Shown one piece after another: positions 1 through 64,000 of a DNA stretch of 64,000 nt. The notes beneath the pieces are model-generated. The model ran no database searches and had not been told where the DNA came from. It saw only the letters and a program-made list of their open reading frames with translations. The translations under genes and the position numbers were made by a program. Origin of the DNA: Hymenobacter radiodurans (GTDB taxonomy: Bacteria > Bacteroidota > Bacteroidia > Cytophagales > Hymenobacteraceae); the NCBI RefSeq assembly GCF_004355185.1, contig NZ_CP037922.1, positions 3,318,001-3,382,000 on the forward strand, given 5' to 3'. Positions within the stretch are counted from its first letter, which is position 1, and the number at the start of each line of letters is the position of its first letter.

Positions 1-69
1 ACGAAGGGCAAATCTTCTTTGATTGCCATTTCTAAAAGAAATCAATAGAGATAACTTAAACTCAAACTA

Positions 70-3000
70 ATGAAGCAGTCTTACTCTGGAGCTTTCATCA
101 AATGTTTGTCCTCTGCAATCATGCTGCTCTTGATGCTGGGGCCGGGCGCATCAGTATCCTCGGGGCAGTCAATTGATGTTATTTACAATGGCCCGATCGC
201 CATTACCAAAGGAGGAACTTACAAGGGCAACTGGCGGAGTCTTGATTCCAAAACACCAGCCATTTCTATTGAGACATCGGAGCCTGTGATTATTGAGAAC
301 TCTAATATTCAAAGCGCAGGCATTCTCATCAGAGCGCATTATCAGAATAACGATGTTACCATTCGCAATACGCGTGGCCTAGCTCTTACGCCCACTATTG
401 ATAATGTGCGGCAGGGACGCTTTTTTGATGCGAACAACTTCAAAAACGCCCATCTGGAGCACAACTTCATGGAGCAAACCTCTGGTATCTACTTAGCTAA
501 CTATGTAGGTGACAAGAGCGCGAAGCAAAGTATTAAAGTGCTGTATAACCAAGCACGTAATATCGATGGTCGTACCCGGAATGGTGGGAAAGAACATGTT
601 CAATTTGTACAGTTCAATGGTGTACAGGGGATTCGTGGGGTGGAAATTGCTTGGAATGAAGTAGTAAATACACCGAACAAAAGCTATGTCGAAGACAACA
701 TCAATATCTACAAGTCGAATGGTACTTCTGACAGCCCAATCTTAATCCATAACAACTATATCCAAGGAGGATATCCAGTTCCTGCAACAGCGACGAACCA
801 TTCGGGAGGGGGAATTTTGTTAGGCGATGGTGATCCCAGTTTTTTTGCAGAAGCCAGTGGTTTTGTAAAGTGTTACAACAACCAGGTAGTCAGCATGCTG
901 AACTATGGCATAGCGGTAGCAAATGGTCATGATATTGAAATCTATAATAACCGTGTTGTTTCAAGTGGCTATGTTGATGGTCAATACCTTAACTCCGCTA
1001 ATGTTGGTATCTATACCTGGAACAGCACAAACAGCAATGATACCGATGAGTACTACTTCAATATCTCAGCGCATGATAACCAAATTGGCTATATAAAGAA
1101 GGGGAATTGGGAGGACAGAAACGACACCTGGTTTCGCAACATTCATGTCAATAGGAATAACACCTCTCTTCCGAACCCTATTACCCCCCAGACAGAACAG
1201 GCAGAATGGACTTCTTGGTTAGAGAAAATCAAGAACCAGAATGTAACACCGGGATTAATTGTAGCAGCCCCTACGCCGGCTCCGGCCCCGAATGTAGCCC
1301 CCAGCATTGTGCTGACGGCGCCAACCAACAACCTAGCTTTGCCCCTGGGCCAGTCGCAGCTGCTGACGGCAACGGCTAGTGACGCGGACGGGGCGGTGCA
1401 GAAGGTGGAGTTCTTCCAGGGCAGCACCAAGCTCGGAGAAGTGACAAGTGCACCATATCAACTCAGCTGGACGGCCACTACGGCCGGCACGGTCGCCTTC
1501 AGTGCCCGCGCCACCGACAACGCGGGGGCTACCACCATGGCCACCGCCGTCACCATCACGGTCAATCCGGCCCCCGCGCAGGCCCCTGCCCCCACGCCGA
1601 CGCCTGCTCCAGCACCCGTTGCACCTGTTAACGCTGCCTTTTATCGGGCAATCAATATCAATGGCAACGCCCTCACATTAGACGGTAATAAATGGGAGGC
1701 CAGCAGCTCCGCATCCAACGTAAGTATTGATGGAGAGTACTTTTCAAACCAGAATGTTACGCTCAATCCATCAACTGATGTGGAACGCACTCAGATGATT
1801 CGCTCATCCATAGGAAGCCGGAACGCAGGTATTGAATTTTCGAATGTTTCTAGCGGCACCTATTTCGTGTACCTATATGTATGGGAAGATAATTTCTCCA
1901 TGCGTTTCAATGTCAGTGTACAAGGTCAAGTAGTTCAGAGTGATATTGTGAGTGGTTCAGCTGGAAGCTGGACGCGCTTAGGGCCATACGCAGCAGCAGT
2001 TACCAATGGTCAGCTGAGCATTCGTGCTATTGGTACTGATAATGCGAATATCTCGGGAGTAGAAATCTGGAAATCTACTACAGCACCAGTGCCTGCGCCA
2101 GCCCCTGCGCCAGTTCCTGCCCCAAATATGGCTCCCAGCATTGCCCTGACAGTGCCCACGAATACCCTGACCGTAGGCCAGAATCAACTGCTGACGGCCA
2201 CAGCCAGTGATGCCGATGGTACTGTGCAGAAAGTAGAGTTCTTTCAGGGCAGCACCAAGTTGGGGGAAGTAACGACCGCTCCTTATCAGCTAAACTGGAT
2301 CGCCGCGACCGCTGGCACGGTAGCTTTTACGGCCCGCGCTACCGATAATGCCGGTGCTTCGACTACGAGCGCAGCTACCTCAATCACGATTAATCCGGCC
2401 CCTGCCCCTACGCCCGTTCCCGCACCAACACCGACGCCCACACCGGCTCCTGCCCCGACGCCATCCCCAACGCCCGCTCCTGCCATAGCTCAACTATATC
2501 GGGCGATAAATATTAACGGGGGGCAATTACATTGGATGGCAATAAGTGGGAAGCCAGCAATGGAGCCTCTAACCTGCAACTCAGTGGCACCTTATTCTCT
2601 AATCAGAATGTCAAACTACGCTCGAATCCTGATCCTGTACGTTCTCAAATGCTTCGCTCTTCAGTGGGTGGTCGAAATGTAAAGGTGCAACTGGCTAATG
2701 TTCCTAACGGTGTATATAGTGTATATGTATATGTATGGGAAGACAACAAGCCGGAGCGTTTCAGCTTAGCACTTAACGATAAAACTGTTTTAACCAATTA
2801 TAACAGCGGTACAGCTGGTAACTGGGATAAAATAGGGCCGTTAGCCGTTACCGTTACCGATGGAATCATACGGTTAGCAAGCTCTGGTGGCGACGCCAAC
2901 ATTTCGGGTATTGAAGTTTGGACTGCTCCCGGCGTCACGCCAGCTCAAATCAGCCCACCAACTACTCTAGCTACCACGAACTCGGTTTCCACGCAATCAT

Positions 3001-3239
3001 TTCCGAATCCTTTTGAAGATGTAGTAACTATTCAGACTGAACTAAAAACGGCTGAAACGATGAATGTTGCTCTCTTTAATCAGGTAGGTCGCCTAATTCA
3101 GAAACGCAGCATCAGCTTCAGTGCTGGGGTTGCTCAAAGCAGCATTGACATGAGTGCTTTAAATCTGCCTACTGGGCGATACTATTTGATGTTCATGTCA
3201 GGAAGTTTGTCAGGTAAAACAATCAAATTGACCAAATAG
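70..3239 (+). CDS. T9SS-exported beta-helix / Ig-like / malectin-like surface protein, interrupted by a frameshift
   Basis: This encodes a large extracellular protein, about 1056 residues once one missing base is restored. In order it has an N-terminal signal peptide (residues 1-33), a region resembling a right-handed parallel beta-helix (about 45-395), a bacterial Ig-like domain (about 410-500), a malectin-like domain beginning FYRAININGN, a second Ig-like domain, a second malectin-like domain, and a C-terminal T9SS type A sorting tail (FPNPFEDVV through to IKLTK). Linkers are Pro-Ala-Thr rich. The frame breaks at the run of six G at 2518-2523. With a seventh G the reading continues NGGAITLDGNKWEAS, matching NGNALTLDGNKWEAS in the first malectin-like repeat. 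The remainder is open to 3239. A carbohydrate-binding role at the cell surface is inferred from domain type. Enzymatic activity is not evident. Confidence 0.8.
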
Positions 3240-3260
3240 CTTTAGTTCACTCACTTAGTA

Positions 3261-3309
3261 AAGACGTAAAAAAGCCCGACCTAAATGGTCGGGTTTTTTT
3301 TACGTCTTT
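3261..3309. terminator. Bidirectional intrinsic terminator after the T9SS gene
   Basis: The stem CCCGACC (3275-3281) pairs with GGTCGGG (3287-3293) around a TAAAT loop. It is flanked by an A run and a T run, and the complementarity extends outward through AAGACGT / ACGTCTT. It follows the stop codon at 3239 by about 20 bases. Confidence 0.85.
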
Positions 3310-3637
3310 CTATCTACTAAATGTGGCTAAAAGGCAGGTTTCTAAATCGATAAATAAGTTAAGGATAGCAGCTAGTAGTACATAACTGTGATTCTACCCA
3401 GGGGGCAAATCCCCATGATGTGTATTTTGATTAGATAGAGGAAGGAAACTGTCTCTTGCTGTTTAAAGATAATTTATGATCAACATTCTAATGATCAGTT
3501 ATTTAATGATGAGTTATTAGCTGAGTAGCGCAATAATTTAATTTAATTTTTACAGTAATTTATTGCACTATAAAATATTGCAAGTACATTTATTGATAAA
3601 TCATTACAACAAGACTATATAGTTTCCCCATCTGCAC
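3310..3637. other. AT-rich intergenic region upstream of the gmd-like gene
   Basis: There is no convincing coding frame. It holds a five-G version of the interspersed motif (CAGGGGGCAAAT, around 3399-3410) and then about 200 bases of AT-rich sequence running to the next start codon. It presumably contains the promoter of the gmd-like gene, but no clear -33/-7 pair could be assigned. Confidence 0.5.
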
Positions 3638-4750
3638 ATGAAAAGGGCTTTGATAACGGGCATTAGGGGACAAGATGGCTTCTCCTTAGCTCAGTTACTA
3701 CTAGAAAAAGGCTATGAAGTGCACGGAATCAAAAGACATGCTTCCCTGTTCAGTTATGAGCAAGCGGATATATCTTATCAAGCTGGCTGTCTGAATAATA
3801 GCAGTTTTAATATGCATTATGCTGACCTTACTGATACGGCCACGCTCACGCGACTCGTGCAAGAAATTCAGCCAGATGAGATATACAATTTCGGAGTGGT
3901 GTCTTACATGAAATTACCATTCGAGACACCGGAGTATACAGAGGAAGTTAATGGCCTTTGTACACTACGAATGTTGGAAGTTGTGCGCGCTAGCAACTTA
4001 GCTAACAGCGTACGCGTTTATCAAGCAGCGACCCCACAAACGAAGACTGCATTACAGCCAGTAACTGAGTCGGAACCTAAATCTCAGCATACTTTTTTTT
4101 CTTCCTTCACAGCCGCACTTTCTTCCCATAAACTAATAGCTAAACACCGTGCGGCCTACGGGTTGTATGCATGCAATGGATATCTATTCAACTATGAGTT
4201 TCCGCGTCGTGGCGAAACGACTCTCGTTCACAAAATCACTCAGAGCGCTGTTCGCATCGCCCTCGGCTTGCAGGGCACACTGTATCTCGACTCGCTAGAG
4301 GCACGCCACGATTGGGGTTATCCTCAAGATTATGCGGAAGCTATCTGGCGCGTGCTACAGCAGGAAATGCCCGAAGATTATGTCATTGCTACGACAGTTA
4401 TGACCACTGTGCGTGAATTCGTGCGATTGGTTTTTGCTGAATTAGGAGTGGACGTTGTGTTTCAGGGTAATGACACTCAGGAGATTGGCTACGTTGTAGC
4501 ATGTCACAACAACGATTACGCTTTAATGCCGGGTCAAACAGTTGTTGCTATAGATTCAACCTATTATCGTGCACACACCGTAGAACCCTCATTGGCCGAA
4601 GCTAGCAAGTCGCGACGTCAATTAGGCTGGAAACCCCGCCACAACCTTCACTTGTTGATACAAGAGATGGTGCAGCACGACTTACACCTTTTCAGTCGTC
4701 AGACTGCTTTAATTAAATCTGGTCAGCAAGTACTGCTTCAGCCCAACTAA
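3638..4750 (+). CDS. GDP-mannose 4,6-dehydratase homologue with lost catalytic residues
   Basis: At 370 residues this is full length for Gmd and follows the family closely: the Rossmann motif TGIRGQDG (7-14), GYEVHGIKR, QEIQPDEIYN, FETPEYT, YACNG, RRGET, RIALGLQG and LGWKPR. The active site does not follow. By the E. coli Gmd numbering I recall (Thr132, Glu134, Tyr156, Lys160), this protein keeps Thr132 but has Gln134, Ser156 and Ala160. The STSELYG loop reads ATPQTKT and the AQSHV loop reads VVSYM. Intact Gmd converts GDP-mannose to GDP-4-keto-6-deoxymannose. This copy probably cannot, though it may still bind NADP(H) or a nucleotide sugar. It lies 57 bases upstream of an intact GDP-fucose synthase, so a structural or regulatory partner role, or recent decay, are both possible. 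No stop codons interrupt it. Confidence 0.8.
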   Translation: MKRALITGIRGQDGFSLAQLLLEKGYEVHGIKRHASLFSYEQADISYQAGCLNNSSFNMHYADLTDTATLTRLVQEIQPDEIYNFGVVSYMKLPFETPEYTEEVNGLCTLRMLEVVRASNLANSVRVYQAATPQTKTALQPVTESEPKSQHTFFSSFTAALSSHKLIAKHRAAYGLYACNGYLFNYEFPRRGETTLVHKITQSAVRIALGLQGTLYLDSLEARHDWGYPQDYAEAIWRVLQQEMPEDYVIATTVMTTVREFVRLVFAELGVDVVFQGNDTQEIGYVVACHNNDYALMPGQTVVAIDSTYYRAHTVEPSLAEASKSRRQLGWKPRHNLHLLIQEMVQHDLHLFSRQTALIKSGQQVLLQPN

Positions 4751-4807
4751 TACGCTCCCTCTTCTACCCAACCTCACCATTCTCTTCTTTCGCTTTACGT
4801 TTTTCCG

Positions 4808-5770
4808 ATGGAGTTATCTGCCAAAATATATATTGCCGGTCACCGCGGCATGGTTGGCTCGGCCATTGAACGCCGCCTGCGAGCTGCGAACTACCAAAAT
4901 TTGGTGATGCGTACTTCCCAAGAGTTGGACCTGCGCGACCAAGCAGCAGTTGCCGATTTTTTTGCCACTGAACGTCCAGAGTATGTTTTCCTAGCTGCCG
5001 CTCATGTGGGGGGCATTTATGCAAACAGTACGTATCCATCTGATTTTCTCTATGATAATCTGATGATTCAAGCTAATGTGTTGCAGCAGAGCTATGTGCA
5101 TCACGTTCAGAAGCTTCTGTTTTTAGGCTCGTCGTGCATATATCCACGTTTGGCGTCGCAGCCATTGCGTGAAGAATACTTGCTTTCTGGCCCTTTAGAG
5201 CAAACCAATGAGCCCTATGCTATAGCTAAACTTGCTGGAGTAAAACAGTGCCAGGCATATCGCCGCCAGCATGGTTGTTCGTTTATCTCGGCCATTCCCA
5301 CAAATATCTACGGCCCCCACGATAACTACCACGCTCAAAATTCGCATGTATTACCTGCGTTGCTACGTAAGTTTCACGAAGCCCGCATGAATGAGTCGCC
5401 GACTGTAGAAGTATGGGGAACCGGTACGCCCCGTCGCGAATTTCTGCACGTTGACGACTTAGCCGATGCCTGCCTTCACCTTATGCTGCGCTACGATGGC
5501 GCAGAACCGATTAACGTAGGCACAGGCGAAGATATTTCTATTGCCGACTTAGCCCGTTTAATTCAGCGTATTACCGGCTACCGTGGAAAGTTGCGCTTCA
5601 ATGCATTGATGCCCGATGGAACACCACGTAAAATACTGGATGTTAGCAAACTAGCGAGCATGGGATGGCGAGCTTCTATTCCGCTGGATAAGGGCTTGGC
5701 TTCTGTGTATGCTTTGGCAGAATGGGAGTCAGAGCCTCAGTCAATGGGAGAATCGGTATCTACGAACTAG
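4808..5770 (+). CDS. fcl: GDP-L-fucose synthase
   Basis: This NADPH-dependent 3,5-epimerase/4-reductase turns GDP-4-keto-6-deoxymannose into GDP-L-fucose for surface glycans. The 320 residues show the nucleotide-binding GHRGMVGSA (11-19), AAHVGGIYAN, the catalytic SSCIYP serine segment, YAIAKLAG with the catalytic Tyr and Lys, and the downstream TNIYGPHDNYH and RREFLHVDDLADA signatures. All are intact, unlike the upstream gmd-like gene. A reverse copy of the interspersed motif at 5008 encodes the conserved VGGI. It is convergent with the minus-strand glycan genes and separated from them by a terminator. A functional Gmd must be supplied from elsewhere if GDP-fucose is made. Confidence 0.93.
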   Translation: MELSAKIYIAGHRGMVGSAIERRLRAANYQNLVMRTSQELDLRDQAAVADFFATERPEYVFLAAAHVGGIYANSTYPSDFLYDNLMIQANVLQQSYVHHVQKLLFLGSSCIYPRLASQPLREEYLLSGPLEQTNEPYAIAKLAGVKQCQAYRRQHGCSFISAIPTNIYGPHDNYHAQNSHVLPALLRKFHEARMNESPTVEVWGTGTPRREFLHVDDLADACLHLMLRYDGAEPINVGTGEDISIADLARLIQRITGYRGKLRFNALMPDGTPRKILDVSKLASMGWRASIPLDKGLASVYALAEWESEPQSMGESVSTN

Positions 5771-5784
5771 CTGTTTTCATTCAT

Positions 5785-5822
5785 ACAAAAAAGCCCCCCA
5801 AAAGAATTTGGGGGGCTTTTTT
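5785..5822. terminator. Bidirectional terminator built from an inverted motif pair
   Basis: AAAAAAGCCCCCCAAA pairs with TTTGGGGGGCTTTTTT around a short loop, between the convergent fcl and GT4 genes. Each arm is a full copy of the interspersed motif. Confidence 0.92.
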
Positions 5823-5845
5823 AGGTGTATAGCTTCATATGGCAG

Positions 5846-7051
5846 CTATGAATGTAACGCTTTTCTAACTCCAGTTGCGGCCGTCCGCTCCGTTAACACT
5901 GATTGATAAATAGAAACTAGCTGCTGGTAATTGCGCTCTGGAGAGTAACGGGTATCGTATGACTTCCGAGCATTTTGCCCAAGTGTTGCGGCCAACTCAG
6001 CGTCAGTGCATAACCGCAGGGCTTGTGTAATTAAACTATCGGCATTACCCGCTTCAAAATGCAGGCCGTTGGTTTCATGTTGAATCAATTCGCCCAGTCC
6101 GCCCAGTCTCGAAGCTATTACGGGGGTACCCGCGGCAAATGCTTCCAATACTACCAGTGGCATTCCTTCATACCACGTTGAGGCTACAACCAAGGCGCGG
6201 GCGTGCTGGAGTGCTAGTGCCACCGTTGCACGCGTACTGAAACCAGTATATGTGATAAACGAACATCGGGCAGCCCGCTCCTCCACTTCAGCGCGCAGAG
6301 GGCCCTCGCCAATTATATGCAAAGGAAATTTACCCTTTTCAGCTGCATCCAATAAAACAAGAATCCCTTTTTCCGGAGTCAATCGACCAATAAACAACAG
6401 TTGCGCTGACCGTTGTGCCGGACCAATTCCACAATCAGGCACTGAATTTACTTTCACAACTACTTGCTCAGGCCGCAGCTTAAGGGAAGAATTAACAATA
6501 ATATTTCGGGCAAAATCGGTAAGGACCAAATATCTATCAACCTTCTCACGCCAGGTACCCAGCAGCTTATGCACACCGGTCATAACTGCGACCGAAGCAG
6601 TCTGCATGCGAGAGTTTCGATAGACACCCCGTTTGATTGCGTCCCAGGGAAACAGCTGATGTACACTTTTCTCATAAATCTGCCCGTCGGTATACAATAT
6701 CGCGCTAGGGCAAATCAGACGATAATTGTGCAAGGTCATCACAACGGGGACACCAGCGGCGGCGGCGGCGTAGAGCAAAGAAGGCGACCCAACCGGGAAG
6801 AAATTATGTAGATGAATGATATCGGGTCGGAAATCCTCTATTGTTTTCTTCAACAATCGAGCACTGCTCGGATTATATAGACTTCGGGCACCAGTAAGCA
6901 GTTTGTCCCACGCAGACTGAATATTATCATTGTCAAACTCTAAGGTATCGACAGGGTGGCCGTGAGCCCTTAGTAGTTCTAGCTCTGCCCTAAAAACCAC
7001 ATCCTCACCGCCTGCTTGCTGATAGCGATTATGAAGCAAAAGAATTCGCAT
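5846..7051 (-). CDS. GT4-family glycosyltransferase
   Basis: This 401-residue GT-B retaining glycosyltransferase adds a sugar from a nucleotide donor to a growing surface glycan at the cytoplasmic face. The start MRILLLHNRYQQAGGEDVV is typical of the family's N-terminal Rossmann domain. The C-terminal domain has LLFIGRLTPEKG and the EGMPLVVLE form of the E-x7-E donor-binding motif (about 309-317), followed by AGTPVIAS. It is the last gene of the minus-strand polysaccharide cluster, 6 bases after the aminotransferase gene, which suggests co-transcription. Sugar specificity cannot be read from the sequence. Confidence 0.88.
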   Translation of the reverse strand: MRILLLHNRYQQAGGEDVVFRAELELLRAHGHPVDTLEFDNDNIQSAWDKLLTGARSLYNPSSARLLKKTIEDFRPDIIHLHNFFPVGSPSLLYAAAAAGVPVVMTLHNYRLICPSAILYTDGQIYEKSVHQLFPWDAIKRGVYRNSRMQTASVAVMTGVHKLLGTWREKVDRYLVLTDFARNIIVNSSLKLRPEQVVVKVNSVPDCGIGPAQRSAQLLFIGRLTPEKGILVLLDAAEKGKFPLHIIGEGPLRAEVEERAARCSFITYTGFSTRATVALALQHARALVVASTWYEGMPLVVLEAFAAGTPVIASRLGGLGELIQHETNGLHFEAGNADSLITQALRLCTDAELAATLGQNARKSYDTRYSPERNYQQLVSIYQSVLTERTAATGVRKALHS

Positions 7052-7057
7052 ACCTTA

Positions 7058-8422
7058 TCAATTGCGGGCACGATACACCGATTGTACTGGGCGTCCTACT
7101 AAATATTTATCAATTCCCTCATCCAAAGCCCGGCGATAAATCCCTAGGGCCCCATGCACGCGCTCAATGGTAGTATCTACTACGGCTGGGGTATGGGAAT
7201 AGCTGATTACAAAGGAGGGCAGCAGCAATCCGCGACGCAATGTTTCCTGTAAAAAGAGGGTGCGAAAAGCCTGTGAAGGCTGTCCCTGTGCATCACGTGA
7301 ACCATAAAAAAGGCAGCTGCTTTGCCCAAAAATGGGAACGTTGTCCTCTAAATTATAATCTCGCACGGCGGCCAGTAAACCTTGTCGCAACCGCTCACCT
7401 TGTTCGTTTAGATGCGCTATTACTGGCTCCTGCCGATATATCTGCATGACTGCGCGTGCTGCTGCTAGTGAATGTGATTCGGCACCATACGTTGTAGAAA
7501 GCAGGAATACCCGATCCCGGTCCTTCTGACGCAGACCACCTAATTCCATCAACTCACGCCGGCCAGTCAAAGCGGCAATCGAAAAACCATTGCCGAGTGC
7601 TTTGCCGAAAGCGCTCAGATCAGGGCGCACCCCATGTACTCCTTGTCCGCCGCTAATATGGGAGCGAAAACCCGCCACTATTTCGTCGAATATCAGGATT
7701 ACTCCATTTTGGGTGCAGAGGTCACGAACGGCTTGCAGATAGCCCGGAAGCGGCGGCACATCGCGCTCCACCTCCATTATAGCGGCCGCAATATTATTAG
7801 GATGAGCCGCAAATAAGGCCTCTAGGGAAGCGATATCATTGTAGCGAAAGTGCAGGGACTGTTCGCGTACAGCTTTTGGAATACCCGCACTAACGGCTGT
7901 GGTACCGATAAACCAGTCATCGACTGAGAAAAATGGGTGGTCAGCACACACGGCTATCAGATCGCGACCTGTATAAGCGCGGGCCAGCTTAACGGCAGCA
8001 CTGGTAGCATCGGACCCGTTCTTGGTAAACTTAACCATGTCGCCAGCTTGCGTCAGGTCCAGAAATTCCTCTGCGGTTGCCAGCTCAAGGGTGGCCGGCC
8101 GGCCAAAGTTGATTCCCCGCGTCATCTCGGCCTGAGCCGCACTGACCACCGGAGCAAATGCATGTCCCAGCGTGACGGAGCGCAGCCCCATGCCGTATTC
8201 GATAAATTCGTTGCCGTCTACATCCCAGACTCGACAGCCCGCGCCCCGCTCAATGTACGGCGCCATGTGTTCCGGAAATTGATCATCTCCCTTCGCATAC
8301 GTGTGACTACCACCAGGAATTACCGCGTGAAAGCGCTCCTGTAGAGCTTTAGAAGCAGCAAAGCTCGGCTCGGCGTGGCTAGTGCCTACAGCTATTGTGT
8401 TTGGCTTGGCGGATGAATTCAT
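7058..8422 (-). CDS. HemL-like class III PLP aminotransferase / aminomutase of the glycan cluster
   Basis: This 454-residue class III PLP enzyme is in the glutamate-1-semialdehyde aminomutase family. It shows GGSHTYAKGDDQ near the N terminus, the TKNGSDATSAAVKLARAYTG phosphate-binding segment, the IFDEIVAGFR aspartate motif and the likely Schiff-base Lys in SAFGKALGNG. True HemL makes 5-aminolevulinate for tetrapyrroles. The position here, between a glycosyltransferase and sugar-modifying enzymes, suggests instead that it transfers an amino group to or within a sugar or small acid used in the glycan. That is inference from context. A copy of hemL may exist outside the window. Confidence 0.85.
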   Translation of the reverse strand: MNSSAKPNTIAVGTSHAEPSFAASKALQERFHAVIPGGSHTYAKGDDQFPEHMAPYIERGAGCRVWDVDGNEFIEYGMGLRSVTLGHAFAPVVSAAQAEMTRGINFGRPATLELATAEEFLDLTQAGDMVKFTKNGSDATSAAVKLARAYTGRDLIAVCADHPFFSVDDWFIGTTAVSAGIPKAVREQSLHFRYNDIASLEALFAAHPNNIAAAIMEVERDVPPLPGYLQAVRDLCTQNGVILIFDEIVAGFRSHISGGQGVHGVRPDLSAFGKALGNGFSIAALTGRRELMELGGLRQKDRDRVFLLSTTYGAESHSLAAARAVMQIYRQEPVIAHLNEQGERLRQGLLAAVRDYNLEDNVPIFGQSSCLFYGSRDAQGQPSQAFRTLFLQETLRRGLLLPSFVISYSHTPAVVDTTIERVHGALGIYRRALDEGIDKYLVGRPVQSVYRARN

Positions 8423-8476
8423 AGCAGATGATACTTAGCAACAAGCAAATGATTTTGATAGACTTACCTGACTGCT

Positions 8477-9817
8477 CTATGCAGCGTGGGCGAGTAAGCC
8501 ACAGGCCAATAAAGCGGCAGCAGCTTTCTCTATCAGTCCGTAGGATAAGCCAGATTGCTCCGCTATAGCAAGCAGAGAATGTTCTTCGTCGGAAAGGTTG
8601 AGCACCCAAAGTAATGCCATCTGCCAATCGGCTCCTTCCGTACCACCGCCGACACCTTTGTAAAGCCCGCGACGGCCCAATTGAGGCTCGCCATACGGAC
8701 TTAGGTTACAGTATCGTTTATTGGTTTCGAGCACGTTGCACACTTGACTGAATATGTCGATGGCTTGACTCAGGTGCTCGGGACGCACAAAATCGAGGTT
8801 ATCGGCGGAGGTGTGATACTCGGCAAACTCCCCAAAAGGTGTGCGTGAAAGACAACCGACAGGTAAATTAAAACCTGGTGAGCAATATTGCCGCTCATCG
8901 TAGCCATAGGGCGAAAAGGCGCGTATCTCGTGCGGTAAACGCGAATCGCGCAACACTATAGCCACGGCCCGATCAACATCGGCAGCACCGCGGCGCGATT
9001 TCTTGTAGGTAAAATTGCCAGGGCCACCTAACAGCGTGGCAACCAATCCATGCTGAATGTGCTGGACGGTTTCAGTATTTCGGCTCAGCCACGTAATGGA
9101 GCCAATAGTGCCAGGGATGAATACAAACCGATAAGAATACTGGCGCGACTGCTCCGCTAAGTGCCGCGCCAAGAACGTAGCCACCGCAATACCCGAGAGG
9201 TTATCATTAGCGAGCGACGGATGACAGCAATGGCAGGAGATTAGCACTTCCTCCTCGCTGCTACCAGGCAGTAATAGCTCCCCATAGGTTAAGGCACCCG
9301 CAGAGTCTAGCGTGCTATCAATACATACCTCATAACGACCGTTCGAAAGAGCTAGACGTGCCTGGTGAGCCAGACAAAAACCCCAATTGGGTTGATAATA
9401 CGAGGTGCGATACGGGATAAGGTCGGGCTGGTCGGGCAGCGAGAACAGATGCTCGTCCAGTTCAGCGCGCGTAAACCAACCGTGCACGGGCGTACTGTAA
9501 TTGAGCACATGCAGGTTATGCTGCTGAAAATCAATAACCCGCTCCCCTTGCTCATTCTTTACCCAGGCATCTCGGATGTTCCATTCGGCCGGAACCGTCC
9601 AATCGAGTGCGGGCGTACCGCTAGGCACTTCATGAATTACCAGTTCGGGCAGATACTCACGCAGAATACCCAATGTTTCCCGCACACCATTGCCGGTGAT
9701 ACTGCGGCAGATAGGAAACAACCGCTCCATCAATCCAAACGGCGTTCTTGGCTGCTCAGCGCTTTCTACAACGGTTGAGGGAGCCTGGGGGGCTTTTTTG
9801 GATAGTGGAGAAGTCAT
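8477..9817 (-). CDS. Aminopeptidase-like (DUF4910/DUF2172 type) polysaccharide-cluster protein
   Basis: The family is found repeatedly in surface-polysaccharide clusters and is related to zinc M28 peptidases. The central HCCHPSLANDNLSG segment carries His and Asp residues expected to bind metal. The N-terminal part includes LFPICRSITGNGVR and the C-terminal part resembles a winged-helix segment. The chosen start at 9817 gives 446 residues (MTSPLSKKAPQ). An upstream ATG at 9895 (MKKAPSFSV) would add 26 residues. Both alternative N termini are encoded by copies of the interspersed motif (9787 and the five-G copy at 9881). The substrate is unknown; a hydrolase acting on an amide of the glycan or its precursor is possible. 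Confidence 0.8.
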   Translation of the reverse strand: MTSPLSKKAPQAPSTVVESAEQPRTPFGLMERLFPICRSITGNGVRETLGILREYLPELVIHEVPSGTPALDWTVPAEWNIRDAWVKNEQGERVIDFQQHNLHVLNYSTPVHGWFTRAELDEHLFSLPDQPDLIPYRTSYYQPNWGFCLAHQARLALSNGRYEVCIDSTLDSAGALTYGELLLPGSSEEEVLISCHCCHPSLANDNLSGIAVATFLARHLAEQSRQYSYRFVFIPGTIGSITWLSRNTETVQHIQHGLVATLLGGPGNFTYKKSRRGAADVDRAVAIVLRDSRLPHEIRAFSPYGYDERQYCSPGFNLPVGCLSRTPFGEFAEYHTSADNLDFVRPEHLSQAIDIFSQVCNVLETNKRYCNLSPYGEPQLGRRGLYKGVGGGTEGADWQMALLWVLNLSDEEHSLLAIAEQSGLSYGLIEKAAAALLACGLLAHAA

Positions 9818-9942
9818 GCGCAGAAACAGCAAATGTGAGTTGAACGCTACCTTAAGTCGGAAGCTCCTTACAGAGAAGCTGGGGGCTTTTTTCAACTTCT
9901 ATTACTCCTATCTCCCCAGCCTCTCTGCTGCCATTAGGTACC

Positions 9943-11265
9943 TTAATCGTAAACCTTGACCTCGGGAATGGGCACTACAAATTTGCCCCCCCAGCTACGA
10001 ACCTCCGCCATTTGTTCCATAATTTCTTCCCGCAGATTCCAGGGCAGAATCAGTACATAGTCAGGCTTGGTTTGCTTGATATGATTGGGGTGGAGAATAG
10101 GAATACGCGTACCGGGAAGGAAATTACCCTGTTTGTGGGGGCTCAAATCGACCGTATATTCCATGAAATCGGTACGAATGCCGCAGTAGTTGAGCAGCGT
10201 ATTGCCCTTGCCGGGCGCGCCGTAGCCGGCTACTTTCTTGCCCTCACGAGCGGCCTCAATTAGAAAATCCAGAAGCTTGCGTTTGGTTTCCTTTGTCTTC
10301 TCCTCAAAAGCTGCATACAAAGCCAAATCAAGGATGCCGGCTTCTACTTCGCGTTCCCGAAGCTCAGCCACCCGCTCCGTTACCGGTTGGGCCTCGTTAG
10401 CGGTGTGACGGGCAAAAATGCGTAGCGATCCACCATGGGTTGGCACCTCCTCCACATCAAATAACGTAAGGCCATGATGGGCGAAAATGCGCTCTACCGT
10501 ATTAAACGACAGGTAAGAGAAGTGCTCGTGATAAATCGTGTCAAACTGATTCCCCTCGATCAGGCGTAGTAAGTGCGGAAACTCCATGGTAATAACGCCT
10601 TCGGGCTTAAGTAGCACCTGCATTCCTCCCACAAAGTCATTGATATCAGGCACGTGAGCCAACACGTTGTTCCCTAGCAGCAAATCGGCCTGCCCCACCG
10701 TTGTGGCGATGTGCTGTGCCGTATCGCGCCCGAAAAAGCGCACCATTGTGTTAATGCCTTTTGCCTGAGCATATTCAGCTACGTTAGCAGCGGGCTCCAC
10801 TCCTAGTACTGGGACGCCTTTTTCCACGAAATACTGGAGCAGATACCCATCATTGCTGGCAATTTCCACTACCAAGCTACTGGAATCAAGAGCAAACCGC
10901 TCCGCAGCCATATCGGTGTAACGCTGCGCATGACGCAGCCACGATACTGAATAAGAAGAGAAGTAAGCGTAATCGTTGAAAACCTCTGTGGGGCTCACAA
11001 ACTCATCAAGCTGTACCAAGAAGCAGTCATTGCACACGCGGGCATGCAAGGGGTAAAAGGGCTCAGCCATATTGAATTCAGATGGCCGCACGTGGTTCTG
11101 ACACAGAGGCGATGTGCCCAAATTGACAAACGTGTGGGTGAGCGGCGTACCACAGAAACGACACGGACTAGCGGGCGGCGGTGCGAATTCGGGGTGAGCG
11201 TCTTCAACTGCGTTATTAGGCGTGGACAAGGCAGAAGCAGTGGATGATGGAGTAGATATTCCCAT
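9943..11265 (-). CDS. Sugar C-methyltransferase, class I SAM-dependent
   Basis: This has the three-part layout of NDP-keto-sugar C-methyltransferases such as TylCIII: an N-terminal zinc site (CRFCG near residue 38, CNDC further on), a central SAM-binding Rossmann domain with VVEIASNDGYLLQYF (about 135-150), and a C-terminal Methyltransf_14-type domain (KVAGYGAPGKGNTLLNYCG). It includes the HEHFSYLSF segment. It would add a branch methyl group to a deoxy-keto sugar. The start at 11265 (MGISTPS) is preferred over 11277, which adds four residues. A copy of the motif with seven C at 9985-9992 encodes the SWGGKF segment near the C terminus. It is co-oriented with the 3,5-epimerase upstream. Confidence 0.88.
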   Translation of the reverse strand: MGISTPSSTASALSTPNNAVEDAHPEFAPPPASPCRFCGTPLTHTFVNLGTSPLCQNHVRPSEFNMAEPFYPLHARVCNDCFLVQLDEFVSPTEVFNDYAYFSSYSVSWLRHAQRYTDMAAERFALDSSSLVVEIASNDGYLLQYFVEKGVPVLGVEPAANVAEYAQAKGINTMVRFFGRDTAQHIATTVGQADLLLGNNVLAHVPDINDFVGGMQVLLKPEGVITMEFPHLLRLIEGNQFDTIYHEHFSYLSFNTVERIFAHHGLTLFDVEEVPTHGGSLRIFARHTANEAQPVTERVAELREREVEAGILDLALYAAFEEKTKETKRKLLDFLIEAAREGKKVAGYGAPGKGNTLLNYCGIRTDFMEYTVDLSPHKQGNFLPGTRIPILHPNHIKQTKPDYVLILPWNLREEIMEQMAEVRSWGGKFVVPIPEVKVYD

Positions 11266-11391
11266 AAGGCGGGGCAAAAAAATTCGTTTAGGATCTAAAA
11301 AAGTAACTCAGCGACACAGATTCTATTTCAATTGCAGTTTAATGGTCGACCTATAACGGTGGGTAAAGCCTATCAGCATTACCCTTCCAAT

Positions 11392-11934
11392 TTACAGCTT
11401 GACCGCCATCTGAATATCCGGATGATTACGATCTTTCTCAGAAAGCAGCACAGGTTCAAAAGGCCATTCAATCCCAATAGCCGGATCGTTCCAGCGTAAA
11501 GCCCGCTCAGCGCCAGGTGTGTATTTGGCCGATATCTGATACGAAACGTCCGTGTTGTCTTGCAGTGTGATGAAGCCGTGCGCAAAATACTCGGGCACAA
11601 ATAGCATGCGGAAGTTATCGGCGGTCAGCTCCACTCCTACCCACTGCCCATACGTAGGCGACTGCTCACGCATATCCACAATCACATCATAAATGCCCCC
11701 CTTTGTGCAGCGCACAAGTTTGCTCTCGCCGTGGGGGGCAATTTGATAATGCATACCCCGCAAAGTGCCGCGCTTGGGGTTTGATGATATGCTCGACTGT
11801 AGAGGCGGCTGATGAATACCATGAGCGGCAAACTTATCCTCACACCACGTACGAGCAAAAAAACCTCGCTCATCCGATAACCGCTCTATATCGATGATAA
11901 AAGCGCCGGCTAGCTTAGTTTCGGTAAAGATCAT
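11392..11934 (-). CDS. dTDP-4-dehydrorhamnose 3,5-epimerase family protein
   Basis: This 180-residue cupin-fold epimerase is standard length for RfbC. It has DERGFFARTW near the N terminus, the catalytic-His segment GTLRGMHYQ and VPEYFAHGF. It epimerises C3 and C5 of a 4-keto-6-deoxy nucleotide sugar. The neighbouring cytidylyltransferase suggests that the substrate here is a CDP sugar rather than a dTDP sugar, but this is inferred. No rfbA, rfbB or rfbD lies in the window, so rhamnose synthesis is not supported locally. Confidence 0.87.
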   Translation of the reverse strand: MIFTETKLAGAFIIDIERLSDERGFFARTWCEDKFAAHGIHQPPLQSSISSNPKRGTLRGMHYQIAPHGESKLVRCTKGGIYDVIVDMREQSPTYGQWVGVELTADNFRMLFVPEYFAHGFITLQDNTDVSYQISAKYTPGAERALRWNDPAIGIEWPFEPVLLSEKDRNHPDIQMAVKL

Positions 11935-11995
11935 TACTTATGCGAATGAAAGCCTTCAACAAAAATGGCGTTGTGAGGCCTTGGTAATAAAAAGC

Positions 11996-13081
11996 TTAAA
12001 CGTTCGCAGACTCAGTAACAACGGCTGTATCAGCCCATTCCAAATCGGCAGTTAGCTGACCGCTTTCACGCAGGGCAGCAAGCACTTGTAGTCGCATGAG
12101 TTGTGACGAGCGGAAGCTGGTATCGTGGAAGCCCATGCTCATCAACCCATCCCGCAGTTCCGCTATGGTATCGGATAGAGTACGTTGAGGCTGGTGCTGG
12201 GGGGCTAATTGTCGAAACAGGCTAAAGTCGACGCGATACGACCGCTTATCCGGCGGTGCAGCAGCGTTCAGGCTAACAGCAGTACCGGGAATGGCAGCCG
12301 CTACTGCCTCTGCTAACTCACGTACCTGATAGTTCCACTGATCAGAACCCGCGTTTACAGCCAGAAAATCGCCCCCATTGTCCGCTTCCCTACTAATGGC
12401 CCATTCAATAGCCCGCGCCATATCCTGCACATGAATAAGTGGACGCCAAGGTGTGCCATCACTCAAAATATTGATCTCCCCCGCAGCTACCGCACCAGCC
12501 ACAAAGTCATTGACGACCAAGTCTAATCGCAACCGATCGCTCCACCCGCAGGCAGTGGCGAAGCGCAGGCAGGTAATACAAAAATTATCATCAGCCAAGG
12601 GCGCCAACTCTTGCTCGCTTAGCACTTTAGAGCGTGCATAAGCGGTGAGTGGGTTCAGGGTAGATGTCTCTGTTTTGGCTCCTTCGCCGCCAGCGCCATA
12701 CATACTACAGCTGCTGGCAAAAACAAACGCACGCACACCAGCTTCCTTAGCCCGTTGCGCCAGCCCAATCCCCGCCTGATAGTTTACAGCTAGGGTTACC
12801 TCCTCATAAGCTGAGCCCATTGGGTCGTTGGAAATCGCCGCCAGATGCACGATGGCATCAACACCTTGAAGTAACTCTGTGGGCAAGTCGCGCACGTCAC
12901 CAAAATGTTGCCGGTCAAGCCGCGATTCAGGCAAGCGGCCTGCGCCGGTAAGACAATGAGCAAAAAAACCCATGTCAAACCCAATCAGCTCAGCCGCAGG
13001 AAACTCCCGACGCAGGTGGCGCACGACGCCGGGCCCTACGTAGCCCATATTACCAGTAATGAGAATGCGTTGCGGTTTCAT
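11996..13081 (-). CDS. NAD-dependent sugar epimerase/dehydratase (extended SDR)
   Basis: This 361-residue extended short-chain dehydrogenase has the N-terminal nucleotide-binding motif TGNMGYVGPGV (about 9-19), DAIVHLAAISNDP, the catalytic SSCSMYG serine segment and YARSK with the catalytic Tyr and Lys. It is expected to act on a nucleotide-linked keto-sugar, as a 4-reductase or epimerase. Its place between rfbF and the 3,5-epimerase gene supports a role in a CDP-sugar pathway. The exact reaction cannot be assigned. A reverse motif copy at 12199 encodes LAPQHQ near the C terminus. Confidence 0.85.
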   Translation of the reverse strand: MKPQRILITGNMGYVGPGVVRHLRREFPAAELIGFDMGFFAHCLTGAGRLPESRLDRQHFGDVRDLPTELLQGVDAIVHLAAISNDPMGSAYEEVTLAVNYQAGIGLAQRAKEAGVRAFVFASSCSMYGAGGEGAKTETSTLNPLTAYARSKVLSEQELAPLADDNFCITCLRFATACGWSDRLRLDLVVNDFVAGAVAAGEINILSDGTPWRPLIHVQDMARAIEWAISREADNGGDFLAVNAGSDQWNYQVRELAEAVAAAIPGTAVSLNAAAPPDKRSYRVDFSLFRQLAPQHQPQRTLSDTIAELRDGLMSMGFHDTSFRSSQLMRLQVLAALRESGQLTADLEWADTAVVTESANV

Positions 13082-13137
13082 ATATCAAGTTAGAAATTGA
13101 GCATTATCCAGTAGCTCTGCGCTTGGTACTCAATAAC

Positions 13138-13995
13138 TTATTTAATTAACAAAGGAGGCTGACCTACATAGTGCTCATGCCCTGAAGTACTGGCAACATG
13201 ACTGGTAGCAGACTGATCATTCCATACTTTCCACTTCGCTTTACCAGCGGCCCACATTTCCTCCAGCAAGTTACGGTCGCGCAGGGTATCCATAGGTTGC
13301 CAAAAGCCGGTATGACGGTAGGCGACCAATTGATTATCTGCTGCCAACTGCTCCAGGGGGCCTTTTTCCCACACCGTTGCATCGGTTTCGATGTAATCCA
13401 ATACTTGTGGCTCTAGGACAAAAAATCCTCCGTTAATCCACGGCGATTCTCCACCCTCGGGCTTTTCAGTAAAGTTTGAAATCAGGCTACTATCCTCCGT
13501 AAGGTTGAAGACGCCAAAACGGCCGGGTGGGCGTACAGCCGTGAGCGTAGCCAAGGCACCCTGCTGCCGATGATAAGCAATGGATTCACGAACATTCACG
13601 TCACTCACGCCATCACCGTACGTAAGGCAAAAAGTGTTGCCGTCCAGATAATCGCGTACTCGGCGCAAACGCCCCCCAGTCATGGTTTCCTCGCCTGTAT
13701 CGACCAAAGTCACAGTCCAAGGCTCAGCGCGGTTGCGGTGCACAGTCATCTCGTTGCGGTCCAAACGAAATGTTACGTCGGCATTGTGCAGGAAATAGTC
13801 GGCGAAATACTGTTTAATCAGATGGCCTTTATAGCCACAGCACACCACAAAATCAGTGATACCATGGTGGGCATATATCTTCATGATATGCCACAGAATT
13901 GGCTTGCCGCCCACTTCCACCATTGGCTTCGGTCGGACGCCGCTTTCCTCGCTGATACGAGTACCATAGCCACCTGCTAGTATAACTGCTTGCAT
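13138..13995 (-). CDS. rfbF: Glucose-1-phosphate cytidylyltransferase
   Basis: This enzyme forms CDP-glucose from CTP and glucose-1-phosphate, the first step of CDP-3,6-dideoxyhexose and related branched-sugar pathways. The signature [17 protein letters not shown] and [20 protein letters not shown] are present, followed by [13 protein letters not shown] and TYGDGVSDV. Starting at 13995 places the nucleotide-binding motif at the very N terminus as in the family. A longer frame from 14037 adds 14 hydrophobic residues that look spurious. The C terminus runs about 28 residues past the usual RfbF length. A gene for CDP-glucose 4,6-dehydratase (rfbG), normally next to it, is not in this window. Confidence 0.92.
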
Positions 13996-14181
13996 GAGAA
14001 ATAAAGTAAGAGAAAGAGATAGATAAGAAATTAGCAAATATTACTCCATCACGAAATGACCTCGCTAATTTACTTACTCATGCTTTATATAATTATAATT
14101 AATAATACAATACTTGTATTTTAATCTATTCCAGTATGAATGGCATCTCCTAACGCTTCAGTTGTGAAGTGAATACTTCTC

Positions 14182-14964
14182 TTAGGAAACGGTCTTCAAG
14201 TTATTTCCAGTCCGAAATATGGTCCGCTGCGCCATCAAGTATAGAAAGTGTGAATTGGTAATTAAATAGCGACGCCACAGTCGTTTTGGCTCTAGCCACA
14301 GCCGATAAGCCCACTCCAGCCATAGCTTACGCGCCCACGTTGGCAAGCGCTGCTCTAGGCCCGCATACACTGGGAAAGCTTGTCCTACTCCCAGCATACA
14401 GGCACGAATTTGTCCTTGGTGATTAGCCATCCAGCGTTCCTGGCGTGGGCAGCCTAACGCCACAAAAACTAGATCAGGGTCGGCGGCGTTGATGGCGGCT
14501 ACTTCGGCAGCATCTTCTTCAGGACTAAGTGGGCGAAAGGGTGGCGAATGTGTGCCCGCTATTCGTAGGGTAGGCAGTTCACGCCGGGCACGGGCGACCA
14601 TAGTAGCCAATACCTCTTCGGTAGTGCCATAAAAATAAACGGACTGGTTGCGTTGAGCTGCCTCAGCAAGTAAAGCAGGTAGCAGATCCATGCCTGCTAC
14701 GCGTTCCTGCTGTTGACCATGAAACCAGCCCACGGCTGCAGCCACGGGGCTGCCATCGGGGGATACAATGGCGGCACCATCCAATATTTTACGAAAGCTG
14801 GGATCGTTGTGGGCTTCTACCAACATATGTACGTTGGCAAAGCAGACGTAAGCAGACGAACGCGCAGCACCGAGTTGCAGGATCGTATCAATAAAGTCAG
14901 TCCGGTTGCCCGTCGAGATACGAGTATCCAAGACAAGTTGGCGTGGTAGAGCGGAAAGTGGCAA
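14182..14964 (-). CDS. WecG/TagA/CpsF-family glycosyltransferase
   Basis: This 260-residue GT26 enzyme typically adds the second sugar (an N-acetylmannosamine-type residue in characterised members) onto an undecaprenyl-linked first sugar. Family features present are the FANVHMLVEA segment, SPDGSPV (usually DGMP), GVGQAFPVYAG and LGCPRQERWM (about residues 167-176). It acts at the inner face of the membrane. It lies between the sugar-transferase gene and rfbF, with a terminator-like hairpin upstream and a 186-base AT-rich gap downstream, so it may be transcribed separately. Confidence 0.88.
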   Translation of the reverse strand: MPLSALPRQLVLDTRISTGNRTDFIDTILQLGAARSSAYVCFANVHMLVEAHNDPSFRKILDGAAIVSPDGSPVAAAVGWFHGQQQERVAGMDLLPALLAEAAQRNQSVYFYGTTEEVLATMVARARRELPTLRIAGTHSPPFRPLSPEEDAAEVAAINAADPDLVFVALGCPRQERWMANHQGQIRACMLGVGQAFPVYAGLEQRLPTWARKLWLEWAYRLWLEPKRLWRRYLITNSHFLYLMAQRTIFRTGNNLKTVS

Positions 14965-15025
14965 TGGGTAATTTGTGATTAGTAAGAAACTATGCTCGGC
15001 GGGAGCTAAAATCAGAAATTATAAG

Positions 15026-15081
15026 AAAAGGCCCCTGTCACAGTTCTCGACGATAGTCGTACGAACGGGGCAGGGGCCTTT
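15026..15081 (-). terminator. Terminator hairpin after the polyprenyl sugar-transferase gene
   Basis: AAAAGGCCCCTG (15026-15037) pairs with CAGGGGCCTTT (15071-15081) around a 33-base loop that holds its own small hairpin (CGAC/GTCG). Read on the minus strand it follows the gene ending at 15136 and ends in a T run. A solitary motif copy (15120) lies between gene and hairpin. Confidence 0.7.
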
Positions 15082-15135
15082 ACGCAAAGTGATAGTAGTT
15101 GGATACACGGGCCAAATTTGCCCCCCAGCGATAGT

Positions 15136-16530
15136 TTAGTATGCGTTCTTCTCGCCGCGAACCATATTCCAAACTGTCTGGAAGATGATCTTCATGTCCA
15201 AGCCAAATGACCAGTTCTGCACATACTTCAGATCATACTCGACACGCTTCTCCATGGTACCAGCCTCGCGGGTTTCGCCACGGTAGCCATTTACTTGGGC
15301 GTAACCCGTGATGCCTGGGGTAACAGCATGACGCATCTGATATGTACGGATGTGCTTAGAGTATTCTTCCAGTTGCGAGAGCATGTTGGGGCGAGGACCT
15401 ACCACCGACATCTGGCCCATCAGTACGTTGAAGAATTGAGGTAACTCATCAAGATTATACTTGCGCAGGTACTTTCCAATGCGAGTGATCCGCATATCGT
15501 TTTTTGTAGCCTGCAACTCCGTTTGGCCATGGTTAGCTTGCATCGTGCGAAGCTTGTAGCAAGGAAACAGTTGGTTACGCTTGCCGGGACGCAGTTGCTT
15601 GAAGAAGATCGGGCCGGGAGAATCGAGTTTGATCAACAACCCTAAAATTCCCATCACTACCGGAAACACAGTGACGATAACTGTCAAGGAGAAGAATATG
15701 TCAAACAGACGCTTCATTGCCTGATTAGTACGCATTCCCAGAGGCTCATTCCGAATAGTGAGAATGGGCATGTGATCGTAGAAGTACACATTCACATCTT
15801 GGCGAACAGTACCACTAAAGTCGGGCACGATACGGAAGGAAAGGAAATGGTCGTCGGCGAAGCGCGACAGGTCCTCAATAAGATCACGCTGATCAAGCGG
15901 CATTGCAAAGTAGATTTCATCTACCTGCGTTTTAGAGCAAAACTCCTTTAGGTCTGCAATAGAGCCTTTTACGAGTGATTGAAGATGATCAGCAACCTTC
16001 TCATCAGTGAAGAAGCCCAAGAACTTGTTGCTTGGATCGTGTGACTCAAGAAAGCGCTGTAATTCCTGACCGCTATTGCCTGTACCTACAATAATGAAGT
16101 GGGTATGAGCCCGAGCAATGTGCGTGCAGTATAAACGGTAGCCAAAAGCCAGCAGAAAACGACCAAGCGCTACACCTACAACTGATAGAGAGTAAACTAA
16201 TACAATGTAGCGAACCATCAGCCACTCCGTATCGAACAGCATTGCGCCGGCCAGTACAAGGCTGGCATGAATCAGGAAGGTACGAATCAGATACAGGAGC
16301 TTCTCGGGATAGGTAATCAGCCGGTCTATGCGGTATATGTTAGCATACTCCTTCGACAGAATCCACCACAATAATCCGAAAATAGCGAAGAAGAAAGGGT
16401 AATAGCTGGTGAATTCCCAGCTATCTAATATAAAAAAGCCAGTTAGACGGAAAGCGCCAAAGATGATGAGCACGTCCACCACGGGCAAGATGATGCGCGA
16501 TGCATCAGTGTAGTGTTTGTAGCGTTCCAT
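15136..16530 (-). CDS. Undecaprenyl-phosphate sugar phosphotransferase (WcaJ-type)
   Basis: This 464-residue polyisoprenyl-phosphate hexose-1-phosphate transferase starts a repeat unit by moving sugar-phosphate onto undecaprenyl phosphate. Several N-terminal membrane segments (within residues 1-130) precede a Rossmann-like CoA-binding-type domain (FIIVGTGNSGQEL). One more membrane segment follows (about 275-300) and then the catalytic bacterial sugar transferase domain with KLDSPGPIFFKQ, PCYKLRTM, YNLDELPQFFNVL and GPRPNM, ending in PGITGYAQVNGYRGET. It is the first gene of the minus-strand cluster behind a long AT-rich upstream region. Confidence 0.92.
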   Translation of the reverse strand: MERYKHYTDASRIILPVVDVLIIFGAFRLTGFFILDSWEFTSYYPFFFAIFGLLWWILSKEYANIYRIDRLITYPEKLLYLIRTFLIHASLVLAGAMLFDTEWLMVRYIVLVYSLSVVGVALGRFLLAFGYRLYCTHIARAHTHFIIVGTGNSGQELQRFLESHDPSNKFLGFFTDEKVADHLQSLVKGSIADLKEFCSKTQVDEIYFAMPLDQRDLIEDLSRFADDHFLSFRIVPDFSGTVRQDVNVYFYDHMPILTIRNEPLGMRTNQAMKRLFDIFFSLTVIVTVFPVVMGILGLLIKLDSPGPIFFKQLRPGKRNQLFPCYKLRTMQANHGQTELQATKNDMRITRIGKYLRKYNLDELPQFFNVLMGQMSVVGPRPNMLSQLEEYSKHIRTYQMRHAVTPGITGYAQVNGYRGETREAGTMEKRVEYDLKYVQNWSFGLDMKIIFQTVWNMVRGEKNAY

Positions 16531-17341
16531 GAGTTAGTACAAGTAGGCAGTAGGCAATGAGGAAGTGGTGTTTGATGGTCTTGTACGCATGCAAAGTAAA
16601 AGCATTCTGTAGTTAAAACAATATTTTTTATAACTTTTTACCGTAAAAAGATAATATTTTGTTAATACAACAATAATATTCCGTTATCCAACTTTAGTAA
16701 ATCCAGTAAAAAGCACATATTTCTATATTATTTAGTGATTTTATGTCCTTTTACTCACAACTCTCTATAAGGTTTCATATAATTTCTGTCAAAATTGATA
16801 CCACCCAGGCTTTTAAGCCTGAATCTTAGTAAGACAAGCGCTAACGAGAAAGACAGTCAAAAAATCCACCCAAGCTCAACAGACACCAATTTTTATCGCA
16901 AACACCTCATTCATAGCCACTATCAACATATTAAATATACAATATTAATAGCCAAGTAGATAGTGAAATCATAGGTTAAAATAATTTTTGATAGCCTCGA
17001 AATAGTGTAGAAAAAGCTTAAAATATTTTCTTTTCGTTCAGTTAACCGCCAGAATGGGTAGTCTGACACAAGCCCCTAAGAACTATTACTTCACTGCAAT
17101 CCACTCTCTGCCTCTAGTGAGCGGACTTTATGCAACACTAACTTCTCGATTGGGCTGATAGAAATGCCTTTGATGTCAGTGAGCAGAGGTTAGGTGCTAT
17201 TTTGATGTTATAAACAGAAAAAAGCCCCCCAGAATGCTTGTTTGCTGATTTATCATTCTTGTAAAGTCTGATATAATGCTTCACTAAAGTGTCTTAGCTG
17301 GATTGTCACTGAAACTTACCGTCAAGCTTAAATTGGTTATT
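16531..17341. other. Long AT-rich divergent intergenic region
   Basis: About 810 bases separate the divergent polysaccharide locus and rpiA. No coding frame is convincing. It is markedly AT-rich between about 16600 and 17030. It has a small perfect hairpin (AGGCTTTTAAGCCT, 16808-16821) and a forward motif copy at 17224. The size suggests regulated promoters for the polysaccharide genes. Confidence 0.6.
16592..16622 (-). promoter_or_regulatory. Possible Bacteroidota-type promoter for the polysaccharide genes
   Basis: On the minus strand TACTTTG (16598-16592) resembles the -7 element TAnnTTTG with one position missing. ATTG (16622-16619) resembles the -33 element, at roughly the usual spacing, about 60 bases upstream of the sugar-transferase start. 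The match is imperfect. Confidence 0.3.
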
Positions 17342-18091
17342 ATGGCAAACTCTGAATTACGCGGCCTAGTAGACAACGAAAAACGGCGTGCGGCGGCGCA
17401 AGCCCTACACTGGGTGAGCGATGGTATGTTGGTGGGACTAGGCAGTGGTAGCACGGCTGCTTACTTCATTCAACTGCTTGGCGAAGCGCTTCAAGCAGGA
17501 AAGCTTCGAGTGCAGGCAACGGCTACCTCGCTGGCCAGTGAGACATTGGCTCGGAGTGTAGGCGTTCCGTTGTTAGCGCCCCGGCGCGGGTTGCGCTTTG
17601 ACCTGACCGTAGATGGAGCCGACGAAATTGACCCGCAACTCACTCTTATAAAAGGAGGTGGCGGTGCCTTGCTGCGCGAAAAGGTGCTGGCAACAGCATC
17701 AGATTATCTGTTGATTATTGCTGACTCCTCGAAGCTGGTGCCGCAACTGGGCCAGTTTCCGCTGCCCTTGGAAGTGGTACCTTTTGCGCTGCCTTGGGTA
17801 CTGGATGCCGTAGCGCAGCTCGGAGGCGAGCCAACAGTGCGGGTAGACAAGAAAAAAGCCCCCCAACCTGCTCTTTCCGACCAAGGCAACTTATTGGTGG
17901 ATTGTCATTTCCGCTCTATACCCGACCCGACGGAGCTTGCACTTCAACTGCAAGCCATTCCAGGTGTTGTAGAACACGGCTTATTTCTGGGTTTGGCACG
18001 TGCAGCTATTGTCGCTCAAGAGGAAAAGCTGCTTGTGCTGCGGCCCGGAGTTGCGCCGGCTGATGCAGTCGACTTTACAAAATTGCCTTGA
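17342..18091 (+). CDS. rpiA: Ribose-5-phosphate isomerase A
   Basis: This interconverts ribose-5-phosphate and ribulose-5-phosphate in the non-oxidative pentose phosphate pathway. Its 249 residues contain GLGSGSTAAYF, the catalytic DGADEID segment, KGGGGALLREKV and the C-terminal GVVEHGLFLGLA. The start at 17342 (MANSELRG) is chosen; an in-frame upstream codon at 17303 would add 13 unlikely residues. A forward motif copy at 17858 encodes KKKAPQP in a variable surface segment. The gene faces the gnd-zwf-pgl genes, 12 bases from the end of pgl, so the local pentose phosphate genes are convergent. Confidence 0.95.
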   Translation: MANSELRGLVDNEKRRAAAQALHWVSDGMLVGLGSGSTAAYFIQLLGEALQAGKLRVQATATSLASETLARSVGVPLLAPRRGLRFDLTVDGADEIDPQLTLIKGGGGALLREKVLATASDYLLIIADSSKLVPQLGQFPLPLEVVPFALPWVLDAVAQLGGEPTVRVDKKKAPQPALSDQGNLLVDCHFRSIPDPTELALQLQAIPGVVEHGLFLGLARAAIVAQEEKLLVLRPGVAPADAVDFTKLP

Positions 18092-18103
18092 CCTGAGTTG
18101 GTT

Positions 18104-18847
18104 CTATTTCTGACCATTCGGTAGTGCGGCAGCGGCAGCATCTAAAAACCACTGTAGCTCGCCGGAAGCAGCAGTAATAAGTTGGGCCGGAAACTCCTCT
18201 ACATTGCGTTCGGCGGTTAAGACGCGTTGCACGGCAGCGGCTTTATCAGCCCCATACACCAGAAAAGCAATAGCTTGAGCCTGATTGATAAGTGGCGCGG
18301 TAAGCGTTATCCGGTAAGCTTTCTTCTCTTCCACAAACACTTCCTTCGCCCCCACCCCGGTTTCATGCAGTACCGGAGTATGCGGGAACAAGGACGCGGT
18401 GTGCGAATTATCTCCCAGGCCCAATAGAACCAAGTCAAAGCGCGCTTGCTTTTGGCCGAAGTAGTCCTCAATGGTCTGAGTGTACTGCTGAGCCGCCTCT
18501 GCGGGAGCAAGCGCGGTATCAATAGCAAAAACCTGGGAGGATGCGATCTGCAAGGGGTCAAAAAGGGCCTTTTTGGCGAGCAGGTAATTGCTTTCCGGAT
18601 CGGTGTGGGGCACGTAGCGCTCATCACCGAAGAAGAAATCGACTTTTTCCCAAGCTACTCGGCTCCGGTACGATGATGAGGCTAGAAGCTCGTAGAATTT
18701 CTTGGGAGAATTGCCCCCCGATAACGCCACGGAGAAGCGGCCGTGCTTCGATATAGCCTGATTGGCCAACTCCACAAAGTAGTCAGCCAGGCCAGTGAGT
18801 ACCTCAGTGGGTGTGGCATAAATGTGCAGGCGGGGGGCTTTATTCAT
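18104..18847 (-). CDS. pgl: 6-phosphogluconolactonase
   Basis: This hydrolyses 6-phosphogluconolactone, the second step of the oxidative pentose phosphate pathway. The 247 residues show [38 protein letters not shown] and [16 protein letters not shown], all typical of the family. The start at 18847 ([13 protein letters not shown]) overlaps the restored zwf stop by eight bases, a translational-coupling arrangement. An apparent in-frame fusion to zwf is caused by a base missing near 18913 in zwf and is not considered real. A reverse motif copy at 18832 spans codons 3-6. Confidence 0.92.
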
Positions 18848-20353
18848 TGCCATTAAGCGGGAGCGTAAACCAATGGAATCCGTCGCGGGCGATGAGCGCC
18901 TCCGCCACTTCCGGCCCCACGAGTCGGCCGAATAGTTGGGGAAGCTCTGGCTGGCCCTGCCCTGCCACGAGTTCAGGATAGGCATGAGCAAATCCCAGGC
19001 GGCTTCTACTTGGTCGCCGCGCATAAATAAGGTCTGGTCGCCCAGCATCGTATCCAGCAGCAAGGTTTCGTAGGCTTCCGGCGCCTGACTGGTGTAGGTT
19101 CCTTTGTAGTCGAACACCATATCTACGGTATTGAGCATCATGTCGAGACCGGGGCGCTTGGCCTGAACTTGTAATCGGATGCTCATTTCAGGCTGAATAC
19201 TGATAACCAGCCGATTTTGCTGCCAGCTTTCGGCGGTTTCAGGCGGAAAAACAAAGTGCGGAACGTCTCTGAACTGAATGGTAATGCTGGATGCTGAGCG
19301 GTGCATACGCTTGCCGGTGCGCACATAAAAGGGAACATCTTGCCAGCGCCAATTATCCACGAAGAACTTCACCGCGGCAAAGGTTTCGGTATTAGACTTT
19401 GGGTTAGCACCGGGCTCTTCCCGATAGCCGGGCACTTGTTCGCCCTGCATCCAGCCCGCCCCATACTGTCCGCGCACCGCCGATTCGCGAATGTCTTCTG
19501 GCGTAAACCGTCGCATCGCTCGCAGCACATCCACTTTGCGGTTGCGCACTTCATCGGCGGTAAAGTTGACGGGCGGCTCCATGGCTACTAAGCACAGCAG
19601 TTGCAGCAGATGGTTCTGAATCATGTCGCGCATGGCACCGGCGCCGTCGTAGTAGCCGCTGCGCTCGCCCACACCTAGCTGCTCGGTTACGGAAATCTGC
19701 ACGTGCTCGATGTAGTTGCGATTCCAAAGAGGCTCAAACAGGGCATTAGCAAAGCGGAAAGCCATAATATTCTGCACGGTTTCCTTGCCCAGATAATGGT
19801 CAATCCGGTAGATCTGGCGCTCGTCAAAAATATCGGACAACAGCTTGTTCAGCTCCCGCGACGATTCCAGATCGTGGCCAAAGGGCTTTTCGATAACAAT
19901 GCGCGTGCAGGTGGTATCGGAGGCGAGCTTGCTCTTGGCTAGATTGGAGGCGATAGTCGGGAAGAACTCGGGTGCCACGGCCAGGTAGTAAATCACGTTG
20001 GGCTGCACACTCCACTCCTTCTTGTACTCGTCGATGCGCTGGCCAAACTTTTTATAGGTAGCCGCATCCTTCACATCAGCCGCCTGATAAACGATATGCT
20101 GAGCAAACTCCTTCCACTTATCTTTATCGGCCTTACCACTGCGCGAAAACTGGTTGATGTCGTCCAGTAGCTTCGTGCGAAACTCCTCATCCGTTAAGGG
20201 CGTGCGGCCACTGCCGATAATGGCAAAGTGCTGGGGCAGCCAGCCATCCAGATATAGATGATAAAGCGCTGGCGTCAGTTTGCGGGCATTCAAATCTCCG
20301 GTGCCGCCGAAGATGACGAAGATAGTGGGCTGAGTTTCTTTGCTGGAGCTCAT
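18840..20353 (-). CDS. zwf: Glucose-6-phosphate 1-dehydrogenase, frameshifted near the 3' end
   Basis: This catalyses NADP-dependent oxidation of glucose-6-phosphate to 6-phosphogluconolactone. The N-terminal [15 protein letters not shown] binds cofactor, [13 protein letters not shown] is the active-site signature (about 185-197), and [20 protein letters not shown] follows. The C terminus should read [16 protein letters not shown] and stop at 18840, giving about 504 residues. As written, the frame shifts at 18913-18918 (two G followed by four C, where three G are expected) and runs through into pgl. The restored sequence matches family length and ending, so a sequencing error or a recent one-base deletion is likely. 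The order gnd-zwf-pgl suggests one operon. Confidence 0.9.
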
Positions 20354-20392
20354 GCGTAGGATGTAGCGAATAGGTTGATGAATGGCCGCAGC

Positions 20393-21898
20393 CTACTTGT
20401 TTGGAATGACTGGTTCCTCGGTTTTCTTTTCCGGGTCTTCCTGCACCGACTGTTTGTTGGCCGCGTCCTCATGCACTGGCGTCCACTGCGTATGGAACAC
20501 GCCTTCGTGCCCAATCAGCTCGTAGGTGTGGGCGCCGAAATAATCGCGCTGGGCCTGAATCAGATTGGAGGGCAGGCGGGCGCTACGGAACGATTCGAAG
20601 TAGCTGAGCGAAGCGGCATAAGCCGGCAAAGAAATGCCCCCCGCCACTGCTGCCGCTACTATTTCGCGGGTGCCAGGCACTGCTTGGTTTACTACAGTAG
20701 CTACCTGCGCATCAAGCAGCAGATGTTCTAACGCTGGGTTTTGCTGATACGCGTTGAATATGTCATTCAGAAAGCTGGAGCGAATGATACAGCCCCCACG
20801 CCATATCCTGGCAATGTCAGCCAGCTGCAGTCCGTAGTCGTAGGCAGTAGAGGCCTTGGCCAGCAAATGCATGCCTTGGGCATACGTAACGACCATGCTG
20901 AAGTAAAACGCCTGCTCCAAGTTGCTAAGAAAAGCCCCCCGATCGATGGCTACTGATGTAGTTGGTGCCGGATTGCTGTATAAAGTAGCCAGCTGTTCGC
21001 GCAGACCTTTGTATTTGGATAAGTTGCGCATGGCAACGGCCGTGTCAATGGTCGGGATGGGAACTTCCAGCTCCATGGCTACCTGCGAGGTCCACATACC
21101 CGTGCCTTTGGAGCGCGCTTCGTCCTTAATATCGTCGAGTAGCAGATGATCGGTGTGAGGCGCGCGGAAGACAAAGATATCTTTGGTAATATCCAACAGA
21201 AAGGACTGCAACCGACCCGCATTCCACTGCGCGAACACCTGACCAATAGCCTCGTTGTCGAGGCCTGCGCCTCGTTTCATCACCTCGTAGGTTTCGGCGA
21301 TTAGCTGCATCAACCCGTACTCGATACCGTTGTGCACCATCTTCACGAAGTGACCGGCAGCGCCGGGTCCGATGTACGTCACGCAGGGCTCATCATTCAC
21401 GCGGGCCGCAATGGCTTCAAACATGGGCTGCATTACTTGGTAAGCCTGTTTATCGCCGCCGGGCATCATGCTAGGGCCAAAGCGGGCCCCCTCTTCGCCA
21501 CCCGAAATACCCATGCCGAAGAAGTGGAATCCAGCCTCTTTCAGGAAAGCCGCGCGGCGCGTGGTGTCCGAGAAATGGGAGTTTCCGCCATCGATGATAA
21601 TGTCGCCGGGCGCCAGCAGGGGCCGCAGCTCTTCAATGACGCTGTCCACGATTTTGCCGGCCGGCACCAACAACATAATGGAGCGAGGCGTCTGGATGCT
21701 TTCGATAAACTGCGTCAGATCGGTAAAGCCCTGCACGGGCTTGCCCGCGCCTTCCTCGGCCAGCAGCGTTATTTTACTGGCGTCTTTATCGTAGCCCGCC
21801 ACGCCAAAGTTGTGGTCAGCGAGGTTCAGGAGTAGGTTGCGGCCCATGGTACCGAGGCCAATCATTCCAAACGAAAACTTAGTCGGCGTTGCGCTCAT
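20393..21898 (-). CDS. gnd: 6-phosphogluconate dehydrogenase, NADP-dependent, decarboxylating
   Basis: This oxidatively decarboxylates 6-phosphogluconate to ribulose-5-phosphate. The 501 residues carry the nucleotide-binding GMIGLGTMGRNLLLN (11-25), IIDGGNSHFSDT, the catalytic GISGGEEGARFGPSMMPGG and HFVKMVHNGIEYGLMQLIAE, plus the C-terminal IWRGGCIIRS. Its C terminus has a charged tail of about 25 residues (EDPEKKTEEP). It is the first gene of the gnd-zwf-pgl set, 39 bases upstream of zwf. Two motif copies (20636, 20934) fall within the gene, both followed by G rather than A. Confidence 0.95.
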   Translation of the reverse strand: MSATPTKFSFGMIGLGTMGRNLLLNLADHNFGVAGYDKDASKITLLAEEGAGKPVQGFTDLTQFIESIQTPRSIMLLVPAGKIVDSVIEELRPLLAPGDIIIDGGNSHFSDTTRRAAFLKEAGFHFFGMGISGGEEGARFGPSMMPGGDKQAYQVMQPMFEAIAARVNDEPCVTYIGPGAAGHFVKMVHNGIEYGLMQLIAETYEVMKRGAGLDNEAIGQVFAQWNAGRLQSFLLDITKDIFVFRAPHTDHLLLDDIKDEARSKGTGMWTSQVAMELEVPIPTIDTAVAMRNLSKYKGLREQLATLYSNPAPTTSVAIDRGAFLSNLEQAFYFSMVVTYAQGMHLLAKASTAYDYGLQLADIARIWRGGCIIRSSFLNDIFNAYQQNPALEHLLLDAQVATVVNQAVPGTREIVAAAVAGGISLPAYAASLSYFESFRSARLPSNLIQAQRDYFGAHTYELIGHEGVFHTQWTPVHEDAANKQSVQEDPEKKTEEPVIPNK

Positions 21899-22066
21899 TA
21901 TCTGTGCTTTTGGTGGTTAAGCTTGTCCTGCAGGCAGGTAAGTATAAGCGAAAGAAAGATTACTCGTAGCAGAAGCGCACCTCAGCCCTAGGGTTGGAGA
22001 TGCTATTCCACAGGAAGCAAACGGTACTTAGTGTCGAGCCGTTGTGACCAATCAGCAATTACTTGA

Positions 22067-22483
22067 TTAGTCCCAAATCAATACCAGCGTCCCCGTGATG
22101 ATAAGTGCAGCCCCTACTCCCGTTTGCCAGGTTAGCTTTTCGCCCAGAAACACGATAGAAAGCACGATTGCCAAGGCCACACTCAGCTTATCGACGGGCG
22201 CAACCTGCGACACCTTGCCCAGCTGCAAAGCCCGAAAATAGAAGATCCAGGAAAGACCCGTGGCCACCCCCGACAGCCCTAAAAACAACCAATTGGTGCG
22301 CGTAAGGGAATGCAACTGCCCCAGGCTGCCCCGCGCCACTACAATACCCCAGGCCAGCACCAACACAACCACCGTGCGCACGGCAGTAGCCAGATTAGAG
22401 TCGACTCCCTTGATTCCAACTTTGGCCAGCACGGCAGTAAGTGCCGCAAAAAGAGCGGACAGCAGGGCAAACATCCACCACAT
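22067..22483 (-). CDS. Single-domain EamA/DMT-type permease
   Basis: This small inner-membrane protein of about 138 residues has four to five hydrophobic segments and consists of a single EamA domain. It ends with VAPVDKLSVALAIVLSIVFLG and ends in a further membrane helix. Typical EamA transporters have two such domains, so this one probably dimerises, as other half-size DMT members do. The substrate is unknown. The start at 22483 (MWWMFALLSALFA) is chosen; 22507 is possible. It lies in the gap between the pentose phosphate genes and a two-component pair, with no clear link to either. Confidence 0.75.
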   Translation of the reverse strand: MWWMFALLSALFAALTAVLAKVGIKGVDSNLATAVRTVVVLVLAWGIVVARGSLGQLHSLTRTNWLFLGLSGVATGLSWIFYFRALQLGKVSQVAPVDKLSVALAIVLSIVFLGEKLTWQTGVGAALIITGTLVLIWD

Positions 22484-22628
22484 AGCAGCACCCGAACAGA
22501 ATAACAAATCGTAAAACCTTCTTCTACGCGGACCCGCGCTGTCGGGTCACATCAAATTTGCCCCCCAGCTTTCTCTAAAGAATTCGTACGCAGCAAATGC
22601 CCTTCTATATGGCACTCAACGCGCGGAG

Positions 22629-23024
22629 TCAGGAGCGGCTTTCCAGCACCTGCGTACGAATGGCTTGCAGTTTCGGGCCGTCCAAGGGTTTATTTATCAC
22701 GCTGGCCACCAGACTGTATTCTTCTGCTTTCAGCTTGTCGGAGGGAGCCAGAGACGAGGTAAGAATATAGATGGAGCACCGCCCGGCCAGTTGAGCTTCT
22801 AGGGGTCTCAAGGCATCCAAAAAGTCCCAGCCGTTCATGATTGGCATATTCAGATCCAGAAAAACGACGTCTGGTACCTGGTTCGGCAGCGCATTCTGAA
22901 GGTAGTCGAGTGCTTCCTGGGGCAACTGAAAAGAGGTGATAGTATCGGTGAAGTTTTCTCGCTGCAATATTCTGGTGGTGAGAAATATGCTGATATAATC
23001 ATCGTCGATTAGGACTGTATGCAT
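22629..23024 (-). CDS. Single-domain CheY-like response regulator
   Basis: This 131-residue receiver-only protein has acidic residues in LIDDDY near the N terminus, the phosphoacceptor Asp in VVFLDLNMPIMNGW, a Thr/Ser in YILTSSL and the conserved Lys in INKPL. It lacks a DNA-binding domain, so it signals through protein partners or phosphotransfer. The start at 23024 (MHTVLIDDD) fits the domain; the longer frame overlaps the kinase gene. It follows the histidine kinase by 7 bases, so the two form a cognate pair. Confidence 0.88.
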   Translation of the reverse strand: MHTVLIDDDYISIFLTTRILQRENFTDTITSFQLPQEALDYLQNALPNQVPDVVFLDLNMPIMNGWDFLDALRPLEAQLAGRCSIYILTSSLAPSDKLKAEEYSLVASVINKPLDGPKLQAIRTQVLESRS

Positions 23025-23031
23025 AGCTACT

Positions 23032-24471
23032 TTAAGGCAAGTATAAAAAGAACTGCGTACCAGTTTCCACTTGGCTCTCAACCGCAATAGTGCCCCCCAT
23101 CGACTCGACGTGGGCTTTCACTAGGTACAAGCCCATGCCACGGCCCGCGGGCGTGGGATGAAAACGCTTGTAGAGCTTAAATACGTCGGCGCCCGCTTTC
23201 GCCTGATCGAAGCCCGAACCGTTGTCGGCAAAGGTGAGTTGGGCACCTCCTTCGGGATGTGGGCTGCCGGTAATAGTAACCACGAGCGCACGCTGCTGCG
23301 AGCGATATCGAATGGAATTAGAAAGCAGATTTAGAAAAATGCTGTAGATATAGGCTCGGTTGCCGTGCGTGTGCAAATCCTCCGAAAAATCGCGAATAAT
23401 TTGCCCCCCAGCCTGCTGCAGCGGCTCATTCATCTCCTGCAGCACCAAGTCCAGCACATCGGCAAGGCGTGTGGGCGCGGGCACATCGGCCACGTCCTGC
23501 TTGTCGCGCACGGTAAGAATGGTGTTCATATCCTGCAGCACCACATCGAGCTGCACGAGGCTGGTTTGCAAATGACTCAGCAGCGTGGCCTGGTCCGGAT
23601 CGGGGGCCATCAGAAGCTGTGATAAGCCCATAGCATTAGCCAAAGGCCCCCGCAGATTATGCGAAACGATGTACGTAAACTGTTGCAGATCCTGGTTTTG
23701 CCGGTGCAGATCCTGAGCTAGCTTTTCCTGGCTGGCTTGGGCTTCATGGCGCAGCGTAATGTCCGAGAAATACACGGACAATCCTTCTTCCGAAGGGAAA
23801 GCCTTGACTTCCAGCCACAGCTGCAGAGCAGCGTAATAGGCCTCAAAATGTACGGCTCGCCCCATTTCGAAGGCCTGATGATAGTGCTGGTAAAACTCGC
23901 CGCCAACCTCGTCTGGGAATAAGGCCCAGAGGTTTTTGCCCAGCGCCTGCTCACGGTCTACCTGCAGCAGGCGCTCTACTTCGCTATTTAGAAAAGTCAG
24001 GCGCCACTCCCGGTCAACTAGAAAAAGCGCGTCCGTGATGCTTTCAAAGATGGTGTTAAGCTTTCTGGCCTGCTGCTCAATCATTTGGTGAGACGCCGTT
24101 AAGTCCGTGATGTCGCGCGCAACCATGTGTACGCCTCTCACTACCCCATCCACCAGCAGCGGCACCTTCGAGACACTGAGCACTTTAGGCTCCGCACCCC
24201 TAAACTGTACCGCTACATCAAATTGTACCCGCGTACCCTGAAAAGCTTGGATCAGCTTCTCCCGGAACACAGGAATCAGCTCCGGCGGCAGAAAATCAGA
24301 AATGTCCTTACCCAGCACATCTGCTTTGGAGCAGTGCAAAAGCTGCAGAAAAGGCTCGTTTACATCCAGAATAACCCCATTTCGGTCCTGGAAAAGAATA
24401 AAGTCCAGATTGTTCTCAAATAGCGACCGAAACCTCTGTTCGCTATTTACAAACTGCGCACTCTCACTCAT
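23032..24471 (-). CDS. PAS-PAS sensor histidine kinase
   Basis: This 479-residue soluble kinase has two PAS domains (about 10-125 and 130-245), a dimerisation/phosphoacceptor segment YIVSHNLRGPLANAMGL with the predicted phospho-His (about 270), and an ATPase domain with FLNLLSNSIRYRS (N box), FADNGSGFD (G1) and GRGMGLYLVKAHVESMGG (G2). No membrane segments are evident, so it probably senses a cytoplasmic signal. It is coupled to the downstream CheY-like gene. Motif copies at 23092 and 23403 fall in the ATPase and the region before it. Confidence 0.9.
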   Translation of the reverse strand: MSESAQFVNSEQRFRSLFENNLDFILFQDRNGVILDVNEPFLQLLHCSKADVLGKDISDFLPPELIPVFREKLIQAFQGTRVQFDVAVQFRGAEPKVLSVSKVPLLVDGVVRGVHMVARDITDLTASHQMIEQQARKLNTIFESITDALFLVDREWRLTFLNSEVERLLQVDREQALGKNLWALFPDEVGGEFYQHYHQAFEMGRAVHFEAYYAALQLWLEVKAFPSEEGLSVYFSDITLRHEAQASQEKLAQDLHRQNQDLQQFTYIVSHNLRGPLANAMGLSQLLMAPDPDQATLLSHLQTSLVQLDVVLQDMNTILTVRDKQDVADVPAPTRLADVLDLVLQEMNEPLQQAGGQIIRDFSEDLHTHGNRAYIYSIFLNLLSNSIRYRSQQRALVVTITGSPHPEGGAQLTFADNGSGFDQAKAGADVFKLYKRFHPTPAGRGMGLYLVKAHVESMGGTIAVESQVETGTQFFLYLP

Positions 24472-24829
24472 AGAGGATTTGTGGATGACGTGGGCCCCTC
24501 TATGCCAGAGCGAGGCCGTTTGAAGACACTATCAGTCTTTTCAAGCGCATGAGCAACATGAATGCAGAGTACGCGCCGGGACCAGTAGAAGTTCGATTGT
24601 GAGGGTTAGCCGGCAAGCCTTAGGCAACGGAAATGGCGCCAGGAAATTCTCCTTTCCATTTGCTTAAAAACTACTCTGGGGGGCAAAATCGTGCTTTATT
24701 CAGTCGCCTCAAACAAGTCGGGGCGTTTCGGTTGTATTGGCTTGAATTTCCAGTTAGATTTCCTGCCCTTAGCGTTGCTTACTTATCTATTTTGCTTACG
24801 CCCAACAGGCGCTTTTCTGCAAGCTTCTC
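24472..24829. other. Intergenic region with one motif copy
   Basis: About 358 bases lie between the divergent kinase and the SpoIIAA-like gene. A reverse copy of the interspersed motif (CTCTGGGGGGCAAAATCG) is centred at 24681. No RNA or terminator was recognised. Confidence 0.5.
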
Positions 24830-25237
24830 ATGCCTCTTTCTATTCACTCTCTTTACTACGAAAACGCGGTCGGCCGCCTCTCAGAACACGCCGATGCGTA
24901 TGCCGTGGTGCAATACAAACCGGGCAAGCGCCAATTCAGCGATTTCAAAGCATTTCTTATCCACACAGGAAACCTCCTTACGCGTCGGGGCTGGACCCAT
25001 GTATTGACTGACCAGCGGGCTATGTCGCCCTTCACGGAGGAGGAGCGCGCTTTGATAAACCAGGAATGGATTCATAACGAGCAACGCAAAATCATTGCGG
25101 CCATTCTATTGCCCAATGATGTTTTTGCCCGCTTATCTTCCACGCAGATTATGCACGACGCCCGAGAAGGCAGCCTGTTCTATCATGTCTTTCATGACGA
25201 AGTAGCCGCTGCCGCCTGGTTGCGCCAGACGCGCTGA
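24830..25237 (+). CDS. SpoIIAA/STAS-like small protein
   Basis: This hypothetical protein of 135 residues has alternating strands and helices. The pattern (an N-terminal YxEN segment, a strand with a YKPGKRQ turn, a central ThVLTDQRAMSPFTEEE segment, and a C-terminal aromatic FHDEVAAAAWL) resembles the SpoIIAA-like/STAS domains common as stand-alone proteins in Hymenobacter. A paralogue with the same plan is at 60810-61214. No catalytic residues can be named. It has its own upstream gap and is followed after 65 bases by a T9SS gene. Confidence 0.6.
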   Translation: MPLSIHSLYYENAVGRLSEHADAYAVVQYKPGKRQFSDFKAFLIHTGNLLTRRGWTHVLTDQRAMSPFTEEERALINQEWIHNEQRKIIAAILLPNDVFARLSSTQIMHDAREGSLFYHVFHDEVAAAAWLRQTR

Positions 25238-25302
25238 GTTGAAACACTGACCCAAAGAGCGACCAAGCGGGAATAATATCTCAGACTTATAACCAGCGTC
25301 GT

Positions 25303-27102
25303 ATGGCAGCTAATCATTTCCCGCCGCGTCTGCGCTACCCTCAGCCTTGGTTGGCCTACTGGGCTTTCTTTTTAGTCCTGATGCTGCGGGCCACCACAGC
25401 GCAGGCCCAAGCGCCAACTTGGCAAATGGCCATGGCCGTTAGTCAGGCCGCCAGTAGCATCACATCCGTCAGGGCATCCGCTACGGATGCAAACGGCAAC
25501 GTGTTTTTGGTTGGCAATCTGTATGGCACCGCCACCTTCGGCGGCACTACTTTAACGAGTGCAGGCAACAACGACATCTTCGTAGCTAAGTGGAGTTCAG
25601 CTAGTAAAAGCTTCGTGTGGGCGCAGCGAGCTGGAGGAGCCGGATTCGGCAGCGACTACGCGACGGCAATTGCAGTGAGTGGCTCCAATATCTATATCGC
25701 CGGTGCGTTTCAGAGCCCGACGGTTGATTTTGGCAGCGTTACGCTCGCTAACTTCGATAACAGTACCAACACGGCCGATATAGTTGTGGCCAAGCTCGTT
25801 GATGCTGGCTCTAGCGGTAGTTTTGTGTGGGCGCAGCGGGCGGGTGGCGTGGGGGCCGATGAGGCTAAAACCTTAGCCATAAACGGCACGAGCATTTACG
25901 TGGGGGGCTTTTTTTCGAGTCCTACGGTCAGCTTCGGTAGTCTCAGCCTGACCCACGCGAATGCAGGCACCAAGGATATGTTCGTGGTGAAGCTGCGGGA
26001 TGAAGGCAGCAGCAGCAGTTTCGTGTGGGCACAACAGGCAGGCGGCGGCGGCGAAGACATAGCCGAAGGCTTGGCGGTAAGCGGCCAGAGTGTGTATGCC
26101 GTTGGCTCTTACACCAGCGCGGTAGCCCAATTTGGTGGCACTAGCCTCACTAATACCGTCGCCAATACCAGCATCAGCGCCGATGGATTCGTGGTGAAAA
26201 TTACCGATGCGGGCACTGCCGGCAGTTTCGCGTGGGCACTTCGCTGCGGTGGCGACCGGCTTGACTACGCCAACTCAATAGCCGCAAGCGGCACGAGCGT
26301 GTACGTGGGGGGCTTTTTTTCAAGCCCCACGGTCGGTTTCGGTAGCCTTAGCCTAACCAATGTGAGTGCCGGCACCTACGATATATTCGTGGCCAAAGTG
26401 ACCGACGCCGGCTCAGCGGCCAGCTTTATTTGGGCCCAGCAAGCGGGTGGGATAAAAAACGAATATCCATCGTCATTAGCAGTGAATGGGCGCAACATAT
26501 ACATGGCGGGCTACTTTCTAAGTGCTACGGCCGCTTTCGGGAGCACCTCCGTTAATAATCTTGATAACAGTACCAACACGGCCGATATAGTTGTGGCCAA
26601 GCTCGTTGATGCTGGCCCTAGCGGCAGCTTTGTCTGGAGTCAGCAGGCCGGCGGCTCAGACAGCGATATTGGTTGGGGGCTAGCGGTTGACGCGCAGGGT
26701 ATGAATGTATATGTGGTAGGCTCTGTCGTCGGAACCACAGCGAAGTTCGGCTCTCAACCTATTGCAGCGGCCGACAGCAGAAATCAGGTTGCTTATGTTG
26801 CCTCGTTGAGCGACAACACCATCCTAGGGTCAAGTTCTCCGGAGCAGCTTGCGGGCGTAAGCGTATACCCAAATCCGGCCCATAACACGGCGACCATTCG
26901 GCTACCACTAACACGCTACTCTGCTCGTGTGCGCTTTACTATTACCGATGGCCTAGGTAGAGTAGTACGAACCTGCCAGGCTGCCTCCCAAGCCAACAAT
27001 CTAGATTACCCACTTGATCTAATGGATTTATCCCCAGGGCTCTATGCCTTACGGGTACAGGCAGGCGCCGAGTCTTCTGTCTTGCGTTTAGTTATCGATT
27101 AG
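25303..27102 (+). CDS. T9SS-exported SBBP-type beta-propeller protein
   Basis: This 599-residue secreted protein has a signal peptide (to about residue 36, ending AQAQA), then repeats of about 60 residues of the form GTSIYVGGFFSSPTVxFGSLSLTN...FVWAQQAGG, characteristic of SBBP beta-propeller repeats. It closes with a T9SS sorting tail (GVSVYPNPAHNTATIRLPL to SSVLRLVID). It is probably cell-surface attached or released. Two repeats share an exact 54-base sequence (25756 and 26563). Two reverse motif copies (25902, 26307) encode the same VGGFFSSP segment in different repeats. The biological role is unknown. Confidence 0.85.
   Translation: MAANHFPPRLRYPQPWLAYWAFFLVLMLRATTAQAQAPTWQMAMAVSQAASSITSVRASATDANGNVFLVGNLYGTATFGGTTLTSAGNNDIFVAKWSSASKSFVWAQRAGGAGFGSDYATAIAVSGSNIYIAGAFQSPTVDFGSVTLANFDNSTNTADIVVAKLVDAGSSGSFVWAQRAGGVGADEAKTLAINGTSIYVGGFFSSPTVSFGSLSLTHANAGTKDMFVVKLRDEGSSSSFVWAQQAGGGGEDIAEGLAVSGQSVYAVGSYTSAVAQFGGTSLTNTVANTSISADGFVVKITDAGTAGSFAWALRCGGDRLDYANSIAASGTSVYVGGFFSSPTVGFGSLSLTNVSAGTYDIFVAKVTDAGSAASFIWAQQAGGIKNEYPSSLAVNGRNIYMAGYFLSATAAFGSTSVNNLDNSTNTADIVVAKLVDAGPSGSFVWSQQAGGSDSDIGWGLAVDAQGMNVYVVGSVVGTTAKFGSQPIAAADSRNQVAYVASLSDNTILGSSSPEQLAGVSVYPNPAHNTATIRLPLTRYSARVRFTITDGLGRVVRTCQAASQANNLDYPLDLMDLSPGLYALRVQAGAESSVLRLVID
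25756..26616 (+). repeat. Exact 54-base direct repeat inside the SBBP gene
   Basis: 25756-25809 and 26563-26616 are identical, starting GATAACAGTACCAACACGGC and encoding DNSTNTADIVVAKLVDAG. Neighbouring repeats are diverged at DNA level, so this pair reflects recent duplication or gene conversion. Confidence 0.85.
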
Positions 27103-27284
27103 GTAGCAAAATCATCGCGGAGCAATTGGCACATCACTCCACAGGAGCACGATCTGACTATCAGCCAAGTACAGGCCGGCTGACTCTCGCCTCAGCCACC
27201 GAACAAATTGCCCCCCACCGCGGCTAGCTTCGTTAAGCTAATGAGTGTCACTCGCTAAGTCAGCACTTTTCCTACCTTGTGCCC

Positions 27285-27623
27285 ATGCACAAATCCATCT
27301 CGCTTGTAGTACTATCCGCCACTCTGGCGGGACTATACAGTTGCCAGCCTGGCCAACCCGTGACCTCTACCCCATCGCAGCAACCTGCCAATGCTAGTGC
27401 AGCAGCTTCCACCGAAGCGCAGGCCCGCGCTGCCGTTGCCCGCTTTGTAGAGCAGCAGCCCAATGCCGCCCTCTACCAGCTGGATTCGGCCCAGGCGCTT
27501 GAGGTTAATGACCACTGGCAAATATTAGTACCCCGCACCGACTGGGCCGGCCGCATGCCGAACAAAGCCGCCTTCGACGTAGACAAACAAACTGGCACTG
27601 TTAGTCCTCTTGCCGTGAAGTAG
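27285..27623 (+). CDS. Small putative lipoprotein
   Basis: This 112-residue protein has a basic-hydrophobic leader MHKSISLVVLSATLAGLYSCQ. The Cys at about residue 20 follows LYS, an imperfect lipobox, so export as a lipoprotein is likely but not certain. A Thr/Ser/Gln/Ala-rich linker follows, then a compact domain (ARAAVARFVEQQPNAALY, ending NKAAFDVDKQTGTVSPLAVK) that I do not recognise. The start at ATG 27285 is chosen over an upstream GTG at 27279. A motif copy (27210) lies in the gap upstream. Confidence 0.65.
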   Translation: MHKSISLVVLSATLAGLYSCQPGQPVTSTPSQQPANASAAASTEAQARAAVARFVEQQPNAALYQLDSAQALEVNDHWQILVPRTDWAGRMPNKAAFDVDKQTGTVSPLAVK

Positions 27624-27793
27624 AGGTGGCGTTTGCCCCAATTAGAGTTTATAGGTGAAGTAATTGGCTGGTCAGAGGCTACTGCCGTTGCCTAACAACT
27701 GGCGGTCCGGCGGAAAGCGGCTGGCAGGTCACTACAGGACGGTACGCTCCCCATGAACCTGCTTCTTTGGGCTCTCTAGCCTATTCTCCGCCT

Positions 27794-29125
27794 ATGAAAG
27801 CTCTTTTTGCCCTGCTCCCGCTGATATTCACGGCCTTCTGTCTGCCCTTCCAAGCAGAGATGCCTGAACCGAAAGGTGTCGCCCCTAAAGATTACATTAT
27901 CACGGAATTTGGGGCGGGCTCCGACAGCACCCAGCTCAGTACTGAGGCCATTCAGCGCACCATCGACAAAGCCAATGCCGACGGCGGCGGCACCGTCGTG
28001 ATTCCTAAAGGAGTGTTTCTGAGCGGGGCCCTGTTTTTTAAGCCGAACACGCAGCTGCGCTTACAGGCAGGCGCCAAACTCAAGGGCTCCGATAATATCG
28101 CTCACTACCCCCTCATTCCTTCGCGGATGGAAGGCCAAAGTCTGGATTACTATGCGGCGCTCGTCAACGCTTACCAGGTGAATAACTTTCGGATAACGGG
28201 CCCCGGCACCATCGACGGCAATGGGCTACGGTTCTGGAAGAACTTCTGGGCGCACCGCGATTCTATGCAGAAAATTGGCAAATCGTCTACCAATCTGGAG
28301 GTGCACCGTCCCCGCCTACTCTTTATCTGGGGCTGCAACAACGTAACCATTGAGAATGTGAAGCTACACAACGCCGGCTTCTGGACCACGCACTTGTACA
28401 AGTGTACCAATGTGCTGATAGAAGGTTGTGATATTCGCTCGCCGTTCCGGCCAGTGAAGGCGCCGAGCACCGATGCCGTAGATATCGACGCGTGTAAGAA
28501 AGTGACCGTGCGCAATTGCTACATCTCCGTCAACGACGATGGCATCGTGATGAAAGGAGGAAAAGGTCCCAATGCCCAAAAACTCCCGGAGAATGGGGCG
28601 GTCGAAGACGTGCTGATTGAGAACGTTACCTTTGGAGAAGTACATGCGGCCGTAACCATGGGCAGCGAATGTATTCACGCCAACCGTATTACGGTGCGCA
28701 ATTGTTGGGTGGACAACGACCGGCCGCTCTTGCTCTTTAAGATGCGCCCCGATACCTACCAACTCTACGAGAACATCACCGTGGACAACGTGACCGGCCG
28801 CTGTGGCACTATCGTCACGCTCTCGCCCTGGACGCAGTTCTTCAACATGGCGGGCAGCACGGAAAAACCCTTTGGCACTATCCGCAACATCACCATTTCT
28901 AATGTCAAGGTGAAGTGCAAGCAGTTTGCGGTCTTGAATGGCAATCCAACCGATAAGGTATCCAACATCACCTTTAAAAACGTGGATGCTACAGCGGAAA
29001 CAGCTGCATTTCCCAATAAATACTCAGACGTGAAATTCAAGCAGGTCACCCTCAACGGTGTGGCCCTGAAGGCGGCCCCAGGGAATCAGGATGGCCCGGT
29101 GGTGAAACCCTTGAAGCCAGACTAG
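27794..29125 (+). CDS. GH28-family polygalacturonase-like hydrolase
   Basis: This secreted, probably periplasmic or surface, enzyme of 443 residues has a signal peptide in the first 20 or so residues (MKALFALLPLIFTAFCLPFQ). It is a right-handed beta-helix hydrolase: YIITEFGAGSD at the mature N terminus, GTVVIPKGVFLSGALFFK, GPGTIDGNG, then the active-site region STDAVDID (Asp) and VNDDGIVMKGGK (paired Asp), with HAAVTMGSE following. These fit GH28 enzymes that cleave pectin-type galacturonans. The exact substrate, such as rhamnogalacturonan or galacturonan oligomers, is not determined. The start at 27794 is preferred over 27767 because it gives a clean signal peptide. Confidence 0.85.
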   Translation: MKALFALLPLIFTAFCLPFQAEMPEPKGVAPKDYIITEFGAGSDSTQLSTEAIQRTIDKANADGGGTVVIPKGVFLSGALFFKPNTQLRLQAGAKLKGSDNIAHYPLIPSRMEGQSLDYYAALVNAYQVNNFRITGPGTIDGNGLRFWKNFWAHRDSMQKIGKSSTNLEVHRPRLLFIWGCNNVTIENVKLHNAGFWTTHLYKCTNVLIEGCDIRSPFRPVKAPSTDAVDIDACKKVTVRNCYISVNDDGIVMKGGKGPNAQKLPENGAVEDVLIENVTFGEVHAAVTMGSECIHANRITVRNCWVDNDRPLLLFKMRPDTYQLYENITVDNVTGRCGTIVTLSPWTQFFNMAGSTEKPFGTIRNITISNVKVKCKQFAVLNGNPTDKVSNITFKNVDATAETAAFPNKYSDVKFKQVTLNGVALKAAPGNQDGPVVKPLKPD

Positions 29126-29269
29126 TCCGTTACACAACAAGGGAACACGTGAGAGCACCCAGCGGACACCAGCCGAAGCAGAGTAGCGAGCCTAATAAAA
29201 AACCAAAACGCTTCTGCCGACCGGAATTTGATGGCACCTTTGGGGTCCATTATGCAAGTGCTGCCTGTG

Positions 29270-31318
29270 ATGAACGCAACGGAACGAGAGGAAAGAGAAT
29301 ACTTAGAAGAAATAAAGGAGCAACTGACGCTGGCTGTTCGGCGGGTTGATGACGCCGTCCGGCAGTTCTCCAACGAGCTTCGGCAGAAAAAAGAGTATAT
29401 CCACGAGCACCAGTCTGGCATGGACGATGCCGACATGGTCGCCGCCGGCCAGTCGATTAATCGCATGGCCTTTACGGGCGACGCTGCTGTTGCCCGTAAG
29501 CGGAAGCTCCTCAAGCTCACCCAGTCCCCCTACTTTGGCCGCCTGGATTTTGCCCCCCAGAATCAGGGGGCGGCGCCGGTCTACATTGGCGTGCATTCCT
29601 TTTTTGATGAGCAGCAGCGCCGCAATCTTATCTACGATTGGCGCGCTCCCATTTCCTCCCTGTTCTACGACTTCGAGTTGGGGAAAGCCTCCTACGCCAC
29701 TCCTTCCGGTACCATCCACGGCACCATCGAGCTGAAGCGGCAATACAAGATTCGGGACGGCTACCTGGAGTTCATGCTGGACAGCGAGCTGAACATTCAC
29801 GACGACGTGCTGCAACGCGAGCTGGCCAAGTCCTCGGATGACAAGCTAAAGAATATTGTTGCGACCATTCAACGGGATCAAAACGCAGTAATCCGCAACG
29901 AGACGACCTCGGTGATGGTCATTCAGGGCGTGGCCGGGTCGGGTAAAACTTCCATTGCCCTGCATCGCATTGCGTTCTTGTTGTACCGCTTCCGGGAAAC
30001 TATTGCGGCCAAAGACATTCTCATCCTTTCGCCCAACAAGGTCTTCGCGGATTACATCTCGAACGTCTTGCCCGAGCTGGGGGAAGAGCATATTCCCGAG
30101 CTAGGCATGGAAGAGCTGGCAGCCGACCTGCTCGACCCTCGGTACTCATTTCAGACCTTTTTTGAGCAGGTGTCCGCGCTGCTGGAGAAGCACGAGCCGG
30201 CGTTCATCGAGCGCATCCGTTTCAAGTCCTCGTTCGAGTTCCTCAGCCAGTTAAACCAATACCTGCTTCACGTAGAGAATACCTACTTCACCGTAACCGA
30301 GCTGCGGGTGGGCCGGACTGTGGTGCCCGGCGCATTTATTCAGCAGAAGTTCAAAGCCTACCACCGGGTGCCGCTCTTGAAACGGTTTGCGCTGGTTGCG
30401 AATGACGTGAGGGCTTATGTGCGCGATGCCGCCGGCCGGAAGCTGACCAGTCCGGAAAAAGGAATTATCGGAGAAGCCATTCCGCGCATGTTCCGGTTTC
30501 ACCATGTGTCGGACCTATACCGGGATTTTTACCGCTGGATCGGCCGGCCCGAACTCCTTAAGCTTGACCACCGCCTGCACCTGGAATTCGCGGATGTCTT
30601 TGCCCTGATCTACCTGCGCCTGCGCCTGGAAGGGCTGGCTCCTTACGACCACGTGAAGCACTTGCTTGTGGACGAGATGCAGGATTATACTCCCGTGCAA
30701 TACGCCGTCCTGTCTCGCCTGTTCAACTGCCGCAAGACTATTCTGGGCGATGTCAGCCAGACAGTGAACCCTTACAGCGCGTCTTCCGCCGAAACTATTG
30801 AGCGAGTATTTCCGCAAGCCGAAGTTGTCAAGCTCTACCGGAGCTACCGCTCGACTGTGGAAATCACGGCCTTCGCGCAGCGCATCACCCCCAACCCGGA
30901 TATCATCCCGCTGGAACGGCACGGGCAAGAGCCCGCGATGGTGCGCTGCAACAGCCACGAGGAGGAGTTAGAAACCATCCAACAGGTAACTCTCTCCTTT
31001 CAAAACGCCGGTCATCATTCTCTGGGCATTATCTGCAAAACCCTCCGCCAAGCCGAGCAGGTGTATGAGGCCCTAAAAAAAGCCCCCCACATTCAGTTAC
31101 TCACGGCCGAGTCCACCACTTTTAAGGAAGGGGTCGTCATCACCACTGCTCACTTAGCCAAGGGACTTGAATTTGATGCGGTTTTGGTGCCCTTTGCCTC
31201 TGCTGGTAATTATAGGACGGAAGTAGATAAAAGCATGCTCTACGTCGCCTGTACTCGAGCCATGCACCAACTCACCTTGACGTACTCCCATACGATAACA
31301 GCTTTCTTGGCTTCCTAA
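29270..31318 (+). CDS. HelD-like superfamily 1 helicase (RNA polymerase recycling type)
   Basis: At about 682 residues it begins with a long charged coiled-coil region (REEREYLEEIKEQL...) as in HelD, which inserts into RNA polymerase. Next come YIGVHSFFDEQ and YDWRAPISSLFYDFELG, typical of HelD. The Walker A motif is VIQGVAGSGKTSIALHR (about 225) and motif II LLVDEMQDYTPVQY. Motif VI-like residues are at VACTRAMHQLTL. HelD-type ATPases remove stalled RNA polymerase from DNA; that role is inferred by homology. The start at 29270 (MNATEREE) is chosen among several upstream ATGs. Motif copies at 29552 (encoding FAPQ) and 31082 (encoding KKAPH) lie inside. Confidence 0.85.
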   Translation: MNATEREEREYLEEIKEQLTLAVRRVDDAVRQFSNELRQKKEYIHEHQSGMDDADMVAAGQSINRMAFTGDAAVARKRKLLKLTQSPYFGRLDFAPQNQGAAPVYIGVHSFFDEQQRRNLIYDWRAPISSLFYDFELGKASYATPSGTIHGTIELKRQYKIRDGYLEFMLDSELNIHDDVLQRELAKSSDDKLKNIVATIQRDQNAVIRNETTSVMVIQGVAGSGKTSIALHRIAFLLYRFRETIAAKDILILSPNKVFADYISNVLPELGEEHIPELGMEELAADLLDPRYSFQTFFEQVSALLEKHEPAFIERIRFKSSFEFLSQLNQYLLHVENTYFTVTELRVGRTVVPGAFIQQKFKAYHRVPLLKRFALVANDVRAYVRDAAGRKLTSPEKGIIGEAIPRMFRFHHVSDLYRDFYRWIGRPELLKLDHRLHLEFADVFALIYLRLRLEGLAPYDHVKHLLVDEMQDYTPVQYAVLSRLFNCRKTILGDVSQTVNPYSASSAETIERVFPQAEVVKLYRSYRSTVEITAFAQRITPNPDIIPLERHGQEPAMVRCNSHEEELETIQQVTLSFQNAGHHSLGIICKTLRQAEQVYEALKKAPHIQLLTAESTTFKEGVVITTAHLAKGLEFDAVLVPFASAGNYRTEVDKSMLYVACTRAMHQLTLTYSHTITAFLAS

Positions 31319-31656
31319 AAAACGATTGATTCGCTTTTCCCTTCGCACCTTAAACCATTTCAGCATAGTAGTAACGCATAGGAACATTCTTGAAAATCTA
31401 TCCGCTTTCACGGAATAAAGGCGATATTTTCGATGAGGTCAAGTACTCCCGATTTAATGCCGTTGTTATCCTCACCATCTGGCTGGGTGTCGAAACCAAC
31501 GCTACGGCCACCGACACGTAGATTAAATAAGACCTACGGTTAACCCGCACAGTCGGACCTACTCTGTAATATATAGGTAGCCAAGGCAGCGGTACTAGAG
31601 TACATAAGCCTTTTAGCTACCAGCATCTGTTTTCTATCCTCTCACTCTCCCTAGCA
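31319..31656. other. Intergenic region with a possible gene remnant
   Basis: There is no full gene. On the minus strand at about 31405-31530 a 41-residue open stretch reads protein-like (VGGRSVGFDTQPDGEDNNG then GVLDLIENIAFIP and a stop) and has no start. It could be the 3' end of a decayed gene, but the evidence is only its composition. The rest presumably holds the promoter of the aldehyde oxidoreductase operon. Confidence 0.3.
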
Positions 31657-32283
31657 ATGAATACTGAACCTGAGCAAGGAAGCCATCACGACGACTCCCG
31701 GCGTACCTTCCTTAAACAGTCATCCCTGCTTACGGCCATGGCCTTCACGCCTGGCCCTATTGTGCAGGCCGCCGCGGCACAGCTCGACGAAACAGTAGCC
31801 GCTGCTTTCGAGAAAGTGCCGCTTAAACTAGAAGTGAATGGTGTGAAGCACAAGCTCTCAGTGGAGCCGCGCACCACCCTTCTCGACCTGCTTCGCGAGC
31901 AACTGCACCTCACCGGCACTAAGAAGGGCTGCGACTATGGACAGTGCGGCGCCTGCACCGTCCACGTGGATGGGCAGCGCATCAACTCTTGTCTGACATT
32001 AGCTGTGATGCAGGAAGGCCGCAAAATCACGACCATTGAAGGCCTAGCTAACGGGGACAACCTCCATCCTATGCAGGAGGCTTTCGTGAAGCACGATGGC
32101 TTTCAGTGCGGCTACTGCACGCCCGGCCAGATTATGTCGGCTGTGGCTTGCATCCGCGAAGGCCACGCCGATTCGGAGGGCGAAATTCGCGAGTTTATGA
32201 GCGGCAACATCTGCCGCTGTGGCGCCTACTCCAACATTGTGGCGGCCATTCAGGAAGTAAAAAACGGCGGCCAAAAGGTTTAA
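31657..32283 (+). CDS. paoA: Aldehyde oxidoreductase iron-sulfur subunit (PaoA-like) with Tat signal
   Basis: This is the small [2Fe-2S] subunit of a xanthine-oxidase-family enzyme. Its 208 residues begin with a twin-arginine signal (SRRTFLKQSSLLTAMAF), indicating export of the folded complex to the periplasm. The first cluster motif is GCDYGQCGACTVHVDG and the second is FQCGYCTPGQIMSA with GNICRCGAYSNI. Electrons pass from the molybdenum site through these clusters to FAD. It is the first gene of a tight three-gene operon, 10 bases before the FAD subunit. The small-FAD-large order and Tat signal match periplasmic PaoABC. Confidence 0.92.
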   Translation: MNTEPEQGSHHDDSRRTFLKQSSLLTAMAFTPGPIVQAAAAQLDETVAAAFEKVPLKLEVNGVKHKLSVEPRTTLLDLLREQLHLTGTKKGCDYGQCGACTVHVDGQRINSCLTLAVMQEGRKITTIEGLANGDNLHPMQEAFVKHDGFQCGYCTPGQIMSAVACIREGHADSEGEIREFMSGNICRCGAYSNIVAAIQEVKNGGQKV

Positions 32284-32293
32284 CAGCGCAGCA

Positions 32294-33277
32294 ATGAACC
32301 AGTTTCAATACGTACGGCCGAGCAAGCAGAAAGCCGCCATCGACACGTTGGCCAAAGATGCCAACGCACAGTTTATCGCCGGCGGCACCAACCTGCTGGA
32401 TCTGATGAAGCGCGGCATAATTGCCCCCCAGAAGCTTATTGACATCAACCGACTGCCGCTCACCAAAATCGAGAGTCAAAACGACAGCATCCGCATTGGT
32501 GCACTGGCCTTGAACGGCACCGTAGCCGAAGACAAGCTGGTGCTGGAGCGGCAGCCGCTGCTTGCTCAGGCGCTGAATGCTGGTGCTTCGGCCCAATTGC
32601 GCAACATGGCAACGGTGGGGGGCAATATGTTGCAGCGCACCCGCTGCCCTTACTTCTACGATACAGCCCTGCCCTGTAACAAGCGCGAGCCCGGCTCGGG
32701 CTGCGGAGCGCTGGAAGGCTTCAACCGCATGCATGCCATTTTTGGCTTCTCGGATAAGTGCATCGCCGTGCACCCCTCCGATATGAGCGTGGCTCTAGTG
32801 GCCCTTGATGCCATGGTGCTGGTAAGCGGCCCTAAAGGCGACCGGCGTATTCCCTTCAACGACTTTCACCGCCTGCCCGGCGACACGCCCCAGCGCGACA
32901 CCAACCTCGAACAAGGTGAACTGATTACGGCCGTGGAGGTGCCCGATGGACCCTTCACCAAGCATGTGCACTATCAGAAGGTGCGTGAGCGCGCCTCCTA
33001 CGCCTTCGCGCTTCTGTCCGTGGCTGCGGCGCTGGACCTTGACGGCAGCAACACCATCAAAGCCGCCCGCTTGGCTATGGGCGGCGTCGCCCACAAGCCC
33101 TGGCGCCTGCTGGCAGCCGAGCAAGTATTAGTCGGCAAGCCCGCGACCGAAGAAACCTTCCGGCAGGCCGCAGAGGTGGCCATGCAAGGTGCGAAGGCCT
33201 TCCAGCACAACGCCTACAAGCTAAAGCTGGGACCTAATACCATCATTCAAGCACTGAAAACCGCCGCTGCCGCCTAA
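32294..33277 (+). CDS. paoB: Aldehyde oxidoreductase FAD-binding subunit (PaoB-like)
   Basis: This 327-residue medium subunit begins MNQFQYVRPSK and contains the FAD-binding FIAGGTNLLDLMK segment (about 31-43). NMATVGGNMLQRTRCPYFYD follows, with the extra Cys-rich RCPYFYDTALPCNKREPGSGC segment seen in PaoB-type subunits that carry a [4Fe-4S] cluster. The CO-dehydrogenase flavoprotein C-terminal domain follows. It has no signal peptide and would be exported with PaoA. Two motif copies (32423 and reverse 32617) encode IAPQK and VGGNM. Confidence 0.92.
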   Translation: MNQFQYVRPSKQKAAIDTLAKDANAQFIAGGTNLLDLMKRGIIAPQKLIDINRLPLTKIESQNDSIRIGALALNGTVAEDKLVLERQPLLAQALNAGASAQLRNMATVGGNMLQRTRCPYFYDTALPCNKREPGSGCGALEGFNRMHAIFGFSDKCIAVHPSDMSVALVALDAMVLVSGPKGDRRIPFNDFHRLPGDTPQRDTNLEQGELITAVEVPDGPFTKHVHYQKVRERASYAFALLSVAAALDLDGSNTIKAARLAMGGVAHKPWRLLAAEQVLVGKPATEETFRQAAEVAMQGAKAFQHNAYKLKLGPNTIIQALKTAAAA

Positions 33278-33291
33278 CCTCCCTAGTGATT

Positions 33292-35529
33292 ATGAAAACG
33301 CCAGAAAAGCAAATCGGAGCGCGGATGAACCGGGTGGATGGCCGTCAGAAAGTGACGGGCGCCGCTACCTATTCGGCCGAATACAAGCTACCAGGCATCA
33401 CCTACGCCGTCTTGGTAGGCAGCACTATCACTAAGGGCCGTATTACGTCTATTGACACCAAGGCTGCCGAACGGGCGCCGGGGGTGTTGGCCGTTATCAC
33501 CCACTTCAATTCCCCCAAGGTGCCAGGCTTCGACACGGCGGGCAAGGACCCCTCGCAGCCGGCCACGGTGGGCGGTCCCATCAAGGTTTTCAAGGACGAC
33601 AAAATCCGCTTCAACGACCAGCCCATTGCTATTGTAGTGGCCGACTCGTTGGAGCGGGCGCGCTTCGCCGCGGGCCTGGTGAAGGGGCAATACGCGCCGG
33701 AAAAGCACCAAACTAACTTGGAAGCCAACAAGACGCAGGCTTTCCTGCCAACCTCCGCGAAGAAGAACCCGAAGCATCCCATGAATGACTACCAGCGGGG
33801 TCAGGTGGATGCCTATAAAACCGGGGCCATCAAGCTGGAAAGCGAGTACGTGGTGCCTACCGAGGTGCACCATCCCATGGAGCTACAGGCCATCACGGCG
33901 CACTGGGAAGCCCCCGACCGCCTCACAATTTACGACAAGACCCAGGGCACAATGGCCACGCGCCGCGACTTTGCCCGGGAGTGGGGCTTACCCGAAGAAA
34001 ATGTGAAGGTAATTGCCACGTACGTGGGCGGCGCGTTTGGCAACGCTCTGCACAGCTGGCCTCACGAGTCGGCTGCTATCATCGCGGCTCGGGTGGTAAA
34101 CCGGCCGGTAAAGCTCATGCTCACCCGCGAGCAGATGTTTACCATGGTGGGCTACCGGCCCTACACTTGGCAGAAACTGGGGATGAGCGCCACTCCCGAC
34201 GGCAAAATTACGGCCATCACCCACGAAGCCATCGGTCAGACCTCTACCTTCGAGGAATTTACGGAGTCGACGCTGGCCCAGACGCGCATGATGTACACGT
34301 CGCCCAACCTGACCACGCGCTACCGCATTGCCTCCCTAGATGTGAACTCGCCCATCTGGATGCGCGGCCCGGGGGAGGCGACAGGCGCATTTGCCTTAGA
34401 GTCGGCTATGGACGAAATGGCTCACCTGCTTAATATCGACCCCCTAGAATTTCGCTTGCGTAACTACACCGACCAGGACCCCGAGAGAAACCGGCCCTGG
34501 TCGAGTAAGTTTTTGAAGGAGTGCTACCAGTTGGGTGCCGAGCGCGTCGGCTGGAACAAGCGGCAGCTAAAACCCGGCTCCCTGCGCGATGGCGACTGGC
34601 TCGTCGGCTACGGTATGGGCGTGGGCACCTTCGGGGCGCACCGCGGCTCCTCGAAAGCCAACATCCGCCTGCTACCCAACGGCACGGTGCTACTGCAAAG
34701 TGCCGTCACCGACATAGGCCCCGGCACGGCTACGGCCATGACCCAGATTGCCGCCGACGCGCTGGGCCTAGCGCCCGAGAAAATCAAGTTTGAGTTGGGC
34801 AACTCCGACTTTGCGCAAGCACCTACGCAGGGTGGCTCAGCCATTGTGAACACGGTGGGTCCGGCCGTGCAGGAAGCCTGCCTAGCACTGAAGGAAAAGC
34901 TGCGCACGCTGGCGGCTCCTAGCAACGCAGCCTTTGCCTCGGCCAGAAAGGAAGACATTGTCTTTACCGACGGCTACCTCATGCTGAACAGCAATCCCGC
35001 CGCCCGTGTCCCTTTTGCCGACCTGCTCAAGCAGACCGATGGAGGCTTTGTCACGGTGGAGTCGAAGCCCCAGGGCGATGCCTCCAAGAATTACTCCATG
35101 TACTCGTTTTCGGTTCACTTTGCTGAGGTGCGGGTTCATATTCTCACCGGTGAGGTGCGCGTGAGCAAGCTGGTATCATGCGCGGATGCTGGAACCATCG
35201 TGAATGAAAAAACGGCCGGCAACCAGATGAAGGGCGGCGCCGTGGGTGGCATTGGTATGGCGCTGATGGAGCACGCCGTCATTGACGACCGGTTTGGCCG
35301 CTACATCACCAAGGATTTCGCTGACTACCACGTGCCGGTACATGCCGACTCACCGGACGTGCAGGTGGCATTCGTGAACAAGCCCGACCCCTACGTCAAT
35401 GACCTAGGTACCAAAGGCATCGGTGAAATTGCCATCATTGGCGTAGCTCCGGCCATTGCCAATGCCGTATTTAACGCCACTGGTAAGCGCGTTCGGGAGT
35501 TGCCTATTACGCCGGATAAGCTAATTTAA
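33292..35529 (+). CDS. paoC: Aldehyde oxidoreductase molybdenum-binding subunit (PaoC-like)
   Basis: This 745-residue catalytic subunit binds molybdopterin cytosine dinucleotide and oxidises aldehydes to acids. Features are RVDGRQKVTGAATYSAEY (N terminus), YVGGAFGNALHSWPHE, MRGPGEATGAFALESAMDE, TDIGPGTATAMTQIAADALG and the C-terminal GTKGIGEIAIIGVAPAIANAV. Glu in KGIGEIA corresponds to the proposed catalytic base of the family. The start at ATG 33292 is chosen over a GTG at 33286. It ends before a strong terminator, which closes the operon. No dedicated maturation chaperone (PaoD/XdhC) is next to it. Confidence 0.92.
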   Translation: MKTPEKQIGARMNRVDGRQKVTGAATYSAEYKLPGITYAVLVGSTITKGRITSIDTKAAERAPGVLAVITHFNSPKVPGFDTAGKDPSQPATVGGPIKVFKDDKIRFNDQPIAIVVADSLERARFAAGLVKGQYAPEKHQTNLEANKTQAFLPTSAKKNPKHPMNDYQRGQVDAYKTGAIKLESEYVVPTEVHHPMELQAITAHWEAPDRLTIYDKTQGTMATRRDFAREWGLPEENVKVIATYVGGAFGNALHSWPHESAAIIAARVVNRPVKLMLTREQMFTMVGYRPYTWQKLGMSATPDGKITAITHEAIGQTSTFEEFTESTLAQTRMMYTSPNLTTRYRIASLDVNSPIWMRGPGEATGAFALESAMDEMAHLLNIDPLEFRLRNYTDQDPERNRPWSSKFLKECYQLGAERVGWNKRQLKPGSLRDGDWLVGYGMGVGTFGAHRGSSKANIRLLPNGTVLLQSAVTDIGPGTATAMTQIAADALGLAPEKIKFELGNSDFAQAPTQGGSAIVNTVGPAVQEACLALKEKLRTLAAPSNAAFASARKEDIVFTDGYLMLNSNPAARVPFADLLKQTDGGFVTVESKPQGDASKNYSMYSFSVHFAEVRVHILTGEVRVSKLVSCADAGTIVNEKTAGNQMKGGAVGGIGMALMEHAVIDDRFGRYITKDFADYHVPVHADSPDVQVAFVNKPDPYVNDLGTKGIGEIAIIGVAPAIANAVFNATGKRVRELPITPDKLI

Positions 35530-35575
35530 GTTAACTAATCAAAAGGCATTTTTATACCAATAGCCTACACGTAAT

Positions 35576-35619
35576 AAAAAAAGCCTAAGCCACTGAAATG
35601 AAGTGGCTTAGGCTTTTTT
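35576..35619. terminator. Terminator after the paoABC operon
   Basis: AAAAAAAGCCTAAGCCACT pairs with AGTGGCTTAGGCTTTTTT around GAAATGA, with A and T runs on both sides. It ends both the operon (plus) and the tRNA transcript (minus). Confidence 0.9.
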
Positions 35620-35620
35620 A

Positions 35621-35697
35621 TGGTGGGCCCACTTGGAATCGAACCAAGGACCTACTGATTATGAGTCAGTTGCTCTAACCGATTGAGCTATGGGCCC
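35621..35697 (-). tRNA. tRNA with CAT anticodon (elongator Met or Ile2)
   Basis: On the minus strand a 77-base cloverleaf runs from GGGCCCATAGCTCAATCGG to an encoded CCA. The acceptor stem GGGCCCA pairs with TGGGCCC, the anticodon stem-loop has loop CTCATAA, and the T arm carries GGTTCGATTCC. CAT serves both elongator Met and, after lysidine modification, Ile2. It is not initiator-like in its acceptor stem. The sequence alone does not decide which. Confidence 0.92.
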
Positions 35698-35780
35698 GGT
35701 GCGTTCGCAACCGTATAGGTTGGTTTCGGCGGTGCAAACTACGACTTTTGCCCGTCAATTTGCAACGCTATTCTCTAAAA

Positions 35781-36449
35781 ATGCCCCCCAGCCCTGCTCC
35801 GCGCCGCTTGCCAAATCTGCTTTTCGACTTTGGCGGTGTACTCATAAACATCGATTATCAGCGCCCTATTGAGGCCATGCGCCGCCTTGCTACCAGCGGG
35901 AGCACCATCGAATACAACCAAAAAAATCAGTCGGAGCTATTCGACCTGCTCGAAACCGGACGCATCACGCCGGCCGAGTTCCGGGAAGGCCTGCGTACGG
36001 GCTACCAGCTTACCGCCACCGATGAGGAGTTGGATGCGGCCTGGAATTCTATCCTACTCGATGTGCCCGCCGACCGGCTGGCGTTGCTGGCTGAGCTGCA
36101 CGCGCAAGGTCATCAGATGGCGCTGCTCAGCAACACCAACGTGATTCATATTGAGGAAGTAAACCGGCGCCTCAAGGCTGCGTATGGATTTGAGCATGGC
36201 ATTGCGGATGTGCTGGACCGCGTGTTTTACTCCCAGGAAGTAGGGTTACGTAAGCCCGGCCCAGAGATTTTTGAGCACGTGCTGCGCGAAATGAACTGGC
36301 AGGCCGAAGAAACTCTTTTCATTGAAGACAGTTTTCAACATATCGAAACGGCGCAGCGCTTGGGCTTGCACACGCTCTTCCTAGCCCCGCCGCTTACGCT
36401 CACCGACGCTTTGCCTGCCGCTATCCGTGCCTTCACTCCCTCTGCCTGA
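35781..36449 (+). CDS. HAD-superfamily hydrolase
   Basis: This 222-residue phosphatase-like enzyme has HAD motif I LLFDFGGVLINID (the first Asp is the nucleophile; the usual DxD second position is Gly, as in many HAD-IA/DHH-type members). Motif II is LLSNTN, motif III is RKPGPEIFEHVL and motif IV is FIEDSFQHIETA. The substrate is unknown. The start ATG at 35781 lies inside a forward motif copy (AAAAATGCCCCCCAGCC), giving MPPSPAPRR. Its stop overlaps the start of the M50 protease gene by 23 bases. Confidence 0.85.
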   Translation: MPPSPAPRRLPNLLFDFGGVLINIDYQRPIEAMRRLATSGSTIEYNQKNQSELFDLLETGRITPAEFREGLRTGYQLTATDEELDAAWNSILLDVPADRLALLAELHAQGHQMALLSNTNVIHIEEVNRRLKAAYGFEHGIADVLDRVFYSQEVGLRKPGPEIFEHVLREMNWQAEETLFIEDSFQHIETAQRLGLHTLFLAPPLTLTDALPAAIRAFTPSA

Positions 36450-37680
36450 CGCTCCGGCGCCCCAGCCCGATCATAACGACGATTTTCGACCTCGCTACCG
36501 CGGCTATTTCCGCCGTCACCGGGGACAGTTCAACGCCTATAAGCCCCCCACGCCGCGCTGGCGCGTGTACACACTGCATCTGCTGCTGTTTGTTGTCACG
36601 CTCATAACGACCACGCTGGCCGGGGCGGAGTGGATGACGGGCCGTACTTTTTTTGATCCGCGCACAGTTGGATCTTTAAGTGTATGGCTTTCACGGGCCG
36701 AAATACGGGAGGGACTGTGGTTTTCCTTGCCATTTTTGGGCGTACTCACCGTGCATGAGTTTGGGCACTACTTCACGGCGCGCTACTATAAAGTGCGGGC
36801 TACCTTACCCTACTATATTCCGTTTTTTACTGGTTTCTTTAATACCATTGGTACGTTTGGAGCGGTTATCCGCATCAAGGACCGGATTTTCTCCCGTAAG
36901 GAGTTCTTTGATATTGGGCTGGCCGGGCCGTTGGCGGGTTTCTTGGTGGCTATACCAGTGCTCATGTATGGCTTTACGCACCTGCCGCCTTTAGAATACA
37001 TCTTCCAAGTTCACCCAGAATATCGCGTATATGGCGCTGATTACGCGCAATACGTGTACAAAAGTGCTGGTGGTGATGGTTTAGTCCTGGGCAAGTCGTT
37101 GATTTATCAATTCTTGGAGTCGTGGCTGGCTGATCCGGCGCTACTTCCTCATCCCAATGAGCTAATGCACTACCCCCTGTTGCTGGCGGGCTCGTTGGCG
37201 CTATTCTTTACGGCGCTCAACCTGTTGCCTATTGGTCAACTCGATGGGGGGCATATTCTGTATGGCTTGCTAGGTTTCCGGCGCTTCAATCAGATTTCAG
37301 CGGTACTGTTTATCGGGTTTATCTTTTATGCGGGACTGGGGCTGTTTACTGTTGATAGCTCCGATGACTCGCTGCTGTATGGTGGCCCGATTTATCTGTT
37401 TTACTTATTTACCGTGTTTCGCCGGGCCGTGCCCACGCCGCGCCGGGCGCTGATGCTGGTGTTGGGCGTAGTGGCGGCCCAGTTGGCGCTTAGTTTGGCT
37501 GTACCGGGCATTGCGGGCAACCCAGGCTGGCTGGTGTTTGGGTTTCTGCTGGGCCGCGTGATGGGCATTTATCACCCACCGGCTCCCGACGAAAGTTCAC
37601 TGAGCGCCGGCCGTAAGGTGCTGGGCTGGGTAATGCTGGCTATTTTTGTGCTCTGCTTCACGCCTTCACCTTTCGGTTAA
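36427..37680 (+). CDS. Site-2-type M50 membrane metalloprotease
   Basis: This 417-residue multi-pass membrane protein has the zinc-binding HEFGHY motif in the sequence GVLTVHEFGHYFTARYY (about 105). The third zinc ligand is in LLPIGQLDGGHILYGLLG (about 275). It has at least seven hydrophobic segments. Such enzymes cut transmembrane substrates in regulated intramembrane proteolysis. No ATG is available near the N terminus, so the GTG at 36427, inside the HAD gene, is the likely start. A short soluble N-terminal region (charged, Pro-rich) precedes the first helix. Motif copies at 36543 and reverse 37246 encode YKPPT and DGGHIL, the latter overlapping the zinc-ligand segment. Confidence 0.87.
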   Translation: MPSLPLPDAPAPQPDHNDDFRPRYRGYFRRHRGQFNAYKPPTPRWRVYTLHLLLFVVTLITTTLAGAEWMTGRTFFDPRTVGSLSVWLSRAEIREGLWFSLPFLGVLTVHEFGHYFTARYYKVRATLPYYIPFFTGFFNTIGTFGAVIRIKDRIFSRKEFFDIGLAGPLAGFLVAIPVLMYGFTHLPPLEYIFQVHPEYRVYGADYAQYVYKSAGGDGLVLGKSLIYQFLESWLADPALLPHPNELMHYPLLLAGSLALFFTALNLLPIGQLDGGHILYGLLGFRRFNQISAVLFIGFIFYAGLGLFTVDSSDDSLLYGGPIYLFYLFTVFRRAVPTPRRALMLVLGVVAAQLALSLAVPGIAGNPGWLVFGFLLGRVMGIYHPPAPDESSLSAGRKVLGWVMLAIFVLCFTPSPFG

Positions 37681-37715
37681 GTCGGCGGAAGCAACGTCGC
37701 TTGTTTGCTTATTCT

Positions 37716-38339
37716 ATGCTACTTGAACAACGCCAACTGACGCAAACTACGCAGTTGGCTCTTCGCCCCCACGGGCTTTATATCTGTCGAAAAGACCGGC
37801 GTGGCCAGATTACGCTGGAAGTGGAGATGCCTTATGAGGAGGTGCTGCCTGTACGCGTGGAGCGTCGTCGCCAGTTACCATCGCGCTGGCAACTGCTCAG
37901 CTTACTGTACACGTGGATCATTTGCACCCAGTTCGCGCTGAAGCAGTCTGAGTCAGTGTATGGGCTTGTTGCGCTGGGCGTAGGCTTGGGCTTGGTGGCC
38001 CTTTACTGGTACGCCCGCCGCAACTGGTGGAATCACTTTATTCTGAGCACTACTCACGCCCGCGTGGTACTGGCTGACCGTCCCAATGAGCGCAAAACGC
38101 TGTACCGCTTCACCGAAGCCCTAGAGCAGCGCACGAAGGATTATCTGCGGGAAAACTACGGCAATATCAACCCGTTAGGCCTCATCGAGCCCCAACTACA
38201 ACGCCTACGCTGGCTACACAAGCTGGAGGTGCTTACCGATAAAGAAGCCCGCGCCCTCTCCACCCGCCTTACTGGCCGAATGGACGATTCGCCGCTACTG
38301 AGTATGGGGCAGGAACTGGAAGCGCCTTATGCAAACTAA
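37716..38339 (+). CDS. Conserved-type membrane protein of unknown function
   Basis: This 207-residue protein starts MLLEQRQLTQTTQLALRPHG. It has two adjacent membrane helices (roughly 70-110, LLSLLYTWIICTQFALK and VYGLVALGVGLGLVALYWY) between a basic N-terminal domain with beta character and a C-terminal helical region (LEQRTKDYLRENYG, LHKLEVLTDKEARALSTRL). I do not recognise the family. It follows the M50 protease by 35 bases and is probably co-transcribed, making it a candidate partner or substrate by position only. It ends immediately before a terminator. Confidence 0.65.
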   Translation: MLLEQRQLTQTTQLALRPHGLYICRKDRRGQITLEVEMPYEEVLPVRVERRRQLPSRWQLLSLLYTWIICTQFALKQSESVYGLVALGVGLGLVALYWYARRNWWNHFILSTTHARVVLADRPNERKTLYRFTEALEQRTKDYLRENYGNINPLGLIEPQLQRLRWLHKLEVLTDKEARALSTRLTGRMDDSPLLSMGQELEAPYAN

Positions 38340-38378
38340 CAAAAAAGCCCCCAGAAACGTTTCTGGGGGGCTTTTTTG
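38340..38378. terminator. Bidirectional terminator from an inverted motif pair
   Basis: ACAAAAAAGCCCCCAGAAA pairs with TTTCTGGGGGGCTTTTTTGT between convergent genes. The core is the same as that at 49866-49904, including the loop AGAAACGTTTCT. The arms carry five C and six G. Confidence 0.92.
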
Positions 38379-38397
38379 TGTCGTTGATTAACAGCTT

Positions 38398-39593
38398 CTA
38401 ACGTCCTTCCAACGCCGCTACGCCAGGCAGTTCTTTACCTTCCATATATTCGAGCAGCGCGCCGCCGCCAGTTGAAATATAGCTTACGCGGTCGGCGTAG
38501 CCCATCTGGTTGACGGCTGCGGCCGAGTCGCCGCCGCCGATGAGGCTGAAGGCGCCGTTGGCGGTGGCTTCAGCAATAGCCGCGGCCACGAACTCAGTGC
38601 CGGCCGAGAAATTTGACATCTCAAAAACGCCCATCGGACCATTCCAAAGGATAGTGCGCGACTGGCGAATGATGTTGGCGAAGTTCTCACGCGACTCCGG
38701 ACCGATGTCTAGGCCCATCCAGCCATTCGGAATGTGGTGGTTGGGGGCCGTTTCTACGTTGGCGTCGTTGGCAAAGCGGTCGGCAATGAGCGAGTCGGTA
38801 GGCAGCACTAGGTTCACGCCTTTTTCCTTGGCCTTTTGAATCAGGTGTAAGGCCAAATCGAGCTTGTCGGCCTCGAGCAAGGAGCCGCCAATGTCACCGC
38901 CTTCCGCTTTGGCAAACGTGTAGGCCATGCCACCACCAATTAGCAGGTTGTCAACTTTATCCAGCAGCTGCTCAATGAGTTGGATCTTATCCGAAATTTT
39001 TGCTCCGCCCATAATGGCCGTGAATGGGCGCTCGGCTTTGGTGAGCACGCGGTGGGCATTATCCAGCTCACTTTGCATCAAATAACCCGCTACGCGGTCT
39101 TGGGGGCAAAATACTGGGCGGCCACGGCCGTGGAGGCGTGGCGACGATGGGCGGCCCCAAATGCATCGTTCACGTACACGTCGCCTAGCTGCGCCAATTT
39201 CTCGGCGAAAGCCGTATCGCCAGCTTCTTCTTCTTTGTAAAAACGCACGTTTTCGCAAAGCAAAATCTGGCCGGGTTGCAGATCAGCAGCCATTTTAGCG
39301 GCGTCGGGGCTCATCACATCATTGGCAAACAGTACCGGCGTACCATATTCTTCCTGCAAGCGTGGAGCGATGCTTTGCAGGGAGAATTTCTTTTCCGGAC
39401 CTCCTTTGGGCCGGCCCAAGTGAGAGAGCAGGATAACGCTGCCGCCGTCAGCCAGAATTTTGCGAATGGTGGGCGTGGCGGCGCGAATGCGGGTATCGTC
39501 GGTGATGTGCAGCTCGTCGTCGAGGGGCACGTTGAAATCGACGCGCACCAGGGCTCGTTTGCCGGCGAAGTTGTACTGATCGAGGGTTTGCAT
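38398..39593 (-). CDS. pgk: Phosphoglycerate kinase, frameshifted in a motif copy
   Basis: This glycolytic enzyme transfers phosphate from 1,3-bisphosphoglycerate to ADP. N-terminal signatures are [29 protein letters not shown] and [11 protein letters not shown]-terminal ones are [37 protein letters not shown] and [11 protein letters not shown], ending [10 protein letters not shown] and [14 protein letters not shown]. The frame breaks at the run of five G (39102-39106). Adding one base gives [15 protein letters not shown], the expected continuation, and a 398-residue protein of normal length. Every other motif copy of this kind has six C/G, so a dropped base in an essential gene is most likely a sequencing error. 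Confidence 0.93.
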
Positions 39594-39701
39594 AAGTAAG
39601 TTGTAGGGTTTGGTAGGCCTTATACGGGACGAATGTAGTAGAAGCTTTGACGTGGCCGTGTTTCGCATCCGTTCTACTTTCCCCGTACCTTTGCGCTACG
39701 T

Positions 39702-42452
39702 ATGAAAATAGGCATCTTCTTCGGCGGCCCGTCGCGTGAGCGGGAAATATCCTTTGCGGGCGGCCGCACTGTGTACGATAATCTGGACAAAGGCTTGTTT
39801 CAGGCCGTGCCCATCTTCGTGGACAGCCGGGGCAACTTCATTTTGCTCGACTGGCATTATATCTATAAAGGCACCATCAGGGACTTTTTCCCGCCCGTAT
39901 CGGCCCTGCCGGCCTCCGAGCACCGTTTGCAGGTGTACTTGGAAAGCTTGGGCGAGCTAAGCCAGGAGGAACAAGACCGCATCATTACGGAAGTCGGACG
40001 GCGCGTGCAGCCGCATGAGCTCCGCGAGCTGATGGACTTCGCCTTCCTAGCTCTGCACGGGCCCGGCGGCGAAGACGGTGCCATTCAGGGCTTGCTGGAG
40101 TGGTACGGCGTTCCGTATTCGGGCTCCGGCATTTTGCCTTCTGCGTTTGGCATTGATAAAATTGCCCAGAAAAAACTGCTTCATGCCCTGAATCGGCCCA
40201 CGCCTGCTTTCCGCGTCATCAGTACGGAAGAGTGGGACGCCGCTGATCCAATAGCTACGCTTGAGTACTTAGTGCGTGAGCTGGGCTTACCGCTCGTGTT
40301 TAAAGCCCCGCGCCAGGGTTCGAGCATTGGCGTCTCGATTCTACGCGAGAAAAATGCCCCCCAGTTTGTGGCCGCCGTGGAGCGCAGCTTATTCCGCAAA
40401 ACCCTAACGCGCAGTGAGTGGCAGGGCAAGAGCGACGAGCAGAAACTCCTGTGGCTGCAGCAGCTCACCGACATTCGGGAAGGCATCGGGCTGCCGGTCC
40501 TGCTGGAAGTGAAAAGTGCCCAAGCCGCAACTGATGTTGCTATTACGCCTCAGGAGCCGCAGCTCATTTATCATCCTGAGAAGCTGCTGCACACGCTTAA
40601 TGAGCAGTTTGAAACCGTTGAGCAGGTGTTGCTTACCAACATCGATGGCGAGTCGCAGGTGCTGGTGGAGAGCTTCGTGGCGGGGCGCGAGTTTTCGTGC
40701 ATCGTAGTGGAAGACCCGAACGGTGAACCGCTGGCTTTGCCCCCCACCGAGATTGTGAAGGGCGAGGAAATGTTCGATTACCGCTCCAAGTACCTGCCCG
40801 GCCTGAGCCGCAAAATCACGCCCATTGACCTGCCTGAGGACAAGATTCAGGAAATCCGGGAGGCTTGCCAGGAGATGTTCCGCACCTTCGGTTTTCAAGT
40901 GTACGCCCGCCTAGACGGCTTTATTCAAGCCACCGATGGCAGCCTGTTCCTGAATGATCCGAACACCACGTCGGGAATGTTGCCGGCCTCTTTCTTCTTC
41001 CACCAAGCCGCCGAAATTGGCCTGAATCCTTCTCAGTTTCTAACGTATCTGATTCGCACTTCTCTGGCCGCGCGGCGCCGCGCAGGCATGCAGCCAGTGC
41101 GGCTGGGGGGCATTTTGGCACAGCTAGATGCAGCCGTAGCTTCGCGCCAGCAACAGGAACGGCAGCGTACCAAAGTAGCCGTAATTATGGGTGGCTACTC
41201 TTCCGAGCGTCACATTTCAGTGGAAAGCGGCCGCAATATTTACGAGAAGCTCAGTTCTTCGGTAAAATACGAACCCATTCCAGTGTTCCTGACGGGCTCC
41301 GCCCAGGAGCATAGGCTCTACGTGCTGCCCATCAACGTGATGCTCAAGGACAACGCCGACGACATCCGCGAAAAAATTGAGTACGCTGAAGCCGGTCACG
41401 AGCTGCATCCAGTATTAGCCCGCATCCGTCGCGAAGCTGAGGCTATTACGGGCACCTACGCTGGTCAGCCCACGGCCCAACCCCGCCGAATTTCCTTCGA
41501 GGAGTTGGCCGAGATGGTCGATGAGGTGTTTATTGCCTTGCATGGCCGGCCCGGCGAGGATGGCGCTTTGCAAAAAGAGCTGGAGCAATTCGGTTTGCCC
41601 TATAATGGCTCTGGCGTCGAATCGAGCAGCATAACCATCAACAAGTTCGAAACGAACCGTCGCCTGCGCGAAGCTGGTTTGCGCGTAGCTGAGCACCGCA
41701 TGGCTAACCGCCTGGAGTGGCAGGCCGACGCCGAAACCTTCTACCGCTCACTGGAAACGCAGTTTCATTATCCCTTCATCGCCAAGCCCGCCGACGACGG
41801 CTGCTCTTCGGCAGTGAAAAAGATCAAAAACCGGCAGGAGTTGGAAGCGTTTAGCCAGCTCATCTTCCGCGACCAGGAAGACCTGCTGCCCGAACCGGCC
41901 CGCACCCTGCACCTTGGCTTCAAGGAAGAATTCCCGCAGAAAGATGCCTTCCTGGTAGAAACGCTGATCAGCCGCGACGGTGCCCAGCATTTTCTCGAAG
42001 TAACTGGCGGCTTGCTCACGCACTGGCGCCCTGATGGTTCGTTGAATATCGAAGTATTCGAAGCCTCCGAAGCGCTGGCTACCGGTGAGGTGTTGAGCTT
42101 AGAAGAGAAATTCCTGGCTGGCGAAGGTCAGAACATCACGCCCGCCCGCTATGCCCCCGACCCGGCGGAGCGGCAGCGCATATCGGAGGAAGTAAAGAAA
42201 GAGCTGCGTCGCGTGGCCGAAGTGCTGAATATTCAGGGTTACGCCCGCATTGATGCCTTCGTGCGAGTGCGCGAAACCGGGGCCGTAGAGGTACTAATTA
42301 TCGAGGTAAATTCGTTGCCTGGAATGACGCCCGCCACCTGCATTTTCCACCAAACAGCGCTGAACGGCTATACCCCCTACGATTTCATTGACCGGATTCT
42401 GGAATTTGGCAAAGAGCGGCAGCGGAAGCTCGAGATAGAAGCGAAAAGCTAA
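39702..42452 (+). CDS. Tandem D-alanine-D-alanine ligase-like protein
   Basis: At 916 residues this is a head-to-tail duplication of ATP-grasp Ddl modules. Half one (1 to about 475) has FFGGPSREREISFAGGR, LHGPGGEDGAIQGLLE, PYSGSG, KAPRQGSSIGVSI and NDPNTTSGMLPASFF. Half two (about 485-916) has IMGGYSSERHISVESGR, LHGRPGEDGALQKELE, PYNGSG and EVNSLPGMTPATCIFHQ. Single Ddl enzymes are about 300-370 residues. Ddl makes the D-Ala-D-Ala dipeptide of peptidoglycan. Half two keeps the canonical EVN metal ligands, while half one has NDPN. One half may be catalytic and the other regulatory, but both look plausible. A PASTA protein follows in the same direction, consistent with a cell-wall role. Motif copies are at 40356, 40739 and 41105. 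Confidence 0.85.
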   Translation: MKIGIFFGGPSREREISFAGGRTVYDNLDKGLFQAVPIFVDSRGNFILLDWHYIYKGTIRDFFPPVSALPASEHRLQVYLESLGELSQEEQDRIITEVGRRVQPHELRELMDFAFLALHGPGGEDGAIQGLLEWYGVPYSGSGILPSAFGIDKIAQKKLLHALNRPTPAFRVISTEEWDAADPIATLEYLVRELGLPLVFKAPRQGSSIGVSILREKNAPQFVAAVERSLFRKTLTRSEWQGKSDEQKLLWLQQLTDIREGIGLPVLLEVKSAQAATDVAITPQEPQLIYHPEKLLHTLNEQFETVEQVLLTNIDGESQVLVESFVAGREFSCIVVEDPNGEPLALPPTEIVKGEEMFDYRSKYLPGLSRKITPIDLPEDKIQEIREACQEMFRTFGFQVYARLDGFIQATDGSLFLNDPNTTSGMLPASFFFHQAAEIGLNPSQFLTYLIRTSLAARRRAGMQPVRLGGILAQLDAAVASRQQQERQRTKVAVIMGGYSSERHISVESGRNIYEKLSSSVKYEPIPVFLTGSAQEHRLYVLPINVMLKDNADDIREKIEYAEAGHELHPVLARIRREAEAITGTYAGQPTAQPRRISFEELAEMVDEVFIALHGRPGEDGALQKELEQFGLPYNGSGVESSSITINKFETNRRLREAGLRVAEHRMANRLEWQADAETFYRSLETQFHYPFIAKPADDGCSSAVKKIKNRQELEAFSQLIFRDQEDLLPEPARTLHLGFKEEFPQKDAFLVETLISRDGAQHFLEVTGGLLTHWRPDGSLNIEVFEASEALATGEVLSLEEKFLAGEGQNITPARYAPDPAERQRISEEVKKELRRVAEVLNIQGYARIDAFVRVRETGAVEVLIIEVNSLPGMTPATCIFHQTALNGYTPYDFIDRILEFGKERQRKLEIEAKS

Positions 42453-42509
42453 TTTGCGCCCCGCTTTCAAGTAAGCATATTAAAATATATAGCACACCAG
42501 CATACCACA

Positions 42510-43295
42510 ATGGCTTTTCTTAAATCCGATACCCCACTCGACGTACTGAAACACTTGGTGGTAATTGGCTTGGCGGTGGCCTTGCTGCTGTTCGGTTTTT
42601 TCTTCGTGTACTTGCCCATGACCACCAACCACGGCGAAACCATTGTGGTACCGAAGGTGACCGGAATGCGGCAAAGCGACTTAGAAGACTACCTCGACGA
42701 GCGCAACCTGCGCTACTTCGTCGATGACTCCAGCTATAGCCCCAACATCCCGGCGTACACGGTGCTCACGCAGGACCCGGCCCCCGGCCAGCAGGTGAAG
42801 GAAGACCGCAAGATTTATATCTCGGTGAGCATGAAAAACCCGCCGGTAATCAAAATGCCCAAGCTCACGGAAGGCTCCGTGAAAAATGCGCAGATGATTC
42901 TGGCTAGCTACGACCTGGTAGTAGGCGAAATTCAGAAGGTACCTGATTTGGCCCAAAACTCAGTATTGAAGCAACTGGTGAACGGCAAGGAGATAGAGCC
43001 AGGTTCGCCTATTGCGAAAGGTACACGGGTGGATTTAGTCGTCGGTGATGGGCAGGGCAACCAGGAGTTTCCGGTGCCTAATGTTATCAATATGCCTGCT
43101 GATGAGGCCTCTACGCTACTTGTAGGGCAGGGCTTGCAGGTAGGAGAAATTTTCTATCAGCCCGCTGAAGAAGGGCAAGTGGATGGCACCATTGTAAAGC
43201 AACGCCCCGTGGCCACTCCTGGCGCTACTATTCGTATGGGGCAGCTGGTGGATTTGTGGGTAGCGGGCAATGAGCCGTTGAAGGCGGTGCAGTAA
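42510..43295 (+). CDS. Membrane-anchored PASTA-domain protein
   Basis: This 261-residue protein has a short cytoplasmic N terminus and one membrane helix (LVVIGLAVALLLFGFFFVYL, about 17-36). Three periplasmic PASTA repeats follow (VVPKVTGMRQSDLEDYL, IKMPKLTEGSVKNAQMIL, FPVPNVINMPADEASTLL), each with the LxxxGL-type strand pattern. PASTA domains bind uncross-linked peptidoglycan or lipid II, usually in kinases or PBPs. Here there is no kinase domain. Its position just after the tandem Ddl points to a cell-wall sensing or scaffolding role. Confidence 0.88.
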   Translation: MAFLKSDTPLDVLKHLVVIGLAVALLLFGFFFVYLPMTTNHGETIVVPKVTGMRQSDLEDYLDERNLRYFVDDSSYSPNIPAYTVLTQDPAPGQQVKEDRKIYISVSMKNPPVIKMPKLTEGSVKNAQMILASYDLVVGEIQKVPDLAQNSVLKQLVNGKEIEPGSPIAKGTRVDLVVGDGQGNQEFPVPNVINMPADEASTLLVGQGLQVGEIFYQPAEEGQVDGTIVKQRPVATPGATIRMGQLVDLWVAGNEPLKAVQ

Positions 43296-43367
43296 GTAAG
43301 ATGCTTTCAATGTATCAGGTAAAATTTCTCCGATCCGCAGCCGTTTACCTTGCGTAAATTGCTGTCT

Positions 43368-45221
43368 ATGAGCTACCCGAAACTTCTACTTTCCTTATTG
43401 ACGCTTGGCTTGCTGGTGCCCTTAGCCGGACATTCTCAAGTAGTTACACCGCTCACCGCTGACCAAAGCCGCCAGTCTGTTATTCGTACGCCTCCCGTAG
43501 CTCGACGCGGCACGGCAGTCACGTTGCCTCTATTCGATGATTTTGCCCCCCAGGGCGAAGGCTTGCCAAATCTACTGTTCTGGGAGCCCGGCGGGGGAAC
43601 CTTAGTGAATAACCGCTTTCCGGTAGCGCCTCCTTCCCGGGGTGTAGTCACGTTCGATGGGCTTTCCGCTACTGGTCAGCCTTATGGCAGTTCTTCAGCT
43701 TATAACGATACGGACACGCTCACTTCGCAGCCCATCGATTTAAGTGGGCTTACGGCCGCCAGTGGCGTGTACCTAAGTTTTTTCTGGCAATCGGGAAGTA
43801 TTGTGGGGCCGCCAAAGGCAAATACAGGCAGTCAGCCCGTGCGCCTAGAACTGGAAATGCTGGACAACACTGGCCTGTGGCAGCAGGTTTGGGTACAGCT
43901 CAGCACGGGAGCACGCACCAATTTTCAGCAACAGCTCGTTGCCGTCGATCAAGCCCGATACCTGCATTCGGCTTTTCAGTTTCGGTGGCGGGCTACGGGC
44001 AACCTTGCTAATACCCGCGACGCCTGGAGCCTCGACTACATCCTGCTGAACCGCGGCCGCTCTGCCACCGACAATTCTTACCGCGATATTGCCACCAGCG
44101 CCCCGCTCACCAGCCTGTTGCGGCGCTTCGCGGCGATGCCCATAGAGCAGTTTAACGCCAATGCCGCCGGTGAGCTAAACTCCAACACACTTACTACCAT
44201 CAATAACTTTGATGTAGGCCCCGCCCCCACGCCTATTGCCTGGACTGGTACCCTGCAAGTCCTCCCAAGCGGCCCAAGGGCTACTTTCCTGACGGGCAAT
44301 AAGTCGTTGTCGGCACGGCAGCAGCAGGACGTAATTGCGGGTGACGTTCGTATTTCTCCTTTGCCCAATACGCCTGAAGCTAAGCGCATAACGCATCGTA
44401 TTGCCATTCAAACCAACGAAACGAATCCGCTCACTTTATCCAACGACACTATTTCTCGCATTACGGAGCTAGCTGATTACTACGCTTACGATGATGGCTC
44501 AGCGGAAGCAACCGTGAGTCTGCCCGCCCTTTCTACCGGACCAGCCAGCTACCTCGCTTACCGCATCGACCTGAATCGTCCTGATCGGGTACGCAGTGTC
44601 CGCATCTATCCGTCGCCGACGGGTGTAAGCCGGGTAATAACGATGAACGTGTGGGATCAGGACCCGCTAACTAATTTGCCCACGGCCGAGCCAAAAGCCT
44701 CCCAGACCTTTACTATTCCGGCCAGTTTGCCTGCCGGACAAGCATTTGTAGATATTCCCTTCCCGCAGCCAGTAAACGTGAGCGGGACTTTTTATGTGGG
44801 CTATGGTCAGGCGTCGCTGGGCTTTTTTATCCCTTTTGGCATTGACCTCAACAGCACCGTCCCGGAGGGCTATCTGCTTACGAATGCGGCTAATGCATGG
44901 ACGGCCACCTCTACCACGCCTGCTGGTGCCCCGTTAATTCGGCCCGTAATGGCAGGCAGCATAATCACGGCTGCTTCCAATCCAGTGCTAGCGGCCAGTA
45001 TCAGCGTTTATCCCAATCCGAGTGCTGGATTGGTGCGCGTGGAGGGCCTCTACCTGCGGGTTACTGTGCTAGATGCCGTGGGACGTACTGTTTGGGAAAA
45101 AGCCGACGTGCAGGCCGGACAGTCTGAGCTGGACTTGCGAAATCTACCGTCAGGAGTGTATATGGCGCGGTTTTTACTTCCTCAAGGCGAAGTTGTCACG
45201 AAGCGTTTAGCACTAAATTGA
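43368..45221 (+). CDS. T9SS-exported protein of unknown function
   Basis: This 617-residue secreted protein has a signal peptide MSYPKLLLSLLTLGLLVPLAGHS, a large beta-rich body without a recognisable catalytic domain, and a T9SS type A sorting tail (SISVYPNPSAGLVRVEGLYL to EVVTKRLALN). The start at ATG 43368 is chosen over a TTG at 43350. A forward motif copy at 43545 encodes DDFAPQGEG. Proteins of this layout in the group are common and mostly uncharacterised. It lies in the same direction as the PASTA gene but 72 bases away. Confidence 0.78.
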   Translation: MSYPKLLLSLLTLGLLVPLAGHSQVVTPLTADQSRQSVIRTPPVARRGTAVTLPLFDDFAPQGEGLPNLLFWEPGGGTLVNNRFPVAPPSRGVVTFDGLSATGQPYGSSSAYNDTDTLTSQPIDLSGLTAASGVYLSFFWQSGSIVGPPKANTGSQPVRLELEMLDNTGLWQQVWVQLSTGARTNFQQQLVAVDQARYLHSAFQFRWRATGNLANTRDAWSLDYILLNRGRSATDNSYRDIATSAPLTSLLRRFAAMPIEQFNANAAGELNSNTLTTINNFDVGPAPTPIAWTGTLQVLPSGPRATFLTGNKSLSARQQQDVIAGDVRISPLPNTPEAKRITHRIAIQTNETNPLTLSNDTISRITELADYYAYDDGSAEATVSLPALSTGPASYLAYRIDLNRPDRVRSVRIYPSPTGVSRVITMNVWDQDPLTNLPTAEPKASQTFTIPASLPAGQAFVDIPFPQPVNVSGTFYVGYGQASLGFFIPFGIDLNSTVPEGYLLTNAANAWTATSTTPAGAPLIRPVMAGSIITAASNPVLAASISVYPNPSAGLVRVEGLYLRVTVLDAVGRTVWEKADVQAGQSELDLRNLPSGVYMARFLLPQGEVVTKRLALN

Positions 45222-45327
45222 TACGTTAGGATACAACAAAGAAAGCCTGGAAGATGGATGAGTTAAATTTTCTTCCTAAACTACGCTCCGAAACCGACGA
45301 TCCCCCCCACAAATAGTCCCCCATATT

Positions 45328-45624
45328 ATGAGCGATATTACTTCCGAAGAGTTGAAGAAGCGACAGGCTACTGGTGAAAAACTGGTTATTCTGGACGTAC
45401 GTGAAGGCTGGGAATACGAAGAATCGCGTATTGAAGGCAGCCAGCACATTCCACTGGGTTCTTTACCCCAGCGCGTAGATGAGCTAGAAGACCTGAAAGA
45501 AGGAGAAGTCATTGTGCATTGCAAGGGTGGCAGCCGAGCTAATGCAGCGAAGGCTTTCTTGGCCCAAAATGGATTTCGTAACGTTCGCAACCTGATTGGC
45601 GGTATCACAGCTTATCAGCAATAA
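45328..45624 (+). CDS. Single-domain rhodanese-like sulfurtransferase
   Basis: This 98-residue stand-alone rhodanese domain has VILDVREGWEYEESRIEGSQHIPLG and the active-site loop VHCKGGSRA with the catalytic Cys that carries persulfide. It ends LIGGITAYQ, where GGI-type residues normally close the domain. Cytoplasmic location is expected. It probably supplies sulfur or acts in thiol chemistry, but its partner is unknown. It precedes a strong terminator and the ohrR gene. Confidence 0.9.
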   Translation: MSDITSEELKKRQATGEKLVILDVREGWEYEESRIEGSQHIPLGSLPQRVDELEDLKEGEVIVHCKGGSRANAAKAFLAQNGFRNVRNLIGGITAYQQ

Positions 45625-45662
45625 AAATGGCGACGCATAGCTGAGTCTGATCAGATGTGTAA

Positions 45663-45713
45663 GCGCAAAAAAGCCCCCCAACCGCTCTTTATCAGTTGGG
45701 GGCTTTTTTGCGC
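45663..45713. terminator. Terminator from an inverted motif pair after the rhodanese gene
   Basis: GCGCAAAAAAGCCCCCCAAC (forward copy at 45673) pairs with GTTGGGGGCTTTTTTGCGC (five G at 45698) around a loop of about 14 bases. The arms extend beyond the motif into AAGCGC / GCGCTT. Confidence 0.9.
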
Positions 45714-45733
45714 TTATGCGCTTATGCGCTTCT
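45710..45733 (+). repeat. Three tandem 8-base units GCGCTTAT
   Basis: GCGCTTAT, GCGCTTAT and GCGCTTCT follow each other directly on the downstream shoulder of the terminator. Such short tandem units can arise by slippage next to hairpins. Confidence 0.8.
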
Positions 45734-45794
45734 GTTTTTGATTAATTTTTATTGCTCATTATCAATGGATTATGCCTAATTTTAAAATTTGGTT

Positions 45795-45815
45795 GTACAC
45801 AATTTAATTGTGTAC
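45795..45815. promoter_or_regulatory. OhrR operator
   Basis: This is a perfect 21-base palindrome with half-sites GTACACAATT and AATTGTGTAC around a single T, 29 bases upstream of the ohrR start. Known OhrR operators contain TACAATT-AATTGTA inverted repeats, which this matches closely. It probably allows OhrR to repress its own gene and the downstream ohr until organic peroxides oxidise the sensor Cys. Confidence 0.85.
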
Positions 45816-45844
45816 GTATAAGCGGTCACTATCATCATTACTCA

Positions 45845-46294
45845 ATGGCCAAGGACCTAAGCGTGTCGCCCGAATCTTTGCTGAAGCTCGACAATCAGCT
45901 GTGCTTTCCGCTGTATGCGCTCTCCCGCCTAGTGACCAAAGCTTACCAGCCCTATCTTCAGGACCTCGACCTCACGTACCCACAGTATCTAGTGATGCTT
46001 GCGCTGTGGGAGCATCAGGAGCTGACCGTTAAAGCACTAGGCGAGAAGCTTTTGCTCGATTCAGGCACCCTTACTCCCTTGCTCAAGCGCATGGAGCAGC
46101 GCCACCTGCTCAGCCGTACCCGCGACCCGCACGATGAACGGTCGGTTAAGGTAGCACTACTGCCGGCCGGTCAGGATTTGCGAGCTAAGGCCTGCGAAGT
46201 GCCACAGCAGATGTTACACAAAATCCAGCTTTCGCCAGTTGCGGCAGAATCATTACGCACTCAACTTCAACAACTTATCTCTGTTCTCACTTAA
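45845..46294 (+). CDS. ohrR: MarR-family organic peroxide sensor/repressor
   Basis: This 149-residue winged-helix repressor has the peroxide-sensing Cys in LDNQLCFPLYALSR (about residue 18), the conserved position in OhrR. The DNA-binding part includes LTYPQYLVMLALWE, LTVKALGEKLLLDSGTLTPLLKRME and the wing RDPHDERSVKVAL. Oxidation of Cys by organic hydroperoxides releases DNA. The start at 45845 (MAKDLSVSPES) puts the Cys at the usual depth; the longer upstream frame runs through the operator. It is followed 34 bases later by ohr. Confidence 0.95.
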   Translation: MAKDLSVSPESLLKLDNQLCFPLYALSRLVTKAYQPYLQDLDLTYPQYLVMLALWEHQELTVKALGEKLLLDSGTLTPLLKRMEQRHLLSRTRDPHDERSVKVALLPAGQDLRAKACEVPQQMLHKIQLSPVAAESLRTQLQQLISVLT

Positions 46295-46328
46295 AATTAA
46301 GTGAGCATATTTCATTTCTAACACACCC

Positions 46329-46760
46329 ATGAGTTACCAAAAACTGTATACCGCCAAAGCGAAAGCTACCGGTGGCCGCGACGGCCGCGCCATTTCGTCC
46401 GACAATGTAATTGACCTGGCTCTGACTACACCTAAAGAGCTGGGTGGTCTTGGTAAGCAAGGTGCTACCAATCCGGAGCAGCTGTTTGCCGCTGGTTACG
46501 CTGCCTGCTTCGATAGCGCCCTCAACCTGGTAGCGCGTTTCGAAAAGCAAACTATTGTGGGCAGCTCCGTAGCTGCTGATGTCAGCCTCGGCCACGAAGG
46601 CGACAAATACGACATTGCCGTAGATCTGCACGTAAATATTCCCGGCTTGGAACAAGCACAGGCCGAAGATCTGGTAGCCAAAGCGCACCAGATCTGTCCA
46701 TACTCCCGCGCTACTCGCGGCAACATTGAAGTAAACCTGACGACTTCGACGCACGCCTAG
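46329..46760 (+). CDS. ohr: Organic hydroperoxide resistance protein (Ohr/OsmC)
   Basis: This 143-residue thiol peroxidase reduces organic hydroperoxides. The two redox-active Cys lie in AAGYAACFDSAL and HQICPYSRATRGN. GGLGKQGATNPEQLFAAGY is the family signature, and Arg in TGGRDGRA probably aids catalysis. It is the last gene of the ohrR-ohr unit and ends before a terminator. A paralogue with a longer tail is at 53228-53755. Confidence 0.95.
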   Translation: MSYQKLYTAKAKATGGRDGRAISSDNVIDLALTTPKELGGLGKQGATNPEQLFAAGYAACFDSALNLVARFEKQTIVGSSVAADVSLGHEGDKYDIAVDLHVNIPGLEQAQAEDLVAKAHQICPYSRATRGNIEVNLTTSTHA

Positions 46761-46773
46761 CTGGGTGCTACAG

Positions 46774-46818
46774 CATAAAAAGAGGGCGCAGCCACGTGGC
46801 TGTGCCCTCTTTTTATGG
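46774..46818. terminator. Terminator between ohr and recQ
   Basis: CATAAAAAGAGGGCGCAGCC and its partner ending GCCCTCTTTTTATG form a long stem around the central CACGTG. It serves both convergent genes. Unlike neighbouring terminators it is not built from the interspersed motif. Confidence 0.9.
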
Positions 46819-46825
46819 GCTTACT

Positions 46826-48748
46826 CTACGCCCGCAGTTTTCCATTCGGCTCATACTGAAGCACTCGCGTATCGACCAGCTCGCGCAGCAGCTGAGTTAC
46901 GGATTCGGCCTGCTGGGGGGCAAATTGGGTGAGTAGTTCGCGGGGTGTTTGGGGGGCATTTTTTAGCAAGTCTACGAGTTGGGCGCGTAGCGTTGGCGAA
47001 GGCTGAGCGGGTTGTTGGGCTTTCTTCTTAGCTAAGCAAAAATCGCAGACGCGGCAGACAGGCGCGTCCATTTCGCCAAAATATTCCAGCAACAACTGCT
47101 GCCGACACCGGCCACCCAAGCTGTATTCAATGACGGCCTCCGTCTGGTGCTGAGCCAGCTCACGCGCGGCCCGCAGGGCCGGCTGATTCAGCGGCAGCTT
47201 GTCCACGTCGTGGCGCGGAGTAGTGAACAGTGCTTGAGGTGAATTGTGCTGGGGTTGATATTGGATAATGCCCGAGCGGTGCAAAAACAGCAGCATTTTG
47301 CGTACTTCTACTACACTCAGCCGCAGGTGCTGGGCGAGGCTGTTCTCAGATATTTTCTGGAAGCCTGCGAAGATTTCTCCTCCATTCAGACGCAGTAAAG
47401 ACTTGATGAGCTTATCGTGCGCGGCATTGGCTACCTGAAACCGGTACAAATCGGTATGATCAATAGGAATATGCACACGAGCGGGATTGTTTACCGCCTC
47501 ATTCATCTGTACTAGGCCTTGCCGTGCCAATGCTTTCAGGGCATTATGCGCGTCGAGGGCTTTGATTCGATATGTTTCGGCAAATTGCTGAATATCAAAA
47601 TCAAAGGCTACCAACTCGCCCCCGCCAACGGCCGTACGCGAGAAGTTCGCTAAGGCCTGATATACCCGCCGGACCGTATCGAGAGGCGGGTGGGCCAATT
47701 CAGCGCGACGACGCTGCTCCGCTGCTTCGTTGGGACTGGCTAGGAGCACGGCAAAGGCATACTTCTCGTCGCGGCCGGCGCGGCCGGCTTCTTGGTAGTA
47801 AGCTTCCAGCGTATCGGGCGCGTCGAGATGCACGACCAAGCGCACGTCGGGCTTGTCGATACCCATCCCGAAAGCGTTGGTAGCCACAATTACGCGAGTT
47901 TTGTTCTGCATCCAGTCCTGCTGGGTACGGTGGCGTTGCTCACTAGGCAAGCCCGCGTGGTACGCCGCCGCCGACACCTTGTGGTGCTGCAAAAAAGCTG
48001 CAGCATCCTCCACCTGCCGCCGCGTGCGCCCATATACGATGGCCGTTTTATCAGGACCCACACCGCGCAGCACTTCCTGTAAGCGCCGCAGCTTATCCTC
48101 GGTCTGCAGAACAGAATACGACAGGTTAGGCCGGGCGAAGCTTTGCTGAAAAACCTGATGATTGGGCCCAAACTTTAGTCGCTCGATAATATCTGCCTTC
48201 ACAGGTTTGGTGGCAGTGGCCGTGAGAGCAATGACCGGCACCTTCGGCAGCAACTCGCGTAGCTCCACAATCTGCAGATAAGGCGGCCGGAAGTCGTAGC
48301 CCCACTGCGAGAGGCAGTGCGCCTCATCCACAGCCAGCAGGTTTACTTTCATCTTCGCCACCCGCACCCGAAACATCTCCGTCAGCAGCCGCTCCGGCGA
48401 CACGTACAGAAACTTCACCGGCCCATACACGCAATTATCCAGGGTCTGGTCGATTTCCTGATGGCTCATACCAGCGTACACTGCTTCAGCCTTAATGCCC
48501 CGCGCCCGCAGCTGCTCCACCTGATCTTTCATCAAGGCAATCAGCGGCGACACCACTACACAAATACCCTCCCGCGCCAGCGCTGGCACCTGAAAGCACA
48601 CACTTTTGCCCCCCCCTGTGGGCAGCAAAGCCAGTGTATCTTGCCCCGCCAGCACCGAGCGAATAATATTCTCCTGAAACGGCCGAAAAGCCGTGTGACC
48701 CCAGTGCTGGCGAAGCAGGTGCAGGATATCGTCGGTAGGTAAAGGCAT
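46826..48748 (-). CDS. recQ: RecQ-family ATP-dependent DNA helicase
   Basis: This 640-residue 3'-5' helicase is used in recombination and fork repair. It has FRPFQENIIRSVL (motif 0), Walker A LLPTGGGKSVCFQVP, VVVSPLIALMKDQV, DEAHCLSQWGYDFRPPY (DEAH box), ALTATAT and the motif VI ATNAFGMGIDKPDVR through YYQEAGRAGRDE. The RecQ C-terminal zinc site (CRQQLLLEYFGE, CRVCDFC) and winged helix follow. No clear HRDC domain is visible; the tail ends in a short helical region. The Walker A Gly codons fall in an eight-C run on the plus strand (48609-48616). Reverse motif copies at 46915 and 46951 encode FAPQ and KNAPQ near the C terminus. Confidence 0.93.
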   Translation of the reverse strand: MPLPTDDILHLLRQHWGHTAFRPFQENIIRSVLAGQDTLALLPTGGGKSVCFQVPALAREGICVVVSPLIALMKDQVEQLRARGIKAEAVYAGMSHQEIDQTLDNCVYGPVKFLYVSPERLLTEMFRVRVAKMKVNLLAVDEAHCLSQWGYDFRPPYLQIVELRELLPKVPVIALTATATKPVKADIIERLKFGPNHQVFQQSFARPNLSYSVLQTEDKLRRLQEVLRGVGPDKTAIVYGRTRRQVEDAAAFLQHHKVSAAAYHAGLPSEQRHRTQQDWMQNKTRVIVATNAFGMGIDKPDVRLVVHLDAPDTLEAYYQEAGRAGRDEKYAFAVLLASPNEAAEQRRRAELAHPPLDTVRRVYQALANFSRTAVGGGELVAFDFDIQQFAETYRIKALDAHNALKALARQGLVQMNEAVNNPARVHIPIDHTDLYRFQVANAAHDKLIKSLLRLNGGEIFAGFQKISENSLAQHLRLSVVEVRKMLLFLHRSGIIQYQPQHNSPQALFTTPRHDVDKLPLNQPALRAARELAQHQTEAVIEYSLGGRCRQQLLLEYFGEMDAPVCRVCDFCLAKKKAQQPAQPSPTLRAQLVDLLKNAPQTPRELLTQFAPQQAESVTQLLRELVDTRVLQYEPNGKLRA

Positions 48749-48788
48749 ACTGATGCAAAGTTAACTTCTACCTGAACTTACAGGCCAA

Positions 48789-48826
48789 CAAAAAAGCCCA
48801 GCTCCAAATGGAACCAGGCTTTTTGT
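48789..48826. terminator. Imperfect terminator between recQ and the next minus-strand gene
   Basis: AAAAAAGCCCAGCTCCA pairs, with two mismatches, with TGGAACCAGGCTTTTT around AAA. On the minus strand it follows the gene that ends at 48846. Confidence 0.7.
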
Positions 48827-48845
48827 ATATGTAGTGAGTTAAACT

Positions 48846-49655
48846 TTAAGCGGCAGCCGACTCACCGTTCTCACGGTCTTCGATAGCCTTGCGCAGCTTG
48901 GCTACAGCTTGGTTAGCACGCTCCTCGTCCAGGCGGTTGATGTTAAGCAACATCTTAGTCTTCTCCTGGCGCGTAATCACCGGGTGGTTGAGCAGGCGGA
49001 TGATTTCCTCCTTCTGCGCAGCCGTAGCGTACGCAATGGCTAGGGCCGGAGCCTCGGTAGGCTCAGCGGGTACGGCCTTCATGGGCGTAGCCTCAGCAGC
49101 TACAGCGGCGGGAGCAACAGTAGGGGCTACAGTCAGCGCGGGTTTAACCTCTGGCTGATTGCCACCATACTCCATCTCCTCAGCAGGCGTAGGCTCGTAG
49201 CCGGCAGCGCGAATAATCCAAGCGAGAATATTGCGGTAGGCCTTGCCAATAGCACGCGTCTGCGCCATACTCATGATGGCAAACTCCTGGTAGAACTTCT
49301 TACCCGACTCTTTATTCGAACATACAGCAAAGCCAGCGCCTACCGTATGACCCGAGCGCAAGTCGAACAAGGTCACCTTAGCTTGATATTTCAACTCCGT
49401 CTCGGTGCTGACATTGATGACGTGGTCAACGATAGGCACGATCCCTAGGCGCGAGCCAGCATACTGCCAGCCTTCCACGTTCACAAACTCTTTGCCCTGC
49501 ACCGTCGTCGTGAGCTTGTTGTCTTTGATGAACTTCGCCAGATCAGTAGCCAAGTGCAACGTCTCATCGGAGCGCGAAATATCGTAGCTCTCAATCTTGC
49601 TCTTGCGAGCCTGGTCTTTAACGGGTTTGGTTACTTCGTTCATGGCGGTTTCCAT
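48846..49655 (-). CDS. Protein of unknown function with phage-type MAQTRA/PAEEM signature
   Basis: Of 269 residues, the first 170 or so form a conserved-looking domain. It has a VEGWQYAGSRLGIVPIVDHV segment, the alternating YQAKVTLFDLRSGHTVGAG strand region, SMAQTRAIGKAYRNILAWI and AGYEPTPAEEM. The last two signatures recur in uncharacterised proteins of phages and several bacterial groups, some near recombination genes. I cannot assign a function. An Ala/Pro/Val-rich linker leads to a C-terminal helical domain (QKEEIIRLLNHPVITRQEKTK). The start at 49655 (METAMNEV) has a plausible AGGA upstream; 49643 is an alternative. Confidence 0.7.
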   Translation of the reverse strand: METAMNEVTKPVKDQARKSKIESYDISRSDETLHLATDLAKFIKDNKLTTTVQGKEFVNVEGWQYAGSRLGIVPIVDHVINVSTETELKYQAKVTLFDLRSGHTVGAGFAVCSNKESGKKFYQEFAIMSMAQTRAIGKAYRNILAWIIRAAGYEPTPAEEMEYGGNQPEVKPALTVAPTVAPAAVAAEATPMKAVPAEPTEAPALAIAYATAAQKEEIIRLLNHPVITRQEKTKMLLNINRLDEERANQAVAKLRKAIEDRENGESAAA

Positions 49656-49865
49656 AAGTGTCCTGTAGTACGTTTTGTTATTTGGGTATATAACTAAAGA
49701 TACGAGCGAAAGGTGCAAAAAGCGTGCTTTTTATATGTAATTTTTATTACTGATTATCAGACACTTATGAATTGAATTCCTAAAATTTTTAGAAAACTAA
49801 AAAACAGGTACTTTTTCGTTCTCTCTCAACACCTTTTTTGGCTTATCTGGTTTCTATTTAACCCC

Positions 49866-49904
49866 ATGAAAAAGCCCCCAGAAACGTTTCTGGGGGCTTT
49901 TCTC
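49866..49904. terminator. Terminator from an inverted motif pair, near-duplicate of that at 38340
   Basis: AAAAAGCCCCCAGAAA pairs with TTTCTGGGGGCTTTT. The 12-base centre AGAAACGTTTCT is identical to that at 38340-38378. It lies downstream (on the minus strand) of the LolD-like gene. Confidence 0.9.
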
Positions 49905-49924
49905 AATTAGTTCTTAACCGGACT

Positions 49925-50614
49925 CTACTCCGTAATGTAGCCGTCTTTCATGGTAATGGTGCGGTCGGCCATTTCGGCCAGTTGGTCGTTGTGCGTCACG
50001 ATAACAAAGGTTTGGCCTAGCTCCTTTCGCAACAGAAAGAAAATCTGGTGTAGCTCCTGCGCATTTTGCGAATCGAGGTTGCCGCTGGGCTCGTCGGCAA
50101 AAATGATTTCGGGCGAATTGATCAAGGCCCGAGCTACCGCCGTACGCTGCTGCTCCCCACCCGACATTTCAGATGGCTTATGGTCGGCGCGGCGCTCTAG
50201 GTTCAACATCCCCAGCAATTCGCGGGCTCGTACGCGCACTTCCTTCTCCGAGCGACCTGCCAAATACGCCGGCAAGCACACATTCTCCAGAGCCGTAAAC
50301 TCGGGCAAAAGATTATGAAACTGGAAAATGAAGCCGATGTGTCGGTTGCGAAACCGCGCTAAGTCGGAGCGCCCGAGGGAGCTAACCGACTGACCATCAA
50401 AGAGCACCTCGCCCGTGTCGGGGTTGTCCAACGTGCCCAGAATGTGTAGCAGGGTACTTTTGCCCGCCCCCGATGAACCAACGATGGACACGATTTCCGA
50501 CTTCTCAATCGTCAGGTCGATGCCCTTAAGCACTTCCAGCGTGTTGTAGCTTTTGCGAATATTTATGGCCTGCAGCAAACGATAAGCGAATTGGGGGTGA
50601 GCAGTTGGGAACAA
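49925..50614 (-). CDS. LolD-like ABC transporter ATPase
   Basis: This 229-residue ATPase of the MacB/LolD class has Walker [17 protein letters not shown] (about 46), the Q-loop in [12 protein letters not shown], the signature [15 protein letters not shown], Walker [13 protein letters not shown] and the switch His in VIVTHND. It would power an FtsX-type permease for lipoprotein release or efflux. The permease gene is not adjacent, so pairing is unknown. It lies between a terminator and a motif copy (50681). Confidence 0.9.
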
Positions 50615-50740
50615 ACAAAGCTACGGATCAATCGCAGATTATGACGTCCAATTCAATTCCTTAGCTTGTGGGAAAGTGCTGGGGGGCAAATTCCGAATTT
50701 GCTGCCTACATTTTAGCTTCCTGCAGCTACTAATCTGTTT

Positions 50741-51865
50741 ATGCCCAACTCTCTATTGTTCCGTCGCTGGTGGGCGTTTGTGCCGCTGCTCACCCTACTA
50801 GGGTTGGCAATTGTATTAGCCGCTGGCTGGTGGTGGCCGCGGTTGGCTCCTTCCTACCCCATTCCGGCTGCTACGGCGAACGTAAGCATCGCGGTCAACT
50901 TGAATAACCGCATACGTGGGGTAAGCTGGGTAGGCAGCGACTCCATTACCGATGTTGAGCTGGCCCCATTGCAGCAGCACAACGTAACTTGGATAGCGCA
51001 AACGCCCTTTGGCTGGCAGCGCGGTGCCACCTCTCCCACCATTGGTATGCACACCGGGCGTGGGCGCGTATATTGGGGCGAAAGCGACGCAGGCCTCATT
51101 CAGACAGCTCAACTAGCCCGCAAGCGCGGTCAGCATATCCTGCTCAAACCTCATCTGTGGGTGCGCGGCGATGGCACCTGGCCCGGCGACATCCGCATGA
51201 CCTCCGAGGCCGACTGGAAAGCCTGGTTTGCGAGCTACACGACCTTCATACTGCACTACGCCGAACTGGCTGAGCAACAAAAACTTGACGGCCTGTGTAT
51301 CGGCACCGAGCTAGAGCAAACAACGACTGCTGCCCACGAAACCGAGTGGCGCGCCCTTATTCGTCAGATACGCCAAGTGTACCACGGCCCGCTCACCTAT
51401 GCTGCCAACTGGAGCGGTGAGTACGAGCATATTCGATTTTGGGACGCGCTAGATTACATTGGCATTCAAGCCTATTTCCCGCTCACCAAGAACCGCAAGC
51501 CCACCAAAGCTGAACTGCTGGCAGGCTGGCAGCCACATCTGAAAGCCATCGAGCGGGTGCAAAAGCGTTTCGACAAGCTTGTGGTTTTCACTGAAATGGG
51601 CTACAAATGCACCGCCGACGCTGCCGTGGAACCTTGGGTCTGGCCCGACCGCACCACAGCTTTCCTACAACTCGACGAGGACACACAAGCCACTTGCTAC
51701 GCGGCCATGTTCGAGACGTTTTGGACGAAAAAATGGTTTGGGGGGCTTTTTGTCTGGAAGTGGTATCCGAAACTAGCTCCTGACGGCCCAGCCCGGCGCC
51801 ACGCTGATTTTACGCCCCAACATAAAGAGGCTGCCCAAGTTATGGCACAGTGGTTTGGAAAGTAG
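50741..51865 (+). CDS. GH113-like membrane-anchored glycoside hydrolase
   Basis: This 374-residue protein has an N-terminal membrane anchor or signal (FVPLLTLLGLAIVLAAGWWW, about 13-32) and then a TIM-barrel domain resembling GH113. Candidate residues are the acid/base Glu in LCIGTELEQ (about 189) and the nucleophile Glu in VVFTEMGYKC (about 287), with LKPHLWVRGDGTW and QAYFPL nearby. Characterised GH113 enzymes are beta-mannanases; the specificity here is not established. A reverse motif copy at 51740 encodes WFGGLFVWKW near the C terminus. Confidence 0.82.
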   Translation: MPNSLLFRRWWAFVPLLTLLGLAIVLAAGWWWPRLAPSYPIPAATANVSIAVNLNNRIRGVSWVGSDSITDVELAPLQQHNVTWIAQTPFGWQRGATSPTIGMHTGRGRVYWGESDAGLIQTAQLARKRGQHILLKPHLWVRGDGTWPGDIRMTSEADWKAWFASYTTFILHYAELAEQQKLDGLCIGTELEQTTTAAHETEWRALIRQIRQVYHGPLTYAANWSGEYEHIRFWDALDYIGIQAYFPLTKNRKPTKAELLAGWQPHLKAIERVQKRFDKLVVFTEMGYKCTADAAVEPWVWPDRTTAFLQLDEDTQATCYAAMFETFWTKKWFGGLFVWKWYPKLAPDGPARRHADFTPQHKEAAQVMAQWFGK

Positions 51866-51951
51866 ATGTGGCATTTGTAACGCCCCGCGTCGCATTTTTG
51901 CCTACTTTCGTGCACTGAACACCACCCCATCATCCCATTGAACTGACCTCT

Positions 51952-53154
51952 ATGAACATTCACGAGTATCAGGGTAAAGAAATTCTTAAAAGCTACGGCG
52001 TACGCATTCAGGAAGGAATCGTGGCCGAGACGCCCGAGGAAGCTGTTGCCGCTGCCAAGCGCCTAACCGAGGAAACCGGCACTAGCTGGCACGTTATCAA
52101 AGCGCAAATCCACGCCGGCGGACGCGGTAAAGGGGGCGGCGTAAAGCTGGCCAAGAACCTGGACCAAGTGAAGGAAGTAGCTGGCCAGATCATTGGTATG
52201 CAGCTGGTTACGAAGCAAACCGGTGCCGAGGGTCGCAAAGTACATAAGGTACTTGTCGCTCAGGACGTGTACTATCCCGGCGATTCAGAGCCGAAGGAAT
52301 ATTACATGAGCGTACTGCTAGACCGCTCTACTGGCCAAAACGTTATCATCTATACCACTGAAGGTGGCATGGACATCGAGGAAGTTGCTGAGCAGCACCC
52401 CGAGAAGATTCACCGTGAGCACGTTGACCCGCGTGTAGGCTTGCAGGGCTTCCAGGCTCGCAAAATTGCTTTCAACCTGGGCCTCACCGGCGAAGCGCAA
52501 AAAGAGATGGTGAAATTCGTAACAGCTCTGTACAAGGCCTACGACGAAACCGACTCGGCTATGTTCGAAATCAACCCCGTGTTGAAGACTTCGGACAACA
52601 AGATTCTGGCCGTCGATGCCAAAGTAACCCTCGACGAGAACGCCCTTTTCCGCCACAAGGACTTCGCCGCCCTGCGCGACACCAACGAGGAGGACCCACT
52701 AGAAGTAGAAGCTTCCGAGTCGAACCTCAACTATGTGAAGCTCGACGGCAACGTGGGCTGCATGGTAAACGGCGCCGGCTTAGCTATGGCTACCATGGAC
52801 ATCATCAAGTTGTCAGGTGGCGAACCCGCCAACTTCCTCGATGTAGGGGGTGGGGCCAACGCCCAGACCGTTGAAGCTGGCTTCCGCATCATCCTTAAGG
52901 ACCCGAACGTGAAGGCTATTCTCATCAACATCTTTGGGGGCATCGTGCGTTGCGACCGGGTAGCCAACGGGGTGGTTGAAGCCTATAAGAACATCGGCGA
53001 TATCAACGTACCTATCATCGTACGGCTGCAAGGCACCAATGCTGAAGAAGGCGCCCGCATCATTGATGAGTCAGGTCTGAAAGTGTTCTCGGCCGTATTA
53101 CTGAAGGATGCCGCTCAGAAGGTGAAAGAAGTATTGGAATCACAGAAGGCATAA
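51952..53154 (+). CDS. sucC: Succinyl-CoA synthetase beta subunit
   Basis: This 400-residue ATP-grasp subunit of the citric acid cycle enzyme forms succinate and ATP or GTP from succinyl-CoA. Features are [34 protein letters not shown] (nucleotide binding), [37 protein letters not shown] and [11 protein letters not shown], ending with the [15 protein letters not shown] loop. The alpha-subunit gene sucD is not next to it. It ends directly at a very long inverted repeat. Confidence 0.96.
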
Positions 53155-53229
53155 AGTCTTTCTGCTGTTACAACAAAAAGCCCCCCAGAGCTACTCTGGG
53201 GGCTTTTTGTTGTAACAGCAGAAAGACTT
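53154..53229. terminator. Very long perfect-armed terminator built on an inverted motif pair
   Basis: The arms are about 35 bases. AAGTCTTTCTGCTGTTACAA leads into a forward motif copy (53180), and the reverse complement follows after a four-base centre, with only one extra C in the left run. The stem continues far beyond the usual terminator and touches both flanking stop codons. Confidence 0.92.
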
Positions 53230-53755
53230 AAGCTGTAACGTTTGTATTCTCAGCAGTATTTGATGCTTCAACGCCATTACCTCCGGCTACGCCAGCATTT
53301 TCTTCGGGCTGTACTGGAACGGACTTACCCATCACGCGCAACTCTACTTCCATATTGCCGCGAGTACCTACCGAATAAGGACAAATAGTATGCGCCTGAC
53401 GAACCATATCAATGGTTTTCTGTTCGTCAAATTTTTTCAGATCTACGTCCAGAATAGCGCTTAGGCCATAAGCCTCACCTTCCTGAAATAGCGTCACTGA
53501 GCATTTTACTTCGCTTTGTGAGTCGAGCCGGTCGCCATTACGCTGGGCTATTACTAGTAGCGCCTGCTGGAAGCAAGAAGCATAGCCTGCAGCAAACAAC
53601 TCCTCCGGATTGGTAGCACCTTTTTTTCCCCCTAGGCCCTCAGGTACCGACATATCCAGATCAATAATGCCCGTGGCAGAGCGTACGTGGCCGCTACGGC
53701 CACCGACAGCCGCAGCATCGGCTGTATAAAGTGTTTTCTTTTCGTTAGTAGACAT
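53228..53755 (-). CDS. Second OsmC/Ohr-family protein with C-terminal tail
   Basis: This 175-residue peroxidase-like protein has redox Cys in AAGYASCFQQALLV and HTICPYSVGTRGN, the same pattern as the ohr at 46329. It carries about 35 extra C-terminal residues (VQPEENAGVAGGNGVEASNT) of low complexity. No adjacent OhrR-type palindrome was found, so its regulation differs. It faces sucC across the long inverted repeat. Confidence 0.9.
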   Translation of the reverse strand: MSTNEKKTLYTADAAAVGGRSGHVRSATGIIDLDMSVPEGLGGKKGATNPEELFAAGYASCFQQALLVIAQRNGDRLDSQSEVKCSVTLFQEGEAYGLSAILDVDLKKFDEQKTIDMVRQAHTICPYSVGTRGNMEVELRVMGKSVPVQPEENAGVAGGNGVEASNTAENTNVTA

Positions 53756-53888
53756 AAGCTAAGGGTTCAGGTTGTGTGTTTGAATTAACTGATTTTAGCC
53801 TTTTAAGGTTATACTGACTCACAGAACTACCCAAAAAGCCCCCACGTTTGGCTTGGCGTATTTTTCTCTCTACTTTTGCCCACCTTCC

Positions 53889-53960
53889 GGTCACGTCGTA
53901 CAACGGATAGTATGAGAGTTTCCGAAGCTCTTGATCTAGGTTCGATTCCTAGCGTGACCA
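53889..53960 (+). tRNA. tRNA-Arg (CCG)
   Basis: A 72-base cloverleaf: acceptor GGTCACG pairs with CGTGACC, D arm GTAC...GTAT, anticodon loop TTCCGAA (anticodon CCG) on stem AGAGT/GCTCT, T arm CTAGG-TTCGATT-CCTAG, discriminator A. CCA is not encoded. An intrinsic terminator follows. Confidence 0.93.
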
Positions 53961-53972
53961 CTTACAGCTGTT

Positions 53973-54008
53973 AAAAAGACCCTCTACGTACCGTAGAGGG
54001 TCTTTTTT
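53973..54008. terminator. Terminator after tRNA-Arg
   Basis: AAAAAGACCCTCTACG pairs with CGTAGAGGGTCTTTTTT around a three-base loop, 12 bases after the tRNA. Confidence 0.92.
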
Positions 54009-54274
54009 GTTTTTACTTTGGAGCTCCTCAACACAAGCCGCTGCTTACTTCGCTCTTCTCCGTCTTGTTCAAGCGGCTGCCATTATGTTGCCGGGGGTAG
54101 CTTCGGCTCTGATAGCGAATAGTAAATCAAGAAGCGATTACTTATATTACTTGTTCGAAATAATAGCGATTGGGAGGTTATCAGGTAGTAAAGGGTATTA
54201 TTTTTGAATTCCGTCCTCCTTCATATTACCTCTGCACTTAGACTTTCGCGTAGCTAATTCATCTTTATAACCAT

Positions 54275-54469
54275 ATGGAAGTACATCTACTCAATACCCC
54301 TCCGGATTCTCAATCGCTCAGCAATAAATCATCGGGTCCTAAAGTTGTGCTGGCTAGTCAGCATTGGATAGTGTCAGACAATGAAACGGCGCGAAAAGTG
54401 AAGTACATTTTTCGGCCAAATGGTGATCTATTAATTGCTCAGGTAAAAGAACGCAAATCTTCCATATGA
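54275..54469 (+). CDS. Small hypothetical protein
   Basis: This 64-residue frame contains VVLASQHWIVSDNETARK and IFRPNGDLLIAQVKERK. The composition is protein-like and it has an in-frame ATG, but I recognise no family. It sits alone in the AT-rich stretch after tRNA-Arg. Confidence 0.4.
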   Translation: MEVHLLNTPPDSQSLSNKSSGPKVVLASQHWIVSDNETARKVKYIFRPNGDLLIAQVKERKSSI

Positions 54470-55078
54470 TGGCAATTTGCCCCAGCAATGAGGCAACAGT
54501 TGACTTAACTGAGCAAGTGATCTTCACACAACTTACTAGAGCAAATGCTCTCAACAGATGGCTAGTTGTGTATGTATAAAGCTCTGAAAGACACAAAAGG
54601 CGAAACCGAAAGCGCTGCATAGCTTTTGGCTAGGTACGGTTCTGCGTAAAAATACTGTGACTGGCCAATTCCGCTACTGCCAGCTCGTATACGCTCACTA
54701 TCACATAGGCCCAAGTAAAGCCAAATCTGCTTTCCATTTTTCTATCTGACAATACTATTTGCTCCTACCATTTTATGCATGTGCTATCTACTTTCTTAGC
54801 TTAGGCCCTACCGCAATACCGGCAAAACTGTAAATGGTTAACCGGGGTACTGTTATTCAGAGAGTCGATTCGAGAGATAAAGAGGTTATGGTAAGACTCG
54901 CTTTAACTCCGACGTGTTTGTTGCTTGCTATATAATATTACCGTAAACGTTTAAGTACAAACAAGAAAGTGTGAATCATGACTCTTTACTGTAAAATTTT
55001 GACGTTTAAGCATTTGCTATAGTTTATAGATGTATATTAGCTAAGTGAGAGCTATTTCTCAACTATAACTATACTAAT

Positions 55079-55267
55079 ATGACTGCTTGGGCAATCGCGC
55101 ATCAGGGCTGGTTACTAACACTAACCGGAATATTGCTTTCAATTTTTGGAGTGAACTGGCTCCTGAACAGATGGCATTCTCTTGCTAGAAAGGATCGAAA
55201 GGACACGAGCATCAGTACAATCGGCAGTAACCGGCCAGATTTTGACGTTGAAACTACAAATCGTTAA
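55079..55267 (+). CDS. Tiny single-helix membrane protein
   Basis: These 62 residues have a Trp-rich N terminus MTAWAIAHQGWL, one predicted membrane helix (LLTLTGILLSIFGVNWLL) and a basic, then polar, cytoplasmic tail (HSLARKDRKDTS). The opening matches the pattern MTxWxIxxxxWL of the gene at 55600, suggesting paralogues. The function is unknown; toxin-like, anchor or remnant roles cannot be separated. Confidence 0.5.
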   Translation: MTAWAIAHQGWLLTLTGILLSIFGVNWLLNRWHSLARKDRKDTSISTIGSNRPDFDVETTNR

Positions 55268-55599
55268 GTATTAAAGCCTTTGAAGCATACGAAACTATAG
55301 TCATGCTGTACCTAGTGTCGGAAATTTTACAGTTGGTAAGAAATTGACACTAAAAGCTAATTGAAATTTGTATTTTTCTTGTACTAAATTTTTAAGAATG
55401 ATATTATATATTACTTAGTAATTGTTTACTATTCAGCAATTTGTGAAAATAACAGCTTTAATACTTTTGATTAATTACACGATTTAGATAGGATTAGTAT
55501 CTAAATCTCAACAAGGAAAACGCAATAATTATTGGGAATAAATTATAACTTTCTTAACTTGTCATATATTTATAAAGGTTGTGATTTTTACTGGAAAAT

Positions 55600-55839
55600 A
55601 TGACTGAATGGTTAATTGAAAACAGAGAGTGGCTAGGTACCGCTATTCCTTTCTCTGCTATTATGAGTGCAATTATCTTTTGGCTTCTAAGCAGCGAGGA
55701 TAAACCAGCTGTTATCCACTTACAGGACAAGCCGAAAGGTGTATCTTTTATTAGTAATACTCATGGCTACGCTGTTAGCAGTAAGATTGAGTTTCCTCTT
55801 CTTATGCCTGAGCATAAGAATGTTATGGTTATGAAATAA
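55600..55839 (+). CDS. Tiny single-helix membrane protein, paralogue-like
   Basis: These 79 residues begin MTEWLIENREWLGTAIPF, then one membrane helix (SAIMSAIIFWLL), then a tail with HLQDKPKGVSFISNTHGYAV. Proteins starting with a similar Trp-x-x-Asn-x-x-Trp-Leu anchor often carry effector or sensor domains in longer forms. Here nothing longer follows, so it may be truncated. Confidence 0.5.
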   Translation: MTEWLIENREWLGTAIPFSAIMSAIIFWLLSSEDKPAVIHLQDKPKGVSFISNTHGYAVSSKIEFPLLMPEHKNVMVMK

Positions 55840-55909
55840 GTATTTGTCCGAATAAGTTGGTATGAGCATTTCACCAAATTATTTAGGTAGCGTATCTTCC
55901 TAAGCAGTA

Positions 55910-58273
55910 TTACTCACTTTTGGCAGGCATAGGCAGTGCCACTCGTACTGTTGTTCCACGATCGGGATGGGAATCGAGCGAAAAACGCCCCCCAAGGAGT
56001 TCAGCACGATTACGAATGCTAATAATGCCCATACCTGGGTCGGAAGTTATTTCAGGAGAACTGGGCATTCCTTGGCCATTATCCTGCACGCTAAGAACCA
56101 CCTGATCATCCTCTTGCTCTACTTGGATATGTACTATTCGGGCGTGAGCATGTTTGATAACGTTGGTCAAGAGCTCCTGAACAATACGGTATACAGCTAG
56201 CTCAAGCAGGAGCGGGCGGGGCTGGTCTAGGCCAGTCAGATGCAGATGAACCTTAAGCTTGCCTGGAGGAATATGCTTAACCAACTCCTGTAATGCCACT
56301 TCTAACCCAAAATCTTCCAGAATACCAGGTGTTAATTGGTGCGACACATTGCGTGTAGCCTGAATCGCTTCATTCAATGCTTGCCACACCGCCGGGTCGG
56401 GAGGAGACTGTCGGCCGTTCTCAAGGTTAAGTTTGGTCACGTAGAGCAGTTGGCCCACTCCGTTGTGCAAAGCCTCAGCAATTCGCTTGCGCTCAGCCTC
56501 TTGGGCAGCAAACACAGCCCTTACAACGGTTTGCTGCTGCTGACGTTGAAGCTGAACGGCATCGGCAAGCATGCGGTTTCGCTCGGTTATGTCACAAATG
56601 GTAATCAGGATACCCGTCACTTCGCCCTGATCAGTGTTTCGGAGGGGCACAAAATACATGTCGTAACTACCGGGTCGGAGCCTTAAGCGCTGGTTAAACA
56701 GTGTGATGGGCTTCCCATCCCGGACCTTCTCCAACAGGTTCCTCATCTCAGGCGTTTCGAGGTAATGAGGAAGGACGTCGAAAAATGAACGACCCAGCGC
56801 CTGCTCTTCCGGCACAGATGAATACTGAGCGGCGGTCTGGTTCCATGCCATCACGCACAGGTTCAGGTCTAGCGCAACCAAAGCGTCGGGGCTGTGATCA
56901 ATCACTTGCTTGGTAAATGCCTTCTCAGCACGCAAATTCTTCTTCATCTGCTCCGACTCGGTGATGTCGAGGGAGAAGATGACAGCCTCCTGCTTTGCTC
57001 TATCGAAGAAGCCGTAGTTCTGATAATACACTTCGTTGCCTTCCCAGGCCACAAAGCTTACCGTACTGATAGAGTTACCGGCCAAAAGGTGACGTATGTG
57101 CTCGGCTTCATCCGGAAACCCATCGAAAATGCTAGCTCCCTGCAGCTGATTATCCTGGATACCCAAGGGGCGCAAACCTAATCCTACAAGATCCAGAAAT
57201 ACCCCCCTATGGTCGAGCCTGGTCAATACTACCGGCATATTATGTACCATGTAATCCAGAAGGCGATTCTTATAGCTTAGCTCTTGCTGGGCCCGACGCT
57301 TGGCGCTGATATCACGCAGTACTCCCAACAGCTGATCGGGTTGGCCTTCTTTTTTCTGTAGCTCACCCCGAAACCGTATATAGCGAATGGCTTTAGCAGC
57401 GCCTAACACCCGAAATTCCAAGACTAAGGGCCGACCGGTTTGCTGAGCCTGCGCTAAAATTTCGCTAACCGGAGCCAGATCCTCTGGATATATTTGTTGG
57501 GCAACTTCCTTGGCAGGAACAGGTTCCGTTCCGGGAGGCAGACCGAGTAAGTTGCGGGCGAGTGCATCGAGTACTACCTCTTTGCTCCCTAGAATATACC
57601 TCACAGTGCCTACGCCGGCAGCATCCAATGACCGCTGCTTGTCTTCTTCGCTTTCGAGGCGGTGCTGTTCAGCTATTTTGAGCGGAGTTATATCGCGCCA
57701 AACGGCATACAGAAGAGTGCGTGTGTCCATCTGGACTGGCGTGAGCATGATTTCCCCCCAGAACTTCTCACCAGTATACCTCTGGCCCAGCCACTCATAG
57801 CGATAGTGGCCCTGGGCTACAGCCCGACGGCAGTAATCGTCGGCACGCTCGCGGCTGAGATGACCGTCGGGCTGATGCTGGGGGGCAAATTCAGCGACAT
57901 GACGGCCCAAAAGCTGTTGCTTGTCTGGGGCCCCAACCAGTGCCAACATGGCAGCATTGCAATCGACGAAGTAGTTATCGAGCAGCAGAAATACGGCATC
58001 ACTACTGTATTCAAACAGGCGCTGAAAATTGTCGGCGGACGGGTTGGCGGAGGTGTGGGCCGTGGCCACCTTAGCGGCTTGTTGAAGGGCTTTTATTTGC
58101 TTCTGGGCGCGGTCCAACTCCTGCTGCTGCAAGCGTAGCATGGTTTCGTAGAGCAACTTTGGGGGCGGCTCCGCACTCAAGTAGGCAGCATCTGTGGTGG
58201 CCAGATGCTGCAATGCCTGTTGGCGCAATGCGTTAAGTTCTGTGGACGCAGGAACAGAAAAAGATCTAGCCAT
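55910..58273 (-). CDS. Multi-PAS NarL-class sensor histidine kinase
   Basis: This 787-residue soluble kinase has a helical N terminus, then about four PAS domains (roughly 85-200, 210-330, 335-445, 450-570). These lead to a HisKA_3 domain with AQEAERKRIAEALHNGVGQ (His about 607) and an ATPase domain (VQELLTNVIKHAHA, VQDNGQGM, GMGIISIRNRAELLGG). HisKA_3 kinases pair with LuxR-type regulators, and one lies just upstream at 58475 in the same direction. No membrane helices are visible. A reverse motif copy at 57880 encodes EFAPQHQ. The signal sensed is unknown. Confidence 0.9.
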   Translation of the reverse strand: MARSFSVPASTELNALRQQALQHLATTDAAYLSAEPPPKLLYETMLRLQQQELDRAQKQIKALQQAAKVATAHTSANPSADNFQRLFEYSSDAVFLLLDNYFVDCNAAMLALVGAPDKQQLLGRHVAEFAPQHQPDGHLSRERADDYCRRAVAQGHYRYEWLGQRYTGEKFWGEIMLTPVQMDTRTLLYAVWRDITPLKIAEQHRLESEEDKQRSLDAAGVGTVRYILGSKEVVLDALARNLLGLPPGTEPVPAKEVAQQIYPEDLAPVSEILAQAQQTGRPLVLEFRVLGAAKAIRYIRFRGELQKKEGQPDQLLGVLRDISAKRRAQQELSYKNRLLDYMVHNMPVVLTRLDHRGVFLDLVGLGLRPLGIQDNQLQGASIFDGFPDEAEHIRHLLAGNSISTVSFVAWEGNEVYYQNYGFFDRAKQEAVIFSLDITESEQMKKNLRAEKAFTKQVIDHSPDALVALDLNLCVMAWNQTAAQYSSVPEEQALGRSFFDVLPHYLETPEMRNLLEKVRDGKPITLFNQRLRLRPGSYDMYFVPLRNTDQGEVTGILITICDITERNRMLADAVQLQRQQQQTVVRAVFAAQEAERKRIAEALHNGVGQLLYVTKLNLENGRQSPPDPAVWQALNEAIQATRNVSHQLTPGILEDFGLEVALQELVKHIPPGKLKVHLHLTGLDQPRPLLLELAVYRIVQELLTNVIKHAHARIVHIQVEQEDDQVVLSVQDNGQGMPSSPEITSDPGMGIISIRNRAELLGGRFSLDSHPDRGTTVRVALPMPAKSE

Positions 58274-58474
58274 AATCAGATCAACTAGCTACGGCATGCG
58301 GCCATTATTAGCCGAACGGTTTGAGTATTAGCAAATTTGCCCCCAGCTCCCACTGACACTGAGGTTGAGTTAGTAAGCCACCGCCGTACAGTGGTTTACT
58401 ACTACGGATACACGGCAATCGACTTGGATTTGGGCACTACTCATTGAGCCTAGCAATGCCTGCGCAAACGAGAG

Positions 58475-59116
58475 CTAGTCCAGCAATCCGTGCTCAACGG
58501 CATATTTGATTAAAGCAGCGGTGTTTTTTACCTGGGTTTTTTCCAGAATATTCTGGCGGTGGGTTTCTACCGTGCGCCGGCTGACAAATAGCTTCTCCGC
58601 AATGGCATTGTTCGTGAGGCCTTCCGCAATGAGCCGGAGCACTTCCAATTCTCGATAAGACAGGCCATCCACTTTTTTGGTCTCAGCGGAAGCCTCCGGG
58701 TGTAGCACTTTTTGCAGCAGCGACAAGCCAATGTCGCTGCATATAAAGCGCTTGCCAGATGAAACCGCGCGGATAGCCGCGATGATCTCGGCCTGATCCG
58801 CGCTTTTGAGAATGTAGCCCGCCGCGCCCGCATCCAGCGCCTGGCCCACGTACCGCTCATGGGCCAGCATGGTAAGCACCAACACGCGTATTTCCGGAAA
58901 CTGCTCCCGCAGCACAGGCAGCGTAGCGAAGCCATCGAGCACGGGCATTTGCAGGTCCATGAGCACGATATCAGCGGGAGTTGTTGGCAGCCGATCCAGC
59001 AGTTCTTGTCCATTGCTGGCATCGCCCACGATAAGCAGGCCGGGTACCCCCGTTAGCAAGGCCTTCATTCCATCACGAACGAGGGAGTGGTCATCGACTA
59101 AGAACAAGCGAATCAT
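58475..59116 (-). CDS. NarL/LuxR-family response regulator
   Basis: This 213-residue regulator has receiver residues LVDDHSLVRDGM, the phosphoacceptor Asp in IVLMDLQMPVLDG (about 54) and Lys in YILKSAD. It closes with a LuxR-type helix-turn-helix (LSYRELEVLRLIAEGLTNNAIAEKLFVSRRTVETHRQNI). It binds DNA when phosphorylated, presumably by the kinase encoded 201 bases downstream. A five-C motif copy (58339) lies in the gap between the pair. Confidence 0.94.
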   Translation of the reverse strand: MIRLFLVDDHSLVRDGMKALLTGVPGLLIVGDASNGQELLDRLPTTPADIVLMDLQMPVLDGFATLPVLREQFPEIRVLVLTMLAHERYVGQALDAGAAGYILKSADQAEIIAAIRAVSSGKRFICSDIGLSLLQKVLHPEASAETKKVDGLSYRELEVLRLIAEGLTNNAIAEKLFVSRRTVETHRQNILEKTQVKNTAALIKYAVEHGLLD

Positions 59117-59406
59117 GGGAGAGAATGTAAGTAAAATTTCGAATCACCCTACTGAGCAGCTAGCGAAGCGGCCCATCTCCCTGCATTTGTATATGAATGT
59201 AAGTAATTGCAAATGAGGTAAAAAACGATTCTTAAGAATGGGTCATTCAAATACCGAAAGGGAGTAAAATAAATCAAAATTTGCCCCCCATTTTCTACGA
59301 AACGAGTATAAGGCAATAGCAAAATGTGCGGGTCGAAAATCTATCTTGACTGACTCTATTTTACCTACCTATCATCTTATCCGACGCGTTATCCTACTTG
59401 ATATAT

Positions 59407-59916
59407 ATGGCTGCTATTTTATCTGACCGCCAATCGGCCGCTTTTCGCTTAACCGATCGTCTTTGGCACCTGCGCGGCGTCGATGCCCTGCTCATGGCCG
59501 TTGACCGGGGCGGCGTAGCCATTGGCTCCGTGCTGGCTAGACTACTAGGTTTTCCGCTGGAGTTCTTGGCTGAAACAGAGGATTGGTTTGGTGAGAGAAC
59601 AGAGGAAGAGGCTGAGTTGGTCGCACCATCATCGGCTCGTAAAGGCCAGACATTAATCGTAGTAGACGACGGAATGGCAACCGAAACGCGACTGGCTGCG
59701 GCCTTACGTATTGCCCGCGCCCGCCAGCCGACGCTGTTGGTACTGGCTTTGCCCGCGGCTCTGCCTGCCACCACAGCTCGCCTGCGCACTATGGCTGATG
59801 CCGTGATATATCTACAAAGCCCTACTCACAGCCAGGCGGTAGAAGAATGTTATGAGAAGCTACCCCCGGTAACGGATGCCGAGGTGGCCGAAGCAATGCG
59901 CGCTGCTAATGCTTAA
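59407..59916 (+). CDS. Phosphoribosyltransferase-like protein
   Basis: This 169-residue type I PRTase fold has VDRGGVAIGSVLARLLGFPLE near the N terminus and the PRPP-loop-like TLIVVDDGMATETRLAAAL (usual form VDDGIATGAT; the Gly-Ala is replaced by Glu-Thr-Arg). It resembles the predicted phosphoribosyltransferases often seen with erythromycin-esterase-type domains. The substrate is unknown and activity uncertain given the loop change. The start ATG at 59407 is chosen over TTG 59398. A motif copy at 59283 lies upstream. Confidence 0.75.
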   Translation: MAAILSDRQSAAFRLTDRLWHLRGVDALLMAVDRGGVAIGSVLARLLGFPLEFLAETEDWFGERTEEEAELVAPSSARKGQTLIVVDDGMATETRLAAALRIARARQPTLLVLALPAALPATTARLRTMADAVIYLQSPTHSQAVEECYEKLPPVTDAEVAEAMRAANA

Positions 59917-59970
59917 TGCTCGGAAGTAACAGGCATTTTCCTCAACGGCTCTGAGCATTGAGGGGGTATG

Positions 59971-60525
59971 CTAACGCTGTAGCTTACGCAGCGCCAACAG
60001 GCATAAAGCAACGGAGCCCGCCACCCGAATCTGGCCGCTAAGAATCATGCTTTCAACTTGTGTGACGGGCACTGTGAGTACCTCTATATTTTCGGTCGGA
60101 TCGAGCTGCTGGTCGGCTACCAGCCGTGCGTTGCGGGCCAGAAAAAATGAGATAGTGTTTGTGTCCTTGGTGGGGTTATCGCTTACTTCCAACAGCAGCT
60201 CCAGCTGATCAGTAGTGTAACCGGTTTCTTCCAGCAGCTCGCGCCTAGCTGCTTCCTGGGGGGCTTTTTCGCCCTCGTCTACTACGCCTCCGGGCAGTTC
60301 AATCAGGATTTGGCCAAAGCCATGCTTGTACTGTCGGACCAACACGACCTGCTCGTCTTCGGTCACGGCGAATATCAGCACCACATTGGAGCGTACACTC
60401 ACAAAGTAATCGTCGAGTTGTTGCCCGTCGGGCAGTTCCACATGGTCGCGGCGAACTTTATACCACGGATGATCAAATACCAGTTCAGATGTAAGCGTCT
60501 TCCAGGGCTCAATTTTTTTTGTCAT
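59971..60525 (-). CDS. NUDIX hydrolase, ADP-ribose pyrophosphatase type
   Basis: This 184-residue enzyme has the complete Nudix box GVVDEGEKAPQEAARRELLEETGY (Gly, Glu, Arg-Glu, Glu-Glu in register) at about 80-103. It hydrolyses a nucleoside diphosphate linked to another group; the surrounding sequence fits the ADP-sugar class. A reverse motif copy at 60258 encodes EKAPQ inside the variable part of the Nudix box, so the motif is accommodated even in a catalytic signature. Confidence 0.9.
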   Translation of the reverse strand: MTKKIEPWKTLTSELVFDHPWYKVRRDHVELPDGQQLDDYFVSVRSNVVLIFAVTEDEQVVLVRQYKHGFGQILIELPGGVVDEGEKAPQEAARRELLEETGYTTDQLELLLEVSDNPTKDTNTISFFLARNARLVADQQLDPTENIEVLTVPVTQVESMILSGQIRVAGSVALCLLALRKLQR

Positions 60526-60809
60526 GCTGTATCAATCAGAAATCAGTTGACAAGGTACTAAACGCCCCCGCAGAAGGAACAAGAGTCAGGGTTTTCGGCT
60601 GTGCCGGCAACCCCTAGCACCAAGCAGTGAGAAGCTATATGACAAACGCGCTTTAATTATTAGAACGATGGCTGGTAACGCGTTATCTTACAAACACTTT
60701 GGAAACGATTGTAAGCACTGATGCGACGCTTACACCATAGTATAGCTTCTGTCAACAGGTCACAGGGGCGTTGCCCACAACGTTAATTTGCTCATTTTTC
60801 CTCTCGCCT

Positions 60810-61214
60810 GTGAGTACCGTTACTCAGTATTTCCACAACGCCGCAGCAGTCATTACATACCACACGGCGGGGTATCTGCGCGTTACCTGGCACCCAACGG
60901 CCGTATCCGTGACCGAGCTACAGGCGATTTATGAGCATATACTCTACGCCATGCTTCACTATGGCTCCACCCAACTGATGAGTGTGCATGGTCAGCGGCC
61001 GCCCATGCCGCCGCCGCTGCAGGAGTGGCTAACTACGCAGTGGGTACCGCGGGCCATTGCGGAAGCGGGCTACGACAAGTGTGCCGTGGTAGAAGCCGAA
61101 ACGCCTTTGAGTCGGCTGGCGGCTCGCTCTATTGGCAGTGGCCTTTCGCAAATGCTACGCTACAACTATTTCTCAACCATGCAGGACGCGGCTGACTGGC
61201 TCCAGAAAAAATAG
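60810..61214 (+). CDS. SpoIIAA/STAS-like small protein, paralogue of 24830
   Basis: At 134 residues from GTG 60810 (MSTVTQYFHNAA) it has the same length and layout as the gene at 24830: an N-terminal YF-N segment, a central strand-helix-strand core, and a C-terminal aromatic-acidic helix (MQDAADWLQKK). The family is uncharacterised in this group. A longer frame from TTG 60771 is possible. It converges with the gene ending at 61240, with a single motif copy (61225) between them. Confidence 0.6.
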   Translation: MSTVTQYFHNAAAVITYHTAGYLRVTWHPTAVSVTELQAIYEHILYAMLHYGSTQLMSVHGQRPPMPPPLQEWLTTQWVPRAIAEAGYDKCAVVEAETPLSRLAARSIGSGLSQMLRYNYFSTMQDAADWLQKK

Positions 61215-61239
61215 CCAATTAATTGCCCCCCAGAATTTT

Positions 61240-61697
61240 CTAACCCGCCTCGCTCGTCACCAGACCCCGATGATAAACATATTCGGTGGCGGTAGCCATC
61301 AGTGCCTGGCTGCTTAAAGTAAAATAGGCATTCTCGGTACGGGTGCGAAACGAGAGAACTGAGGCCGTTACCTGCTGCCCTACCCACTCCTCCCCCAGCG
61401 GTCCGCTGGTAGGTGGGCCGTAGAGACGAATAAACTCCTGCCGCAGGCCCGCAATTACCTCAGTACCAGTGGCCAGCAAATCGATACGGTACAGCTGCTC
61501 GTCAAAAAAGCGGTAGTGAATCTGCCGGAGCGGATGGCTTAAGTACAGCAGGTCTTCCTGTTCGCGGGCATAGGTGGCTACGCGGGGTCGTGCAGGGCCG
61601 ACACGAGTATCAGCCCACTCAGCTCATCCACTTTCTGCCCAAATCGAGCCTCCCGAAAGCCATTCTGCTGATCAAGATAACGCGTGCTGTCTACCAT
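61240..61697 (-). CDS. Hymenobacter-type hypothetical protein, frameshifted
   Basis: The start MVDSTRYLDQQNGFREARFG and the C-terminal VYHRGLVTSEAG belong to one protein of about 152 residues, but a base is missing at 61614-61616 (three C; four restore the frame as VDELSGADTRVG). The type MVDSTRYLDxxNGFRxAxFG with a later FFDEQLYRIDL-like strand is, as I recall, a recurrent small protein of this genus with unknown function. As written the first half stops after 38 residues. The frameshift resembles the others here and may be a sequencing error. Confidence 0.65.
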
Positions 61698-61984
61698 TAC
61701 TTTTCACTGAAATTGCGCTAGGAATGACAGTCTTACCAGAGCAAATATATAATTTTTATAGGCTGATACAAATGTTAATCTATCCAAGACCTATGGCTTA
61801 ATAGTAGATACACGCCATGTTAAAACAGCTTAAATAGCTATTCAGGGCAATTTTTAATCATTAAAGAAGACAAATAGTGATTTCTGCCGCCAATTTAAGT
61901 AGCTGCTGAGCTTGTTTTTATAATCCAATATCGCTGCGCTTGCGTATAGCAAGTTAGATTCCCTTATTTCTTAACTCAATCGTA

Positions 61985-62722
61985 ATGAAAAAGTCTCTTT
62001 TGACTACCCTCGCTCTCGCTTTCACCATTAGTCTAGTCACGCCGGCTGTGGCCCAAACAACGGCCAAAACCAAGTCGGATGCCGACAAGATTAAAACCAA
62101 GGAAGACGGCAACATGTCGAAGACCAAAATGGCCGACGACGGAAAAATGAAAATGAAAGGCAAAACGGCTGCCGGCGACAAAATGAAAGCCAAAGGCAAG
62201 CCCGGCAAAGCCGCTGAAACGATGGTAAATGCCGCCGACTTGCCCATGAGCAGCGCCGAAGGCGTGATGGTAGGCGGCGCCATGATGGTGCCCAGCAAAG
62301 ACATTGTAGACAACGCCGTGATGTCGTCGGAACATGGCACGCTGGTAGCGGCTGTGAAGGCGGCTGGCTTGGTAGAAACGCTGAAAAGCGCAGGCCCTTT
62401 TACCGTATTTGCGCCCACCAACGCCGCTTTTGACAAACTGCCCGCTGGCACCGTGAACACCTTGGTAATGCCCGAAAACAAAGCCAAACTCACCACTATT
62501 CTGACTTACCACGTAGTGCCCGGCGCCGTGCGCGCTGCCGACCTGCAAAACGGTCAGACCTTAACTACCGTGCAGGGCGAAACCCTAACGGTGATGAAAA
62601 GTGGCACCAGCGTAATGCTGAAGGACGCCAAAGGCGGCATGGCTACCGTGACTACCGCCGACGTAATTTCTAGCAATGGCGTGACCCACGTTATCGATAG
62701 CGTGTTGATGCCGGCCAAATAA
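61985..62722 (+). CDS. Fasciclin (FAS1) domain protein, exported
   Basis: This 245-residue protein has a signal peptide (MKKSLLTTLALAFTISLVTPAVA). A Lys/Met/Asp/Gly-rich low-complexity region (about 25-75) follows, then one FAS1 domain (about 105-243) with GPFTVFAPTNAAFDKLPAGT (H1 region) and LTYHVVPG (the conserved YH motif). FAS1 domains mediate adhesion to surfaces or other proteins. It has no T9SS tail, so a periplasmic location is probable. It is followed by a motif-pair terminator. Confidence 0.9.
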   Translation: MKKSLLTTLALAFTISLVTPAVAQTTAKTKSDADKIKTKEDGNMSKTKMADDGKMKMKGKTAAGDKMKAKGKPGKAAETMVNAADLPMSSAEGVMVGGAMMVPSKDIVDNAVMSSEHGTLVAAVKAAGLVETLKSAGPFTVFAPTNAAFDKLPAGTVNTLVMPENKAKLTTILTYHVVPGAVRAADLQNGQTLTTVQGETLTVMKSGTSVMLKDAKGGMATVTTADVISSNGVTHVIDSVLMPAK

Positions 62723-62733
62723 GCTGAGATACC

Positions 62734-62782
62734 AACGATAAAAAAAGCCCCCCAGACGAGTCTGGGGGCTTTTTTTATCGTT
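62734..62782. terminator. Terminator from an inverted motif pair after the fasciclin gene
   Basis: AACGATAAAAAAAGCCCCCC begins the left arm (forward copy 62747). The right arm is its reverse complement with five G in place of six. The centre is GA between GAC and GTC. Confidence 0.92.
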
Positions 62783-62960
62783 GATTACCTTGGGTTAACA
62801 ATGCGGCAAGTCAGCCCATTTTTACTGGAGTCTGGGCCTGATAGATTGCGTTGGGCTTGTCCTGAACAAAATATTTTTCCGGGCGGCAACAGTTGTTGAG
62901 TAAGCGTTTTGCGTAGAAAGAGAACAGTGCCCCAAATGGGCCATCAACCTCTACCAACCT

Positions 62961-63329
62961 ATGAAAGACTCTTCAAAAAAAGCCCCCCAGAACCCCGACG
63001 AGCAGCCTCCACGCCGTACCACCCAAAACCAGCCGGCTACGGCCGCTGACCCAAATGCATCGTTTCCGGGCACTGGCGATGAGCACCGACCTGGCGAAAA
63101 CCTTTATACCCTGCCCGAGATGCAGGAGCCACAGCCCCGCAACCCAACGGAGCCGCAGCCTAAATCAACCAACGAGCCAGCCGCCGAAACGTCGATGCTG
63201 GACCGCGAGACTCACGGCCAACTTCTCGATGAGCCGGCGTCAGATGGCAAGTCGGGCATCAGCGACAGCGTCATCAACCCAGTTATTGCGCAATCGAGCC
63301 GCCTCGAAGACAACAACCGCGGCGAGTAA
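62961..63329 (+). CDS. Disordered polar hypothetical protein
   Basis: This 122-residue protein is very rich in Pro, Gln, Asn, Glu, Thr and Ser with no hydrophobic core (PRRTTQNQPATAADPNAS, MLDRETHGQLLDEPASDG). It is expected to be intrinsically disordered. Its N terminus KDSSKKAPQNP is encoded by a motif copy (62982). A second short polar protein begins at 63882. Role unknown. Confidence 0.6.
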   Translation: MKDSSKKAPQNPDEQPPRRTTQNQPATAADPNASFPGTGDEHRPGENLYTLPEMQEPQPRNPTEPQPKSTNEPAAETSMLDRETHGQLLDEPASDGKSGISDSVINPVIAQSSRLEDNNRGE

Positions 63330-63350
63330 CCTCCATTTCTTACTGCTGGG

Positions 63351-63404
63351 ATAACGCCTGCGGGCTGCACGAACTACAGCGTTCAGGCGCCTCGCAGGCG
63401 TTAT
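63351..63404. terminator. Possible hairpin between convergent genes
   Basis: ATAACGCCTGCG pairs with CGCAGGCGTTAT across about 30 bases. There is only a short T run on one side, so termination is uncertain. Confidence 0.45.
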
Positions 63405-63685
63405 TTTGATAGTAGGTCTTTGTATTCAGCTTGATTGCGCTTCACGAAAGCCTCCACAAAATGGCAGCTGGTCAGCACCTTCAGGTTTTGGTCGCGGGCG
63501 TACGCGAGGGCGGTGCGGGCCATTTCCTCGCCTACTCCCTGCCCGCGCAGATTTTCGTCCACAAACGTGTGCGTAAAATCGATGGTGTCGTTGGCGGGCA
63601 TGCTGTAGGCGAGTTCGGCTTCGTAGCCATGAACGGTGGCGTAAAAGGATTGATCTTCCTGATTATGAATGACGGAAACGGCCAT
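63401..63685 (-). CDS. YjdJ-type GNAT acetyltransferase-like protein
   Basis: This 94-residue small GNAT domain has FTHTFVDENLRGQGVGEEMARTALAYAR, whose RGQGVG is the acetyl-CoA pyrophosphate-binding loop, and the C-terminal LTSCHFVEAFVKRN. These short GNATs acetylate unknown small molecules or proteins. A GC-rich inverted repeat (about 63351-63363 with 63393-63404) touches the stop codon and may serve as a terminator. Confidence 0.87.
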   Translation of the reverse strand: MAVSVIHNQEDQSFYATVHGYEAELAYSMPANDTIDFTHTFVDENLRGQGVGEEMARTALAYARDQNLKVLTSCHFVEAFVKRNQAEYKDLLSK

Positions 63686-63881
63686 GTTGATGGAAATTAT
63701 AAAACGGGAAATGCGCCGCCTAACTGCTACTACCTAGCGAGGCAACTTGTTATCCACTACGCGGCTGGGACCAAATGGGTGGAATTTTGTTGACCCTTCA
63801 ACCACGCTTTTGCGTACTAGCCAACTAGTTGCTTGATACCAAGTGTCTTGCTACACCTTCACACTTCACTCCACCTCTTCT

Positions 63882-64000
63882 ATGAAAACACAAGCAGATG
63901 AGCCAAATACGGACGATAACAACAACCGTCCGCTGGCCGAAAATGAGAAAGTAGGCGCAAAATTGGCCAACAAGCCCGTTGGTCAGAGGTCAACTCAACA
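63882..64000 (+). CDS. Partial small polar protein, runs off the window
   Basis: An ATG at 63882 opens a frame (MKTQADEPNTDDNNNRPLAE, then KVGAKLANKPVGQRS) still open at the window end. It is acidic-polar and disordered like the gene at 62961. No family is recognised. Confidence 0.5.
   Translation, partial: MKTQADEPNTDDNNNRPLAENEKVGAKLANKPVGQRSTQ

Follow-up and report, generated by a model that had tools for sequence, protein, structure and literature searches.

A short asymmetric word, which can be written as A-tract + GCCCCCCA(G) or as A-tract-GCCCCCCAG, is repeated throughout the genome of Hymenobacter radiodurans, with a genome-wide count of 2191 (1101 forward and 1090 reverse) against 4 for the reversed word (3 + 1). 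Other Hymenobacter lineages carry other words at similar or higher density, referred to here as dialects. On balance, we lean towards reading the word as a signal for the uptake of self-DNA, of the USS/DUS kind.

The iterated word and its A-tract flank

The window is the whole 64-kb stretch of DNA analysed here, and the coordinates given below are positions within it. All of the 50 GCCCCCC/GGGGGGC cores counted in the first-pass annotation were found again (30 plus, 20 minus), compared with 11.6 +/- 3.4 in dinucleotide shuffles. Four A/T bases lie directly 5' of 46 of the 50 cores, just as described, while the A directly 3' was recounted at 42 of 50 cores rather than 43. With the flanks included, fewer than one copy was said to be expected by chance; in fact, WWWWGCCCCCCA occurs 38 times in the window (20 plus, 18 minus), compared with 0.22 in shuffles and a maximum of 2. 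These copies, together with the terminator-like structures in which some of them occur, are as follows.

5007..5018, minus, motif copy AAATGCCCCCCA
5787..5822, unstranded, two full motifs forming a terminator-like inverted pair
5789..5800, plus, motif copy AAAAGCCCCCCA, left arm of this pair
5809..5820, minus, motif copy AAAAGCCCCCCA, right arm of this pair
9786..9797, minus, motif copy AAAAGCCCCCCA
11732..11743, minus, motif copy AATTGCCCCCCA
12198..12209, minus, motif copy ATTAGCCCCCCA
15116..15127, plus, motif copy ATTTGCCCCCCA
17220..17231, plus, motif copy AAAAGCCCCCCA
17854..17865, plus, motif copy AAAAGCCCCCCA
22556..22567, plus, motif copy ATTTGCCCCCCA
23399..23410, plus, motif copy ATTTGCCCCCCA
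24677..24688, minus, motif copy TTTTGCCCCCCA
25901..25912, minus, motif copy AAAAGCCCCCCA
26306..26317, minus, motif copy AAAAGCCCCCCA
27206..27217, plus, motif copy AATTGCCCCCCA
29548..29559, plus, motif copy TTTTGCCCCCCA
31078..31089, plus, motif copy AAAAGCCCCCCA
32419..32430, plus, motif copy AATTGCCCCCCA
32616..32627, minus, motif copy TATTGCCCCCCA
35779..35790, plus, motif copy AAATGCCCCCCA
36539..36550, plus, motif copy ATAAGCCCCCCA
37245..37256, minus, motif copy ATATGCCCCCCA
38341..38377, unstranded, terminator-like hairpin, C5 arm pairing with C6 arm
38364..38375, minus, motif copy AAAAGCCCCCCA, within terminator-like hairpin
40352..40363, plus, motif copy AAATGCCCCCCA
41104..41115, minus, motif copy AAATGCCCCCCA
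43541..43552, plus, motif copy TTTTGCCCCCCA
45669..45680, plus, motif copy AAAAGCCCCCCA
46914..46925, minus, motif copy ATTTGCCCCCCA
46950..46961, minus, motif copy AAATGCCCCCCA
50680..50691, minus, motif copy ATTTGCCCCCCA
51739..51750, minus, motif copy AAAAGCCCCCCA
53161..53222, unstranded, long terminator-like inverted repeat with motif inside
53176..53187, plus, motif copy AAAAGCCCCCCA, within terminator-like hairpin
57879..57890, minus, motif copy ATTTGCCCCCCA
59279..59290, plus, motif copy ATTTGCCCCCCA
60257..60268, minus, motif copy AAAAGCCCCCCA
61221..61232, plus, motif copy AATTGCCCCCCA
62733..62783, unstranded, terminator-like hairpin with motif inside
62743..62754, plus, motif copy AAAAGCCCCCCA, within terminator-like hairpin
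62978..62989, plus, motif copy AAAAGCCCCCCA

Within the window, 36 of the 50 cores fall inside coding sequences called by our own simple gene predictor and 14 outside. Both orientations occur and all frames are used, some of them rarely, in keeping with the earlier view that the signal acts at the level of DNA. That view is supported by synonymous codon shuffling, which left 5.3 +/- 2.2 copies where 174 were observed (404 kb of coding sequence), and by the genome-wide counts against the reversed word; clearly, the enrichment neither matches shuffled controls nor is restricted to the window. In the sampled chromosome of G000, 201 of the 577 positions at which GCCCCCCA is synonymously accessible (35%) are filled. 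The figures for two groups of poor relatives are 4 of 154 and 12 of 436, and that for the reversed word is 4 of 502. An even spacing of the copies was considered and rejected, as Kolmogorov–Smirnov (KS) tests gave no significant departure from random (CV 0.78-0.89).

The refined consensus is an A-tract (AnTm, usually without a TpA step) followed by G, six C, A and, preferably, G. Across 474 kb, the perfect WWWWGCCCCCCA (WWWWGC6A, 250 copies) exceeds every single variant, including the top one-base substitution (WWWWGC6G, 50), the one-C deletion (WWWWGC5A, 83) and WWWWGC7A (3). The four-base flank lacks TpA at 230 of the 250 sites, against 5692 of 13264 in the comparison. The core itself was retained at 65 of 79, 18 of 21 and 50 of 70 sites aligned with three relatives, compared with 32-39% for composition-matched 8-mers. 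At conserved cores, A/T positions of the flank had changed to G, C or a gap in 2 of 532 cases, versus 12-17% of A/T positions elsewhere, a comparison that is conditioned on a kept core and favours conserved surroundings; A-T swaps in the same flanks ran at the usual 2%. The A-tract that forms the flank is constrained.

The word is also found at the ends of genes. For example, the hairpin holding the copy at 53176..53187 follows a gene (51952-53154) that encodes ATP-grasp_2 and Ligase_CoA domains. Intergenic density is highest in convergent gaps (15 sites in 4980 bp), with 13 sites in 13435 bp of divergent and 44 in 46868 bp of tandem gaps, and a pairing G-run follows 20 of the 76 intergenic sites to give hairpin-like pairs.

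Dialects within the genus

Among 200 genomes of the family, just four are rich in the window's word; these form one clade. Elsewhere in Hymenobacter, CTAGGCCA, the dialect of H. wooponensis among others, reaches 4554 copies per genome, GGGGTAGG 5122 and CCTAGGG 9854, the last also being found in three genomes of a second genus. The GCTAGGG and AACCTAGGTT dialects are known only from 20-kb samples. Five of the six words have TAGG in common; the window's word lacks it. On the tree, GCCCCCCA and CTAGGCCA mark one clade each (support 100), while the GCTAGGG trio has a support of 99 and the G080/G181 pair of 100. The GGGGTAGG genomes are scattered over three or more parts of the tree, and the CCTAGGG carriers G059 and G138/G185 are not sister lineages, such that neither word is confined to a single clade. 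A dialect label was given to 27 of 81 genus genomes and withheld from 54, by thresholds on 18-60-kb samples; the unlabelled G104 is actually GGGGTAGG-rich, and G114 and G197 are further dialect genomes. Different dialects shared homologous positions in 15 cases, not significantly more than the 13.3 given by synonymous constraint (P 0.35).

Other words from the k-mer screen were set aside. TGCGCGA and GGCAATG were regarded as mostly codon or codon-pair effects because one frame accounts for 93 of 120 and 60 of 77 of their coding copies, although the counts of both remain above those in synonymous shuffles (120 vs 73 and 77 vs 30). ATGACGT was too weak (11 vs 6.2), as was TCGAACCG in L027 (309 genome-wide vs 91 of the reversed word). 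Weaker words were also seen in L072 and L017.

Proposed self-DNA uptake and competing explanations

The first-pass annotation had likened the word to an uptake or Chi-type signal, and the first of these resemblances has grown, now extending to dialects, the A-tract flank, conservation, synonymous accumulation, enrichment in convergent gaps and depletion on plasmids. Two plasmid-type replicons hold 5 copies in 190,065 bp and 6 copies in 302,741 bp, a depletion to which recent arrival and higher GC could partly contribute. Of course, conserved copies, saturation and scarcity on plasmids are also compatible with other binding sites spread over the chromosome. The scatter of GGGGTAGG and CCTAGGG on the tree, the dialects' lack of shared positions beyond synonymous constraint and the absence of significant order in the spacing count against the uptake reading. 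An own-DNA preference in transformation does exist in the phylum, in R. columbina (PMC7965970). Neither a report of such words nor an uptake experiment was found in the open-access literature searched, where the papers that mention Hymenobacter together with natural transformation appear to do so in passing.

With regard to uptake genes, ComEC was found in 119 of 120 genus genomes and DprA in all 40 tested, whether these are rich or poor in the motif. PF00437, the family of the type IV pilus/type II ATPase, had no match in G000 and scored above the cut-off in a single genome of the 40 examined (G118, not motif-rich), and the motif-bearing group appears to lack type IV pili. No receptor for the word was found. 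DUF5689, one family of R. anatipestifer transformation proteins, was rejected, being patchy among rich and poor genomes alike (44 of 120) and without a match in G000. Among the 45 largest gene clusters near comEC in 81 genomes, none tracks the dialects in general; in this neighbourhood, a DUF2141 ORF is seen in just the four GCCCCCCA genomes of the 81.

Mechanistically, a surface or periplasmic DNA receptor would bind A-tract + GCCCCCCA(G), and DNA carrying the word would be preferentially taken up and then pass to ComEC, DprA and RecA. Copies arising by point mutation would spread and lost ones would be restored, because incoming DNA with the word would enter the genome more often, until a large part of the synonymously accessible positions was occupied. 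A shift in receptor specificity in a lineage could then lead to slow rewriting of the genome into a new dialect.

A second explanation, which we consider unlikely, is that a chromosome-organising or nucleoid protein recognises an A-tract beside a G-tract, with a specificity that differs by lineage. The flank and its constraint, the genome-wide spread on both strands and the scarcity on plasmids would all agree with this, as would the failure to find an uptake ATPase of known type in G000. However, we know of no nucleoid protein that needs an exact 8-bp core in thousands of copies and with turnover within a genus. Moreover, 54 of the 81 genus genomes have no dialect label in their 18-60-kb samples (G104 being GGGGTAGG-rich nonetheless), and a general housekeeping role is therefore improbable.

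A third explanation, and quite an unlikely one, is that a word-specific methyltransferase and a methylation-linked bias in mismatch repair create and keep the words, as has been suggested for HIP1 in cyanobacteria. The window's word, CTAGGCCA and GGGGTAGG are not palindromic, and the A/T flank of changing sequence is unusual for a methyltransferase. The CCTAGG-type dialects, on the other hand, are palindromic or nearly so. There is also a cyanobacterial precedent, in that HIP1 is described as seemingly replaced in some cyanobacteria by other palindromes with matching methyltransferases (PMC4390886). HIP1 and its alternates resemble the present words in being short, highly iterated and different in some lineages; they are, however, palindromes tied to methyltransferases, whereas GCCCCCCA is asymmetric and has an A-tract flank.

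A fourth explanation, that the word serves an AddAB or RecBCD-type enzyme as a Chi-type signal, is very doubtful. Chi hotspots are asymmetric G-rich words over-represented on the chromosome; the word shares these properties, and its depletion on plasmids would also fit. Its G-rich strand lies on the presumed leading strand at 143 sites vs 107 (250 sites; p 0.027 against equality), but other 6G1C1T words split 894 vs 772 (p 0.31 for the difference), so the check on orientation relative to replication revealed nothing beyond base skew, and a Chi or KOPS-like polarity was rejected. Known Chi sites are of 5-8 bp, compared with 8 bp plus a constrained flank here, and related species of one genus would need six different words or none. 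The Chi half of the original suggestion is thus weakened because there is no strand bias beyond composition, the consensus is long and the word turns over within one genus.

A mobile or REP-like element as the source of the copies, or an artefact of codons, composition or slippage, is disfavoured and has hardly any chance of being the answer. In its favour are the hairpin-like pairs and the 15 of 119 dialect sites at which most dialect-free relatives are fully gapped (vs 2% of baseline windows, gap-prone columns being 5 times over-represented among dialect sites). Against it stand the synonymous shuffles, the reversed-word control, the exact tract length (C6 over C7), the finding of no similarity among copies outside the flank and the 104 of 119 sites outside mostly gapped columns. 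The copies arise mostly without insertion, by point mutation at permissive positions.

Relation to known systems and significance

Among known self-DNA uptake signals, the Pasteurellaceae USS (AAGTGCGGT and ACAAGCGGT types) resemble the word in their strong, exact core, of which one-mismatch copies are few, in an adjoining AT-rich segment, in many coding copies and in more than one core type per family (PMC1626085). The USS segment, in which As come first and then Ts, lies 3' of the core, whereas the tract is 5' as written here (PMC1626085). Also unlike the USS, there is no second AT segment, the phylum is unrelated, a pilus ATPase was not found and uptake is something we infer.

The Neisseriaceae DUS are similar in their thousands of copies, in the conservation of copies, in terminator-like inverted pairs and in dialects that at least partly follow phylogeny (PMC3630211, PMC2397512). 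Neisseriaceae dialects share the short core CTG (PMC3630211), to which TAGG would correspond here. In contrast to the DUS, the window's word stands outside this shared core and two words are not confined to one clade. In the Neisseriaceae a minor type IV pilin, ComP, serves as the receptor (PMC12061091), while no machine of this kind was found here.

The Pasteurellaceae and Neisseriaceae are the established cases of self-DNA recognition through a word iterated in the genome (PMC7811141). A broader reading, which is plausible but held tentatively, is that the Hymenobacteraceae possess a pilus-independent, sequence-specific uptake with about six dialects, as a third independent case, in which receptor specificity may have switched repeatedly and one lineage may have come to read an A-tract/G-tract junction. 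Should experiments confirm the uptake label, it would be new for the phylum. The same signature, with several words per genus, in Bacteroidota that apparently lack type IV pili would point to a broader phenomenon served by another machine. About six dialects in one genus, alongside dialect-free relatives, give comparative genomics a natural series in which to seek the receptor, and the series could also be used to test why such words arise and spread.

The word and its constraint

The first-pass annotation had counted 50 GCCCCCC cores in the window and read them as a signal at the level of DNA, not of protein. All 50 were recovered (30 plus and 20 minus), where shuffles give 11.6, and with its A/T flank the word (WWWWGCCCCCCA) occurs 38 times in the window against 0.22 expected. 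The window lies inside the 4.729-Mb contig of a 4.919-Mb genome of two contigs, and the enrichment holds against controls genome-wide: the 8-bp core, GCCCCCCA, has 1101 forward and 1090 reverse copies, compared with 3 and 1 for the reversed word. Within 399 CDS predicted in the sampled part of the chromosome (404 kb), 174 copies were found, whereas 100 runs in which synonymous codons were shuffled within each gene gave 5.3 +/- 2.2 (maximum 12); the reversed word had 0 copies in the same CDS. This bears out the DNA-level reading, and the word is neither a protein-level nor a codon effect.

A family survey of 200 genomes (H. radiodurans, 115 others of the genus and 84 from five other genera) revealed only four rich in the word, namely H. 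radiodurans (2191 copies), G041 (2142), G165 (2721) and G196 (1955), with 0–22 copies in each of the rest. The four form a single clade with support of 100 in a ComEC tree of 81 genomes. When 154 kb of H. radiodurans holding 87 sites was compared with these relatives (84–86% aligned identity), the core was kept at 65 of 79 aligned sites in G165, 18 of 21 in G041 and 50 of 70 in G196, while matched 8-mers were identical at only 32–39%. Thirteen of the 20 unkept sites in G196 differ through one missing C (loci L207–L213 and L189). Because that assembly is 93% complete, homopolymer sequencing errors are likely; these losses are probably assembly errors and the motif count of G196 may be too low, although the C5 form is also a common variant in H. 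radiodurans.

Across 474 kb, WWWWGC6A occurs 250 times, the C5 form 83 times and the C7 form 3 times, and 50 copies end in G instead of A. The flank is nearly always AnTm, and the TpA step is missing in 230 of the 250 four-base flanks, against 5692 of 13264 A/T tetrads preceding other Gs. Where relatives retain the core, G, C or a gap had replaced the original base at 2 of 532 flank positions, compared with 12–17% of A/T positions elsewhere, a statistic conditioned on a kept core and thus biased toward conserved surroundings. Since A–T swaps nonetheless run at about 2%, the same rate as elsewhere, it is apparently the base class that is held, and the flank seems to be selected for A/T and not for a fixed sequence. 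Such selection suggests that the shape of the flanking DNA may be read.

Dialects in other lineages

Screening k-mers in 88 genomes of the genus (18–120 kb each) showed that other lineages carry other dense words, here called dialects. Whole-genome counts of CTAGGCCA were 4554 in G163, 4381 in G173, 4306 in G172 and 2587 in G164, and 16–544 in the other 116 of 120 genomes, while GGGGTAGG exceeded 1000 copies in 14 of 120 (maximum 5122). Among the 200 genomes, CCTAGGG reached 9854 copies in G059, 5828 in G138 and 5800 in G185, and 1220–1947 in G080, G181 and G179. It is also dense in a second genus of the family (3406 in G004, including locus L242, 3342 in G015 and 3322 in G030), five other sampled members of which have 56–103. 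In 20-kb samples only, GCTAGGG was dense in G036, G031 and G050, and AACCTAGGTT in G080 and G181. The codon-preserving comparison proposed for related Hymenobacter placed all of these words above synonymous shuffles: 38 versus 5.2 for CTAGGCCA; 55, 34 and 30 versus 3.1, 5.2 and 3.7 for GGGGTAGG in three groups of genomes; 54 versus 3.4 for CCCTAGG; 31 versus 5.5 for GCTAGGG; and 11 versus 0.7 for CCTAGGTT. Synonymously accessible sites were filled at 55/106 for GGGGTAGG, 33/89 for CTAGGCCA, 31/137 for CCCTAGG and 30/256 for GCTAGGG.

In the ComEC tree, the CTAGGCCA genomes, like those with GCCCCCCA, form one clade (support 100), as do the GCTAGGG trio (99) and the G080/G181 pair (100). The genomes with GGGGTAGG are spread over three or more parts of the tree, and a single 13-genome group takes in the CCTAGGG genomes G059 and G138/G185, which are not sisters within it; some dialects therefore recur or have been partly lost. 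At the sampled depth 54 of the 81 genomes received no dialect label, yet at least one of them, G104, has 1521 copies of GGGGTAGG by whole-genome count; some dialects may therefore be weak or have been missed.

Several Hymenobacter also have an excess of two further words, TGCGCGA and GGCAATG, at 1.6 and 2.6 times synonymous shuffles; 78% of the CDS copies of these words share one reading frame, and the excess probably reflects codon-pair effects. Outside the family, TCGAACCG is moderately enriched in an uncultured Bacteroidetes genome of 2.8 Mb (G204, L027; 309 copies versus 91 of the reversed word) and is a possible weak word.

Placement and origin of the copies

In the sampled chromosome, 174 of 250 sites fall in CDS and 76 outside, and for 20 of the latter a pairing TGGGGG comes no more than 45 bases later. 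Hairpins containing the motif occur in the window at:
5787–5822, hairpin with motif
38341–38377, hairpin with motif
53161–53222, hairpin with motif
62733–62783, hairpin with motif

Convergent gaps hold 15 sites in 4980 bp, divergent gaps 13 in 13435 bp and tandem gaps 44 in 46868 bp; 30 tandem-gap sites lie closer to the end of the upstream gene and 11 closer to the next start. An orientation bias specific to the word did not emerge. With replication halves assigned from the sign of GC skew, the G-rich strand was on the presumed leading strand at 143 sites versus 107 (p 0.027 against equality), but other 6G1C1T words split in the same way (894:772; p 0.31 against the word's split).

For two minus-strand motifs at 25902 and 26307, separated by 405 bp, similarity extends further into the flanks, which suggests an internal repeat in the long ORF that contains them (25303–27102). 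Elsewhere in the window, a single ORF (18104–20353) combines glucose-6-phosphate dehydrogenase and 6-phosphogluconolactonase-type domains and adjoins a 6-phosphogluconate dehydrogenase gene.

To address how copies arose, 13 conserved genes from the comEC region were aligned by codon; the alignments contain 119 unique dialect sites. As 104 of these lie outside columns fully gapped in most dialect-free genomes (15 inside; baseline 2%), most copies seem to have arisen by substitution at permissive positions. Dialect sites are also about five times more frequent in gap-prone columns (0.201 versus 0.041), and indels could be involved in a minority. Different dialects did not coincide at homologous positions beyond constraint. 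Permissive placement is likewise described for Neisseria DUS in one report, which attributes many recent DUS to recombination (PMC2397512).

The second contig, C1 (190,065 bp), has 5 copies among the matches listed, whereas the density of the chromosome predicts ~88; 80 kb of its sequence contained two, the same two as listed there. Its first 20 kb match, at 100.0% identity, a stretch of the circular 302,741-bp plasmid of Hymenobacter sp. HDW8, and this plasmid has 6 copies. Four 20-kb samples of C1 had 11 of their 105 synonymously accessible core sites filled, an occupancy below that of the chromosome (201/577) and above that of poor relatives (4/154 and 12/436). C1 also carries metal efflux RND, P-type ATPase and cation diffusion genes (L083–L086).

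Candidate uptake machinery and the reading of the word

Of the competence genes proposed for checking, ComEC is present in 119 of the 120 genomes of the genus, the sole absence being in an 82% complete genome; DprA occurs in all 40 tested. PF00437 (pilus/secretion ATPase), the only pilus family searched, exceeded the cut-off in just 1 of 40; in that genome (G118, L237) none of the words with genome-wide counts is abundant. R. anatipestifer is reported to transform through ComEC, DprA, ComF and RecA, together with four proteins lacking homology to known machinery (PMC8459023). DUF5689, the family of one such protein, was rejected as a candidate: it occurs in 44 of 120 genomes, is absent from H. 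radiodurans and has a distribution unlike that of the word. The 81 genomes share a conserved comEC neighbourhood, in which no gene generally varies with the dialect; a DUF2141 ORF beside comEC (L224:9099–9566) occupies this position in the four GCCCCCCA genomes and in none of the others.

A search of the open-access literature, with preprints and most subscription papers outside its scope, gave, among the matches listed, no account of uptake words for Hymenobacter or the rest of the Bacteroidota, and GCCCCCCA was not found in the uptake-sequence papers listed. Natural transformation appeared with Hymenobacter only in passing. One paper that was found concerns R. columbina, which prefers its own DNA; its commonest k-mers, however, were simple A/T-rich words, and its authors did not settle the matter (PMC7965970).

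The statistics of the word fit the proposed uptake signal fully in copy number, strict consensus, origin and gene-end pairs, and partly in phylogenetic dialects and the scarcity of copies in acquired DNA. The PF00437 ATPase, a defining part of the USS/DUS uptake machine, exceeded its cut-off in only one of the 40 genomes. The word is therefore described as probably working like a USS/DUS, not as a member of either known family, and from these sequence statistics we lean slightly toward its having that role. The word itself is real, genome-wide, constrained and lineage-specific, and is one of a family of dialects.
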